DNA of 64,000 nucleotides, from the NCBI RefSeq assembly GCF_026151205.1, contig NC_087076.1, positions 494,001-558,000 on the forward strand, written 5' to 3'. Position numbers and translations under genes: made by a program. How positions within the stretch are numbered: the stretch's first letter is position 1; every line of letters starts with the position of its first letter. The DNA is from Bolinopsis microptera (Eukaryota > Ctenophora > Tentaculata > Lobata > Bolinopsidae). The notes under the pieces are model-generated. The model ran no database searches. It saw only the letters and a list, made by a program, of their open reading frames with translations, and was not told the DNA's origin. Positions 1-64,000 of this stretch are shown here, piece after piece.

Positions 1-149
1 GGGCGCATGCCCGCCGACACTGAAGAGTGATTATAGAATGAAATAGTATTGTGTTAGAAGTTACGCTCAGTAAAATTACTCCAGTGTACCAGTAAAAACA
101 GGTGCTGATATAAATTAAAATTTCCTAAAATTACAATTTTATAAAAAAC

Positions 150-783
150 CAGACCCGGAGCCAGATCCACTCACAACAATAACAAACATTACCCTGAACC
201 ACCAGATCTGGATATCCTAAACAAGCTCATGTCAGAATCTGAAGTGACCTCCGCCATCAAAAATCTCAAAAAAGGTAAAAGTTGCTCAAACAACTTGATA
301 TCCAATGAGATGCTTCAGAGCCTATCCAGTGGCGAAACTTTGCTTGTTGGCGCCCCCCCCCCGCTCAGTGACGAAAAGCGCCCCCCTAAAATTTTTTGTC
401 CCTTAAAAAAAAAAAAAAAAAAAAAAGGTCGGGTACTTTTTTTTCTCGCCCCCCTACAGCTTTTTGCGCCCCCTGAAGCAAAAAAGGGTACCCCAAATAT
501 TTTTTTCGCGTCGGCCGAACGCTAAATTGGACAGGGAAATACACAAACAAGACGTTTTTTCAGTGAAAGGGCCTAAAATTCAGGAAAATTGCGCCCCCCT
601 TATACGGCGCCCCCCCCCGCACAGCGGGGTCTGCGGGTCCCTAAGTTACGCCACTGAGCCTATCTCCGCTTTGTCTCAAAGCCATCCTCAAAAACTTCAA
701 CCACTCACTGGTCTCCGGTTACTATCCATGGCACACCAGTATCATTACTCCTATTTACAAGTCTGGCAACCCTTTCAGTAAGT
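150..783 (+). pseudogene. LINE reverse transcriptase fragment, interrupted by a MITE
   Basis: The reading frame around 200-326 encodes a stretch with the motif EVTSAIKNLKKGKS, which matches the region just before the catalytic core of non-LTR (LINE) reverse transcriptases. The frame is broken at 327 by a 330-bp insertion and resumes at 657, where it reads KAILKNFNHSL and then TSIITPIYKSGNPFS, the next conserved RT block. Removing the insertion and one target duplication restores a single open frame across the junction. A stop follows at about 780. There is no catalytic YxDD motif and no endonuclease domain, so this is a fragment truncated on both sides and not an active element. Confidence 0.8.
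327..656. mobile_element. hAT-like non-autonomous MITE with 8-bp target duplication
   Basis: The element starts CAGTGGCGAAACTT and ends with the inverse of CAGTGGCGTAACTT. It is flanked on both sides by the direct repeat AGCCTATC (319-326 and 657-664). Terminal inverted repeats beginning CAGTGGCG with 8-bp target site duplications are characteristic of hAT transposons. The 330-bp interior is rich in C, A and T runs and encodes no transposase, so it is a non-autonomous derivative. Related but less complete sequences occur near 3143, 9520 and 47006. Confidence 0.85.
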
Positions 784-1505
784 AGACATCCGATAATAAA
801 CTTGTTACATCCAGTACAACCCAAGATGTCAACCGACTAACAAAAATAAAGAAAGCTAGCATGTTCATAATTTTTCTAACGAGCATACTTAGGCTGTACG
901 GAAATAGCTTTAATTCTACGTCATATTAAAAACTTTACATCATTTTTGAGATACAAAAATAAATTTTAAAATAAATAACTCTTTTGCTGCTTAGACGCGG
1001 CACCGCGCTTGACCCACATGCTATACAGCGTGTAGCAACACAGCGCTGAAAACAGAAAATGAAGAGGCTATAACATATAAGCGGTGCGCCGCGTCTAAAC
1101 CTAAAACCATAAACTTTAAATATTGTCAAGATATTAAACGAGTTTTGCGAGATAATATAGCATGCTGACTTTGTAGGATATTACAATTATACCACAGAAA
1201 TGGATCTTTTACAGCAGCAAATACTGAGCTGATGGCTTGTATTAAGGCTATTTGACTCTCTAATAAAACCGATCCTGCTCTATGGCTGCCAAATCTTATG
1301 TCCCCACTCAAAAACAATGAGATACCTCTCCAAAACAAATAGCAAAGTCAACCCCCAGCATACTCTCAAGTACATCTCACAAGACCACTATGAAAGATTC
1401 CACCTTAAATTTATCAAGTGGTCTTTGTCTGTCCATTCAAAAGCATTAAATATAGGCTGCTGGGGCGAAAGTGGGCGCCACCCCCTTTTCTTTGAAGCCT
1501 GCAAA
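784..1505. other. AT-rich intergenic stretch
   Basis: I see no coding, RNA or repeat signal that I can support here. A short GC-rich inverted pair (gacgcggcaccgcgc near 994 and gcggtgcgccgcgtc near 1081) suggests a remnant of a fold-back repeat. Confidence 0.4.
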
Positions 1506-1885
1506 TTCACATAGCCATGTGCCTACGCATACTGCGTGACGCGCTTGTTTCACAAGGCGGTCGCGCGCTACTGCAAGCGAGAGGGCTCTGGTTAGAGCAA
1601 GCCTGCAAACTTGCAACAGATTTCTATAGTCTGTAGTCGCCTTGAAAGCACTGAAAATGAACTTCTCTCCGCTGCATTTCACGAGCAGATTATGCTGGGC
1701 CTTCCTTGTTGTAGGTTTACAACCTACCAGGACGCGCGCGGAGTTGGACTCGTCGACAGGTATTTTACGAGTATCACCCGTTAACCTTCCTTGGTGCACC
1801 AACATCTTTAATCTTCTCATCAAATATAACTTCCCCACTCATCCAAGCGCGTCACGCAGTACGCGTATACACATGGCTATGTGAA
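1506..1885. mobile_element. Inverted-repeat MITE, GC-rich family
   Basis: A 42-nt terminal inverted repeat is visible: the left end reads TTCACATAGCCATGTG and continues to GACGCGCTTG, and the right end at 1844-1885 is its reverse complement with three mismatches. The interior has a second hairpin-forming motif (GCTCTGGTTAGAGC) and the module at 1711-1785. There is no long open frame, so it is non-autonomous. No clear target duplication is visible. Pieces of this family recur at 2872-2971 and throughout 28200-30560. Confidence 0.75.
1711..1785. repeat. Conserved GC-rich module, copy A
   Basis: This 75-bp block starts with a short inverted repeat (GTAGGTT..AACCTAC), then CAGGACGCGCG, GAGTTGGACTCGTCGAC and ends TACGAGTATCACCCGTTAA. 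Near-identical blocks occur at 28429-28520 and 28988-29080, where a ~20-bp AT-rich segment is added before the ACGAG part. Confidence 0.7.
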
Positions 1886-2105
1886 CGCAGTACAGGCTGT
1901 GAACACTGCAATGCCAATAACAAATAACAGTGAACAGAGAGATTCCAAAAACCGCGAACTCATGATTTGTGATTGAGCGCGCGCCTCTGTGAACATCGGT
2001 ACCACTGATCAAGCATGAAGTACTGTGCAGTACGCGGTTCTGCGTCAGTTGTAGCATATATGAGATATACATGAAATATATATAAGATATACATGAGCAT
2101 ATATA

Positions 2106-2363
2106 TGAGATCTAGCTAAATTCTTGTTCGTTTCTTTTCTTCCGGAGCGAGTCATTCCTTATTGGAACAAACTTCCTCCAGATGTCAAGAACTGCTCGAC
2201 AGTTTTAAGTTTTAAAGTTAGATTAGAAGGATTTAAGAAAGAAATGATTTCTAAAAACAATGTAAATGATTTTTATTTTTGGAATGTTTCAAATGAAGTT
2301 TTAGGGAAAATTGAAGGACCCAGTTATTTAAGCAATAAGGAGAGACATAATGAATATTTTTGA
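2106..2363 (+). pseudogene. LINE ORF2 C-terminal fragment
   Basis: The frame encodes ERVIPYWNKLPPDVKN followed by STVLSFKVRLEGFKKE. This is the recognisable C-terminal tail of CR1/L2-like LINE reverse transcriptase proteins, where a short W-N-x-LP motif precedes an S-F-K-x-x-L helix. It is open to a stop at 2361-2363 but lacks everything upstream. An AT-rich 3' region follows, as expected for a 5'-truncated insertion. Confidence 0.75.
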
Positions 2364-2871
2364 TTTCATCCTTTTGTGGCAAAGAAGCGTTTTGTAAATC
2401 TTTATTCCACTGGGAAGTTTTAATGAATTATTTATATATAATGTATTAGATTTTATCAATTAATAAAATTGAATTTGATAAATTATTAATGTTGATGGAA
2501 AAATATATTTATTTAAATTATTTTTCTATTTAGTGCAATAATATTTTGTAGACACTTGTGATGATGTTATGTCATAATTTTCACTTACTTACTTACTATT
2601 CCTGTTTGAAACAAATATAGTATCACCCGTTAAATCAGAGGGTTAGGGTTCCAAATAATTATTCAGAGCCACGCTAGAGGTCGTTTTAAAGGAAAATAAG
2701 TTTTAGTGTTCAGGAAAACAAGTTCTAAATTTTGGTATTTATTAATAACAATTTAATTGCTCTTAAACTAATTCGCTCGCCCAAAAATTTCACGTAACTT
2801 TGGTTTTTATGGTTTTGCAGCCGTACAAAACGGTTTTACATACCTAACCCTTACCATAACCCCGAAGCTTC
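2364..2871. other. AT-rich 3' flank of the LINE relic
   Basis: AT-rich sequence without a supported gene. Short TTAGGG/CCTAAC-like pieces (for example near 2640 and 2846) and an isolated GTATCACCCGTTAA motif near 2621 link it to the GC-rich repeat family. Confidence 0.4.
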
Positions 2872-2971
2872 ACATAGCCATGTGTCTACGCGTACTGCGT
2901 GACGCGCTTGTTTCACAAGTAGATACGGCGGTCGCGCGCTACTGCAAGCGAGAGGGCTCTGGTTAGAGCAA
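2872..2971. repeat. Partial copy of the GC-rich inverted-repeat MITE
   Basis: The block begins with the same CACATAGCCATGTG terminus as the element at 1506 and continues through GACGCGCTTGTTTCACAAG and GGGCTCTGGTTAGAGCAA. It carries a small extra insert relative to that element. Only one end is present. Confidence 0.75.
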
Positions 2972-2996
2972 CCCCGAAGCTAACCATAACCCTTTC

Positions 2997-3021
2997 CACA
3001 ACCCTAACCCTAACCCGAGCC
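2997..3021. repeat. Interstitial telomere-like CCCTAA tract
   Basis: Three imperfect CCCTAA units occur here, with further degenerate units upstream near 2846 and 2990. CCCTAA/TTAGGG is the common animal telomere repeat. The tract is short and embedded in repeats, so it is an interstitial remnant and not a chromosome end. Confidence 0.6.
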
Positions 3022-3142
3022 CTAAACAATCAAATTCATTTTTACTTTTTTAAACAATTGTAAAACAGAAACTCTTGCAATTGAAAAAATTTAATTAAAT
3101 AAAAGTACGATGTAGAAGAATTTTATGTCTAAGCCCATTGGC

Positions 3143-3300
3143 GTAACGTTGCCTGTTGGCACCCCCCTGCCGAAAAGGTGCCCCCCCTGTTGGTGCCCCC
3201 CTCTCCTTTTGGTCCCTCCCTAAAATTGAAAAAAATCATTTTTACTAGCCTGTTTCGGAATCAGTGTCCAAAAATACACCGATTTAAATTAATTTCACAC
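3143..3300. mobile_element. Degenerate hAT-like MITE fragment
   Basis: TTGGCGTAACGTTGCCTG followed by runs of C resembles the left end of the hAT-like element at 327. The other terminus is not recognisable. The distal part (TTCGGAATCAG and following) is shared with 42425-42490 in an intron of the minus-strand gene, which supports an interspersed repeat. Confidence 0.45.
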
Positions 3301-4320
3301 CCAAAGAATTTAAAAAAAATTTGAGTCATCTCCAACAAAAACTTGTATAAACGCTGATGCTGAACCATAGTCAGAACAATTGTCCCGTAGTCCATAGTCG
3401 GTGGAGAATGTTAAAACATGTTTTGCGGGGTCCTGTTGAAGGATCAGCGTTTTCTTCCTTTTTGCCATTTTTATACTGGACTTACCAGGGAGAAGAGGAA
3501 CACCCCAAAGCAATTTATTTTCGCTGATTGTGCATGATTTATGTAAAAGAAATATTTATATGAATAATATATTTGATCTGTATTATCTCCGTAATTTAGC
3601 TCATGACAAGAGATAGTGGCATAAATTACAATTAAACGAAGTTTTGATGTTTAGTTATTTATTTTAGGGAAATATTAGACTTGGGCGTTGTTTTTAACTA
3701 TCCCTTGTGTAGAACTTTTTATTTAATAATAAATTATTTGGAAAATTTACGTCTGACGGTCATTAGAATCAGAATTAGAATCAAACTTACACAGCAATAC
3801 AATAGGAATAAAAAATAATTTAAAGAAGCTTCAGTATGTCATTCTTCAATATAAATGAAATACCTTTTTGTATAATACGACCAAGCTTTGGAACAATGTC
3901 CATAAAACAATTCTCACTTCCAGCATTAGCCTAGAAAATTCTGGTAACCTGATAAAATTAAGACCCAAAGCTCTACTAATACAATCACAGGCAGCTGACC
4001 TAAAAGATGCTTGGACTCCAAATAACGTTCAATTGCAGTAGTCCAGTTGCAGCAGCTCACACTTATTTAGTCACATACTTGATAGTCATGATTGTACTAC
4101 GGGCTTGAAAGCCCTCAGATCAGGTTTCGGCGTTTTTAACTATAAAACTTTTAAATTGTTATCGTAATTTCAAAATTTGTCATCGGATGGTATTTATATT
4201 CGAATAGATCTCAAAGTCAAAGAGGGTGCAATGAGGAAAAACATGTTTTAAGGAATGAATTCTAGAAATGAGGAGTGCAAATTTGGGCTGCTAGGGGCAA
4301 CTATTGTGTATAGTAGTAAT
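3301..4320. other. AT-rich intergenic stretch
   Basis: No supported gene. Open frames here are short and have no recognisable similarity or codon pattern. Confidence 0.4.
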
Positions 4321-4321
4321 A

Positions 4322-4724
4322 GACTGCCAAGGCATCCTCACCTAAATTAGAATTCTACAATCAAATTAAACATGATTTTGAACCAGAAACATACTTAGGA
4401 GTGGTTAAGATCCCTGATGCTCGGAAAAGCTTAACAAGGTTTCGTATTAGCTGCCACAATCTTTACATTGAGAGGGGCCGTTACGAAACCCCCCTAGTAC
4501 CAAGAGAACATCGATGGTGCACTTTCTGCTTTTTCAGCAAGGGGCTTAAGCCTATTGAGGACGAAATTCATGTTCTAACTGACTGTTTACTCTACTCCTC
4601 AGTTAGAGAAAAATTTAACTTCCATCCCAAAAATATTACTGACCTAGCCGGTTTGCTATCCGATAAAACACTAGACCCTACAAAATTTACTGCCACAGCA
4701 AGAGCAAAGGGGGGTTCACCCTGA
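4322..4724 (+). pseudogene. LINE ORF2 C-terminal zinc-knuckle region
   Basis: The frame encodes SLTRFRISCHNLYIERGRY, then WCTFC and EDEIHVLTDC. This is the post-RT segment of LINE proteins, in which a C-x2-C ... H-x4-C zinc-binding motif follows an R-x-S-x-H-x-L-x-IE-x-GRY block. It can be read in one frame from about 4322. It ends where it runs into the interspersed repeat at 4703, so it is truncated at both ends. It is the same strand as the relics at 150 and 2106 but need not be from the same copy. Confidence 0.75.
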
Positions 4725-5012
4725 TTTTTTTGTGAAGCTTGGTTTCGGGGTGGCGGTTGTCCAACAAACCAGGATCGGCAACCGAACCCCTGAGGGGGCC
4801 CCAGACCCCAACCGCCAAACGGTACCCGCGCGGCAGCCACGCCCACACCTGGTCCAAACCAGTCCCAATCCAGCCAAATACCCTGAACATGCCCAAAAAC
4901 CAGACCTCAGGTGCTCCACCTGCAGCTAGCAGTCCCCCGAACCCGCATACGAATTTCATCAAGATTGGACGGGGAATGACTCAGTTGTGAGCCGGGGACC
5001 ATGTGACCATGT
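4703..5012. repeat. Interspersed repeat, GC-rich copy A
   Basis: This ~310-bp block is collinear with 22142-22440. Shared landmarks include TTTTTTGTGAA, GGCCCCAGACCCCAACC, a run near CTGAACATG, GCTAGCAGTC and TCAAGATTGGACGGGGAATG. Most differences are G/C here against A/T in the other copy. No open frame is conserved between the copies. Confidence 0.75.
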
Positions 5013-5597
5013 TTGGGCATGCGCACCGGATTTGCTCGATTTTGGATTTTGGCCCATGAGTTGGTTGAATGTCGATACCTTTGAATGAAACCAACTCCAT
5101 ATGGAAGGCAAGCCCACACTTCACACTCTCTACGACCACCAGCTCAGTATCTGCCTAGCTGTGGATTCTGTGTTCAAATAATCGCGGGAAATTGACGGGG
5201 TCGCCCATGTCTCCGTTTGCGATATTTGCGAGGCTGGTTTCGCTCGGAGCAGTGGAGCTCAGTGGGGTTTCAATATTTTTGCATGAAATTTTCAGAATCA
5301 ACGTGGAATCGCGTTTCGACCTTGAGTTTTGGGGCAGAGTTTTGAGTTGGGCCCTTGAAAGAATTTATCGGCCAAATTCTGAATTTTGCATTGCAAATTT
5401 TGGAGTTTGGCCGCCAGGTTTTTTTGAAGGCCTAAAGCTCTGAAACTCTGAAAGTGATACTTTCTAAAAAGCTAAAAAAAGATGTAAATTTACCGATCAA
5501 CTTTATATTATAGGCCCCTCGCTACAAATATTTTGAATTTAATCATTTCAAATCGAAATTACATTTGTGCAAACCTTCTACCTTAGTTTTACTGTAA
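5013..5597. other. Unassigned upstream region of the plus-strand gene
   Basis: No supported coding exon. 5190-5450 has a run of G/T-rich sequence that may be an old repeat. If the exon at 5598 is used, promoter and 5' UTR should lie here, but I recognise no core promoter element. Confidence 0.35.
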
Positions 5598-5663
5598 ATG
5601 ACATCTGAAGGAAGTGGTGGATGTAGTTCCGGTGATTGGTCTCTTGTCGACGTTGTCTTTAAG
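5598..5663 (+). CDS. Candidate first coding exon 1A (LIR-like motif)
   Basis: An ATG opens a 22-codon frame ending at AAG|GTTTGT, a modest donor, in phase 0. The next acceptor-bounded exon at 20541 also starts in phase 0. The peptide contains CSSGDWSLVDVV, acidic/serine-rich residues followed by W-x-x-V, the pattern of an Atg8/LC3-interacting region. In vertebrate CCPG1 a similar S-rich W-x-x-I motif lies close to the N-terminus and is soon followed by SDIE; here exon 2 starts with HSDIEVI. The exon is short and could be chance. 9166-9213 is an alternative. Confidence 0.4.
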
Positions 5664-6720
5664 GTTTGTTTTTAGTTTTCCTGATCTAAACTACTTTTAT
5701 AAATTCAAGTTTATGTTTCATGATGCATACTTGTTAATCTCCAGTTCCTGCTCAAATTCCAAATTGGTAATCTTCGCTCTTATGAGTGGGTTGATCATAT
5801 ATATTTTGATGATATGAAACAAGAAATTTTTGAAACAAGAAATTTAATTTTAGCACATTTTTACAGTATATAAAGATGTAAAACAATTCATAAAATATAA
5901 TGCCCATTTGGTGTATGACTTTTTGTCCTTGACTGCTAGTTTGGTTTAAGAAGGACAGGTAACTAACGGGGCAAGGAATGCGCGTGCCTGGAAGCTTTTG
6001 CACACACCGAAACGCTAGTTCAGTTAAGTTTATAGAGACAAGGCTCAGATTAGGACTAGAAGAAAAATTGTTTAGAGCATGAGCAGACATTAGGGGTTCT
6101 GTTCAGAATTGTACAAAAATCAACAATAAATTTGTTTAAATCACTGCACGCCTGCCACACAATGGATACCTTTGGTTATAACTTATAATTCTATTATAAA
6201 ATTGTGCCAAAATTTCAAGTTTATTGTGCTGAATTCAACCAAGCTATAATCTCGTGAACTTAGAATTGGCCGTGAACTTAGAATAAGGCCAGCCCTCTAA
6301 ATTAGAGGGCTTTAATAAATCATATCCACTTGCATTTTATATATTTTATATCTTCAAATCACATGACATAAATTAAAGCATGTAATGTAGACTTTCTGCC
6401 ACAATTCTCTAACAGTGCAGCCGTGTTCCGCACTTTTTCGAACAGTTTGCAACTTGCTACACAATTTTGGGTATAGAAACCATTGACTCCAGTCAATTAA
6501 TACTCTGTACCATTGTGGACTATAAAAAACACTGAACATTAATAAACTGTAGATTTATTGGCAGCAGCTTCTATTGTTTCTACTTACCCTTGTTAAATGA
6601 TTGCAGACCAGAGGAGACTTGAGAAATTTAGGGACAGCAGCGTAACACCAGTGATGTAACACAATCCTCATGATACCGATCTGACATTCCTGTGATACTC
6701 TTAGAACAATAGTCTTGTAA
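5664..6720. other. AT-rich intron or intergenic sequence
   Basis: Nothing coding is supported. A perfect short hairpin (AGCCCTCTAA/TTAGAGGGCT, 6291-6311) is present. Confidence 0.35.
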
Positions 6721-8262
6721 GCGCCAGTAAGCACACCTTATGAGTCAGCACTCCTTATGAGCGCCAGTCAGTGCACCTTGTGAGCGCCAGTCAGTGCACC
6801 TTGTCAGCGCCAGTCAGCATACCTTGTCAGCGCCAGTCAGTGCACCTTGTCAGCGCCAGTCAGTGCCAGTCAGCATACCTTGTCAGCGCCTTGTCAGCAT
6901 CAGGCAGCGCACCTTGTGAGCGCCAGTCAGCACACCTTGTCAGCGCCAGTCAGTGCACCTTGTGAGCGCCAGTCAGTGCACCTTGTCAGCGCCAGTTAGC
7001 ATACCTTATGAGCGCCAGTCAGTCAGTGCACCTTGTCAGCGCCAGTTAGCATACCTTGTCAGCGCCAGTCAGTGCACCTTGTCAGCGCCAGTTAGTGCAC
7101 CTTGTCAGTGCCAGTCAGCGCACCTTGTCAGCGCAAGTCAGTGCACCTTGTCAGCGCCAGTCAGCGCACCTTGTCAGCGCCAGTCTGTGCACCTTGTCAG
7201 CGCCAGTCAGTGCACCTTGTCAGCGCCAGTCTGTGCACCTTGTCAGCGCCAGTCAGTGCACCTTGTCAGCGCCAGTCAGTGCACCTTGTCAGCGCCAGTC
7301 AGCATACATTGTCAGCGCCAGTCAGTGCACCTTGTCAGCGCCAGTTAGTGCACCTTGTCAGCGCCAGTCAGTGCACCTTGGTAGCGCCAGTCAGTGCACC
7401 TTGTCAGCGCCAGTCAGTGCACCTTGTCAGCGCCAGTCAGTGCACCTTGTCAGCGCCAGTCAGTGCACCTTGTCAGCGCCAGTCAGTGCACCTTGTCAGC
7501 GCCAGTCAGTGCACCTTGTGAGTGCCAGTCAGCACTCCTTGTCAGCGCCAGTCTGTGCACCTTGTCAGCGCCAGTCAGTGCACCTTGTCAGCGCCAGTTA
7601 GCATACCTTGTCAGCGCCAGTCAGTGCACCTTGTCAGCGCCAGTTAGTGCACCTTGTCAGTGCCAGTCAGCGCACCTTGTCAGCGCCAGTCAGTGCACCT
7701 TGGTAGCGCCAGTCAGTGCACCTTGTCAGCGCCAGTCAGTGCACCTTGTCAGTGCCAGTCAGTGCACCTTGTCAGCGCCAGTCAGTGCACCTTGTCAGCG
7801 CCAGTTAGCATACCTTGTCAGCGCCAGTCAGTGCACCTTGTCACCGCCAGTTAGTGCACCTTGTCAGTGCCAGTCAGCGCACCTTGTCAGCGCCAGTCAG
7901 TGCACCTTGGTAGCGCAAGTCAGTGCACCTTGTCAGCGCCAGTCAGTGTACCTTGTCAGCGCCAGTCAGCACACCTTGTGAGCGCCAGTCAGTGTACCTT
8001 GTCAGCGCCAGTCAGTGCACCTTGTCAGCGCCAGTCAGTGCACCTTGTCAGTGCCAGTCAGCGCACCTTGTCAGCGCCAGTCAGTGCACCTTGGTAGCGC
8101 CAGTCAGTGCACCTTGTCAGCGCCAGTCAGTGCACCTTGTCAGCGCCAGTCAGCGCACCTTGTCAGCGCCAGTCAGTGCACCTTGTCAGCGCCAGTCAGT
8201 GCACCTTGTCAGCGCCAGTCAGTGCACCTTGTCAGCGCCAGTCAGCACTCCTTATGAGCGCC
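6721..8262. repeat. 23-bp minisatellite array, about 65 copies
   Basis: The unit is CACCTTGTCAGCGCCAGTCAGTG with frequent point variants (GTGAGC, GGTAGC, AGCATA). Because 23 is not a multiple of 3 and the unit lacks stops in most registers, it creates long but meaningless open frames in several phases. Confidence 0.95.
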
Positions 8263-9165
8263 AGTTTGGAACATTACAGTAACGTTATTCAAATCTCAAA
8301 CTGAGAATCTAAATTCCACTGAGATTTTGAAATTTGTCCCTTGGACCTTTCCCTAGGGGGCAGGAATGGAGCATATCATTCTCTTCCTCGATGAATAGCT
8401 GGTTGGTGTTCACTAGTTACAGGTCCTTTCATCAAGTGGATTTTTGACATACCTCCCCCTTTTCAATTATAAGGTGATGTGAACTGGACCGATTCTGTGT
8501 GGTTGCCCTTCTGTCATGTAAAAAAGAAATCCGAGGTTCTACATTAGCTAGTATATTATTACACAGTAGCTGTGATGAAATGTTGGCAGTAGCTAGTATA
8601 TTATTGCACAGTAGCTGTGATGAAAATGTTGGCAGGTTGGTGTCAATACAAGCATATCCTGCTTGGACACGTGCCAGAATAGTGTCTGTTTGTTGTCTGT
8701 AGCTAGTATATTGTCTGTCTAAAACCAATAAACCGACTGATTAGCTTACATTCAGCTGTAATCATATAATGATCTACAGCTTCCATTTACGCTGTATTGT
8801 GTTTTACTTGTGTGTTATAACTCGTTTCTAATATTCTATAGAATAAAACAGTTTGGGATTTCCTTCTCTTTTCACTTTTGTGTGTTTCAAGTGTTATTTA
8901 AAGACACTGTATGCCTCAACACACAGAATGTGTATTGCGTAACTAGGATTTATACAACAGTGACCTTATCATATTAATTTGTTGCTAAATTTAGTTATTA
9001 TCTGCTGGTGTCCTCATTATTCACATTTCTTATGATGATCATATTTTCCTATAGTTGACCGTTACTATTTATAAGTTTAAAGTTCTCTGTTTTCTAAATA
9101 GTTTATGTTACTTTGTTTATAGATAACTTGTCTGTGTGTATCTTTATTTGTTCTCTGTCAGCACA
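8263..9165. other. AT-rich sequence with a short direct duplication
   Basis: A ~54-bp segment containing GTAGCTAGTATATTATT and CACAGTAGCTGTGATGAAA is duplicated in tandem at about 8538-8640. A pyrimidine-rich tract ending in CAG at 9161 precedes candidate exon 1B. Confidence 0.5.
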
Positions 9166-9213
9166 ATGCCACAGCAGTGGGAGTGGTTGGATTTCAGTAC
9201 GCTTAATAATAAG
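9166..9213 (+). CDS. Candidate first coding exon 1B (LIR-like motif)
   Basis: ATG in a good context (CACAATG) opens 16 codons, MPQQWEWLDFSTLNNK, ending at AAG|GTAACA in phase 0, which joins exon 2 at 20541 in frame. A CTCTGTCAG just upstream (to 9161) suggests that a 5' UTR exon is spliced to it. W-E-W-L fits the W-x-x-L form of an Atg8/LC3-interacting region, as in exon 1A. It cannot follow exon 1A, because reading from 9162 in phase 0 meets a stop. The two are therefore alternative first exons or one of them is false. Confidence 0.45.
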
Positions 9214-12200
9214 GTAACAATATAATTAAATATGCATTATAGAAACAAGTTTAAATTTCAAATATACAGAACTTTTAAAATTTTAATAGAAGTTTCGATA
9301 TGTTGACTGGAGGATGATAATAGAATAAAATGAACAGAATCAAATTTGTATACAAACAAGTCAGACTTAAATTCTGCAAGTAGTAAACTAAACTATAGAG
9401 GGGGCGGGTAAGTGGTGTAGGAGCCCGGGGGGGGGGGGAGTAAAATCTCTAAACAGTGTTTACGGAGCAAAACATGCAGTTTTGCTAGTACTTTAGTTAA
9501 GTTTTTCAAAATTGCCCCACATTCAAACGCACAGCGGGGTCAACGTTACATTCCTGGGTTACATACATTCCTGGGTTACATACATTGTTATCGCTTTTTG
9601 TCCACATTCCAGCATTATCAAGATGAAAACTTGTGTAGCAAGCTAAATGTACATTTCCTAACAACGTGTTTCCTAGCATCAGCATGGCGCAACGTGTTTA
9701 ATACTCTGTATTAATGCCTATTATCGGCTCAGCTTACTGCATATCAATAAATGGGAAAACGAAATATCCAGAAACGATTTGACAATTTTGTTCCCCATAA
9801 AATGCAAAAAAAACTTGAAAATAGATGATGTGTCATGGGTCCTTTTTTTGCCATGTAGATTGAAAATTAACCGAACAGGATAATTTTGGATTTTCTATAA
9901 CTCTTCAGATACTCACGGTTAGCCCAAAATATACTACATTAGTAACCATAGTGACCACAGGTACTACATTATCTACTACTAGCCACTACTGTATCACACT
10001 ATATACTATATTATCTTACGCCACTACTAAAATATACTATATTATCTTTCGCCACTACTATGATATACTATATTATCTTTCGCCACTACTATAATATACT
10101 ATATTATCTTACACCACTACTAAATATACTACATTATCTTACGCCACTACTAAAATATACTATATTATCTTACGCCACTACTAAAATATACTATATTATC
10201 TTTCGCCACTACTAAAATATACTACATTATCTTACGCCACTACTAAATATACTACATTATCTTACGCCACTACTATAATATACTATATTATCTTACGCCA
10301 CTACTAAAATATACTACATTATCTTACGCCACTACTAAATATACTACATTATCTTACGCCACTACTATAATATACTATATTATCTTACGCCACTACTATA
10401 ATATACTACATTATCTTACGCCACTACTAAATATACTACATTATCTTACGCCACTACTATAATATACTACATTATCTTATGCCACTACTAAATATACTAT
10501 ATTATCTTACGCCACTACTAAAATATACTACATTATCTTACGCCACTACTAAATATACTACATTATCTTACGCCACTACTATAATATACTATATTATCTT
10601 ACGCCACTACTATAATATACTACATTATCTTACGCCACTACTAAATATACTATATTATCTTACGCCACTACTATAATATACTACATTATCTTACGCCACT
10701 ACTAAATATACTACATTATCTTACGCCACTACTATAATATACTACATTATCTTATGCCACTACTAAATATACTATATTATCTTACGCCACTACTAAAATA
10801 TACTACATTATCTTACGCCACTACTAAATATACTACATTATCTTACGCCACTACTATAATATACTATATTATCTTACGCCACTACTATAATATACTACAT
10901 TATCTTACGCCACTACTATAATATACTACATTATCTTACGCCACTACTATAATATACTACATTATCTTATGCCACTACTAAATATACTATATTATCTTAC
11001 GCCACTACTAAAATATACTACATTATCTTACGCCACTACTAAATATACTACATTATCTTACGCCACTACTATAATATACTATATTATCTTACGCCACTAC
11101 TATAATATACTACATTATCTTACGCCACTACTAAATATACTACATTATCTTACGCCACTACTAAATATACTACATTATCTTACGCCACTACTATAATATA
11201 CTACATTATCTTATGCCACTACTAAATATACTATATTATCTTACGCCACTACTAAATATACTATATTATCTTACGCCACTACTATAATATACTATATTAT
11301 CTTACGCCACTACTATATCACCGAATTGAGCTTAGTCCCGAGTTTGATATGTTTTGGCAATTTTCCAGTGCGTTAATTTGGATATCGTTATAAATACACA
11401 CAGTCCGCAGCTACAAACTATGAAATAATCTAATTTACTTTCAACAATATATACAATATAACTTCCAAAATAAGACGGTAAAATATGTCACATCATCATT
11501 AACTGTACAGCGTTAAAAATAATCTTGCCTGCTTGTGTATATCTTTAATAATAGCTCTGTACGACGGATATTATGATTCCTCATATTTGGAGACATTTTG
11601 GAGACATTGTCTCCATGGGAATTTCATGGGAATTGGAGGGGAATTAGAGGGGAATTACGTATTATTGATATTTAAGCACTTAAATTAGCTGTATATGGCT
11701 TAACTGAGTTCTGGTCTGTCCCTCAAACAAACTAAGACCTTTCACATGCGAAAAGAAGACAAAAAAGGGGGGTGGGGAACCATATTTGCCAAAAAAAAAT
11801 GTCAAAATTTTGTTTTCCATATTTCGCCCTAAAACGTCTCCAATGAGTTTGGTTGGCACCCTGGTTGATCTGGAAGTACGTTACCAGTTATTTGGGGCCT
11901 TCAGGGGGGAAAATGGGCCGAAAAATGGGCCGAAAAGGGGCATTTTCGGGTGTTTTCAAATTTGAGATTTCAAAGCCAGATTTTCGGCTTTAGTTGGCTG
12001 GGACATGCCCAAATTGGTGTGGGTGAGTTGCATAGAGGTAGTACAAGTGTGATCCGTTGCAGAAATCCGGGTTCCCAAGATTCAAAATGACTTGAAAAGA
12101 TTTTGTAAAAAATTGGAGACATTTTGGAATCCATGGGAATTTTTTGGAGACATCCATATTTCGCCCTAAAACGTCTCCAATGAGTTTGGTTGGCACCCTG

Positions 12201-15200
12201 GTTGATCTGGAAGTACGTTACCAGTTATTTGGGGCCTTCAGGGGGGAAAATGGGCCGAAAAATGGGCCGAAAAGGGGCATTTTCGGGTGTTTTCAAATTT
12301 GAGATTTCAAAGCCAGATTTTCGGCTTTAGTTGGCTGGGACATGCCCAAATTGGTGTGGGTGAGTTGCATAGAGGTAGTACAAGTGTGATCCGTTGCAGA
12401 AATCCGGGTTCCCAAGATTCAAAATGACTTGAAAAGATTTTGTAAAAAATTGGAGACATTTTGGAATCCATGGGAATTTTTTGGAGACATCCATATTTCG
12501 CCCTAAAACGTCTCCAATGAGTTTGGTTGGCACCCTGGTTGATCTGGAAGTACGTTACCAGTTATTTGGGGCCTTCAGGGGGGAAAATGGGCCGAAAAAT
12601 GGGCCGAAAAGGGGCATTTTCGGGTGTTTTCAAATTTGAGATTTCAAAGCCAGATTTTCGGCTTTAGTTGGCTGGGACATGCCCAAATTGGTGTGGGTGA
12701 GTTGCATAGAGGTAGTACAAGTGTGATCCGTTGCAGAAATCCGGGTTCCCAAGATTCAAAATGACTTGAAAAGATTTTGTAAAAAATTGGAGACATTTTG
12801 GAATCCATGGGAATTTTTTGGAGACATCCATATTTCGCCCTAAAACGTCTCCAATGAGTTTGGTTGGCACCCTGGTTGATCTGGAAGTACGTTACCAGTT
12901 ATTTGGGGCCTTCAGGGGGGAAAATGGGCCGAAAAATGGGCCGAAAAGGGGCATTTTCGGGTGTTTTCAAATTTGAGATTTCAAAGCCAGATTTTCGGCT
13001 TTAGTTGGCTGGGACATGCCCAAATTGGTGTGGGTGAGTTGCATAGAGGTAGTACAAGTGTGATCCGTTGCAGAAATCCGGGTTCCCAAGATTCAAAATG
13101 ACTTGAAAAGATTTTGTAAAAAATTGGAGACATTTTGGAATCCATGGGAATTTTTTGGAGACATCCATATTTCGCCCTAAAACGTCTCCAATGAGTTTGG
13201 TTGGCACCCTGGTTGATCTGGAAGTACGTTACCAGTTATTTGGGGCCTTCAGGGGGGAAAATGGGCCGAAAAATGGGCCGAAAAGGGGCATTTTCGGGTG
13301 TTTTCAAATTTGAGATTTCAAAGCCAGATTTTCGGCTTTAGTTGGCTGGGACATGCCCAAATTGGTGTGGGTGAGTTGCATAGAGGTAGTACAAGTGTGA
13401 TCCGTTGCAGAAATCCGGGTTCCCAAGATTCAAAATGACTTGAAAAGATTTTGTAAAAAATTGGAGACATTTTGGAATCCATGGGAATTTTTTGGAGACA
13501 TCCATATTTCGCCCTAAAACGTCTCCAATGAGTTTGGTTGGCACCCTGGTTGATCTGGAAGTACGTTACCAGTTATTTGGGGCCTTCAGGGGGGAAAATG
13601 GGCCGAAAAATGGGCCGAAAAGGGGCATTTTCGGGTGTTTTCAAATTTGAGATTTCAAAGCCAGATTTTCGGCTTTAGTTGGCTGGGACATGCCCAAATT
13701 GGTGTGGGTGAGTTGCATAGAGGTAGTACAAGTGTGATCCGTTGCAGAAATCCGGGTTCCCAAGATTCAAAATGACTTGAAAAGATTTTGTAAAAAATTG
13801 GAGACATTTTGGAATCCATGGGAATTTTTTGGAGACATCCATATTTCGCCCTAAAACGTCTCCAATGAGTTTGGTTGGCACCCTGGTTGATCTGGAAGTA
13901 CGTTACCAGTTATTTGGGGCCTTCAGGGGGGAAAATGGGCCGAAAAATGGGCCGAAAAGGGGCATTTTCGGGTGTTTTCAAATTTGAGATTTCAAAGCCA
14001 GATTTTCGGCTTTAGTTGGCTGGGACATGCCCAAATTGGTGTGGGTGAGTTGCATAGAGGTAGTACAAGTGTGATCCGTTGCAGAAATCCGGGTTCCCAA
14101 GATTCAAAATGACTTGAAAAGATTTTGTAAAAAATTGGAGACATTTTGGAATCCATGGGAATTTTTTGGAGACATCCATATTTCGCCCTAAAACGTCTCC
14201 AATGAGTTTGGTTGGCACCCTGGTTGATCTGGAAGTACGTTACCAGTTATTTGGGGCCTTCAGGGGGGAAAATGGGCCGAAAAATGGGCCGAAAAGGGGC
14301 ATTTTCGGGTGTTTTCAAATTTGAGATTTCAAAGCCAGATTTTCGGCTTTAGTTGGCTGGGACATGCCCAAATTGGTGTGGGTGAGTTGCATAGAGGTAG
14401 TACAAGTGTGATCCGTTGCAGAAATCCGGGTTCCCAAGATTCAAAATGACTTGAAAAGATTTTGTAAAAAATTGGAGACATTTTGGAATCCATGGGAATT
14501 TTTTGGAGACATCCATATTTCGCCCTAAAACGTCTCCAATGAGTTTGGTTGGCACCCTGGTTGATCTGGAAGTACGTTACCAGTTATTTGGGGCCTTCAG
14601 GGGGGAAAATGGGCCGAAAAATGGGCCGAAAAGGGGCATTTTCGGGTGTTTTCAAATTTGAGATTTCAAAGCCAGATTTTCGGCTTTAGTTGGCTGGGAC
14701 ATGCCCAAATTGGTGTGGGTGAGTTGCATAGAGGTAGTACAAGTGTGATCCGTTGCAGAAATCCGGGTTCCCAAGATTCAAAATGACTTGAAAAGATTTT
14801 GTAAAAAATTGGAGACATTTTGGAATCCATGGGAATTTTTTGGAGACATCCATATTTCGCCCTAAAACGTCTCCAATGAGTTTGGTTGGCACCCTGGTTG
14901 ATCTGGAAGTACGTTACCAGTTATTTGGGGCCTTCAGGGGGGAAAATGGGCCGAAAAATGGGCCGAAAAGGGGCATTTTCGGGTGTTTTCAAATTTGAGA
15001 TTTCAAAGCCAGATTTTCGGCTTTAGTTGGCTGGGACATGCCCAAATTGGTGTGGGTGAGTTGCATAGAGGTAGTACAAGTGTGATCCGTTGCAGAAATC
15101 CGGGTTCCCAAGATTCAAAATGACTTGAAAAGATTTTGTAAAAAATTGGAGACATTTTGGAATCCATGGGAATTTTTTGGAGACATCCATATTTCGCCCT

Positions 15201-18200
15201 AAAACGTCTCCAATGAGTTTGGTTGGCACCCTGGTTGATCTGGAAGTACGTTACCAGTTATTTGGGGCCTTCAGGGGGGAAAATGGGCCGAAAAATGGGC
15301 CGAAAAGGGGCATTTTCGGGTGTTTTCAAATTTGAGATTTCAAAGCCAGATTTTCGGCTTTAGTTGGCTGGGACATGCCCAAATTGGTGTGGGTGAGTTG
15401 CATAGAGGTAGTACAAGTGTGATCCGTTGCAGAAATCCGGGTTCCCAAGATTCAAAATGACTTGAAAAGATTTTGTAAAAAATTGGAGACATTTTGGAAT
15501 CCATGGGAATTTTTTGGAGACATCCATATTTCGCCCTAAAACGTCTCCAATGAGTTTGGTTGGCACCCTGGTTGATCTGGAAGTACGTTACCAGTTATTT
15601 GGGGCCTTCAGGGGGGAAAATGGGCCGAAAAATGGGCCGAAAAGGGGCATTTTCGGGTGTTTTCAAATTTGAGATTTCAAAGCCAGATTTTCGGCTTTAG
15701 TTGGCTGGGACATGCCCAAATTGGTGTGGGTGAGTTGCATAGAGGTAGTACAAGTGTGATCCGTTGCAGAAATCCGGGTTCCCAAGATTCAAAATGACTT
15801 GAAAAGATTTTGTAAAAAATTGGAGACATTTTGGAATCCATGGGAATTTTTTGGAGACATCCATATTTCGCCCTAAAACGTCTCCAATGAGTTTGGTTGG
15901 CACCCTGGTTGATCTGGAAGTACGTTACCAGTTATTTGGGGCCTTCAGGGGGGAAAATGGGCCGAAAAATGGGCCGAAAAGGGGCATTTTCGGGTGTTTT
16001 CAAATTTGAGATTTCAAAGCCAGATTTTCGGCTTTAGTTGGCTGGGACATGCCCAAATTGGTGTGGGTGAGTTGCATAGAGGTAGTACAAGTGTGATCCG
16101 TTGCAGAAATCCGGGTTCCCAAGATTCAAAATGACTTGAAAAGATTTTGTAAAAAATTGGAGACATTTTGGAATCCATGGGAATTTTTTGGAGACATCCA
16201 TATTTCGCCCTAAAACGTCTCCAATGAGTTTGGTTGGCACCCTGGTTGATCTGGAAGTACGTTACCAGTTATTTGGGGCCTTCAGGGGGGAAAATGGGCC
16301 GAAAAATGGGCCGAAAAGGGGCATTTTCGGGTGTTTTCAAATTTGAGATTTCAAAGCCAGATTTTCGGCTTTAGTTGGCTGGGACATGCCCAAATTGGTG
16401 TGGGTGAGTTGCATAGAGGTAGTACAAGTGTGATCCGTTGCAGAAATCCGGGTTCCCAAGATTCAAAATGACTTGAAAAGATTTTGTAAAAAATTGGAGA
16501 CATTTTGGAATCCATGGGAATTTTTTGGAGACATCCATATTTCGCCCTAAAACGTCTCCAATGAGTTTGGTTGGCACCCTGGTTGATCTGGAAGTACGTT
16601 ACCAGTTATTTGGGGCCTTCAGGGGGGAAAATGGGCCGAAAAATGGGCCGAAAAGGGGCATTTTCGGGTGTTTTCAAATTTGAGATTTCAAAGCCAGATT
16701 TTCGGCTTTAGTTGGCTGGGACATGCCCAAATTGGTGTGGGTGAGTTGCATAGAGGTAGTACAAGTGTGATCCGTTGCAGAAATCCGGGTTCCCAAGATT
16801 CAAAATGACTTGAAAAGATTTTGTAAAAAATTGGAGACATTTTGGAATCCATGGGAATTTTTTGGAGACATCCATATTTCGCCCTAAAACGTCTCCAATG
16901 AGTTTGGTTGGCACCCTGGTTGATCTGGAAGTACGTTACCAGTTATTTGGGGCCTTCAGGGGGGAAAATGCTCCTTTTCGGCCCATTTTTCGGCCCATTT
17001 TCCCCCCTGAAGGCCCCAAATAACTGGTAACGTACTTCCAGATCAACCAGGGTGCCAACCAAACTCATTGAAGACGTTTTAGGGCGAAATATGGATGTCT
17101 CCAAAAAATTCCCATGGATTCCAAAATGTCTCCAATTTTTTACAAAATCTTTTCAAGTCATTTTGAATCTTGGGAACCCGGATTTCTGCAACGGATCACA
17201 CTTGTACTACCTCTATGCAACTCACCCACACCAATTTGGGCATGTCCCAGCCAACTAAAGCCGAAAATCTGGCTTTAAAATCTCAAATTTGAAAACACCC
17301 GAAAATGCCCCTTTTCGGCCCATTTTTCGGCCCATTTTCCCCCCTGAAGGCCCCAAATAACTGGTAACGTACTTCCAGATCAACCAGGGTGCCAACCAAA
17401 CTCATTGGAGACGTTTTAGGGCGAAATATGGATGTCTCCAAAAAATTCCCATGGATTCCAAAATGTCTCCAATTTTTTACAAAATCTTTTCAAGTCATTT
17501 TGAATCTTGGGAACCCGGATTTCTGCAACGGATCACACTTGTACTACCTCTATGCAACTCACCCACACCAATTTGGGCATGTCCCAGCCAACTAAAGCCG
17601 AAAATCTGGCTTTGAAATCTCAAATTTGAAAACACCCGAAAATGCCCCTTTTCGGCCCATTTTTCGGCCCATTTTCCCCCCTGAAGGCCCCAAATAACTG
17701 GTAACGTACTTCCAGATCAACCAGGGTGCCAACCAAACTCATTGGAGACGTTTTAGGGCGAAATATGGATGTCTCCAAAAAATTCCCATGGATTCCAAAA
17801 TGTCTCCAATTTTTTACAAAATCTTTTCAAGTCATTTTGAATCTTGGGAACCCGGATTTCTGCAACGGATCACACTTGTACTACCTCTATGCAACTCACC
17901 CACACCAATTTGGGCATGTCCCAGCCAACTAAAGCCGAAAATCTGGCTTTGAAATCTCAAATTTGAAAACACCCGAAAATGCCCCTTTTCGGCCCATTTT
18001 TCGGCCCATTTTCCCCCCTGAAGGCCCCAAATAACTGGTAACGTACTTCCAGATCAACCAGGGTGCCAACCAAACTCATTGGAGACGTTTTAGGGCGAAA
18101 TATGGATGTCTCCAAAAAATTCCCATGGATTCCAAAATGTCTCCAATTTTTTACAAAATCTTTTCAAGTCATTTTGAATCTTGGGAACCCGGATTTCTGC

Positions 18201-21200
18201 AACGGATCACACTTGTACTACCTCTATGCAACTCACCCACACCAATTTGGGCATGTCCCAGCCAACTAAAGCCGAAAATCTGGCTTTGAAATCTCAAATT
18301 TGAAAACACCCGAAAATGCCCCTTTTCGGCCCATTTTTCGGCCCATTTTCCCCCCTGAAGGCCCCAAATAACTGGTAACGTACTTCCAGATCAACCAGGG
18401 TGCCAACCAAACTCATTGGAGACGTTTTAGGGCGAAATATGGATGTCTCCAAAAAATTCCCATGGATTCCAAAATGTCTCCAATTTTTTACAAAATCTTT
18501 TCAAGTCATTTTGAATCTTGGGAACCCGGATTTCTGCAACGGATCACACTTGTACTACCTCTATGCAACTCACCCACACCAATTTGGGCATGTCCCAGCC
18601 AACTAAAGCCGAAAATCTGGCTTTGAAATCTCAAATTTGAAAACACCCGAAAATGCCCCTTTTCGGCCCATTTTTCGGCCCATTTTCCCCCCTGAAGGCC
18701 CCAAATAACTGGTAACGTACTTCCAGATCAACCAGGGTGCCAACCAAACTCATTGGAGACGTTTTAGGGCGAAATATGGATGTCTCCAAAAAATTCCCAT
18801 GGATTCCAAAATGTCTCCAATTTTTTACAAAATCTTTTCAAGTCATTTTGAATCTTGGGAACCCGGATTTCTGCAACGGATCACACTTGTACTACCTCTA
18901 TGCAACTCACCCACACCAATTTGGGCATGTCCCAGCCAACTAAAGCCGAAAATCTGGCTTTGAAATCTCAAATTTGAAAACACCCGAAAATGCCCCTTTT
19001 CGGCCCATTTTTCGGCCCATTTTCCCCCCTGAAGGCCCCAAATAACTGGTAACGTACTTCCAGATCAACCAGGGTGCCAACCAAACTCATTGGAGACGTT
19101 TTAGGGCGAAATATGGATGTCTCCAAAAAATTCCCATGGATTCCAAAATGTCTCCAATTTTTTACAAAATCTTTTCAAGTCAATTTGAATCTTGGGAACC
19201 CGGATTTCTGCAACGGATCACACTTGTACTACCTCTATGCAACTCACCCACACCAATTTGGGCATGTCCCAGCCAACTAAAGCCGAAAATCTGGCTTTGA
19301 AATCTCAAATTTGAAAACACCCGAAAATGCCCCTTTTCGGCCCATTTTTCGGCCCATTTTCCCCCCTGAAGGCCCCAAATAACTGGTAACGTACTTCCAG
19401 ATCAACCAGGGTGCCAACCAAACTCATTGGAGACGTTTTAGGGCGAAATATGGATGTCTCCAAAAAATTCCCATGGATTCCAAAATGTCTCCAATTTTTT
19501 ACAAAATCTTTTCAAGTCATTTTGAATCTTGGGAACCCGGATTTCTGCAACGGATCACACTTGTACTACCTCTATGCAACTCACCCACACCAATTTGGGC
19601 ATGTCCCAGCCAACTAAAGCCGAAAATCTGGCTTTGAAATCTCAAATTTGAAAACACCCGAAAATGCCCCTTTTCGGCCCATTTTTCGGCCCATTTTCCC
19701 CCCTGAAGGCCCCAAATAACTGGTAACGTACTTCCAGATCAACCAGGGTGCCAACCAAACTCATTGGAGACGTTTTAGGGCGAAATATGGATGTCTCCAA
19801 AAAATTCCCATGGATTCCAAAATGTCTCCAATTTTTTACAAAATCTTTTCAAGTCATTTTGAATCTTGGGAACCCGGATTTCTGCAACGGATCACACTTG
19901 TACTACCTCTATGCAACTCACCCACACCAATTTGGGCATGTCCCAGCCAACTAAAGCCGAAAATCTGGCTTTGAAATCTCAAATTTGAAAACACCCGAAA
20001 ATGCCCCTTTTCGGCCCATTTTCCCCCCTGAAGGCCCCAAATAACTGGTAACGTACTTCCAGATCAACCAGGGTGCAAACCAAACTCATACCAGGTTGTC
20101 CTCCCTGGTCTTCTTTCTTTTTATCTTGGAAATCCAGTTCCCAACGATGTTTTTCAATTAATTTCAGAATTTTAATTTTTGGCGTATTTTACCTTCACCA
20201 TCTTTTTTCACCGGTTCAAAACACTTTCATATCATATTAGAACTGATAACTTGTAAGATGGATCAGTTTTAGGCTGTTTTGGGTGAAATCTGAAATTGAG
20301 AAAATGTCTCCATTTTGAGGAATCATTATATGGTACGACGTGATTCGGCTGGCGCGAAATAATTAGCATTATAAAAAAAACCTCTCTGTACGTCCTTTCT
20401 AAAACATAAACATAGCGCGCACATGTTGTAGTGCGCGCACATGTGGTAGTCATATTTCCTCACAAGTTCATACCCAGTAAATGGTATTAAGAACTTGGGC
20501 TTCTACACTTTATTTCTGACATTAGCTTATATCGTTTCAGAAGACAGATGAACTCCACAGTGATATTGAAGTGATCAGCAATCCCCCATCAGAATCGGAT
20601 CCTGTCGTCAACATGGAGGACGTGCTAAAGCAGCCCCCTCGCCTGCTTTACTCTGAAGTTGTACAGAAACCACCAGTTTTCGAGTCAGACATTGAGTTCG
20701 TGCCGGAACCTTTAACTCCAGAACTTGAGTTTGACGACGAGGAGTATCTGAATGAAGTGTTGAAAGCTGCCAAAGTAAGCTCAGAATCGTCGTCTGAGTC
20801 GGATGATGAAACATGTTGCTTTCCAGCCAATATTCACGAGATGAATCCAGCTATGACTGACGAGGAGATGGAAGAGAAAGAAGTTGTTCTGGAGGTCAAT
20901 TTGACGCTGCTCTCATTCACTATAATAGTGGGGGTGTCTGGAATGTCAGGCTTCCTGTTGGGTGGTATCTATTCTGCTGTGCTCACTAACAATATTACTC
21001 ACACAACTGACCTTGCTGAATATCCTGGCATCCTGCCGGTATGTCTAAATATTACCTTCTTTAAAGCTCCCTAGTGGGGGGGGGGGGGGGGGGGCTGAAT
21101 ATTAAGTACCTTCTTTAAAGCTCCCTAGTGGGGGGGGGGGGGCTGAATATTAAGTACCTTCTTTAAAGCTCCCTAGTGGGGGGGGTGGTCTGTCTAAATA

Positions 21201-24200
21201 TTAAATACCTTCTTTAAAGCTCCCTAGTGGGGGGGGGGGGGGGGGGCTGAATATTAAGTACCTTCTTTAAAGCTCCCTAGTGGGGGGGGGGGATATTAAG
21301 TACCTTCTTTAAAGCTCCCTAGTGGGGGGGGGGGGGGGAATATTAAGTACCTTCTTTAAAGCTCCCTAGTGGGGGGGGGGGGGTATGTCTAAATATTAAA
21401 TACCTTCTTTAAAGCTCCCTAGTGGGGGGGGGGGGGGCTGAATATTAAGTACCTTCTTTAAAGCTCCCTAGTTGGGGGGGGGGGAATATTAAGTACCTTC
21501 TTTAAAGCTCCCTAGTTGGGGGGGGGGAATATTAAGTACCTTCTTTAAAGCTCCCTAGTGGGGGGGGGGGGGGGCCGGGGGGGGGGGGGGGGTATGTCTA
21601 AATATTAAATACCTTCTTTAAAGCTCCCTAGTGGGGGGGGGGCTGAATATTAAGTACCTTCTTTAAAGCTCCCTAGTGGGGGGGTATGTCTAAATATTAA
21701 ATACCTTCTTTAAAGCTCCCTAGTGGGGGGGGGGGCTGAATATTAAGTACCTTCTTTAAAGCTCCCTAGTGGGGGGGGGGGGGCTGAATATTAAGTACCT
21801 TCTTTAAAGCTCCCTAGTGGGGGGGGGGGGGGGTATGTCTAAATATTAAGTACCTTCTTTAAAGCTCCCTAGTGGGGGGGGGCTGAATATTAAGTACCTT
21901 CTTTAAAGCTCCCTAGTGGGGGGGGGGGGGGGGCTGAATATTAAGTACCTTCTTTAAAGCTCCCTAGTGGGGGGGGGGGTATGTCTAAATATTAAGTACC
22001 TTCTTTAAAGCTCCCTAGTGGGGTGGGGGGGTCGCACGCATAGCAGCTACCATGTTCAGTGTTGGGGGGGGGGGGGTGGTCGCACGCATAGAAGCTACCA
22101 TGTTCAGTGGTTGACAAATAGGGTTTCGAATAGCATAAGAGGTGGGGGGGGGACAAGGGGTATTTTTTGTGAAACTTGATTTTGAGATAGCAGTTGACAA
22201 ACAAACTAGGACCGTACCAGTGACCGAACTTTTAAGAGGGTCCCGGACCCCAACCAACCACCGCGCCCATATTTGATCCCAATTAGGCCGAATCCACTGA
22301 ACATGTCCAAAACCGAGGTTTTATGTGCTCTACTTGTAGCTAGTGGTCTCCTGAACTCATATATTATATGAATATATGATATTATATGAATTTTCATCCA
22401 GATTGGACAGAAAATGACTGAGTTATGAGCCAAAAACCATATACCCTTATTTCAGAGGTTCCTGTACAGTGACCCAGTAACGTGCCCCCTAGCTGGTTGT
22501 GAATCTCGCTTGTTCCGAGTTGAAGAGAACATGAAACATCTGAAGAATACTCTGTCCCACGACGTACGAGACTGTCATGAAAAACTGAAAAGAGTGGAAA
22601 AGCAAAACTCTGCAAAAGAACTTGAAAATGTACAAGAAAGTCAGGTAGCGGATTCTAGCGCTAAAATTAACTACTTAAAGGAACGAAACTCCAAACACTA
22701 CTTCAAAAATATTGCTGAAAAATACAGCAACATGCTGGAAATTATGGAGAGGAAATACATCAAGACAAAGTCCCGACAACAACAGCTTGGACAAGAGTTT
22801 GAGGAGCTGAAGACTCTAGCCTCTGAGATGGAACTGAACCTGGAGGCATGCTCTAACGACACTATCAGGGCAGAAAACAAGGCTCAAAATGCGATGAAAT
22901 CCAAGCAATATGTTGAAAGCATGCTTATCAATCGAATAAGTAACGATAAAGAAGCGTACAAGAGCCTGAAAGAAATGTACCAGAACCAGAAGAATATCAT
23001 CTCGGAAATGGAGACTCAGCGATCAACCTTACAAGAATCTCTTGTCAGAAAAATTTCTTCTAATCGAAAAAAATTCCTCGCAGCCAAATTAAAGCTGGAA
23101 AACACTCTTGTAGCAGTTGGAGCCAACAAGAAAAATACATCTTCTAAGTACGACTTAAAATCAAAAGTAGGAAAATGTGGTGAGCAGAATGAGATAAAGG
23201 AGGAACTTGATGAGAGCAAGGTTGTGATAGCAGAATACCAGGAACAAATGGAAGTTTGCCAGAGTTACATCAAACAGATAGAAACTAATCTCTTAAAGCT
23301 CCGTGAGGATGTTATTATGAGGGAGGCTATTCAACGGGAATATGTGCTCTCTCTATCCAGAGAGCACCAGGCTGAACTAACTTCAATTCACGCTCACTAC
23401 AAATCTCTATCTAACGCCTCATCTGATAATCTCTCTCTCAAGTCCGATGCGTACGAAACACTAAAGAAAGAGCACGACGAGATTGTCGGGGTATTGAAGG
23501 AAAAAGAGAGCTATGGAAGGTACTGGAAGGATGCAGCCAAGTTGCAGCAACATCAGGCACATGTCTTGTCTAGCGAGCTAGAGAGTTGTAGGAGTGGTAA
23601 AGTTATTGCTATTTCAGAGTACAAGCAGACAACTGAGATGCTGTTAGAGCTTATACAGGGAGTTGCTTCTAGACCTAAGGTTCGTAGTTTTATATACTTA
23701 TAGTTACTAGTGTAACCCGTGCTATACTTATAGTTACTAGTGTAACCCGTGCTATACTTATAGTTACTAGTGTAACCCGTGCTATACTTATAGTTACTAG
23801 TGTAACCCGTGCTATACTTATAGTTACGAGTGTAACCCGTACTATACTTATAGTTACTAGTGTAACCCGTGCTATACTTATAGTTACTAGTGTAACCCGT
23901 GCTATACTTATAGTTACTAGTGTAACCCGTGCTATACTTATAGTTACTAGTGTAACCCGTGCTATACTTATAGTTACTAGTGTAACCCGTGCTATACTTA
24001 TAGTTACTAGTGTAACCCGTGCTATACTTATAGTTACTAGTGTAACCCGTGCTATACTTATAGTTACGAGTGTAACCCGTACTATACTTATAGTTACTAG
24101 TGTAACCCGTGCTATACTTATAGTTACTAGTGTAACCCGTGCTATACTTATAGTTACTAGTGTAACCCGTGCTATACTTATAGTTACTAGTGTAACCCGT

Positions 24201-27200
24201 GCTATACTTATAGTTACTAGTGTAACCCGTGCTATACTTATAGTTACTAGTGTAACCCGTACTATACTTATAGTTACTAGTGTAACCCGTGCTATACTTA
24301 TAGTTACTAGTGTAACCCGTACTATACTTATAGTTACTAGTGTAACCCGTGCTATACTTATAGTTACTAGTGTAACCCGTGCTATACTTATAGTTACTAG
24401 TGTAACCCGTGCTATACTTATAGTTACTAGTGTAACCCGTGCTATACTTATAGTTACTAGTGTAACCCGTGCTATACTTATAGTTACTCTAGTGTAACCC
24501 GTGCTATACTTATAGTTACTAGTGTAACCCGTACTATACTTATAGTTACTAGTGTAACCCGTGCTATACTTATAGTTACTAGTGTAACCCGTGCTATACT
24601 TATAGTTACTAGTGTAACCCGTACTATACTTATAGTTACTAGTGTAACCCGTGCTATACTTATAGTTACTAGTGTAACCCGTGCTATACTTATAGTTACT
24701 AGTGTAACCCGTACTATACTTATAGTTACTAGTGTAACCCGTGCTATACTTATAGTTACTAGTGTAACCCGTGCTATACTTATAGTTACGAGTGTAACCC
24801 GTGCTATACTTATAGTTACTAGTGTAACCCGTGCTATACTTATAGTTACTAGTGTAACCCGTGCTATACTTATAGTTACTAGTGTAACCCGTGCTATACT
24901 TATAGTTACTAGTGTAACCCGTGCTATACTTATAGTTACTAGTGTAACCCGTGCTATCTTACTATATATAAAGCGAGACGATATATATATATTTATTTAT
25001 CCGTGCCATTTTACTGACACCACGGCATCAACTTTAACACGACTTTCCGCAAAAACCGTAAAAGATATACAACTGAAACTTTTTTGACTGGGTCAAATGC
25101 TTTAATGGCCTTCAAATCAGCATGAAAAAATAAAAAATTGGCCAAGAAATAGGAGTTTTAGAGCCCAAAATTTGGACCCCCAAGTGGTGTCAAAAACGCG
25201 AATTAAATAGGTAATAATTATTTTAGTCTCTTGAGTCTTGACACCACTTTAGGGTTAGACGGGTTCCTGCTAGTACTTATAGTTACTAGTGTAATCCGTG
25301 CTATACTTATAGTTACTAGTGTAACCCGTGCGTACGGTCCATTACCTAATTACATAGCAAATCTGTTATGCGGGGAGCAAGAGGGAGAGTACGTGAGACA
25401 CTTTAGTATCATATTTGGGTCACAAAATGATCAATTAAAGCACTTACTACCGACCGATTTAAAAAAAAACCTCAATCATTTGGCTTCGTCAGAGTTTTGT
25501 CGGCACTATACCGAAAAAATCAGCCCTATATCTGAGTTATCTCTTACCGTTTTCTTTATGTAACCATTAGTAAATTACAGACAGACACACACACACATTT
25601 ACTGAATATAGATACTATACTTATTATAGTACTATACTATACTTATAGTACTATACTATACTTATAGTACTATACTATAATTATAGCTAACTTACAAACT
25701 TTGTAATACAAAGGCTCCGGAGAAACTGTTTAATAAAATGTAAGAGCTGATCAGAGAAGATCTTTGTATTTAATTTGCTCAAATATTGAGTTTATTTTTT
25801 GTAAAATTTTAAAGAGATTAAAAAATCTCCAAATACCATGATTTAATTTGGAGTACGAAATGCTCCACATTTTCGTTCCCGGATCATTGAGGTCACCGGA
25901 ATCATGTCGAATATAAATATGTCCCGCAAGATAGCTTACTTTTTACAAATAGAACATTAAAACGCCTACTTTTGTTACTTATACTCTTATACCCACTTAT
26001 AACAATTATGTTCAGATTAACGGACTAAATTCAGACACTGATATTTTCATCGAAAACTTTGAGCGTAATAAACGATTTGTTGCGCAAACGTATCATATGG
26101 CAGAGTTCAATAATCAGCCAAGTGATGTTTCTGAGCACAAAAAATATGCGAATTACGCAAACCAATATAAGCAGAAACCGGATTTTCTGCACAATAATCG
26201 ACTGACAGCTTACAGAGATGAAAACAATGAAAAGAATTTGTAATGCGATGTAAGTAATGTTCATTATTCACTCACTTAATCCTGCGCAAACATTTCAGTG
26301 TGATATCTCATCACTTCTACTCTATATCCCACCCTACTACACGCCTCTTCCACCCAACTACACGCCTCTTCCACCCCACTACACGCCTCTTCCACCCAAC
26401 TACACGCCTCTTCCACCCAACTACACGCCTCTTCCACCCAACTACACGCCTCTTCCACCCAACTACACGCCTCTTCCACCCAACTACACGCCTCTTCCAC
26501 TCTTCCCAATACTTCATGAACACGTGTTTAATACGTCAGCGAGTCAGGTAAGAGGACTGAGTGTGTTATCAGAGATTGCACAATGTACGTGTGTGAATGT
26601 AGAATAGTTTAAATATTCGCTAAAATGTTCAGTAGCATTTGTTGATATAAATTCAAGAAAATTACGCAATTTTTTTACATATTATCACAACACTGTTTTA
26701 TTGATATCGTCAGCATTCTTTAAATGTCTGAATGATTTTATATTCGATCACATACGAATATAGAATTTTTCTTAACTAGCCTAAAAAAGAATGAAACTAC
26801 CTTCAATTTCACACGAATGATCCTAAATCTTTCAGGTGGCCAAGAAGTTGAAGGAGGAGAAAGCGGCACATGATGCCCATATTAGGAGTGGTAACGTTTC
26901 ACTACTAAAACAGATCTTCAACTCAACGAGTTCCGCAGAGTCTGAGCTAGAAACCTGCTACTCGACTATCTCCACCCTCTTTCCGGGGATTCAGCCTCAC
27001 ACTCTTGCTGACGTCATCAATATGACCCAGTCACGTGACCAGGAATGCAGCAGGAAGATGTCCTCCGCTCTCGAGAAATACTGGGGAAAAGTCGACAAAA
27101 CCTACTCTAAACTCCACAAAAAGAGGCTGCAGTCTGATGAAGACGAAGGTGAGGACGAGGATTGGTATTTTAAGAGGTTTAAGTCAACAGATAACTCTGA

Positions 27201-27363
27201 TGCTTATCCCAGAGGAGCGTCAAGGAGGGAAGGTAAAGCATACTACTCGAGGGTGGGGAGAGAGGACTGGTACCTATCTGGGAGAGATCGCAAGGGCCAC
27301 TACTCCTACGTCAACAAACAGAGAACCAATCGTGACAACAAGAACCAGAAGTGCGAGTTGTAG
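9166..27363 (+). CDS. Split gene: acidic single-pass membrane coiled-coil protein, CCPG1/PBXIP1-like (tentative)
   Basis: Coding exons are 9166-9213 (or 5598-5663), 20541-21038, 22456-23679, 26299-26547 and 26836-27363; all introns are phase 0 with GT/AG borders, giving about 848 residues. Order: a W-x-x-L/V motif, an acidic serine-rich region, one membrane segment at about residues 135-164, a ~400-residue coiled coil, a proline-rich repeat, and a charged tail ending KCEL. N-x-S/T sites are frequent after the membrane segment, and the C-terminus resembles a KDEL-type ER signal; both suggest type II topology with a lumenal coiled coil. That layout matches CCPG1, the ER-phagy receptor whose cytosolic N-terminus binds LC3 and FIP200. 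The assignment rests on layout and short motifs, not on alignment. The gene is interrupted by some 14 kb of satellite DNA. Confidence 0.6.
9214..9925. other. Intron sequence with a hAT-like remnant
   Basis: AT-rich intron. GCACAGCGGGGTC and AACGTTAC near 9531-9550, after a G-run at 9428, resemble the right half of the hAT-like element at 327 but no clean terminus remains. Confidence 0.4.
9926..11316. repeat. ~31-bp AT-rich minisatellite array, about 43 copies
   Basis: The unit is approximately TATCTTACGCCACTACTA plus AAATATACTACAT, with alternating variants (TAAAATA, TATAATA, TAAATA; TATATTA against TACATTA). A higher-order pattern of a few units is visible, for example in the nearly identical blocks starting at 10479, 10763 and 10969. 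It lies in the intron before exon 2. Confidence 0.95.
11818..16970 (-). repeat. 337-bp satellite array, left arm, about 15 copies
   Basis: Copies are essentially identical over 15 units, indicating recent amplification or ongoing homogenisation. Each unit holds a 68-codon frame on the minus strand. It is conserved only because the DNA is conserved, and there is no diversity to test for selection. Confidence 0.95.
16971..20097 (+). repeat. 337-bp satellite array, right arm, about 9 copies
   Basis: Same unit in inverted orientation. The turning point at about 16969-16992 has a ~24-nt spacer (CTCCTTTTCGGCCC and following) flanked by CCTTCAGGGGGGAAAATG and its complement. The first right-arm copy has two G-to-A changes (near 17070 and 17277), and one copy has T-to-A at 19183; otherwise the copies look identical. 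Confidence 0.95.
20098..20540. other. Intron 3' end before exon 2
   Basis: Contains the right flank of the fold-back and a short ACATGT/GCGCGC repeat (20415-20445). It ends in the acceptor ATCGTTTCAG at 20531-20540. Confidence 0.6.
20541..21038 (+). CDS. Exon 2: acidic cytosolic region and membrane segment
   Basis: 498 nt, 166 codons, acceptor TTTCAG, donor CCG|GTATGT, phase 0 at both ends. The peptide starts KTDELHSDIEVISNPP and has acidic clusters (FDDEEYL, SSSESDDE, TDEEMEEKE), which are plausible FIP200- or LC3-type interaction regions. It then has a hydrophobic segment starting VNLTLLSFTIIVGVSG at exon residue 119 and ending near 148, followed by the sequon NIT. Codon use and lack of internal repeats set it apart from the surrounding satellite. 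Confidence 0.85.
21039..22030. repeat. G-run minisatellite seeded at the exon 2 donor, about 20 copies
   Basis: Units of about 40-50 bp read GTATGTCTAAATATT (or CTGAATATTAAG) then TACCTTCTTTAAAGCTCCC and TAGT plus a run of 7-20 G. The first unit starts exactly at the exon 2 donor GTATGT, and several internal units repeat that donor. Long G runs on the sense strand could form G-quadruplexes in the transcript. Confidence 0.95.
22031..22141. repeat. Short duplication with G runs
   Basis: GTCGCACGCATAGCAGCTACC and the following CATGTTCAGT occur twice (22031 and 22079), separated by a G run. Confidence 0.6.
22142..22440. repeat. Interspersed repeat, AT-shifted copy B
   Basis: Collinear with 4703-5012 but with many G/C positions changed to A/T, plus a small insertion of TATATGA units near 22362-22390. 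It ends just before the acceptor of exon 3. Confidence 0.75.
22456..23679 (+). CDS. Exon 3: lumenal coiled coil
   Basis: 1224 nt, 408 codons, acceptor TTATTTCAG, donor AAG|GTTCGT, phase 0 at both ends. It starts RFLYSDPVTCPLAGCESRLF and then runs as a long charged helical region rich in E, K, Q and L with heptad spacing and no prolines for long stretches. Sequons NDT, NTS and NAS fit a lumenal location. The segment SYGRYWKDAAKLQQ resembles the W-containing end of the coiled coil in CCPG1 and PBXIP1, but I could not align it. Confidence 0.85.
23693..24957. repeat. 30-bp minisatellite array, about 42 copies
   Basis: Unit TAGTTACTAGTGTAACCC plus GTGCTATACTTA, with rare variants (TACGAG, GTACTA) spaced at regular intervals that imply block duplication. 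It starts about 13 nt after the exon 3 donor. Two detached copies lie at 25273-25331. Confidence 0.97.
24958..26298. other. AT-rich remainder of intron 3
   Basis: No exon that I can support. Contains a repeat of TATAGTACTATACTATACT at about 25610-25680, a short CA tract near 25588, and the acceptor ACATTTCAG at 26290-26298. Confidence 0.5.
26299..26547 (+). CDS. Exon 4: proline-rich repeat exon (coding minisatellite)
   Basis: 249 nt, 83 codons, acceptor CATTTCAG, donor GAGTCAG|GTAAGA, phase 0 at both ends. It encodes about nine tandem YTPLPPN heptapeptides between CDISSLLLYIPPY and FPILHEHVFNTSASQ. The 21-bp DNA unit is frame-neutral, so copy-number changes would alter protein length without breaking the frame. 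Predicted to be an extended tyrosine/proline linker after the coiled coil. Confidence 0.8.
26836..27363 (+). CDS. Exon 5: C-terminal domain ending KCEL
   Basis: 528 nt, acceptor AATCTTTCAG, phase 0, 175 codons and TAG. It starts VAKKLKEEKAAHDAH (helical), has sequons NST and NMT, cysteines at CYST and ECSR, an acidic patch (SDEDEGEDEDW), and a basic aromatic tail of W-Y and S-Y pairs. It ends QKCEL, close to the K-x-E-L ER-retrieval consensus. I do not recognise a named domain. Confidence 0.85.
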   Translation: MAKKLKEEKAAHDAHIRSGNVSLLKQIFNSTSSAESELETCYSTISTLFPGIQPHTLADVINMTQSRDQECSRKMSSALEKYWGKVDKTYSKLHKKRLQSDEDEGEDEDWYFKRFKSTDNSDAYPRGASRREGKAYYSRVGREDWYLSGRDRKGHYSYVNKQRTNRDNKNQKCEL

Positions 27364-27521
27364 AGATTATATTTATACATGTTATACATGTTATAATGAT
27401 AGTGACTAACATCGTAACATGTCAACATGGCAAAAGCTAGAATTGGGACGTTATACACTAAATATAGCAACCCCCGGCTTTGCGAGAAGCGAAAAAGACT
27501 TGATGAATACACAAAACTGTA

Positions 27522-27527
27522 AATAAA
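27522..27527 (+). promoter_or_regulatory. Proximal polyadenylation signal AATAAA
   Basis: Canonical hexamer 159 nt after the stop codon of the plus-strand gene, in the first copy of the duplicated 3' UTR. Confidence 0.6.
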
Positions 27528-27781
27528 TGAGAAGTATATTATCTAGAATTTTTATTCATTTTAAGAATTCCAAATTTAACAGCTTATTTGAACTGTTAAC
27601 AGCTTGTTTAGTTACTCTGCTAGTTTAAGATCGATTTTATAGAGATTGTAATTATAGTGACTAACGTGGCACTAAAAACTAGAATTGGGACGTTGTAGTG
27701 TACTTGTACACTAATTCTAAGTAACGACCTTCGGCTTTTTGAGAAACGAAAAAGACCTAATGAATATAATACAAAACTGTA

Positions 27782-27787
27782 AATAAA
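27782..27787 (+). promoter_or_regulatory. Distal polyadenylation signal AATAAA
   Basis: Canonical hexamer in the second copy of the duplicated 3' UTR, 260 nt beyond the first. Confidence 0.5.
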
Positions 27788-27830
27788 TGAAAATGTCTAT
27801 TATCTATTTAATATTTGGCCCCCGGAATAC

Positions 27831-28199
27831 GGATAACAATATTTGAATTTTGATTTTTTTAAAGAATTCTCCATTTAATTATCATTAATCAATATGAATA
27901 ATCATGCTAATTTAGCTGCCAAGGAAATGTCAGATTTAGATTTTATTATGGAAGCAATTATAAAGTGTATTTGAATTTTATTTCGAACTTAACATATCTA
28001 ATGTCTGATTTGAAGTTGATTAAAAAGGCTCACACTCTTCTGCTTCAGAAAACAATGGTACACAAATTTTGAAAATCCGAGAAAGTTTATTTTGATCGTG
28101 CGCCCCCTATTAATATTAATATGTTTTCCATTCCACATTGTCTTGATGGCCCTGAAGGACAATTCATAACATACTAATACTACTCTTCTATTTTAACAG
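27831..28199. other. AT-rich intergenic stretch
   Basis: Nothing coding or structured that I can support. Confidence 0.4.
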
Positions 28200-28428
28200 T
28201 AACCTTGGAGGACTTCGACGCGCCGCGCAAACTATCATTTTTACTTCGCATCGTTGCTTTGTTAATTCACAGAGCAACGATCTGGAAGGGTTGACATCGC
28301 CAATCAAACAGTACCCCTAACCTTGATTCATGATTGACGATGTCAACCCTCCACAGCGGCCCAATGTTACTAGGCCAATCCCTGCATGAGAGAAGTAGAC
28401 TAGCAAGCTAGGTAAGGCTCAGTAGTTT

Positions 28429-28520
28429 GTAGTTTATAACCTACCAGGACGCACGCCGAGTTGGATTCGTCGACGGTAATATTTGACACAAATATTTTAC
28501 GAGTATCACCCGTTATTAAC
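28429..28520. repeat. Conserved GC-rich module, copy B
   Basis: Matches the block at 1711 from TTTATAACCTACCAGGACGC to ACGAGTATCACCCGTTA, with an added AT-rich segment (AATATTTGACACAAAT). Confidence 0.7.
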
Positions 28521-28987
28521 CCAGTTAGTAGTGCATCGCGCTGCAAACCCTAACTTAATACTAATAGTAATACCGTTGCTCTATCCAGAGCCCTTGCGCT
28601 TGCAGTAGCGCGCGCCCGCCTCACAAGCGCGCCCGCAGTGGCGCGAAAGCACATGGTTAGTTGAAGGCTTTAGTTAGAGCAACATTATTTAAAACAATAA
28701 GTAAAAGTTTACCGGGCACAAAAATAAAGCTAAACTCTTATCCTGTCTCCGGGCTATATCGCTACTGGAAAAATTTCATGCGGGCTATATGAATATCAGC
28801 GGGCTGCGAAATATCAGGCCTTCTAACTAGCGGGCCTGCTGTCAATTCATGTCAATTCATCGCAGCTCGGCCGCGATGCCCAGTAGGCGTAGCGCTAAGC
28901 GCATTTTGTTGATTCACGATGTCAATCCTTCGCATTTCGCCGATCTGCACCATCTGTGGTTGCGAGAAGATGCGCGGCGCGGCCATT

Positions 28988-29080
28988 GTAGGTTTATAAC
29001 CTACCAGGACGCGCGCCGAGTTGGACTCGTCGACGGTCCTAATATATGTAACAAATATTTTACGAGTATCACCCGTTAAC
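28988..29080. repeat. Conserved GC-rich module, copy C
   Basis: The most complete copy: inverted repeat GTAGGTT/AACCTAC, CAGGACGCGCGCC, GAGTTGGACTCGTCGACGG, an AT-rich spacer, and TTTTACGAGTATCACCCG. Confidence 0.75.
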
Positions 29081-29764
29081 GCGGCCCAGTATAGTTTGAC
29101 CATTGTTAATGATCTGGCCCGGCGCGCGCTACTTCATAGCACTTGCCATCGGGCAAGAAAGAGAAGAGAGAAGAAAGCGGCGCGCGCTACTTCGAAGAAA
29201 GTTAGACGAGTAACATCCGTCAACAGTATAGTGCATCGCGCTACAACGCATTTCGCCGATCTAGCGAGAAGCATAATTGAGTGCGCGGCCCAGTAACACT
29301 ACAAGATTTTGTTTAATTTCTCGTAAGGGGTTTGGGAATGATTTACCTGGGGACCCCAGGTTATTATGTTCAATAAAGATTCGGCGGAATGATGAATGAC
29401 AGGCTGAGTGCGTGCGCCCAGTAAGGAATGATTAGTTCGGTATTACTTCAACTAACCATGTGCTTTCGCGCCACTGCGGGCGCGCTTGTGTCACAAGTCA
29501 AGAAAAGCACCTATCCACGAACCCCGATGGGAAGGTTCGTGCGCGCGTGCGCAGTGCTGACAACAGCGTCTATGTAGCGCAGGTAGTCTTGGAACTTCTC
29601 CCTCCAGTATGCAGTATAACCCCTATTCAGGTTTCTATAGTGCATAGTGACAGTGTATAGGGGTTAATTAGGTATAAACTACAGTACAGCTGTACTTACA
29701 CTTACATTCACAAGCATGCAAGCTCACCTGGTCCAATGAGCGGGAAACGGAGGACAAGGTATGG

Positions 29765-29889
29765 TGACGTCATAGTCACGTGACCTCATAAGCTCATAAT
29801 CACGTGACCTCAGACCCAATCAATGATCAATTAGGTTCGGGCATGGTCAGCCCCCTGTCACCCGATCTTGAGGTGACGTACGTCACCTC
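29765..29889. promoter_or_regulatory. Cluster of CRE and CACGTG motifs
   Basis: Contains TGACGTCA (29765-29772, perfect CRE), GTCACGTGAC (29775-29784) and ATCACGTGAC (29799-29808), both E-boxes of the TFEB/USF type, and the 20-nt palindrome GAGGTGACGTACGTCACCTC (29870-29889). A CCAAT box lies upstream near 29734. Such density suggests a promoter or enhancer, possibly carried by the surrounding repeat. No downstream coding region is recognisable. Confidence 0.35.
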
Positions 29890-29950
29890 GTTTACGCAAT
29901 CAATGTCTGAAATGCTACACATGTCCGATATGAGGATAAAAGCGCGGGTA

Positions 29951-29982
29951 ATTTTGGCACCACTGTACAGTGGTGCCAAAAT
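29951..29982. repeat. 32-nt perfect palindrome
   Basis: ATTTTGGCACCACTGT is followed immediately by its exact reverse complement, with no spacer. It could be a MITE tip junction or a cruciform-forming site. Confidence 0.8.
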
Positions 29983-30660
29983 CGTTGGGTGGGTTCATGG
30001 CTAGAGCCCTTTTTACCGCCGTGAGGCGGGCGCGCGCTACTGCAAGCGCAAGGGCTCTGGATAGAGCAAACTAAAGCCCTTTTGCGCTTGCAATGCCAAT
30101 AGCGCGCGCGCGACCGCCATTCCACATTTAATTCGATCCATGGTCGGTGAAACAACAAACAAGCGCATCACGCATACGGAATAAGTAGTAAAGTAGTATA
30201 GTATAGTAGTACAGTACGCAAATGGTTAGGTGAGCCAGTCAGTAGTGCATCACTGCATCGCGCTATACTATAAAAGTTAATTGACGATGTCAATTCATGG
30301 CAGCTCGGCGCGGCACAGTAACGCATCGCGCTACAACTATAAAAGCAACAACGAAGACTTGATTGTTATTTAGTATTGCTCGCTTCCTTCACAGCTCGTT
30401 GCAGCCCAATTAATAGCGCGGCCCAATAAATAGTGCATTGATACAATTTATAAAACGTTGTTGCTTCGCGTGCATTGTCAATTGTCATGCTTGCTTTGCT
30501 TCGACGAGATCGAAGCTTTGCAAAGCAACGATCTGGAAGGGTTGGCATTGTCAATTAACGATACGAATACGCGTACGATATGACGATAAACATTTTTGAT
30601 GCGCGGCCCAGTAAAGAGCATTGCCCTACAAACTACAAAGACTAAACACACAAGTAAATG

Positions 30661-31206
30661 ATATGAAATGTGAAAATGAATGCGCAGTCCAATAGCAATA
30701 AGGGAATTGAAATCAAATTGCACAATAATTATATATTGTAAAGTCATAAAGTGTGTCAGACAAAATGCGGAATACTACGAGGTATTTTGCTTGCCACCTC
30801 ATGGTTAACAATATCTGTCAAACTCTGTTTAACAAGGTTTATCACTATTTCTGAATACTTTAACAAAATGTGACTGACACTTGTGACTGACACAAAATAC
30901 CAAATAAATTAACAGTACGAGATGAATCATTATTCGACACAATGCACAATGAAAATGGAGTAGTGTGACTAAAAGGCTTAATTGCAGCAGAATCCAGATT
31001 GAATACGCCACTCTTCAGCACAAGCGGGAGGATTGCAACTCCTGCTAACTGTATTGATACAATCCACGTCACATCCTGTTGAGTGTTGGGATATTAATGT
31101 GGTTATGATAATTCAATAAATCTGGCATATCGATGATTTTGTAAGTAAAGATATTAATATTTTTTCTCATTCCCAAATACAGCATTAAAATACAAATTTT
31201 CAAGTG
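30661..31206. other. Intergenic sequence downstream of the minus-strand gene
   Basis: Expected to hold the 3' UTR of the minus-strand gene. I found no canonical AATAAA on that strand close to the stop. Confidence 0.4.
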
Positions 31207-31271
31207 CTAACCCGAAATATCCTGCCATCCAGTGCACTCACACAATTTTAGATCATCAGGAGCTTCTGGAC
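31207..31271 (-). CDS. Exon 15 (terminal): C-terminal tail
   Basis: Acceptor TCACCTCATCAG, then GT completing the split cysteine codon of exon 14. Encodes PEAPDDLKLCECTGWQDISG and TAG at 31207-31209. The phase match (T|GT gives Cys) is the main support; the exon is short. Confidence 0.65.
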
Positions 31272-34200
31272 CTGATGAGGTGAACAGGTAAGGCTCACAG
31301 AAACACTCCTCTGTGAGGTGACAGGTGAATAGGCAGTACTAACTGGTGGGACGGTATTGGTAAGGCTCACAGAAACACTCCTCTGTGAGGTGACAGGTGA
31401 ATAGTCAGTACTAACTGGTGGGACGGTATTGGTAAGGCTCACAGAAACACTCCTCTGTGAGGTGACAGGTGAATAGTCAGTACTAACTGGTGGGACGGTA
31501 TTGGTAAGGCTCACAGAAACACTCCTCTGTGAGGTGACAGGTGAATAGTCAGTACTAACTGGTGGGACGGTATTGGTAAGGCTCACAGAAACACTCCTCT
31601 GTGAGGTGACAGGTGAATAGTCAGTACTAACTGGTGGGACGGTATCGGTAAGGCTCACAGAAACACTCCTCTGTGAGGTGACAGGTGAATAGTCAGTACT
31701 AACTGGTGGGACGGTATTGGTAAGGCTCACAGAAACACTCCTCTGTGAGGTGACAGGTGAATAGTCAGTACTAACTGGTGGGACAGTATTGGTAAGGCTC
31801 ACAGAAACACTCCTCTGTGAGGTGACAGGTGAATAGTCAGTACTAACTGGTGGGACGGTATTGGTAAGGCTCACAGAAACACTCCTCTGTGAGGTGACAG
31901 GTGAATAGTCAGTACTAACTGGTGGGACGGTATTGGTAAGGCTCACAGAAACACTCCTCTGTGAGGTGACAGGTGAATAGTCAGTACTAACTGGTGGGAC
32001 GGTATTGGTAAGGCTCACAGAAACACTCCTCTGTGAGATGACAGGTGAATAGTCAGTACTAACTGGTGGGACGGTATTGGTAAGGCTTACAGAAACACTC
32101 CTCTGTGAGGTGACAGGTGAATATTCAGTACTAACTGGTTGGACGGTATTGGTAAGGCTCACAGAAACACTCCTCTGTGAGGTGACAGGTGAATATTCAG
32201 TACTAACTGGTTGGACGGTATTGGTAAGGCTCACAGAAACACTCCTCTGTGAGGTGACAGGTGAATAGTCAGTACTAACTGGTGGGACGGTATTGGTAAG
32301 GCTCACAGAAACACTCCTCTGTGAGGTGACAGGTGAATAGTCAGTACTAACTGGTGGGACGGTATTGGTAAGGCTCACAGAAACACTCCTCTGTGAGGTG
32401 ACAGGTGAATAGTCAGTACTAACTGGTGGGACGGTATTGGTAAGGCTCACAGAAACACTCCTCTGTGAGGTGACAGGTGAATAGTCAGTACTAACTGGTG
32501 GGACGGTATTGGTAAGGCTCACAGAAACACTCCTCTGTGAGGTGACAGGTGAATAGTCAGTACTAACTGGTGGGACGGTATTGGTAAGGCTCACAGAAAC
32601 ACTCCTCTGTGAGGTGACAGGTGAATAGTCAGTACTAACTGGTGGGACGGTATTGGTAAGGCTCACAGAAACACTCGTCTGTGAGGTGACAGGTGAATAT
32701 TCAGTACTAACTGGTTGGACGGTATTGGTAAGGCTTACAGAAACACTCCTCTGTGAGGTGACAGGTGAATAGTCAGTACTAACTGGTTGGACGGCATCGG
32801 TAAGGCTCACAGAAACACTCCTCTGTGTCCCTCCATTGATGAATTCCGTTCCCCTGGTCTGGCTGAAGATCGCATATTCCTATATCGTACCACTGTCCAC
32901 ACTTTTCTTCTTTACAGTGCTTCCCGTCTGTAGAGGTAGTAAAATTATATATCGTACTATCTATATATTAGATATAAGGCTAATAAAATGATGCACTCAC
33001 CAGGTACACATCTGATATACACAGTGATGGAGCACTCACCAGGTACACATCTGATATACACAGTGATGGAGCACTCACCAGGTACACATCTGATATACAC
33101 AGTGATGGAGCACTCACCAGGTACACATCTGATATACACAGTGATGGAGCACTCACCAGGTACACATCTGATATACACAGTGATGGAGCACTCACCAGGT
33201 ACACATCTGATATACACAGTGATGGAGCACTCACCAGGTACACATCTGATATACACAGTGATGGAGCACTCACCAGGTACACATCTGATATACACAGTGA
33301 TGGAGCACTCACCAGGTACACATCTGATATACACAGTGATGGAGCACTCACCAGGTACACATCTGATATACACAGTGATGGAGCACTCACCAGGTACACA
33401 TCTGATATACACAGTGATGGAGCACTCACCAGGTACACATCTGATATACACAGTGATGGAGCACTCACCAGGTACACATCTGATATACACAGTGATGGAG
33501 CACTCACCAGGTACACATCTGATATACACAGTGATGGAGCACTCACCAGGTACACATCTGATATACACAGTGATGGAGCACTCACCAGGTACACATCTGA
33601 TATACACAGTGATGGAGCACTCACCAGGTACACATCTGATATACACAGTGATGGAGCACTCACCAGGTACACATCTGATATACACAGTGATGGAGCACTC
33701 ACCAGGTACACATCTGATATACACAGTGATGGAGCACTCACCAGGTACACATCTGATATACACAGTGATGGAGCACTCACCAGGTACACATCTGATATAC
33801 ACAGTGATGGAGCACTCACCAGGTACACATCTGATATACACAGTGATGGAGCACTCACCAGGTACACATCTGATATACACAGTGATGGAGCACTCACCAG
33901 GTACACATCTGATATACACAGTGATGGAGCACTCACCAGGTACACATCTGATATACACAGTGATGGAGCACTCACCAGGTACACATCTGATATACACAGT
34001 GATGGAGCACTCACCAGGTACACATCTGATATACACAGTGATGGAGCACTCACCAGGTACACATCTGATATACACAGTGATGGAGCACTCACCAGGTACA
34101 CATCTGATATACACAGTGATGGAGCACTCACCAGGTACACATCTGATATACACAGTGATGGAGCACTCACCAGGTACACATCTGATATACACAGTGATGG

Positions 34201-37200
34201 AGCACTCACCAGGTACACATCTGATATACACAGTGATGGAGCACTCACCAGGTACACATCTGATATACACAGTGATGGAGCACTCACCAGGTACACATCT
34301 GATATACACAGTGATGGAGCACTCACCAGGTACACATCTGATATACACAGTGATGGAGCACTCACCAGGTACACATCTGATATACACAGTGATGGAGCAC
34401 TCACCAGGTACACATCTGATATACACAGTGATGGAGCACTCACCAGGTACACATCTGATATACACAGTGATGGAGCACTCACCAGGTACACATCTGATAT
34501 ACACAGTGATGGAGCACTCACCAGGTACACATCTGATATACACAGTGATGGAGCACTCACCAGGTACACATCTGATATACACAGTGATGGAGCACTCACC
34601 AGGTACACATCTGATATACACAGTGATGGAGCACTCACCAGGTACACATCTGATATACACAGTGATGGAGCACTCACCAGGTACACATCTGATATACACA
34701 GTGATGGAGCACTCACCAGGTACACATCTGATATACACAGTGATGGAGCACTCACCAGGTACACATCTGATATACACAGTGATGGAGCACTCACCAGGTA
34801 CACATCTGATATACACAGTGATGGAGCACTCACCAGGTACACATCTGATATACACAGTGATGGAGCACTCACCAGGTACACATCTGATATACACAGTGAT
34901 GGAGCACTCACCAGGTACACATCTGATATACACAGTGATGGAGCACTCACCAGGTACACATCTGGTATACACAGTGATGGAGCACTCACCAGGTACACAT
35001 CTGATATACACAGTGATGGAGCACTCACCAGGTACACATCTGATATACACAGTGATGGAGCACTCACCAGGTACACATCTGATATACACAGTGATGGAGC
35101 ACTCACCAGGTACACATCTGGTATACACAGTGATGGAGCACTCACCAGGTACACATCTGATATACACAGTGATGGAGCACTCACCAGGTACACATCTGAT
35201 ATACACAGTGATGGAGCACTCACCAGGTACACATCTGATATACACAGTGATGGAGCACTCACCAGGTACACATCTGGTATACACAGTGATGGAGCACTCA
35301 CCAGGTACACATCTGATATACACAGTGATGGAGCACTCACCAGGTACACATCTGATATACACAGTGATGGAGCACTCACCAGGTACACATCTGATATACA
35401 CAGTGATGGAGCACTCACCAGGTACACATCTGATATACACAGTGATGGAGCACTCACCAGGTACACATCTGATATACACAGTGATGGAGCACTCACCAGG
35501 TACACATCTGATATACACAGTGATGGAGCACTCACCAGGTACACATCTGATATACACAGTGATGGAGCACTCACCAGGTACACATCTGGTATACACAGTG
35601 ATGGAGCACTCACCAGGTACACATCTGGTATACACAGTGATGGAGCACTCACCAGGTACACATCTGATATACACAGTGATGGAGCACTCACCAGGTACAC
35701 ATCTGATATACACAGTGATGGAGCACTCACCAGGTACACATCTGATATACACAGTGATGGAGCACTCACCAGGTACACATCTGATATACACAGTGATGGA
35801 GCACTCACCAGGTACACATCTGATATACACAGTGATGGAGCACTCACCAGGTACACATCTGATATACACAGTGATGGAGCACTCACCAGGTACACATCTG
35901 ATATACACAGTGATGGAGCACTCACCAGGTACACATCTGATATACACAGTGATGGAGCACTCACCAGGTACACATCTGATATACACAGTGATGGATCACT
36001 CACCAGGTACACATCTGATATACACAGTGATGGAGCACTCACCAGGTACACATCTGATATACACAGTGATGGAGCACTCACCAGGTACACATCTGATATA
36101 CACAGTGATGGAGCACTCACCAGGTACACATCTGATATACACAGTGATGGAGCACTCACCAGGTACACATCTGATATACACAGTGATGGAGCACTCACCA
36201 GGTACACATCTGATATACACAGTGATGGAGCACTCACCAGGTACACATCTGAACTCTTCGCAGGAATTCTTGTCACAGACTCGCGTACTCCTCCACTGAT
36301 GTGTCCCGTTCTTATCGTCTCTACATTTTCCTATGTCAATCCACCGTCCGCAGGCTGAACAGTCCTCTGAAGCGTGAAACGTTTATTAAAAAGTCGAAAC
36401 ATTACTGACTGGTAGAAGAAGTATTACCTGGTATGACTGACTGATAGAAGAAGTATTACCTGGTATGACTGACTGATAGAAGAAGTATTACCTGGTATGA
36501 CTGACTGATAGAAGAAGTATTACCTAGTATGACTGACTGATAGAAGAAGTATTACCTGGTATAACTGACTGGTAGAAGAAGTATTACCTGGTATGACTGA
36601 CTGGTAGAAGGAGTATTACCTGGTATGACTGACTGGTAGAAGAAGTATTACCTGGTATGACTGACTGGTAGAAGAAGTATTACCTGGTATGACTGACTGG
36701 TAGAAGAAGTATTACCTGGTATGACTGACTGGTAGAAGAAGTATTACCTGGTATGACTGACTGGTATGACTGACTGGTAGAAGAAGCATTACCTGGCATG
36801 ACTGGCTGGTATGACTGACTGGTATGACTGACTGGTAGAAGAAGTATTACCTGGCATGACTGACTGGTAGAAGAAGTATTACCTGGTATGACTGACTGGT
36901 AGAAGGAGTATTACCTGGTATGACTGACTGGTAGAAGAAGTATTACCTGGTATGACTGACTGGTAGAAGGAGTATTACCTGGTATGACTGACTGGTAGAA
37001 GAAGTATTACCTGGCATGACTGACTGGTAGAAGGAGTATTACCTGGTATGACTGACTGGTATGACTGACTGGTAGAAGAAGCATTACCTGGCATGACTGG
37101 CTGGTATGACTGACTGGTATGACTGACTGGTAGAAGAAGTATTACCTGGCATGACTGACTGGTAGAAGAAGTATTACCTGGTATGACTGACTGGTAAAAG

Positions 37201-40200
37201 GAGTATTACCTGGTATTACTGACTGGTAGAAGGAGTAGTACCTGGTATGACTGACTGGTAGAAGGAGTATTACCTGGTATGACTGACTGGTAGAAGGAGT
37301 ATTACCTGGTATGACTGACTGGTAGAGGAAGTATTACCTGGTATGACTGGCTGGTATGACTGACTGGTATGACTGACTGGTAGAAGAAGTATTACCTGGT
37401 ATGACTGACTGGTAGAAGGAGTATTACCTGGTATGACTGACTGGTAGAAGGAGTATTACCTGGTATGACTGACTGGTAGAAGGAGTATTACCTGGTATGA
37501 CTGACTGGTAGAAGGAGTATTACCTGGTATGACTGACTGGTAGAAGGAGTATTACCTGGTATGACTGACTGGTAGAAGAAGTATTACCTGGTATGACTGA
37601 CTGGTAGAAGGAGTATTACCTGGTATGACTGACTGGTAGAAGGAGTATTACCTGGTATGACTGACTGGTATGACTGACTGGTAGAAGGAGTATTACCTGG
37701 TATGACTGACTGGTAGAAGAAGTATTACTTGGTATGACTGACTGGTAGAAGAAGTATTACCTGGTATGACTGACTGGTAGAAGGAGTATTACCTGGCATG
37801 ACTGACTGGTAGAAGGAGTATTACCTGGTATGACTGACTGGTAGAAGAAGTATTACCTGGTATGACTGACTGGTAGAAGGAGTATTACCTGGTATGACTG
37901 ACTGGTAGAAGAAGTATTACCTGGTATGACTGACTGGTAGAAGGAGTATTACCTGGTATGACTGACTGGTAGAAGGAGTATTACCTGGTATGACTGACTG
38001 GTATGACTGACTGGTAGAAGGAGTATTACCTGGTATGACTGACTGGTAGAAGAAGTATTACTTGGTATGACTGACTGGTAGAAGAAGTATTACCTGGTAT
38101 GACTGACTGGTAGAAGGAGTATTACCTGGCATGACTGACTGGTAGAAGGAGTATTACCTGGTATGACTGACTGGTAGAAGAAGTATTACCTGGTATGACT
38201 GACTGGTAGAAGGAGTATTACCTGGTATGACTGACTGGTAGAAGGAGTATTACCTGGTATGACTGACTGGTAGAAGAAGTATTACCTGGTATGACTGACT
38301 GGTAGAAGGAGTATTACCTGGTATGACTGACTGGTAGAAGGAGTATTACCTGGTATGACTGACTGGTCGTTATCACAGCATGTACTGGTCACATTGCGCA
38401 CTTGTTCCTGACAGTAATTGGGACTGCAGACTCTCCACTCCTCCTGCACACACCCACTCTCATCAAGAACACACGATACTCCTACCCACTTCCCGCAGTT
38501 ACAATCTTCTTCTTCTTCTTCGTCTCCCCATGTTTCTTCCTTTTCTTCCTCTTTGTTGTCTCCTCCTTCTCTAACGCCTGTGGAGATGCTTGTCGAAAAC
38601 TAGTCCTCCTCAATCCAAATTTATATTAATTTTTCCTAACTATGGAGCCAGATCCCTAAAATTTCATTTCCAACTTCGATTAGGACAAACTTATTATTTT
38701 AAAGATTTAAATCTCATGTCAATATGTTGAAGCTGAGAAATTAAATAAAGTTACCATATACACAGGGGGCCGGGGGGGGGGGGGGGGGGGGGCTCAGTCG
38801 CTGAGTGCCCGACTGAGATAACTATTTTTGGTATGACTTGCAATCACCACTCATTCGAGGAATACATCAAATCAAAGAATATTCGTGTTAATCTTTTTCC
38901 GAATGAAGGCTCATTTTTGCATTTATTTGTCTAACCAAGTTGTATTGAATTAGCTTTCGAATCTCGGATGACCGAGATATGAAGCATAACGGGGTTATCC
39001 TTTACGTGTGATCAGGTAATTCGGTTCAAACTAGATCTGCATTATAAGAATCGTGCAGAGAGTCCAATTATGGTGTCGCAGCACGCTATCACATGATTAG
39101 TGATTGGATAATCATTGATTACCCAATCAATTTTGCTAAAGAGATAAATAAATTGCTTGATAACTTCGTCATTTTAAATTCGGTTTACACCATCCTTTCA
39201 GATTATATCCCGGATTTTATGACCTATAGTAATATGTTACAACGGAGTCTTTAACATATTCACAAACACGAGTATAAGCAATTCAATTTGATTGGGTGTG
39301 CCCCCAAAAATCAAATTTTGAAATTCAAACCCTCGAATGAGTAGTGACAGTATACCATCTGCAAAGTTACAGGTCTCAAACATGAAACATGGAGGTGGTA
39401 CTATAAGACCCAACGTATAGGTACTGACTTTTGCCCCCCCCCCCCTGTATTATAATATAATACCACAGCAAAGTTGAGCGATTGGTTTCTCCTCCATGAT
39501 ATCGCACCCAGGAGTACAGTCCCTGATCATGGTAGCATCACAGGACTCCGTACACCGCCATTCAGAACATTCACACCTATCCGCGTCACAGCACAACTGT
39601 CCTATTTCCTTCTCCTCCTCCCTCTCGCACCCCTCCGCACAGTTCCTGATCATAGTCCCGTCACACGTGTCCGCACACTGCCAGTCCGTGCACGTGCAAA
39701 CAGGCTCAACAGAACAGCAGGGCTGGGCTATAGGTTTCTCCTCAATATCGCACTTGTTCTCGCAGGTCCGGATCATGGTAGCGTCACATGACTCTTTACA
39801 TTCCCACTCTGTGCACGTGCAAGGTGGCTTGTCTAAACAGCAGTTATCTTTCGTAAACCGTGCCTGAAAATGAGAGAGATAAACCAACATTACCTCAATA
39901 TCACACCCAGGAGTAGGACCACCTTACCTCAATATCACACCCAGGAGAAGGACCACACTTACCTCAATATCACACCCAGGAGTAGGACCACACTTCCTAG
40001 TGTAGGTGTTATCACACTCTTCGTCACATTCCCACTCCGAGCAAATGCAGTTTACTGAAACATTCTCAGTATCAAGCTTCAACCTACCAAAATAATGATA
40101 TTACCTTATCAGTTACCTTATCAGTTACCTTATCAGTTACCTTATCAGTTACCTTATCAGTTACCTTATCAGTTACCTTATCAGTTACCTTATCAGTTAC

Positions 40201-43200
40201 CTTATCAGTTACCTTATCAGTTACCTTATCAGTTACCTTATCAGTTACCTTATCAGTTACCTTATCAGTTACCTTATCAGTTACCTTATCAGTTACCTTA
40301 TCAGTTACCTTATCAGTTACCTTATCAGTTACCTTATCAGTTACCTTATCAGTTACCTTATCAGTTACCTTATCAGTTACCTTATCAGTTACCTTATCAG
40401 TTACCTTATCAGTTACCTTATCAGTTACCTTATCAGTTACCTTATCAGTTACCTTATCAGTTACCTTATCAGTTACCTTATCAGTTACCTTATCAGTTAC
40501 CTTATCAGTTACCTTATCAGTTACCTTATTGTATCGTATTTTATCAGATGCCATCGTGGAGTAGGTGGTCTCCTGCACCTTTTTCCCCTTGACATAAAAG
40601 AAAAAACCTAGACATGCAACCTGCAATCCGAAAGTGATTGCAGCCCTTACGGAAGACTATAAGGTGTTCATGCTTTTATTAATGATACATAATGATAGCT
40701 TGTAAACCCCAGAAGTTTCCAGTATCGTTATGGATCGTAACACTTACTGAGCCTGGTGACACAAAGCCAAAAGCTGCATGCTGGGACCGGCTTAAAATTT
40801 TTAAAGAAACGAATGGTCTTCGTATCATTCATTCCTGTAGATTTGAGTGCGGAAGGGCGGCGAAAATTTATATCGACTCTGCACAGTTGTGAAGTGAAAG
40901 TGCATACTATTATACTCATAGTGGTAGTTAAATGGATGGAAATGTAATATTATTCTATTAGTAATGCTGTAGCCCAAGGTATATGTTTGACCCCATGTGG
41001 TGTAAGTCATCTGATAGACACGTTATAGACACGTGAAACATCAAAAAACAAGAGGCCGAAATTGGAAGCGATAATTATCGAACTAAATAGATACCGAGAA
41101 ACGGTAAATATGCACAGGGAAGGGGTATAATATATCAGTTACCTTAATGGTTCAAATAATAATAACTGTGTTAAATTTAATTGTGCACAGTATAAGCCGC
41201 GCTAATTAATCGTGCACAGTATAATAAGTCGCGCTAATTAATCGTGCACAGTATAAGCCGCGCTAATTAATCGTGCACAGTATAAGCCGCGCTAATTAAT
41301 CGTGCACAGTATAAGCCGCGCTAATTAATCGTGCACAGTATAATAAGCCGCGCTTATTAATCGTGCACAGTATAAGCCGCGCTAATTAATCGTGCACAGT
41401 ATAAGCCGCGCTAATTAATCGTGCACAGTATAAGCCGCGCTAATTAATCGTGCACAGTATAAGCCGCGCTAATTAATCGTGCACAGTATAAGCCGCGCTA
41501 ATTAATCGTGCACAGTATAAGCCGCGCTAATTAATCGTGCACAGTATAATAAGCCGCGCTTATTAATCGTGCACAGTATAAGCCGCGCTAATTAATCGCG
41601 CACAGTATAAGCCGCGCTAATTAATCGTGCACAGTATAAGTCGCGCTAATTAATCGTGCACAGTATAATAAGCCGCGCTAATTAATCGTGCACAGTATAA
41701 GCCGCGCTAATTAATCGTGCACAGTATAATAAGCCGCGCTAATTAATCGTGCACAGTATAAGCCGCGCTAATTAATCGTGCACAGTATAAGCCGCGCTAA
41801 TTTGAACCGGTAAAAATGACTTATCCGGGCACCCTGTTAGTCAGTACTAATATATAATATAAAGGATAACTTATAACCAAGAATAAGTTAACAATAATAG
41901 GTGAGCTGCTAAAACATACTGCATTTTGGATCGTCGGGAGGGATAAAGGGACATTTAACTGCTATCTCGAAGAGCTTTCCGCACTCCCTGTTGTCTAACA
42001 TGAGCCCATTCTCGCACAAACACATTCTGAATCTGGGTCTTGTTTTCATTACACAGGTTATATCTCCGCAGTCAGGGTTACTCCACTCGCTCCAACCTGG
42101 GTATTGCACGTTAGTCACTAAATAAATCAGCAACTGTGAAGCATATCTAAAGTTTGCAGGAGACAGAGTGCAAAAGTTACAAGATAAGATTAAGAAATTC
42201 TGTACTCTGATTATCTCTGATTTTGCAGGAGTAGCTATACTCGAGTCTATACTCGACTGTCACATGACTTAACACGTTTTCTAGGTGGCCCTGAATGACT
42301 ATTCGAAACCCTCTCATCTGACCCTAACCCAATCCCTAACTGAAACACATGCTTTAACTCTAACTCTAACTTTAAATTTTCGCCGATATCTTCGCCGATA
42401 TTTTTAACCTTATGTCATGGGGGTGATTCGGAATCAGCATTTCAAAAATACATCGATTGAAGTTGGTTTCAAATTTTTTTTAAATCTCGAAGTTCGAGTG
42501 TAGAGAGATTTAGTTTTACACTCCGTAAAACTAAATAGCAAAATCTCACAAGCAGCTTATGTCGAGGAGCCATAAAATTGTCAGACGTCAATCTTGTGAG
42601 GATTAATGCCCTAATCTTGAGAGGATCAATGCCTTAATCCAAGCCAGAAATTGACTGAAGAGTTTCGGCTCATTGTATCAACGGAAGCATCTGATTTTTA
42701 CATAGACTACATATTATAGCAGATTATAACACTTACCTTTGCTGCAGGTTTTTTCCATTTGGTAGCTAGTACCATTAGCACACTTGCTCCTGTCAAGATC
42801 CTGTCTATTTGTTTCGTCAGTGCAGGCACAATCTCTGTCTTGTCGCTGGTTGCAAGTGTTGTCACATCCTGACCACTCCCCCCAACTTGTCACATCATCT
42901 AGTGAGCTTTATATCAGAGTGTCACAAATCACAATGACTGTTTAACAAAAATAAGCAAATGAAGATTAAGCTGTTAAAGTGGCACTCACATGGTAACAAG
43001 TAACCATGGCAACTCACATGGTAACAAGTAACCATGGTAACTCACATGGTAACAAGTCACTATCGTAACTCACATGGTAACAAGTCACTATCGTAACTCA
43101 CATGGTAACAAGTAACCATGGTAACTCACATGGTAACAAGTAACCATGGTAATTCACATGGTAACAAGTCACTATCGTAACTCACATGGTAACAAGTAAC

Positions 43201-46200
43201 CATGGTAACTCACATGGTAACAAGTAACCATGGTTACTCACATGGTAACAAGTCACTATCGTAACTCACATGGTAACAAGTAACCATGGTAACTCACATG
43301 GTAACAAGTAACCATGGTTACTCACATGGTAACAAGTCACTATCGTAACTCACATGGTAACAAGTAACCATGGTAACTCACATGGTAACAAGTAACCATA
43401 GTAACTCACATGGTAACAAGTAACCATGGTAACTCACATGGTAACAAGTAACCATGGTAACTCACATGGTAACAAGTCACTATCGTAACTCACATGGTAA
43501 CAAGTAACCATGGTAACTCACATGGTAACAAGTAACCATGGTAACTCACATGGTTTGGCAGCGCATTCCTCCTCTCGTGTTGCAGAGCCACCCAGATATC
43601 CACATTTGTCCTGTGCCTCGCTGCCCTCCCACTGTATACCTCTATTTGCTTGACAGCAACAGGACCTACGAGCTATTGCAAGAGAGGCTGCACATGTTGG
43701 CTCCTCTGAAGTGCACCCGCCCTCCCACGGTCCCCACACTGCCAGGGAACACTCTATATAATAGTAACAAGTAACCACGGTCCCACACTGCCAGGGAACA
43801 CTCTATATAATAGGCAACTACTCTCAATTCTCAGATACAGTTCAGTTATCAGATCTGCAAACTAATTACTCAAGGGAAACGAGGTGTATAGACTATAGAA
43901 TACAAGTTGTTACCCTAACAGTGGAGGATTTAAAAAGAGAACCTGTCGGGCAGGTCTCTGTTTAAAAAGAGAACCTGTCGGGCAGGTCTCTGTTTAAAAA
44001 GAGAACCTGTCGGGCAGGTCTCTGTTTAAAAAGAGAACCTGTCGGGCAGGTCTCTGTTTAAAAAGAGAACCTGTCGGGCAGGTCTCTGTTTAAAAACAAC
44101 AAGTAACCATGGTAACAAGTAACCTGTCGGGCAGGTCTCTGTTTGAAAAGAGAACCTGTCGGGCAGGTCTCTGTTTGAAAAGAGAACCTGTCGGGCAGGT
44201 CTCTGTTTAAAAACAACAAGTAACCATGGTAACAAGTAACCTGTCGGGCAGGTCTCTGTTTAAAAAGAGAACCTGTCGGGCAGGTCTCTGTTTAAAAAGA
44301 GAACCTGTCGGGCAGGTCTCTGTTTAAAAACAACAAGTAACCATGGTAACAAGTAACCTGTCGGGCAGGTCTCTGTTTGAAAAGAGAACCTGTCGGGCAG
44401 GTCTCTGTTTAAAAAGAGAACCTGTCGGGCAGGTCTCTGTTTAAAAACAACAAGTAACCATGGTAACAAGTAACCTGTCGGGCAGGTCTCTGTTTGAAAA
44501 GAGAACCTGTCGGGCAGGTCTCTGTTTGAAAAGAGAACCTGTCGGGCAGGTCTCTGTTTAAAAACAACAAGTAACCATGGTAACAAGTAACCTGTCGGGC
44601 AGGTCTCTGTTTAAAAAGAGAACCTGTCGGGCAGGTCTCTGTTTAAAAAGAGAACCTGTCGGGCAGGTCTCTGTTTAAAAACAACAAGTAACCATGGTAA
44701 CAAGTAACCTGTCGGGCAGGTCTCTGTTTAAAAACAACAAGTAACCATGGTAACAAGTAACCTGTCGGGCAGGTCTCTGTTTAAAAAGAGAACCTGTCGG
44801 GCAGGTCTCTGTTTAAAAAGAGAACCTGTCGGGCAGGTCTCTGTTTAAAAACAACAAGTAACCATGGTAACTCACCTGTCGGGCAGGTCTCTGTTTGAAA
44901 AGCTTCTCCATCACAGTTACTTTCCAAGTGGACCCCAGTGTCGTCCTGACACCCGCACTTTCTATATCTCTTCCTCTTACAAGTGAACACGTCGCAGTCA
45001 CTCCAACTCTCCCATTCTTCCCACTCATCTGATTTGAATAACCATAATATTGGAAATATAATAACAATATTTGAAAGTATTCATATTCTATACAAAATGC
45101 TAGTTGGCTTTTAATTTGTTTGGAAAACAAAATAGGATATTTTTCTGCAAACAGTCCATAGGACTGAAAAAATGATTAATAAGCTTTCGGTTCAAAAGAA
45201 TTAAACTCTAAATCATCCAAATTGCAATCAGTTTGGATGAGAGTTTAATTCTTTCGAACCGAAAGCTTATTAATTATTTTCTAAGTTAGTCGACGGTCGA
45301 TTTAGATTAACAACATGACACAGTGCTCCTTTATAATAGCAAATTTAGTCGCAGTAAACTTGGTTTAAAACAATTGAAATAATAAATGTGACTAAATTTA
45401 TGGTAGACTTGATGCGTCGTTTTTAGGATAATCCATGTCTGGCTCGATACATTTGCAAGGTAGGAGGACAGGTTTGCTCTAGTAGAAGTTGGGGTTTTGT
45501 ACTCACATTGCAAGGTAGGAGGACAGGTTTGCTCTAGTAGAAGTTGGGGTTTTGTACTCACATTGCAAGGTAGGAGGACAGGTTTGCTCTAGTAGAAGTT
45601 GGGGTTTTGTACTCACATTGCAAGGTAGGAGGACAGGTTTGCTCTAGTAGAAGTTGGGGTTTTGTACTCACATTGCAAGGTAGGAGGACAGGTTTGCTCT
45701 AGTAGAAGTTGGGGTTTTGTACTCACATTGCAAGGTAGGAGAACTGGTTTGCTCTAGTAGAAGTTGGGGTTTTGTACTCACATTGCAAGGTAGGAGGACA
45801 GGTTTGCTCTAGTAGAAGTTGGTGTTTTGTACTCACATTGCAAGGTAGGAGGACAGGTTTGCTCTAGTAGAAGTTGGGGTTTTGTACTCACATTGCAAGG
45901 TAGGAAGACAGGTTTGCTCTAGTAGAAGTTGGGGTTTTGTACTCACATTGCAAGGTAGGAGGACAGGTTTGCTCTAGTATAAGTTGGGGTTTTGTACTCA
46001 CATTGCAAGGTAGGAGGACAGGTTTGCTCTAATAGAAGTTGGGGTTTTGTACTCACATTGCAAGGTAGGAGGACAGGTTTGCTCTAGTAGAAGTTGGGGT
46101 TTTGTACTCACATTGCAAGGTAGGGGGACAGGTTTGCTCTAGTAGAAGTTGGGGTTTTGTACTCACATTGCAAGGTAGGGGGACAGGTTTGCTCTAGTAG

Positions 46201-49200
46201 AAGTTGGGGTTTTGTACTCACATTGCAAGGTAGGAGGACAGGTTTGCTCTAGTAGAAGTTGGGGTTTTGTACTCACATTGCAAGGTAGGAGGACAGGTTT
46301 GCTCTAGTAGAAGTTGGGGTTTTGTACTCACATTGCAAGGTAGGAGGACAGGTTTGCTCTAGTAGAAGTTGGGGTTTTGTACTCACATTGCAAGGTAGGG
46401 GGACAGGTTTGCTCTAGTAGAAGTTGGGGTTTTGTACTCACATTGCAAGGTAGGAGGACAGGTTTGCTCTAGTAGAAGTTGGGGTTTTGTACTCACATTG
46501 CAAGGTAGGAGGACAGGTTTGCTCTAGTAGAAGTTGGGGTTTTGTAGTCTCCTCACAAGCTCCTTCATGCCAGCTAGGTTTACACGCACAACGGGGGGCT
46601 GTGACACTTGTTACACTGCTGTCACATGTTTTTCTGCCCACTTCACAATGGGTGGATATCCCTTGCATCCATATGCATTTACCTAAGTTGCCATGGTTAC
46701 CATAATATGGTGGTCATATCTTAACATTATATTACTATTAGTTGTATAGGTTCTGAAGATTATAACATAGGTTCTGAAAATGATCACGAATCTTTATGAC
46801 ATTGACTTTAAGTTGAGGTCACAATTTAATTCTTCTTGAAAAAATAAACAGACTCACATTCACCGTACGGAACCAGTGGACAATCTGTAACGTCCCTAAT
46901 GTACATATCCCCTTCACACCTGCAATAGTTACCTTAGTTACATTTTAATATCTATTATTAGATATCATTAGAATTTGTAACCATTTATTTCTTCTTACCT
47001 GTTGACAGTGGCGGAATGCACCCATGTGACCCCCCGACCGTTTTGCCTACCCCCTGGCAGCATTTTTTAACCCAACTATTTTTTCGCGAGTTTTTTTTTT
47101 CTTTTAAAATACTGACTGTAATTGTTACCTGCTATTTCCAATGTTTTTAAGACCGGGATTGAGTTTGCAGCCACATTGCCTAAATTCATTGGTTTTTATC
47201 ACACACTGGTTTCGTTTCTGTTTTGGACACGGTTTTCTCATCCAGTCACCCCATTCTGAAGATTTATAATTAACTTGTTAGTGACTAACAAGTAACAGTG
47301 ATACTGATGATTATTTGTGTAGTCTCTAACTATAGTTAGTTAGCGAGAGTCTCCACTTAGTGTTTCAAAACAATTAGTTGTCTACGTTTCGGCAACACGC
47401 CTTTGTCATAGACAGGACGTTACGTTAACTAACATAGCTGCAATTTACAATGTTAAAATAATCTATCAATACCATGAAATATTACAAAAAAAATCTATAC
47501 AATTACAAAAATCAACAAGCATTGCTTGTTGATTTTTGTAATTGTATAGATTTTTTTTGAATCTGAAATAACTACAAAATAACTACAAATTTATTACAGA
47601 AAATCTATACATTTCAATTATTATTATCGCACTGGTAGCATTAATTGCTGTCACTCTGTTTATTGCATTTTGTTTGCTGTAAACTAGATCTTGTTAATGC
47701 TTCCATAAGACGTTGTCCTGATGTAAATGTTACTCTGGTGGAATCCAAGAGGGTTTGATTTCTTAGGGTATAGTAGACTTTTCGACACGTTTGTTCGTTA
47801 ATATAAGGCAATGATAAGTAAGCAATTTTATAGTTCTTTTTAGGTGCATCTTGTTTATCCTGTGTATTTTACTTTACTTTACTTTACTTTACTTTACTTT
47901 TAGTTTATTGACAATAGTAGGAGGGAAACTATTACTCTTCAGTTATTAAAGTTGACCTCGGTCGGTTTTTCATTCTTTGTACAAGAAGATGGGTCGAAAA
48001 GATCATGTTGAGTTCACTGAGGAGCTGGTATTTACAAATGGAGGAACGAAAAAGGAACTGTCATCGTTTTTGTTCGAAATTGTCAATTGTTCGGTGGATT
48101 TGATAAAGTTGCTGAAAAGTGGATGTTTAGAAGTAGATTCGTTGAATCGGAAGCGAAACTATCAAAGAACTAGCTGAGGTCCAGAGTGAGCTACTGGATA
48201 GCAAAAGGGAACAGATAGATATTCTTCAATCTGGTATTCAGACTACATTGAAGAAAAAACTGAAATCATACAGCGAGGCTGTTAGTGTTAAGAAGACAAC
48301 TGTTGAACCAATCACTTTGAATAAAATTAAAACAGCTGTAAAAGACATTGTAGAAGATAGGAGTAAAAACCTTGTGATATTCGGTTTAGCAGCTGATGAA
48401 GATATGAAGATATTCACTCTACAATAAAGAAAACTGGTAGCAGAATTGAAAGAGGAAGCTCGAGAAACGCCAAACGAACATCATTTTATCAGGAACGGCG
48501 CAGTTTGCAGTCAAGCTAAATCAATAGAAGATGAGAACACTGTCTCGACAAGTTCAGCAATCAAAAGTAGCAGTGCAGGAGTAAGTAAGAAAAAGGAAAA
48601 GAAACCCAGACCACTTTTAGCGCATCATATAGCGTGTTATCGACGACCACCACTAGGATACGTGTCACCAGTAACAACTGACTCATCAGATTGTGATGGA
48701 TAGACAATTAAAAATTTGGTCTCCCCATTTTCAAATTTGTTATTATAACTGGGTTGAATTCTGGGTGATAACACTGCTTATCTTTTAACAGCAACACATT
48801 TTCTGGGTTACACGACGATAAGGAGTTTGTTAAGTAGATACATATAACGGTTTTAATATTATTACATGGCACATTATACTTATAGGATTGAATTAATATT
48901 GTTATTAAAATGCTCATTGTAGCCATATATTTTAGATTTTCATCATCATCATACTAAAATGTGTATACTTAGTTTGATGAAAGAGCAATCTTGGTAAACT
49001 TTTGTTATTCATAATTCATTTTATTGTTCACAGTTTGGTACGTTGTAGATTCTTTTAACCGATATCTTTAGCTCTACTTTTAATCGACCCACTCATAAGA
49101 GCGAAGAAAGATTATCATTATGTAGTCTCTACTTATTGAGACCTGTTGTGCAGTCTCTACTTATTGAGACCTGTTGTGCAGTCTCTACTTATTGAGACCT

Positions 49201-52200
49201 GTTGTGCAGTCTCTACTTATTGAGACCTGTTGTGCAGTCTCTACTTATTGAGACCTGTTGTGCAGTCTCTACTTATTGAGACCTGTTGTGCAGTCTCTAC
49301 TTATTGCTTTATTGAAACCTGTTGTGCAGTCTCTACTTATTGAGACCTGTTGTGCAGTCTCTACTTATTGAGACCTGTTGTGCAGTCTCTACTTATTGAG
49401 ACCTGTTGTGCAGTCTCTACTTATTGAGACCTGTTGTGTAGTCTCTACTTATTGAGACCTGTTGTGCAGTCTCTACTTATTAAAACCTGTTGTGCAGTCT
49501 CTACTTATTGAGACCTGTTGTGCAGTCTCTACTTATTGAGACCTGTTGTGCAGTCTCTACTTATTGAGACCTGTTGTGCAGCCTCTACTTATTGAGACCT
49601 GTTGTGCAGTCTCTACTTATTAAAACCTGTTGTGCAGTCTCTACTTATTGAGACCTGTTGTGCAGTCTCTACTTATTGAGACCTGTTGTGCAGTCTCTAC
49701 TTATTGAGACCTGTTGTGCAGTCTCTACTTATTGAAACCTGTTGTACAGTCTCGACTTATTGAAACCTGTTGTGCAGTCTCTACTTAATGCTTTATTGAA
49801 ACCTGTTGTGCAGTCTCTACTTATTAAAACCTGTTGTGCAGTGTCTACTTATTGAAACCTGTTGTGCAGTCTCTACTAACTGAAACCTGTTGTGCAGTCT
49901 CTACTTATTGAGACCTGTTGTGCAGTCTCTACTTATTGAGACCTGTTGTGCAGTCTCTACTTATTGAGACCTGTTGTGCAGTCTCTACTTATTGAGACCT
50001 GTTGTGCAGTCTCTACTTATTGCTTTATTAACACCTGTTGTGCAGTCTCTACTTATTGAGACCTGTTGTGCAGTCTCTACTTATTGAGACCTGTTGTGCA
50101 GTCTCTACTTATTGAAACCTGTTGTGCAGTCTCTACTTATTGAAACCTGTTGTGCAGTCTCTACTTATTGAAACCTGTTGTGCAGTCTCTACTTATTGAA
50201 ACCTGTTGTGCAGTCTCTACTTATTGAGACCTGTTGTTCAGTCTCTACTTATTGAAACCTGTTGTGCAGTCTCTACTTATTGAAACCTGTTGTGCAGTCT
50301 CTACTTATTGAGACCTGTTGTGCAGTCTCTACTTATTGAGACCTGTTGTGCAGTCTCTACTTATTGAGACCTGTTGTGCAGTCTCTACTTATTGAGACCT
50401 GTTGTGCAGTCTCTACTTATTGAAACCTGTTGTGCAGTCTCTACTTATTGAGACCTGTTGTGCAGTCTCTACTTATTGAAACCTGTTGTGCAGTCTCTAC
50501 TTATTGAAACCTGTTGTGCAGTCTCTACTTATTGAAACCTGTTGTGCAGTCTCTACTTATTGAGACCTGTTGTGCAGTCTCTACTTATTGAAACCTGTTG
50601 TGCAGTCTCTACTTATTAAAACCTGTTGTGCAGTGTCTACTTATTGAAACCTGTTGTGCAGTCTCTACTTATTGAAACCTGTTGTACAGTCTCGACTTAT
50701 TGAAACCTGTTGTGCAGTCTCTACTTATTGAGACCTGTTGTGTAGTCTCTACTTATTGAAACCTGTTGTGCAGTCTCTACTTATTGAAACCTGTTGTGCA
50801 GTCTCTACTTATTGAGACCTGTTGTGCAGTCTCTACTTATTGAAACCTGTTGTGCAGTCTCTACTTATTGAAACCTGTTGTGCAGTCTCTACTTATTGAG
50901 ACCTGTTGTGCAGTCTCTACTTATTGAAACCTGTTGTGCAGTCTCTACTTATTGAAACCTGTTGTGCAGTCTCTACTTATTGAAACCTGTTGTGCAGTCT
51001 CTACTTATTGAAACCTGTTGTGCAGTCTCTACTTATTGAAACCTGTTGTGCAGTCTCTACTTATTGAGACCTGTTGTTCAGTCTCTACTTATTGAAACCT
51101 GTTGTGCAGTCTCTACTTATTGAAACCTGTTGTGCAGTCTCTACTTATTGAGACCTGTTGTGCAGTCTCTACTTATTGAGACCTGTTGTGCAGTCTCTAC
51201 TTATTGAGACCTGTTGTGCAGTCTCTACTTATTGAGACCTGTTGTGCAGTCTCTACTTATTGAAACCTGTTGTGCAGTCTCTACTTATTGAAACCTGTTG
51301 TGCAGTCTCTACTTATTGAAACCTGTTGTGCAGTCTCTACTTATTGAGACCTGTTGTGCAGTCTCTACTTATTGAAACCTGTTGTGCAGTCTCTACTTAT
51401 TGAAACCTGTTGTGCAGTCTCTACTTATTGAAACCTGTTGTGCAGTCTCTACTTATTGAGACCTGTTGTGCAGTCTCCACTTATTGAAACCTGTTGTGCA
51501 GTCTCCACTTATTGAGACCTGTTGTGCAGTCTCCACTTATTGAGACCTGTTGTGCAGTCTCTACTTATTGAAACCTGTTGTGCAGTCTCTACTTATTGAG
51601 ACCTGTTGTGCAGTCTCTACTTATTGAGACCTGTTGTGCAGTATCTACTTATTGAGACCTGTTGTGCAGTCTCTACTTATTGAGACCTGTTGTTCAGTCT
51701 CTACTTATTGAGACCTGTTGTGCAGTCTCTACTTATTGAAACCTGTTGTACAGTCTCTACTTATTGAGACCTGTTGTGCAGTCTCTACTTATTGAGACCT
51801 GTTGTGCAGTCTCTACTTATTGAAACCTGTTGTGCAGTCTCTACTTATTGAAACCTGTTGTGTAGTCTCTACTTATTGAGACCTGTTGTGCAGTCTCTAC
51901 TTATTGAAACCTGTTGTGCAGTCTCTACTTATTGAGACCTGTTGTGCAGTCTCTACTTATTGAAACCTGTTGTGCAGTCTCTACTTATTGAAACCTGTTG
52001 TGCAGTCTCTACTTATTGAGACCTGTTGTGCAGTCTCTACTTATTGAGACCTGTTGTGCAGTCTCTACTTATTGAGACCTGTTGTGCAGTCTCTACTTAT
52101 TGAGACCTGTTGTGCAGTCTCTACTTATTGAAACCTGTTGTGCAGTCTCTACTTGTTGAAACCTGTTGTGCAGTCTTTACTTATTAAAACCTGTTGTGCA

Positions 52201-55200
52201 GTCTCTACTTATTGAAACCTGTTGTGCAGTCTCTACTTATTGAAACCTGTTGTGCAGTCTCTACTTATTGAAACCTGTTGTGCAGTCTCTACTTACTGAA
52301 ACCTGTTGTGCAGTCTCTACTTATTGAGACCTGTTGTGCAGTCTCTACTTATTGAGACCTGTTGTGCAGTCTATACTTATTGAGACCTGTTGTGCAGTCT
52401 CTACTTATTGAGACCTGTTGTGCAGTCTCTACTTATTGAGACCTGTTGTGCAGTCTCTACTTATTGAGACCTGTTGTGCAGTCTCTACTTATTGAGACCT
52501 GTTGTGCAGTCTCTACTTATTGAGACCTGTTGTGCAGTCTCTACTTATTGAGACCTGTTGTGCAGTCTCTACTTATTGAGACCTGTTGTGCAGTCTCTAC
52601 TTATTGAGACCTGTTGTGCAGTCTCTACTTATTAAAACCTGTTGTGCAGTGTCTACTTATTGAAACCTGTTGTGCAGTCTCTACTTACTGAAACCTGTTG
52701 TGCAGTCTCTACTTATTGAGACCTGTTGTGCAGTCTCTACTTATTGAGACCTGTTGTGCAGTCTCTACTTATTGAGACCTGTTGTGCAGTCTCTACTTAT
52801 TGAGACCTGTTGTGCAGTCTCTACTTATTGAGACCTGTTGTGCAGTCTCTACTTATTGAAAACTGTTGTGCAGTCTCTACTTATTGAAACCTGTTGTGCA
52901 GTCTCTAATTACTGAAACCTGTTGTGCAGTCTCTACTTATTGAGACCTGTTGTTCAGTCTCTACTTATTGAAACCTGTTGTGCAGTCTCTACTTATTGAA
53001 ACCTGTTGTGCAGTCTCTACTTATTGAGACCTGTTGTGCAGTCTCTACTTATTGAGACCTGTTGTGCAGTCTCTACTTATTGAGACCTGTTGTGCAGTCT
53101 CTACTTATTGAAACCTGTTGTGCAGTCTCTACTTACTGAAACCTGTTGTGCAGTCTCTACTTATTGAAACCTGTTGTGCAGTCTCTACTTATTGAGACCT
53201 GTTGTGCAGTCTCTACTTATTGAGACCTGTTGTGCAGTCTCTACTTATTGAGACCTGTTGTGCAGTCTCTACTTATTGAGACCTATTGTGCAGTCTCTAC
53301 TTATTGAAACCTGTTGTACAGTCTCTACTTATTGAGACCTGTTGTGCAGTCTCTACTTACTGAAACCTGTTGTGCAGTCTCTACTTATTGAGACCTGTTG
53401 TGCAGTCTCTACTTATTGAGACCTGTTGTGCAGTCTCTACTTATTGAGACCTGTTGTGCAGTCTCTACTTATTGAAACCTGTTGTACAGTCTCTACTTAT
53501 TGAGACCTGTTGTGCAGCCTTTTCCTTACTGAAACCTTTGTGCAGTCTTATTTAATTAGACCTTTGTCCCGCCCCTTAAAATTATTAAGACCTGTGTGCA
53601 TTTTTAAACTTTTTAAAAAACCTTTTGGTCCAGTCTTCTACTTATTGAGACCTTTTGGGGGCATTTCCTTATTTTTTTTAAAACCCTTTGTTGTGCAGTC
53701 TCTTTTTATTAAAGCCCTGTTGGCATTTTTAATTTATTGAAAACCGGGTTGGGGCCACCCTTTTACTTTTTTGAAAACCTGGGGGGAAGTCTCCAAATTT
53801 TGGGGGCCCTGTTGTCCGCCCTTACTTTTTGAAACCTGTTTGCATTCTCTACTTATTAAAAGGGTTGTGCAGTGTCTCTTTTTAAAACCTGTTGTGCAGT
53901 CTCTACTTACTAAAACCCTTTTTGGTGCAGTCTCTATTTATTGAGACCTGTTGTGCAGTCTCAAATTTTTTGAACCTGTTTGCAGCTTACTTTTTTGAAA
54001 CCGTTGTGCAGTCTCTATTTAAATTAAACCCCCTTTTGTGCAGCCCTCTATTTAAATTGAGACCTTTTTGTGCGCCCTTTCTTTATTGGGGCCCTTTATT
54101 TTGCGTCTATTTTATTAAAACCCTTTTTTTTGTACAGTCCCCAACTTTTGAGGACCTTTTTTTCCCGTCCTATTTAAATAAAAACCTGTTGTGCGGCCCC
54201 CTACTTATTGGACCTATTGGCAGTCTTACTTTTTAAAAAAACCTGTTTTTAAAGTCTCTATTTATATTGAGCCCTGTTGTGCAGTCCCCATTTAAACTGA
54301 AACCTGTTTTGCAGCCCCTCTTTTAAATTGAACCGGTTGTGAAAGTCTCATTTATTGAAAACCTTTTTGGGGCCAGCCCTCTACTTATTGAACCTTTTGG
54401 GAAAAGTCTTACTTGGGGGAAACCCGGGTTTTTACGGGTCTTTTTACAAATGGACCTGTTGTGCAGTCTCTATTTTACTGAAACCTTTTTGTGAAAGTTT
54501 CTTATTGATCCTTTTTTGTGCGTCTCATTTTATTGAAAACCTTTTGTGCAGTCTTACTTATTAAAACCTTTTTGGGCAGTCTCTATTTTATTGAAAACCT
54601 GTGTGCATTTCTCTACTTTTTTGAAACCTTTTGTGCGTCTAAACGATTGAAAACCTTTTGGGTGCATTTCTTTTATTTTTGGGAGCCCTTTGTTGTGAGT
54701 CTTTTATTTATTGAAAACCTGTTTTTGCAGTCTCCACTTATTTGGCCTGTTGTGCGTTCTATTTAAATTGGCCCTGTTTGGGGAAAGCCCTCTACTTTTT
54801 TTAAAAAATTTTTGTGAGGGGCCCTACTTTTTGGAAACCTGTTGTGCAGCCCTCACTTACTGAAACCTTTTTGGGGCAGCCCTTTTCTTATTGGGGACCT
54901 GTTGGGGCGTCTCTACTTTTGGACCTGTTGTGCATTCTCTCCCTTTTGAGACTGTTGTGCAGTCTTTTTTTAATTGGGGCCCTTTTTGTGCAGCCCTCTA
55001 CTTATTGAGACCTTTTGTGCAGTTTCCTTATTGAAAACTTTTGGGCAGTCTCCTTTTTAAAAACCTTTTGATTCCTACTTAAGAAACATGTTGTGCGCCC
55101 TCTACTTATTGAGCCCTGTTGTTCGTCTCAAATTTAAATTGAAACCCTGTTGTGCGGGTCCTATTTATTGAAACCTGTTGGGCATCTCTATTATTGAAAA

Positions 55201-58200
55201 CCTGTTTGTACAGTCTCTATTTTATTGAGACCTGTTTTTCAGTCTCTACTTATTGAGGCCCGGGTTTGTGCGGGTCTCTGCTTATTGAAAACCCTGTTGT
55301 GCAGTCTCTACTTTTTGAAACCCTTTTGGGGGGCGTCTTTTTCTTATTGAGACCTTTTGGGTGCGTCTCTATTTATTTAAAGACCTGTTTGGGCATTTCT
55401 CTTTTTTTCTAAAACCCTGTTGTGAAAAGTCTCTACTTTTTGAGCCCTGTTGTGCACCTCTACTTTTTTTAAAACCCCGTTGTGCGGGGTTCAAACTTAT
55501 TAAAAACCTTTGTTGTGCATCCCCACTTATTGAGACCTGTTGTACAGTCTCTATTTAAATTGAACCTTTTTTGGGGCGTTTTCTATTTAAATGAAACCTG
55601 TTTGCGTTCAAACTTATTAAAACCCTGTTGGGGGAAAGTCTTTTCCTTTAATGGGGACCTGTTGTGCATTCTCTCCCTTATTGAGACCTGTTGGCATTCT
55701 ATTTATTAAACCTTTTTGTACAGTCTAACTTTTTTGAGCCCCTTTTTTTGGCAGTCTTTTTACTTACTAAAACCCTTTTGGCGGGCCCTCTACTTTTTTG
55801 AGACCCGGGGCATCCACTTACTGGGGACCTGTTGTGCAGCCCTTAACTTTTTGAAACCGGGTTTGCGTCTCTATTTAAATTGAGACCTTTTTGTGCACTT
55901 ACTTTTTTAAAACCCTTTTTGTGCAGTCTCTACTTATTGAAACCTGTTGTGCAGTCTCTACTTATTGAACCTGTTGTGCAGTCTCTACTTATTGAGAACC
56001 TGTTGTGCAGTCTCTACTTATTGAGACCTGTTGTGCAGTCTCTACTTTATTGAAACCTGTTTGCAGTCTCTACTTATTGAAAACCTGTTGTGCAGTCTCT
56101 ACTTATTGAGACCTGGTTGTGCAGTCTCTACTTATTGAGGACTGTTGTGCAGTCTCTACTTATTGAAACTGTTGTGCAGTCTCTACTTATTGAAACCTGT
56201 TGTGCAGTCTCTACTTATTGAGACCTGTTGTGCAGTCTCTACTTACTGAAACCTGTTGTGCAGTCTCTACTTATTGAGACCTGTTGTGAGGTCTCTACTT
56301 ATTGAGACCTGTTGTGCAGTCTCTACTTATTGAAACCTGTTGTGCAGTCTCTACTTATTGAGCCCTTTTTGTGCATTCTCTATTTAAATTAAAACCTTTT
56401 TTTCCCAATTTCCCCCACTTTTTGAGCCCTTTTTTTGTCCCATCTCTACTTATTGGCCCTTTTTGGGGCCAGTCTTACTTTTTGAACCTGTTGTGCACCC
56501 TCCACTTTTTGGGAAACCTTTTTGTGCTTCTCAAACTTTTTGAGACCTGTTGTGCAGCCCTCCCATTTTTGAGACTTGTTGTCATTCTACTTTTTGGGGA
56601 GACATGTTTGCAGTCTTACTTATTGAGCCCCTTTTGCATCTCTACTTATTGACCCGTTGGCATTTCTCTCTTATTGAAACCTGTTTTTGCGGGTCCCCTT
56701 TTTTTTTTGGGGAACCTGTTGTGCAGTCTTACTTATTAAAAACCTGTTTTTGCAGTTCTACTTTTTAAAAAAACCTGTTGTGGGGCCAAATTATTAAACC
56801 CTGTTGTCCCGTCTTATTTACTGAAACCCTGTTTTTTCCCCAGTCTCTACTTTTGAGACCTTTTTGTCAGCCCTCTACTTTTTTTGAGACCTGTTGTGCA
56901 GTCCTACTTTTTAAAACCCCTATTTTTCGCCCTTAACTTATTGAAAACCCTGTTGTGCGGGTCCCCCAACTTTTTGGGAAACCTGTTGTGCATCTCAAAC
57001 TTTTTGGGAGACCTGTTGTGCAGTCTCAAATTTTGAGACCTGTTGTGCAGTCATCACCTTGGGGGAGCCCTTTGTTGTGAAAGGCCCCCTCCACTTATTG
57101 AGACCGTTGTGCAGCCCTCATTTAAATTGAGCCGTTTGCACCCTCCATTTTTGAGACCTGTTGCAGTTCTATTTATTGGACCTGTTTGCAGTCTCTACTT
57201 ATTGAGACCTGTTTGGCAGCCCCTCTACTTTTTTGAAACCTTTTGTGGGGTCTCTATTTAAATTAAAAGGCCTGTTTGCCGCCCTCAAAATTTATTGAGC
57301 CCTTTTGGGTGCAGTTCTACTTATTGAAACCTTTTTGAAAAAGTCTCTATTTTATTGGACCTGTTGGTGCAGTCTCAAATTTAATTGAGACCTGTTGTGC
57401 AGTCTCTATTTTATTGAAACCTGTTGTGCAGTCTCTATTTATTAAAAACCTTTGTTGTGCAGTCTCAAACTTATTGAGCCCTTTTTTGCCGGGTCTCTAA
57501 TTAAATTGAGACCTGTTGTGCGAGTCTCTACTTATTGAGACCTGTTGTGCAGTCTCTACTTATTGAGACCTGTTGTGTAGTCTCTACTTATTGAGACCCT
57601 GTTGTGCAGTCTCTACTTATTGAACCTGTTGTGCAGTCTCTACTTATTGAAACCTGTTGTGCAGTCTCTACTTATTGAAACCTGTTGTGCAGTCTCTACT
57701 TATTGAGACCTGTTGTGCAGTCTACCACTTATTGAACCTGTTGTGCAGTCTCTACTTATTGAGACCTGTTGTGCAGTCTCTACTTATTGAGACCTGTTGT
57801 GCAGTATCTACTTTATTGAGACCTGTTGTGCAGTCTCTACTTATTGAGACCTGTTGTGCAGTCTCTACTTATTGAAACCTGTTGTGCAGTCTCTACTTGT
57901 TGAGACCTGTTGTGCAGTCTCTACTTATTGAAACCTGTTGTGCAGTCTCTACTTATTGAGACCTGTTGTGCAGTCTCTACTTATTGAGACCTGTTGTGCA
58001 GTCTCTACTTATTGAATCCTGTTGTGCAGTCTCTACTTGTTGAAACCTGTTGTGCAGTCTTCTACTTATTAAACCTGTTGTGCAGTCTCTACTTATTGAA
58101 ACCTGTTGTGCAGTCTCTACTTATTGAAACCTGTTGTGCAGTCTCTACTTATTGAGACCTGTTGTGCAGTCTCTACTTATTGAGACCTGTTGTGCAGTCT

Positions 58201-61200
58201 CTACTTATTGAGACCTGTTGTGCAGTCTCTACTTATTGAAACCTGTTGTGCAGTCTCTACTTATTGTAACCTGTTGTGCAGTCTCTACTTATTGAGACCC
58301 TGTTGTGCAGTCCTCCACTTATTGAAACCTGTTGTGCAGTCCCTCTACTTATTGAGACCTGTTGTGCAGTCTCTACTTATTGAGACCTGTTGTGCAGTAT
58401 CTACTTATTGAGACCTGTTGTGCAGTCTCTACTTATTGAGACCTGTTGTGAAGTCTCTACTTATTGAAACCTGTTGTGTGCAGTCTCTACTTGTTGAGAC
58501 CTGTTGTGCAGTCTCTACTTATTGAAACCTGTTGTGCAGTCTCTACTTATTGAGACCTGTTGTGCAGTCTCTACTTATTGAGATCTGTTGTGCAGTCTCT
58601 ACTTATTGAAACCTGTTGTGCAGGTCTCTACTTGTTGAAACCTGTTGTGCAGTCTTTACTTATTAAAACCTGTTGTGCAGTCCTCTACTTATTGAAACCT
58701 GTTGTGCAGTCTCTACTTATTGAAACCTGTTGTGCAGTCTCTACTTATTGAGACCTGTTGTGCAGTCTCTACTTATTGAGACCTGTTGTGCAGTCTCTAC
58801 TTATTGAGACCTGTTTGTGCAGTCTCTACTTATTGAGACCTGTTGTGCTGTCTCTACTTATGAGACCTGTTGTGCAGTCTCTACTTATTGAAACCTGTTG
58901 TGCAGTCTCTACTTATTGAAACCTGTTGTGCAGTCTCTACTTATTGAAACCTGTTGTGCAGTCTCTACTTATTGAGACCTGTTGTGCAGTCTCCACTTAT
59001 TGAAACCTGTTGTGCAGTCTCTACTTATTGAGACCTGTTGTGCAGTCTCTACTTATTGAGACCTGTTGTGCAGTATCTACTTATTGAGACCTGTTGTGTA
59101 GTCTCTACTTATTGAGACCTGTTGTGCAGTCTCTACTTATTGAAACCTGTTGTGCAGTCTCTACTTGTTGAAACCTGTTGTGCAGTCTTTACTTATTAAA
59201 ACCTGTTGTGCAGTCCTCTACTTATTGAAACCTGTTGTGCAGTCTCTACTTATTGAAACCTGTTGTGCAGTCTCTACTTATTGAAACCTGTTGTGCAGTC
59301 TCTACTTATTGAGACTTGTTGTGCAGTCTCTACTTATTGAAACCTGTTGTGCAGTCTCTACTTATTGAGACCTGTTGTGCAGTCTCTACTTACTGAGACC
59401 TGTTGTGCAGTCTCTACTTATTGAGACCTGTTGTGCAGTCTCTACTTATTGAGACCTGTTGTGCAGTCTCTACTTATTGAGACCTGTTGTTCAGTCTCTA
59501 CTTATTGAAACCTGTTGTGCAGTCTCTACTTATTGAGACCTGTTGTGCAGTCTCTACTTATTGAGACCTGTTGTGCAGTCTCTACTTATTGAGACCTGTT
59601 GTGCAGTCTCTACTTATTGAGACCTGTTGTGCAGTCTCTACTTATTGAGACCTGTTGTGCAGTCTCTACTTATTGAAACCTGTTGTGCAGTCTCTACTTA
59701 TTGAGACCTGTTGTGCAGTCTCTACTTATTGAGACCTGTTGTGCAGTCTCTACTTATTGAGACCTATTGTGCAGTCTCTACTTATTGAGACCTATTGTGC
59801 AGTCTCTACTTATTGAGACCTGTTGTGCAGTCTCTACTTATTGAGACCTGTTGTGCAGTCTCTACTTATTGAGACCTGTTGTGCAGTCTCTACTTATTGA
59901 GACCTGTTGTGCAGTCTCTACTTATTGAAACCTGTTGTGCAGTCTCTACTTATTGAGACCTGTTGTGCAGTCTCTACTTATTGAAACCTGTTGTGCAGTC
60001 TCTACTTATTGAGACCTGTTGTGCAGTCTGTACTTATTGAGACCTGTTGTGCAGTCTCTACTTATTGAGACCTGTTGTGCAGTCTCTACTTACTGAGACC
60101 TGTTGTGCAGTCTCTACTTACTGAGACCTGTTGTGCAGTCTCTACTTACTGAGACCTGTTGTGCAGTCTCTACTTATTGAGACTTGTTGTGCAGTCTCTA
60201 CTTATTGAGACCTGTTGTGAAGTCTCTACTTACTGAGACCTGTTGTGCAGTCTCTACTTATTGAGACCTCTTGTGCAGTCTCTAGTTATTGAAACCTGTT
60301 GTGCAGTCTCTACTTATTGAGACCTGTTGTGCAGTCTCTACTTATTGAAACTTGTTGTGCAGTCTCTACTTATTGAAACCTGTTGTGCAGTCTCTACTTA
60401 TTGAAACCTGTTGTGCAGTCTCTACTTATTGAGACCTGTTGTGTAGTCTCTACTTATTGAGACCTGTTGTGCAATCTCTACTTATTGAGACCTGTTGGGC
60501 AGTCTCTACTTATTGAGACCTGTTGTGCAGTCTCTACTTGTTGAAACCTGTTGTGCAATCTCTACTTATTGAAACCTGTTGTGCAGTCTCTACTTATTGA
60601 GACCTGTTGTGCAGTCTCTACTTATTGAGACCTGTTGTGCAGTCTCTACTTACTGAAACCTGTTGTGCAGTCTCTAGTTATTGAGACCTGTTGTGCAGTC
60701 TCTACTTATTGAGACCTGTTGTGTAGTCTCTACTTATTGAGACCTGTTGTGCAGTCTCTACTTATTGAAACCTGTTGTGTAGTCTCTACTTATTGAGACC
60801 TGTTGTGCAGTCTCTACTTATTGAAACCTGTTGTGCAGTCTCTACTTATTGAGACCTATTGTGCAGTCTCTATTTTCTTCAGATTGACCCACCTGTTTTG
60901 CAGTCTCTAGTTTCTTCAGATTGACCCACCTGTTTTGCAGTCTCTAGTTTCTTCAGATTGACCCACGCATTTGGAGAGGTGAGACTCATGATGTTGCCTC
61001 CCGTCAAAACAGCCACAAGTTCTAGAACGAGTCTGTTGACAGTTCTCATTGCATCTCTCCGGATTCCAATCAGTCCACTCGTTCCACGAAGCTGTGGATT
61101 ATATATATTACTCTCAGTACTAATATTTAAGCAACTGAATCATTTAAAAAGACTACACGGCCTCCAAGAACTTACAAGGCTGAACTCTGCATATTTTAGA

Positions 61201-61352
61201 GTCTGGTTTCATCATTTCCTGATCACAAGATCCCCAGTACCATTGAGGTGTGCACTCGCACGTGGGCGGGCTACCCTCGGAAACACCTTCATCTTCTTCG
61301 TTACAGGTGGGCTTACAATAGGCTGGAGAACCTGGCTTTACCACACAGGAGC
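31207..61352 (-). CDS. Multidomain TSP1-like cysteine-rich secreted protein (5' incomplete)
   Basis: Fifteen exons, in transcription order 61176-61352, 60930-61091, 47129-47255, 46858-46919, 46497-46682, 44876-45028, 43550-43753, 42737-42898, 41920-42096, 39963-40054, 39464-39863, 38350-38577, 36238-36366, 32811-32927 and 31207-31271, give 2441 coding nt (812 residues and stop). Twelve of the fourteen introns are phase 1, as usual for shuffled extracellular modules; the other two (after 46,9xx-47,1xx and at 39,9xx) also match in phase. At least six units show the TSP1 signature W-x-x-W followed by C and R-x-C-x-C. The rest are CxC-containing repeats. No membrane segment or GPI-like tail precedes the stop, so it is probably secreted, with a role in adhesion or matrix. 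The signal peptide would lie upstream of 61352. Eight introns start with a satellite seeded on the donor. Confidence 0.8.
31291..32826. repeat. 72-bp satellite seeded at the exon 14 donor, about 21 copies
   Basis: On the minus strand the unit reads AGGAGTGTTTCT|GTGAGCC and so contains the last 12 nt of exon 14 plus its donor, then ~53 nt of intron. A long minus-strand open frame runs through the array in a different register from the exon and is not coding; in the true frame a stop follows within the first unit. Confidence 0.95.
32811..32927 (-). CDS. Exon 14: CGxW-type TSP1-like domain
   Basis: 117 nt, acceptor TACCTCTACAG, donor TTTCT|GTGAGC, phase 1 to 1. It encodes CGQWYDIGICDLQPDQG and HQWRDTEECF, clearly homologous to exon 13 (CGRWIDIGKCRDDKNG, HQWRSTRVC). 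The W, the C pairs and the WR-x-(T)-x-x-C spacing suggest a divergent TSP1 fold. Confidence 0.85.
32988..36251. repeat. 39-bp satellite seeded at the exon 13 donor, about 83 copies
   Basis: The minus-strand unit reads ATGTGTACCTG|GTGAGTGC and continues to TGTGTATATCAG. The first 11 nt are the end of exon 13 and GTGAGT is its donor. Only a few point variants exist (for example GGTATA, and one GATCACT at 35996). Because 39 is a multiple of 3, three frames stay open for about 1000 codons, but none is needed to explain a gene. Confidence 0.97.
36238..36366 (-). CDS. Exon 13: CGxW-type TSP1-like domain
   Basis: 129 nt, acceptor CACGCTTCAG, donor CCTG|GTGAGT, phase 1 to 1. Encodes DCSACGRWIDIGKC, GTHQWRSTRVC and ends CEEFRCVP. 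It pairs with exon 14 as a duplicated module. Confidence 0.88.
36398..38370. repeat. 32-bp satellite seeded at the exon 12 donor, about 60 copies
   Basis: The minus-strand unit is CAGTCAGTCATACCAG|GTAATACTTCTTCTAC. It starts with the last 16 nt of exon 12 and its donor, and the tail CTTCTTCTACCAG also looks like a pyrimidine tract plus acceptor. AAG/GAG variants and occasional 13-bp partial units make blocks that are themselves duplicated. Confidence 0.95.
38350..38577 (-). CDS. Exon 12: acidic linker plus CGxW-type domain
   Basis: 228 nt, acceptor GCATCTCCACAG, donor ACCAG|GTAATA, phase 1 to 1. A lysine/glutamate-rich linker (NKEEEKEETWGDEEEEED) precedes CNCGKWVGVSCVLDESGC and QEEWRVC, a third relative of exons 13 and 14. 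A sequon NVT is present. The strongly acidic linker is unusual for this protein. Confidence 0.85.
38578..39463. other. Intron between exons 11 and 12
   Basis: AT-rich, with a G run at 38765-38792 and a C run at 39434-39445. No exon or tandem array is recognised. The donor of exon 11 (G|GTATTA) is weaker than the others. Confidence 0.5.
39464..39863 (-). CDS. Exon 11: three ~40-residue cysteine-rich repeats
   Basis: 400 nt, acceptor TCTCTCATTTTCAG, phase 0 in and 1 out. Encodes three tandem repeats with the pattern C-x-C-x-E/D-W-x-C, then SCDATMIR-x-C and CDIEEKPIAQ-x-CC. A fourth, more diverged unit is split across exon 10. The W-x-C...C-x-x-T-x-x-R-x-C spacing suggests a shortened TSP1-like fold. 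I do not recognise the family by name. Confidence 0.85.
39893..39996. repeat. ~35-bp repeat seeded at the exon 10 donor, 3 copies
   Basis: On the minus strand the unit is CTCCTGGGTGTGATATTGAG|GTAAG. The first copy is coding end plus donor of exon 10, and two more follow in the intron. This looks like an array in its earliest stage. Confidence 0.85.
39963..40054 (-). CDS. Exon 10: first cysteine-rich repeat
   Basis: 92 nt, acceptor GAATGTTTCAG, donor ATTGAG|GTAAGT, phase 1 in and 0 out. Encodes CICSEWECDEECDNTYTRKC and GCDIE, matching the repeats of exon 11. An upstream AG at 40080 is excluded because it would need phase 2. Confidence 0.75.
40092..40530. repeat. 12-bp minisatellite, about 37 copies
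   Basis: Unit TTACCTTATCAG; on the minus strand it reads GATAAG|GTAACT, so every copy is a good match to a 5' splice site. It lies in the intron between exons 9 and 10, close to the acceptor side. A minus-strand frame of (VTDK)n results but does not join either neighbour in phase. Confidence 0.95.
40531..41190. other. Intron sequence
   Basis: No supported exon. A candidate minus-strand exon at about 40530-40612 ends at the first 12-bp unit but cannot be joined in phase to exons 9 and 10. Confidence 0.4.
41191..41802. repeat. 29-bp minisatellite, about 21 copies
   Basis: Unit CGTGCACAGTATAAGCCGCG plus CTAATTAAT; some copies have an added ATA (TATAATAAGC). It is inside the exon 9-10 intron, about 120 bp from the exon 9 donor, and does not contain exon sequence. 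Confidence 0.95.
41920..42096 (-). CDS. Exon 9: TSP1 domain
   Basis: 177 nt, acceptor CAATACCCAG, donor TGCA|GTATGT, phase 1 to 1. Encodes WSEWSNPDCGDITC, RPRFRMCLCENG and ends PFIPPDDPKC. A second acceptor (TTTATTTAG, exon start 42117) would add seven residues (TNVQYPG) in the same phase; CTAAC between the two is a good branch-point match, so either may be used. Confidence 0.88.
42097..42736. other. Intron between exons 8 and 9
   Basis: AT-rich. 42425-42490 shares sequence with 3248-3300 and degenerate CCCTAA-like words occur near 42318. No tandem array is present. Confidence 0.5.
42737..42898 (-). CDS. Exon 8: TSP1 domain
   Basis: 162 nt, acceptor GCTCACTAG, donor AAAG|GTAAGT, phase 1 to 1. 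Encodes TSWGEWSGCDNTCNQRQDRD then CACTDE and CANGTSYQMEKTC. This is the most canonical TSP1 of the gene: W-x-x-W-x-x-C, TC, R-x-R/D-x-C. A sequon NGT is present. Confidence 0.92.
42982..43555. repeat. 28-bp satellite seeded at the exon 7 donor, about 20 copies
   Basis: The minus-strand unit includes CAT|GTGAGTTACCATGG, so it contains the donor of exon 7 and 3 nt of exon, followed by TTACTTGTTAC. A CACTATCG variant alternates with AACCATGG. Confidence 0.95.
43550..43753 (-). CDS. Exon 7: TSP1 domain with CCC variant
   Basis: 204 nt, acceptor TATTATATAG, donor CCAT|GTGAGT, phase 1 to 1. Encodes CSLAVWGPWEGGC, RRSCCCQANRG and CGYLGGSATREEEC. Three adjacent cysteines replace the usual C-x-C. A partial copy of the exon start and acceptor lies just upstream at about 43776-43812. 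Confidence 0.88.
43776..43812 (-). repeat. Partial duplication of exon 7 start and acceptor
   Basis: GTCCCACACTGCCAGGGAAC and CACTCTATATAATAG are repeated immediately upstream of exon 7. The decoy contains a TATAG acceptor and ~25 nt of exon-like sequence. Confidence 0.8.
43931..44904. repeat. 32-bp satellite seeded at the exon 6 donor, about 27 units with interspersed donor-intron pieces
   Basis: The minus-strand core CTTTTTAAACAG AGACCTGCC and CGACAG|GT is the last 28 nt of exon 6 (with TTTT-C to TTTTT-A change) plus the donor. Between groups of cores sits TTACCATGGTTACTTGTT, which is the sequence following the exon 6 donor and also the exon 7 donor. Confidence 0.95.
44876..45028 (-). CDS. 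Exon 6: TSP1 domain
   Basis: 153 nt, acceptor ATTCAAATCAG, donor CGACAG|GTGAGT, phase 1 to 1. Encodes EWEEWESWSDCDVFTCKRKR, then RKCGCQDDTG and CDGEAFQTETCPT. A standard TSP1 with a basic strand (KRKRYRK). Confidence 0.92.
45166..45282. repeat. Fold-back element, ~50-bp arms
   Basis: TTAATAAGCTTTCGGTTC and flanking sequence at 45176 is mirrored at about 45250-45272, with a ~10-nt loop (TTGCAATCAG). A few mismatches and a 4-nt indel separate the arms. Probably an AT-rich MITE in the intron between exons 5 and 6. Confidence 0.8.
45452..46546. repeat. 55-bp satellite seeded at the exon 5 donor, about 20 copies
   Basis: The minus-strand unit is ACAAAACCCCAACTTCTACT, a middle part, and CTACCTTGCAAT|GTGAGT. 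49 of 55 nt are the end of exon 5 and 6 nt are its donor, so the array is almost pure exon sequence. Confidence 0.97.
46497..46682 (-). CDS. Exon 5: CxC spacer module
   Basis: 186 nt, acceptor GCAACTTAG, donor CAAT|GTGAGT, phase 1 to 1. Encodes KCIWMQGISTHCEVG, then PRCACKPSWHEGACEE and ends LEQTCPPTLQ. The C-x-C-x-P-x-W-x-x-G-x-C part is homologous to exon 1 (CECTPQWYWGSC), so a [spacer + TSP1] pair is duplicated (exons 1-2 and 5-6). Confidence 0.88.
46858..46919 (-). CDS. Exon 4: second half of a TSP1 domain
   Basis: 62 nt, acceptor ACTATTGCAG, donor GAAT|GTGAGT, phase 2 in and 1 out. Encodes CEGDMYIRDVTDCPLVPYGE. Completes the domain begun in exon 3; this is the only TSP1 in the window split by an intron. 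Confidence 0.82.
47006..47120. mobile_element. Possible hAT-like insertion in intron 3
   Basis: CAGTGGCGGAATG followed by C-rich sequence resembles the hAT-like terminus seen at 327. The other end is not identified. Confidence 0.35.
47129..47255 (-). CDS. Exon 3: first half of a TSP1 domain
   Basis: 127 nt, acceptor TAAATCTTCAG, donor AGCAG|GTAACA, phase 1 in and 2 out. Encodes WGDWMRKPCPKQKRNQC and FRQCGCKLNPG. Joins exon 4 through a split arginine codon. Confidence 0.85.
47486..47558. repeat. Perfect hairpin, 36-bp arms
   Basis: AAAAAAAATCTATACAATTA through ATCAACAAGCA is followed after one base by its exact reverse complement. The lack of any mismatch suggests a recent origin. Confidence 0.9.
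47871..47900. repeat. (ACTTT)n microsatellite
   Basis: Six tandem ACTTT units, just upstream of the LINE ORF1 relic. Confidence 0.9.
47989..48703 (+). pseudogene. LINE ORF1-like relic with frameshifts
   Basis: A start at 47989 (MGRKDHVEFTEELV) leads into a charged helical region. After a frame change near 48175, the frame encodes LLDSKREQIDILQS, LKSYSEAVSVKK and EDRSKNLVIFGLA, the last being the typical RSKN-x-x-I/V-FG motif of LINE ORF1 proteins. A second frame change near 48425 leads to KEEARETPNEHHFIRNGA. It is antisense to the host gene and lies in its intron 2. Confidence 0.75.
48704..49118. other. AT-rich 3' flank of the LINE relic
   Basis: No gene supported. The 28-bp array starts at its end. 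Confidence 0.4.
49119..60870. repeat. 28-bp satellite, about 420 copies, ~11.8 kb
   Basis: Unit AGTCTCTACTTATTGAGACC plus TGTTGTGC, with GAGACC/GAAACC alternation. The minus-strand unit AGAGACTGCACAACAG|GTCTC matches the last 16 nt of exon 2 (AGAGACTGCAAAACAG|GTGGG) at 15 of 16 positions, so the array derives from that exon end. The middle (53515-57530) is corrupted. Confidence 0.97.
53515..57530. other. Probable low-accuracy consensus inside the 28-bp array
   Basis: Units on both sides are nearly clean, but here homopolymers are stretched, short words drop out, and odd runs (TTTTT, GGGG, AAAA, CCCC) appear in almost every unit. The change is abrupt at both borders, with a partly clean island at about 55930-56370. 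This is the pattern of unpolished long-read consensus, not of biological decay. Confidence 0.75.
60862..60966. repeat. 37-bp repeat at the exon 2 donor, about 3 copies
   Basis: AGATTGACCCACCTGTTTTG starts at 60881 and 60918, and its first half again at 60955 inside the exon. The unit spans the end of exon 2 and the donor CAG|GTGGGT. It is the link between the exon and the 28-bp array. Confidence 0.9.
60930..61091 (-). CDS. Exon 2: TSP1 domain
   Basis: 162 nt, acceptor ATAATCCACAG, donor AAACAG|GTGGGT, phase 1 to 1. Encodes SWNEWTDWNPERCNENCQQ, RSRTCGCFDGR and CVGQSEETRDCKT. The donor was chosen because an earlier GTGGGT at 60967 would be out of phase and later copies would run into a stop. 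Confidence 0.9.
61176..61352 (-). CDS. Exon 1 of those visible: CxC spacer module
   Basis: 177 nt, acceptor TAATGTTACAG, donor CCTT|GTAAGT, phase 1 to 1. Encodes SCVVKPGSPAYCKPTC, PPTCECTPQWYWGSCDQE and KICRVQP. It starts with the second and third bases of a codon, so at least one further coding exon lies upstream (above 61352). Confidence 0.85.
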
Positions 61353-61930
61353 CTGTAACATTACATCTTTAAATTCTTCATCTTAATATTATGTTAAATA
61401 TCACAGACTAAAATATTGCAATGAAAGATGTGATACCATAATACTTTGGGGCGATAATACACAAACTGCGAATTAGGTGAGCCGTGAGGGCGAGTACGGC
61501 ACGAAACTAAGCCAAACGTATTATCTATACTATATTTTAAACTTGACGAAATCCCCCCGACAACGGGGATATAACACTGAAAATCGACCTAAAAATGACC
61601 CTCTGGTGTCACCAATTTCAGCTTGTAAAGGCAAATGGAGTTGAATTAACCTCGCCATTTTTAGCGGGGTTGTAAAAAAAGAATAGGAATAGGCTATATC
61701 ATTCTTAGAATTTTGATTAAGGCTTTAGATTGTCTATAGTTAACGTCGGAAGCGAGGTAAAATAAACGTTAAAATAATGGTGTTATTTTAGCAAAGGTGA
61801 ATGGTGTCGTTGCTTAAAAACATCAAGAGATTACACGTGCGCGAGCAAGAACAGTAAGAATAGTAAGAATAGCAAAGTGGTGTATATTAAAAAATAGTAA
61901 AAAGTAGGGAAGTACCACATCTTCAGTAAT
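61353..61930. other. Intron or upstream sequence of the minus-strand gene
   Basis: AT-rich, no exon recognised. Confidence 0.4.
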
Positions 61931-64000
61931 GTCCCCGGCGCCCGTAAAAAAAAACCCATGGGAAGGGTTTCCAAATCCACCCCTTTAGTGGCTTACAGCG
62001 AATTTAAACCCCTTTTTCGTCCCCGTTTTCAAAAACAATTTCCCGGGAGCGCTACCAAAACCTGGGGTTTTTTTCACTGGAGTTTTGTTTGGGGACCCCT
62101 TCCTTGTGGATCCCGTCGCCCCCATTTTGGAAGTAACATCAAAGAAAGGGTGGTGAATTTCTTCCCCTTAAAACTCTACACTTACACTCTACCCCTCTAA
62201 AAACCCCTGCCCTTTAGGGACCATTTAAAAAAGTTTCTCTTTTTGCCCCGATTGGGCTATTTTCCAAAAAAAAACCTCTAAATCGGGCCCCAAAACCCCC
62301 AACCCCCATTCCGTATAATAGCGGTAATTACCCCCTATACGGATATTACCCCTCTATTCGGATATTACCCCCTATAAACGGTTATTACCCCTTTAAAATA
62401 GCGGGATATTTAAAACCCCCAAAAGGGTATAAATTTCCCCTCAGATAGCGGAAAATTTTCCCCTCAAATAACGGGATAAAATTTCCCCTCATATAGCGGG
62501 ATTTTACCTCTTTATTTTTTTTTGCGGTTTTTTTAAACCCTCTATAGGGGGGTATAATTTTCCCCTCAAATTTCGGGATTTACCCCATTTTAGCGGTATA
62601 TTAAACCCCCCATAAAGCGGGATATTTTCCCCTCATAAAGCGGTATATTCCCCCCATTTAACGGTATATTTTTCCCCTCATTTTTCCGGGATAAAACCCC
62701 CCCCCTATAGCGGTATATTTTCCCCTCAAAAAGCGGGATATTTCCCCCCAAATAGCGGTTAAAATTTCCCCTATATAAAGGTATAATTTCCCCTAAAATG
62801 CGGTTTATTAAAACCCCCCATATAGCGGGAAAAATTTCCCTCATTTAAAAGGGAAAATTTCCCCTCATATAAACCCGGATTTTACCCCTCAAATTAAAAA
62901 GTATATTACCCCTCTAAAACGGTATAAAAAAACCCCCCATTTTAAAGGTATATTTCCCTTTATTAAAAACGGAAAATTTTCCCCCCAAAAGTTACTTTGG
63001 GCCGCCACTTCATTCTGATTTTAGCCAGACCTCAGCAGGTTGGGTTTTTCTCCACTTTGTTTCTTTTTTTCCCCCTTCCCCCCGCTTTCCCGCCTTCTCC
63101 TTTCTTCCCCCCCCTTTCAGTCTTTTTTCAGGGATTTAGCCTCATCAGTTTTATATTTTAGAGCCACTTGCTCCTACGAAAAAACCCTACCTTACCCGGC
63201 TACGCATTTGGGCCCCCAAAAGGCCCTTTTAAAATTTTTCCCTTTTTTAAATTTCCCTTTCTGTGCATTTCAAATTTTTTGGGCCCCCAAACGACTAGCG
63301 CGGGTTGGGGTTCCCGGGGGCCTTTCCCCCCCAATTTTTCCCCAAAACACCTCGGGGACACTTGTTCGTCCCCAAAAACCTAGGGGGTAGACCTTTGGGC
63401 AGTCATCACCCTGTTATGGTTTTTGGGACAGTTGACATGAAAACTTTTTCTTTTTCAGTCATATCATGTCACCCCAACACAAAAATTTTTTAACTTCGTT
63501 TGTACCTCACATGAATTTATCGACAGTTAATCTCTTTCAAATACACATTCTTAAAATTTGTCACACCTAACCCCATTTTTTAATTGACAAATACATTTTG
63601 AGAATCAATTTTTTTTTTCGAATGGGAAATTTTACCAATTATAACCGAGTGTGTGTGTTTTTAGCATTTTTACAACATTTCGGGAATGTTTTAAAATTTA
63701 AAAAAAATGTTCTAAAAAAATGTTCTATAACGGTATTTACCCCTTATTAAAACCCGGGGGTATTACCCCCCAAATAGCGGTTTAACATACCTTCATTTTT
63801 AGCGGGAAAAATTACCCTCATATTGCGGAAATTACCCCTCATATTAAAGGTTTTATTACCCCCTTTATATAACGGTATAATTCCCCCCCCCAAAATTTTC
63901 GGTAAATTACCCCCCAAAAGCGGGTTTTTAACCCCCAAAATAACCGGGATATTTTCCCCTCATATAAAAGGTATATTACCCCCCAAATTTTAAAGGTATA
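61931..64000. repeat. Degraded ~22-bp repeat region of poor sequence quality
   Basis: From about 62300 to 62990 and 63720 to 64000 a unit like CCCCTCATATAGCGGTATATT recurs with heavy homopolymer noise. The flanks (61931-62290 and 63000-63420) show the same kind of noise. Signal peptide or first exons of the minus-strand gene could be hidden here. Confidence 0.6.

Follow-up and report, generated by a model that had tools for sequence, protein, structure and literature searches.

Minisatellite-like tandem repeats that lie across exon–intron boundaries have been described in amphioxus, where they are called 'mirages' and occur in Adh3, globins, PGBD5 and troponin C (PMC3087553, PMC3902484). In the accessible portions of these reports, the units of the Adh3 mirage measure 10–72 bp, regular splicing is reported to be undisturbed though many repeats carry AG/GT, and a role in intron gain is suggested. 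The accessible portion of a review of intron gain (PMC3443670) covers the tandem genomic duplication model (Rogers 1989).

We analysed a 64,000-nucleotide stretch of the genome of Bolinopsis microptera (the window), which contains a similar arrangement in a ctenophore rather than a cephalochordate host. Repeat units span the exon–intron boundary in eight of the 15 introns of an adt-1-like gene and, as in amphioxus, differ between loci and do not form one dispersed family. There are also differences. The amphioxus globin genes BflGb6 and BflGb9, in the text available to us, have both 5′ and 3′ boundaries duplicated and units of 150–160 bp in the cases described, whereas all eight Bolinopsis arrays are at donors and have units of 28–72 bp. 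Copy numbers in Bolinopsis, moreover, go up to about 412 and array lengths to 11.8 kb. Introner elements are likewise repeats tied to splice sites, but they represent one sequence family found in many introns, which the units within the window do not. The duplicated AG/GT segments of the arrays resemble those of the Rogers model; unlike in that model, no acceptor in use derives from an array copy, and two of the introns seem to predate the arrays.

To our knowledge, boundary minisatellites are known in print only from amphioxus; a 2002 study of amphioxus Adh by Canestro reportedly names somatic polymorphism in its title. Among the matches listed in our literature searches there was no report of boundary minisatellites in ctenophores, and term searches of the accessible text of ctenophore papers found no mention of donor-spanning arrays. 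Since amphioxus mirages are already in print, the phenomenon as such, going by the available portions of those reports, is not new in kind.

Tandem arrays across the donors of an adt-1-like gene

The gene is encoded on the minus strand, from 61352 to 30978, and has 16 exons and 15 introns within the window; the sequence-only reading had counted 14 introns, and its eight donor-array introns stand. A protein search with exons 1–9 returned one match, the annotated Bolinopsis protein P0003, named A disintegrin and metalloproteinase with thrombospondin motifs adt-1-like isoform X2. The translation of spliced exons 3–16 is identical to P0003 over 730 of 730 residues, a match that is not blind at the end of exon 4 and the start of exon 10, both of which were taken from P0003. 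This isoform has 13 introns and starts with Met in exon 3 at 47241, so that exons 1 and 2 are outside it. According to the accessible text of the B. microptera genome paper, PacBio CLR, HiFi and Iso-Seq libraries were produced, and the BRAKER annotation used RNA-seq and Iso-Seq. A phase-compatible extra exon ending at the 12-bp array (40525–40587) was dropped; P0003 joins exon 9 to a later start of exon 10.

The donors after exons 5, 6, 7, 10, 12, 13 and 14 coincide exactly with those of P0003. The donor of exon 2, being outside the isoform, is a putative one, placed by the thrombospondin type 1 (TSP1)-like character and phase of its exon. Nine columns, with two Trp and five Cys among them, are invariant in an alignment of exon 2 with the TSP1-like exons 6–9. 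Like exons 6 and 8, exon 2 stops two residues plus a split codon beyond the last Cys, and its phase is the same. Pfam gave a single sub-threshold TSP_1 match for the exon 1–9 protein (E 0.033) and none for the exon 10–16 protein. No relatives of P0003 were found in the viral or genome contig collections searched.

Counting TRF units of at least 10 bp present in at least 2.8 copies, we found arrays at ten loci of the gene, eight of which span donors (Table 1): seven among the 13 introns of P0003 and one in the intron after exon 2. Left out of the counts were rows below 2.8 copies (such as 9547–9586, 20415–20450, 22948–22991, 25268–25331 and 42590–42639), a 5-bp tract (47868–47900), rows nested within larger arrays, and a degenerate cluster upstream of exon 1 (62327–63987). 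The presence of tandem units across the 5′ splice sites of eight introns, as originally proposed from the sequence, is thus borne out. For the seven donors within P0003, the annotated exon end coincides with the first copy of the donor. Both the donor and an exon tail are part of the unit, with tails of 5–50 nt rather than the 3–49 nt first given, and the units span the donor with their borders elsewhere, not on the donor as had been claimed.

Table 1. Exons and tandem arrays at donors, with off-donor arrays for comparison; a slash marks the exon–intron border.
Feature	Position	Strand	Details
Exon 2, thrombospondin type 1-like	60930..61091	(-)	donor CAG/GTGGGT; outside P0003
Intron 2 array, 37-bp unit x3.1 then 28-bp unit x412	49124..60966	(-)	TRF; 37 nt exon
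Exon 5	46497..46682	(-)	donor AAT/GTGAGT; exact in P0003
55-bp array x19.9 over exon 5 donor	45453..46546	(-)	50 nt exon + GTGAG
Exon 6	44876..45028	(-)	donor CAG/GTGAGT
32-bp / 117-bp composite array over exon 6 donor	43929..44901	(-)	27 nt exon + GT
Exon 7	43550..43738	(-)	donor CAT/GTGAGT; acceptor region duplicated once
28-bp array x20.4 over exon 7 donor	42984..43554	(-)	5 nt exon
29-bp array inside intron 9, off donor (counter-example)	41177..41802	(-)	TRF
12-bp array inside intron 9, off annotated donors (counter-example)	40101..40529	(-)	TRF
Exon 10	39963..40054	(-)	donor GAG/GTAAGT
35-bp array x3.1 over exon 10 donor	39890..39995	(-)	33 nt exon
Exon 12	38350..38577	(-)	donor CAG/GTAATA
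32-bp array x60 over exon 12 donor	36404..38367	(-)	18 nt exon; ends 37 nt from acceptor
Exon 13	36238..36366	(-)	donor CTG/GTGAGT
39-bp array x83.6 over exon 13 donor	32993..36252	(-)	15 nt exon
Exon 14	32784..32927	(-)	donor CCA/GTTAGT
72-bp array x21.4 over exon 14 donor	31287..32827	(-)	44 nt exon; ends 15 nt from acceptor
Gene 2, about 51-bp array after exon A (20541-21038)	21039..22032	(+)	junction word GGTATGTCTAAATATTA x5 within array
Gene 2, 30-bp array x42 after exon B (22456-23679)	23693..24961	(+)	starts 13 nt past donor, not spanning

Exon tails included, the donor arrays amount to 21,352 bases, against 27,829 intron bases (77%), and those after exons 10, 12, 13 and 14 extend to within 15–65 nt of the acceptor. 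Match levels are 92–100% in six of the eight, 84% in the exon 2 array and 81% in the exon 12 array. Two nearly loopless inverted repeats, resembling hairpins or small inverted-repeat elements, were also seen, one in intron 5 (45163–45286; 62-nt arms, 82%) and one in intron 2 (47485–47559; 37-nt arms, 100%). Upstream of exon 1, at 62300–64000, there is a degenerate repeat of 19–25 bp, AGCGGTATATTCCCC-like and as noisy as the middle of the 28-bp array.

The arrays had been described as arising from unrelated seeds, and for the most part they do appear unrelated. In a comparison of 13 units (78 pairs), three pairs were at the floor of 200 shuffles: the 28-bp and 37-bp units of the exon 2 array, which belong to the same array, and two weakly scored pairs, E2/E6 and E7/E12, which stand as exceptions. 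The other exception is the start of introns 6 and 7, which have their first 23 nt in common, so these two loci are not independent. The 117-bp higher-order unit of intron 6 (43929–44901) includes part of the unit found in intron 7, TTACCATGGTTACTTGTT. This sharing reflects either exchange between neighbouring arrays or common descent.

Donor placement and the room available in introns

The sequence-only reading held that chance would not put arrays on donors eight times. If each array is collapsed to one unit and placed uniformly on the collapsed gene, 0.64 of ten arrays would be expected to span a donor, compared with the eight observed (P 6e-9). This null is too generous, because five of the eight introns collapse to 28–108 nt (E2 1859, E5 429, E6 196, E7 108, E10 28, E12 51, E13 89 and E14 43 nt, each intron being named after its preceding exon), and in introns that short a donor-spanning position is nearly the sole tolerated placement. 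We therefore used a second null, in which an array stays in its own intron, spares the last 20 nt and enters an exon only across the donor. It predicts 4.24 of ten (P 3.1e-4). Leaving out exon 2 gives seven of nine observed versus 4.23 expected (P 0.0069), and leaving out exon 7, given the common start of introns 6 and 7, gives seven of nine with P 0.00097. With forbidden tails of 0 to 60 nt, the expectation is 3.65–5.02 and P is 1.1e-4 to 1.5e-3, or 0.0025 to 0.029 without exon 2.

Collapsed lengths of 28, 43 and 51 nt are perhaps too short for real ancestral introns. The arrays may have replaced intron sequence, in which case the room-based null may be too kind; with ancestral lengths sampled from the six array-free introns, 2.3 would be expected (P 1.9e-4). 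The gene is a one-gene sample and was chosen for being extreme. GTG-type donors were not significantly associated with arrays among its introns (five of eight with arrays, one of seven without; P 0.12). The excess over chance remains, at eight against about four, but it is modest, and the shortness of the introns supplies much of its apparent force under uniform placement.

A direct scan of the junctions gave duplication scores of at least 26 at eight of 15 donors and at two of the 16 acceptors scanned (that of exon 1 included), whereas 200 interior control points off the arrays had a median of 7 and a maximum of 23. The two acceptors are those of exons 7 and 15. At exon 7 there is a two-copy duplication (43732–43813, period 49, score 32), the sole clear acceptor-spanning one in the scan; the exon 15 score is due to the 72-bp array, whose tail reaches that acceptor. 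By array and exon coordinates, none of the ten arrays spans an acceptor, and the contrast of eight donor-spanning with no acceptor-spanning arrays has a two-sided P of 0.008.

The second gene in the window (plus strand, 5598–27363) carries seven counted arrays; over 69% of its length as a query, it matches two isoforms of LOC134815892 from Bolinopsis microptera at 100%. One of the seven arrays, that after exon A, spans a donor, versus 0.15–0.20 expected (P 0.14–0.19); its start was placed by hand at the donor, the TRF start being 21053, and the first exon of isoform X3 was left out as a donor in this test. The array after exon B adjoins its donor, and the remaining five are interior, including one at 26329–26500 that no exon of isoform X2 or X3 covers. 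An interior row at 8541–8616 (22 bp, 3.4 copies, 66% matches), which meets the copy rule and overlaps a 45-bp x2 row, was left out; adding it gives one of eight. The idea that donors are hot spots for amplification, put forward from the sequence, is weakened by these counts taken together with the room-adjusted excess in the first gene.

At exon B, the relative P0006 reads beyond the donor as VRSFIVIKYYTNVTRAYGPLPNY, that is, one unit-like stretch followed by VTRAYGPLPNY. The corresponding Bolinopsis sequence is VRSF, 42 units encoding ILIVTSVTRA in one frame, other sequence, two more units and YGPLPNY. The seven relatives P0006–P0012 read 45, 6, 58, 43, 6, 16 and 2 residues beyond the donor, with no repeats visible by eye in these stretches, three of which are long enough to tell. 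At the level of protein readings, the comparison supports what would be a recent local amplification of the array that adjoins, but does not span, the exon B donor.

Other features were observed in and around this gene. The first intron of isoform X2 contains a 337-bp satellite (11816–20089) in two head-to-head arms of about 15 and 9 copies, with 99–100% matches and a reverse-complement consensus, which may be a genuine inverted satellite or else a palindrome produced by the assembly. A possible exon absent from annotated X2 and X3 (26299–26547) has an in-frame 21-bp repeat encoding PPNYTPL, and an ORF fragment at 145–525 looks, by eye, like a LINE reverse transcriptase.

Repeated donors and the choice of splice site

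The exact 9-nt sequence of the used donor is found, with the used one counted, 2 times in the exon 2 array, 19 in that of exon 5, 1 in exon 6, 20 in exon 7, 1 in exon 10, 51 in exon 12, 84 in exon 13 and 21 in exon 14. The arrays do carry many duplicate donors, as proposed; in those of exons 2, 6 and 10 the repeated donors have diverged from the first. Here the repeats read mainly CAG/GTCTCA or GTTTCA (exon 2, where the array contains 318 CAGGT, mostly as part of these variants of the donor), CAG/GTTCTC (exon 6) and GAG/GTAAGG (exon 10), and by eye they fit the usual donor consensus less well.

In aligned copies of the other five arrays (exons 5, 7, 12, 13 and 14), the positions that differ from the consensus number 50 of 4381 in the exon-derived part, 28 of 1211 in the donor (+1 to +6) and 75 of 2786 in the remaining intronic part. 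Pooled over these arrays there is no extra conservation of the donor (28/1211 versus 125/7167 for the rest, P 0.17), the direction being towards less conservation. Almost all donor differences come from the exon 12 array, in which donor identity is 0.926 and which drives the pooled result. Donor positions are 0.992–1.000 identical in the arrays of exons 5, 7, 13 and 14, and invariant in three of them (exons 5, 13 and 14), but these copies are nearly uniform elsewhere too. The exon-derived part of the units varies less than the remaining intronic part, but the share of exon is not the same in all arrays.

Translation continuing past the donor would run into a stop by about the second copy in the arrays of exons 2, 5, 7, 12 and 14. 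The 39-bp unit of exon 13 is open: in the frame of that exon the entire array has a single stop, after about six units, so splicing from an early internal donor would add 13 residues per copy. At the protein level, exons end without repeat units both in P0003 and in its relative P0001. The latter is a contiguous ORF from another source that aligns from the end of exon 11 through exon 16 with 63% identity. It has no repeat units inserted, retains junctions 12/13, 13/14 and 14/15, and is probably a spliced ortholog. From the annotation and this one ortholog, we infer that the first donor copy would be the one used in RNA.

Origin of the arrays

The reading that we favor, with a probability of about 0.62, is that the arrays belong with the boundary minisatellites known as mirages in amphioxus, duplicated in place, tolerated through use of the first donor and limited by the available room. 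Short segments across 5′ splice sites would have undergone tandem duplication where they lay, and slippage or unequal exchange would then have expanded and homogenised the copies. If the spliceosome picks the first, exon-adjacent donor copy, the whole array leaves with the intron at any copy number and would thus be tolerated, while a duplication within an exon, or one covering the branch point and acceptor, would harm the mRNA and be lost by selection. Because many introns of the gene were short, donor-spanning placements would often be the sole ones left. Such a filter alone, however, does not suffice for eight of ten arrays (P 1.1e-4 to 1.5e-3). That shortfall leaves room for a donor-specific mutational bias in addition. 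A less likely rival is that the donors of this genome are themselves hot spots of mutation for tandem duplication, for instance through co-transcriptional R-loops, U1-linked pausing or repair on a template of short pre-mRNA fragments spanning the donor. It would account for the excess left after allowing for intron room, the absence of acceptor-spanning arrays, the two donor-side arrays of the second gene, and the fact that donors are spanned even in introns 2, 5 and 6, where the collapsed intron offers 1859, 429 and 196 nt. On the other hand, the evidence comes from one gene chosen as extreme, P rises to 0.0025–0.029 when exon 2 is omitted, intron 9 holds two arrays off the donor, and only one of the seven counted arrays of the second gene spans a donor.

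Positive selection for donor arrays, with many U1 sites buffering donor mutation or preventing premature polyadenylation, is very unlikely: five of the eight arrays retain 19–84 exact copies of the used donor and donor positions are invariant in three, but the pooled count reveals no extra donor conservation and the repeated donors of exons 2, 6 and 10 differ from the first. Still less credence can be given to the arrays as marks of intron gain by tandem duplication of AG/GT segments. The GTGGGT of the exon 2 donor does copy an exonic GTGGGT 37 nt upstream, yet none of the acceptors in use is within a tandem array, and the positions of the intron 10 acceptor and the exon B donor are present in relatives. 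The coding sequence is left at the former by P0002 and at the latter by P0006–P0012, so that two introns, as judged from protein readings at two junctions, appear older than the arrays; the earlier suggestion that the arrays are a substrate for intron gain finds no support here. An assembly or consensus artefact is just as improbable. The 28-bp array does break into irregular rows with homopolymer-like noise by eye at about 53.8–57.2 kb (53800–57250), and the libraries named in the available text of the genome paper, probably that of the assembly from which the window comes, are PacBio CLR or HiFi, but the units differ between arrays, each is joined to the right exon tail, six of eight arrays have 92–100% matches, and the exons are intact over all 730 residues. 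Copy numbers may nonetheless be wrong, and the middle of the 28-bp array is unreliable, resembling an uncorrected long-read consensus.

A broader conjecture, which we consider doubtful, is that in ctenophores, and independently in amphioxus, active donors are mutational hot spots, where splicing-coupled chemistry would seed duplications of the surrounding 30–70 nt; these would expand into satellites that fill the introns, and intron length would be driven chiefly by them. Eight such arrays in one ctenophore gene and one in its neighbour suggest that boundary minisatellites recur in distant animals. Because a chromosome-scale Bolinopsis genome and Iso-Seq data are in print, as the accessible text of the genome paper indicates, the donor bias can be counted directly. 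The arrays also represent natural tests of 5′ splice-site choice, offering up to 84 identical donors in one array, of which the first is apparently used.
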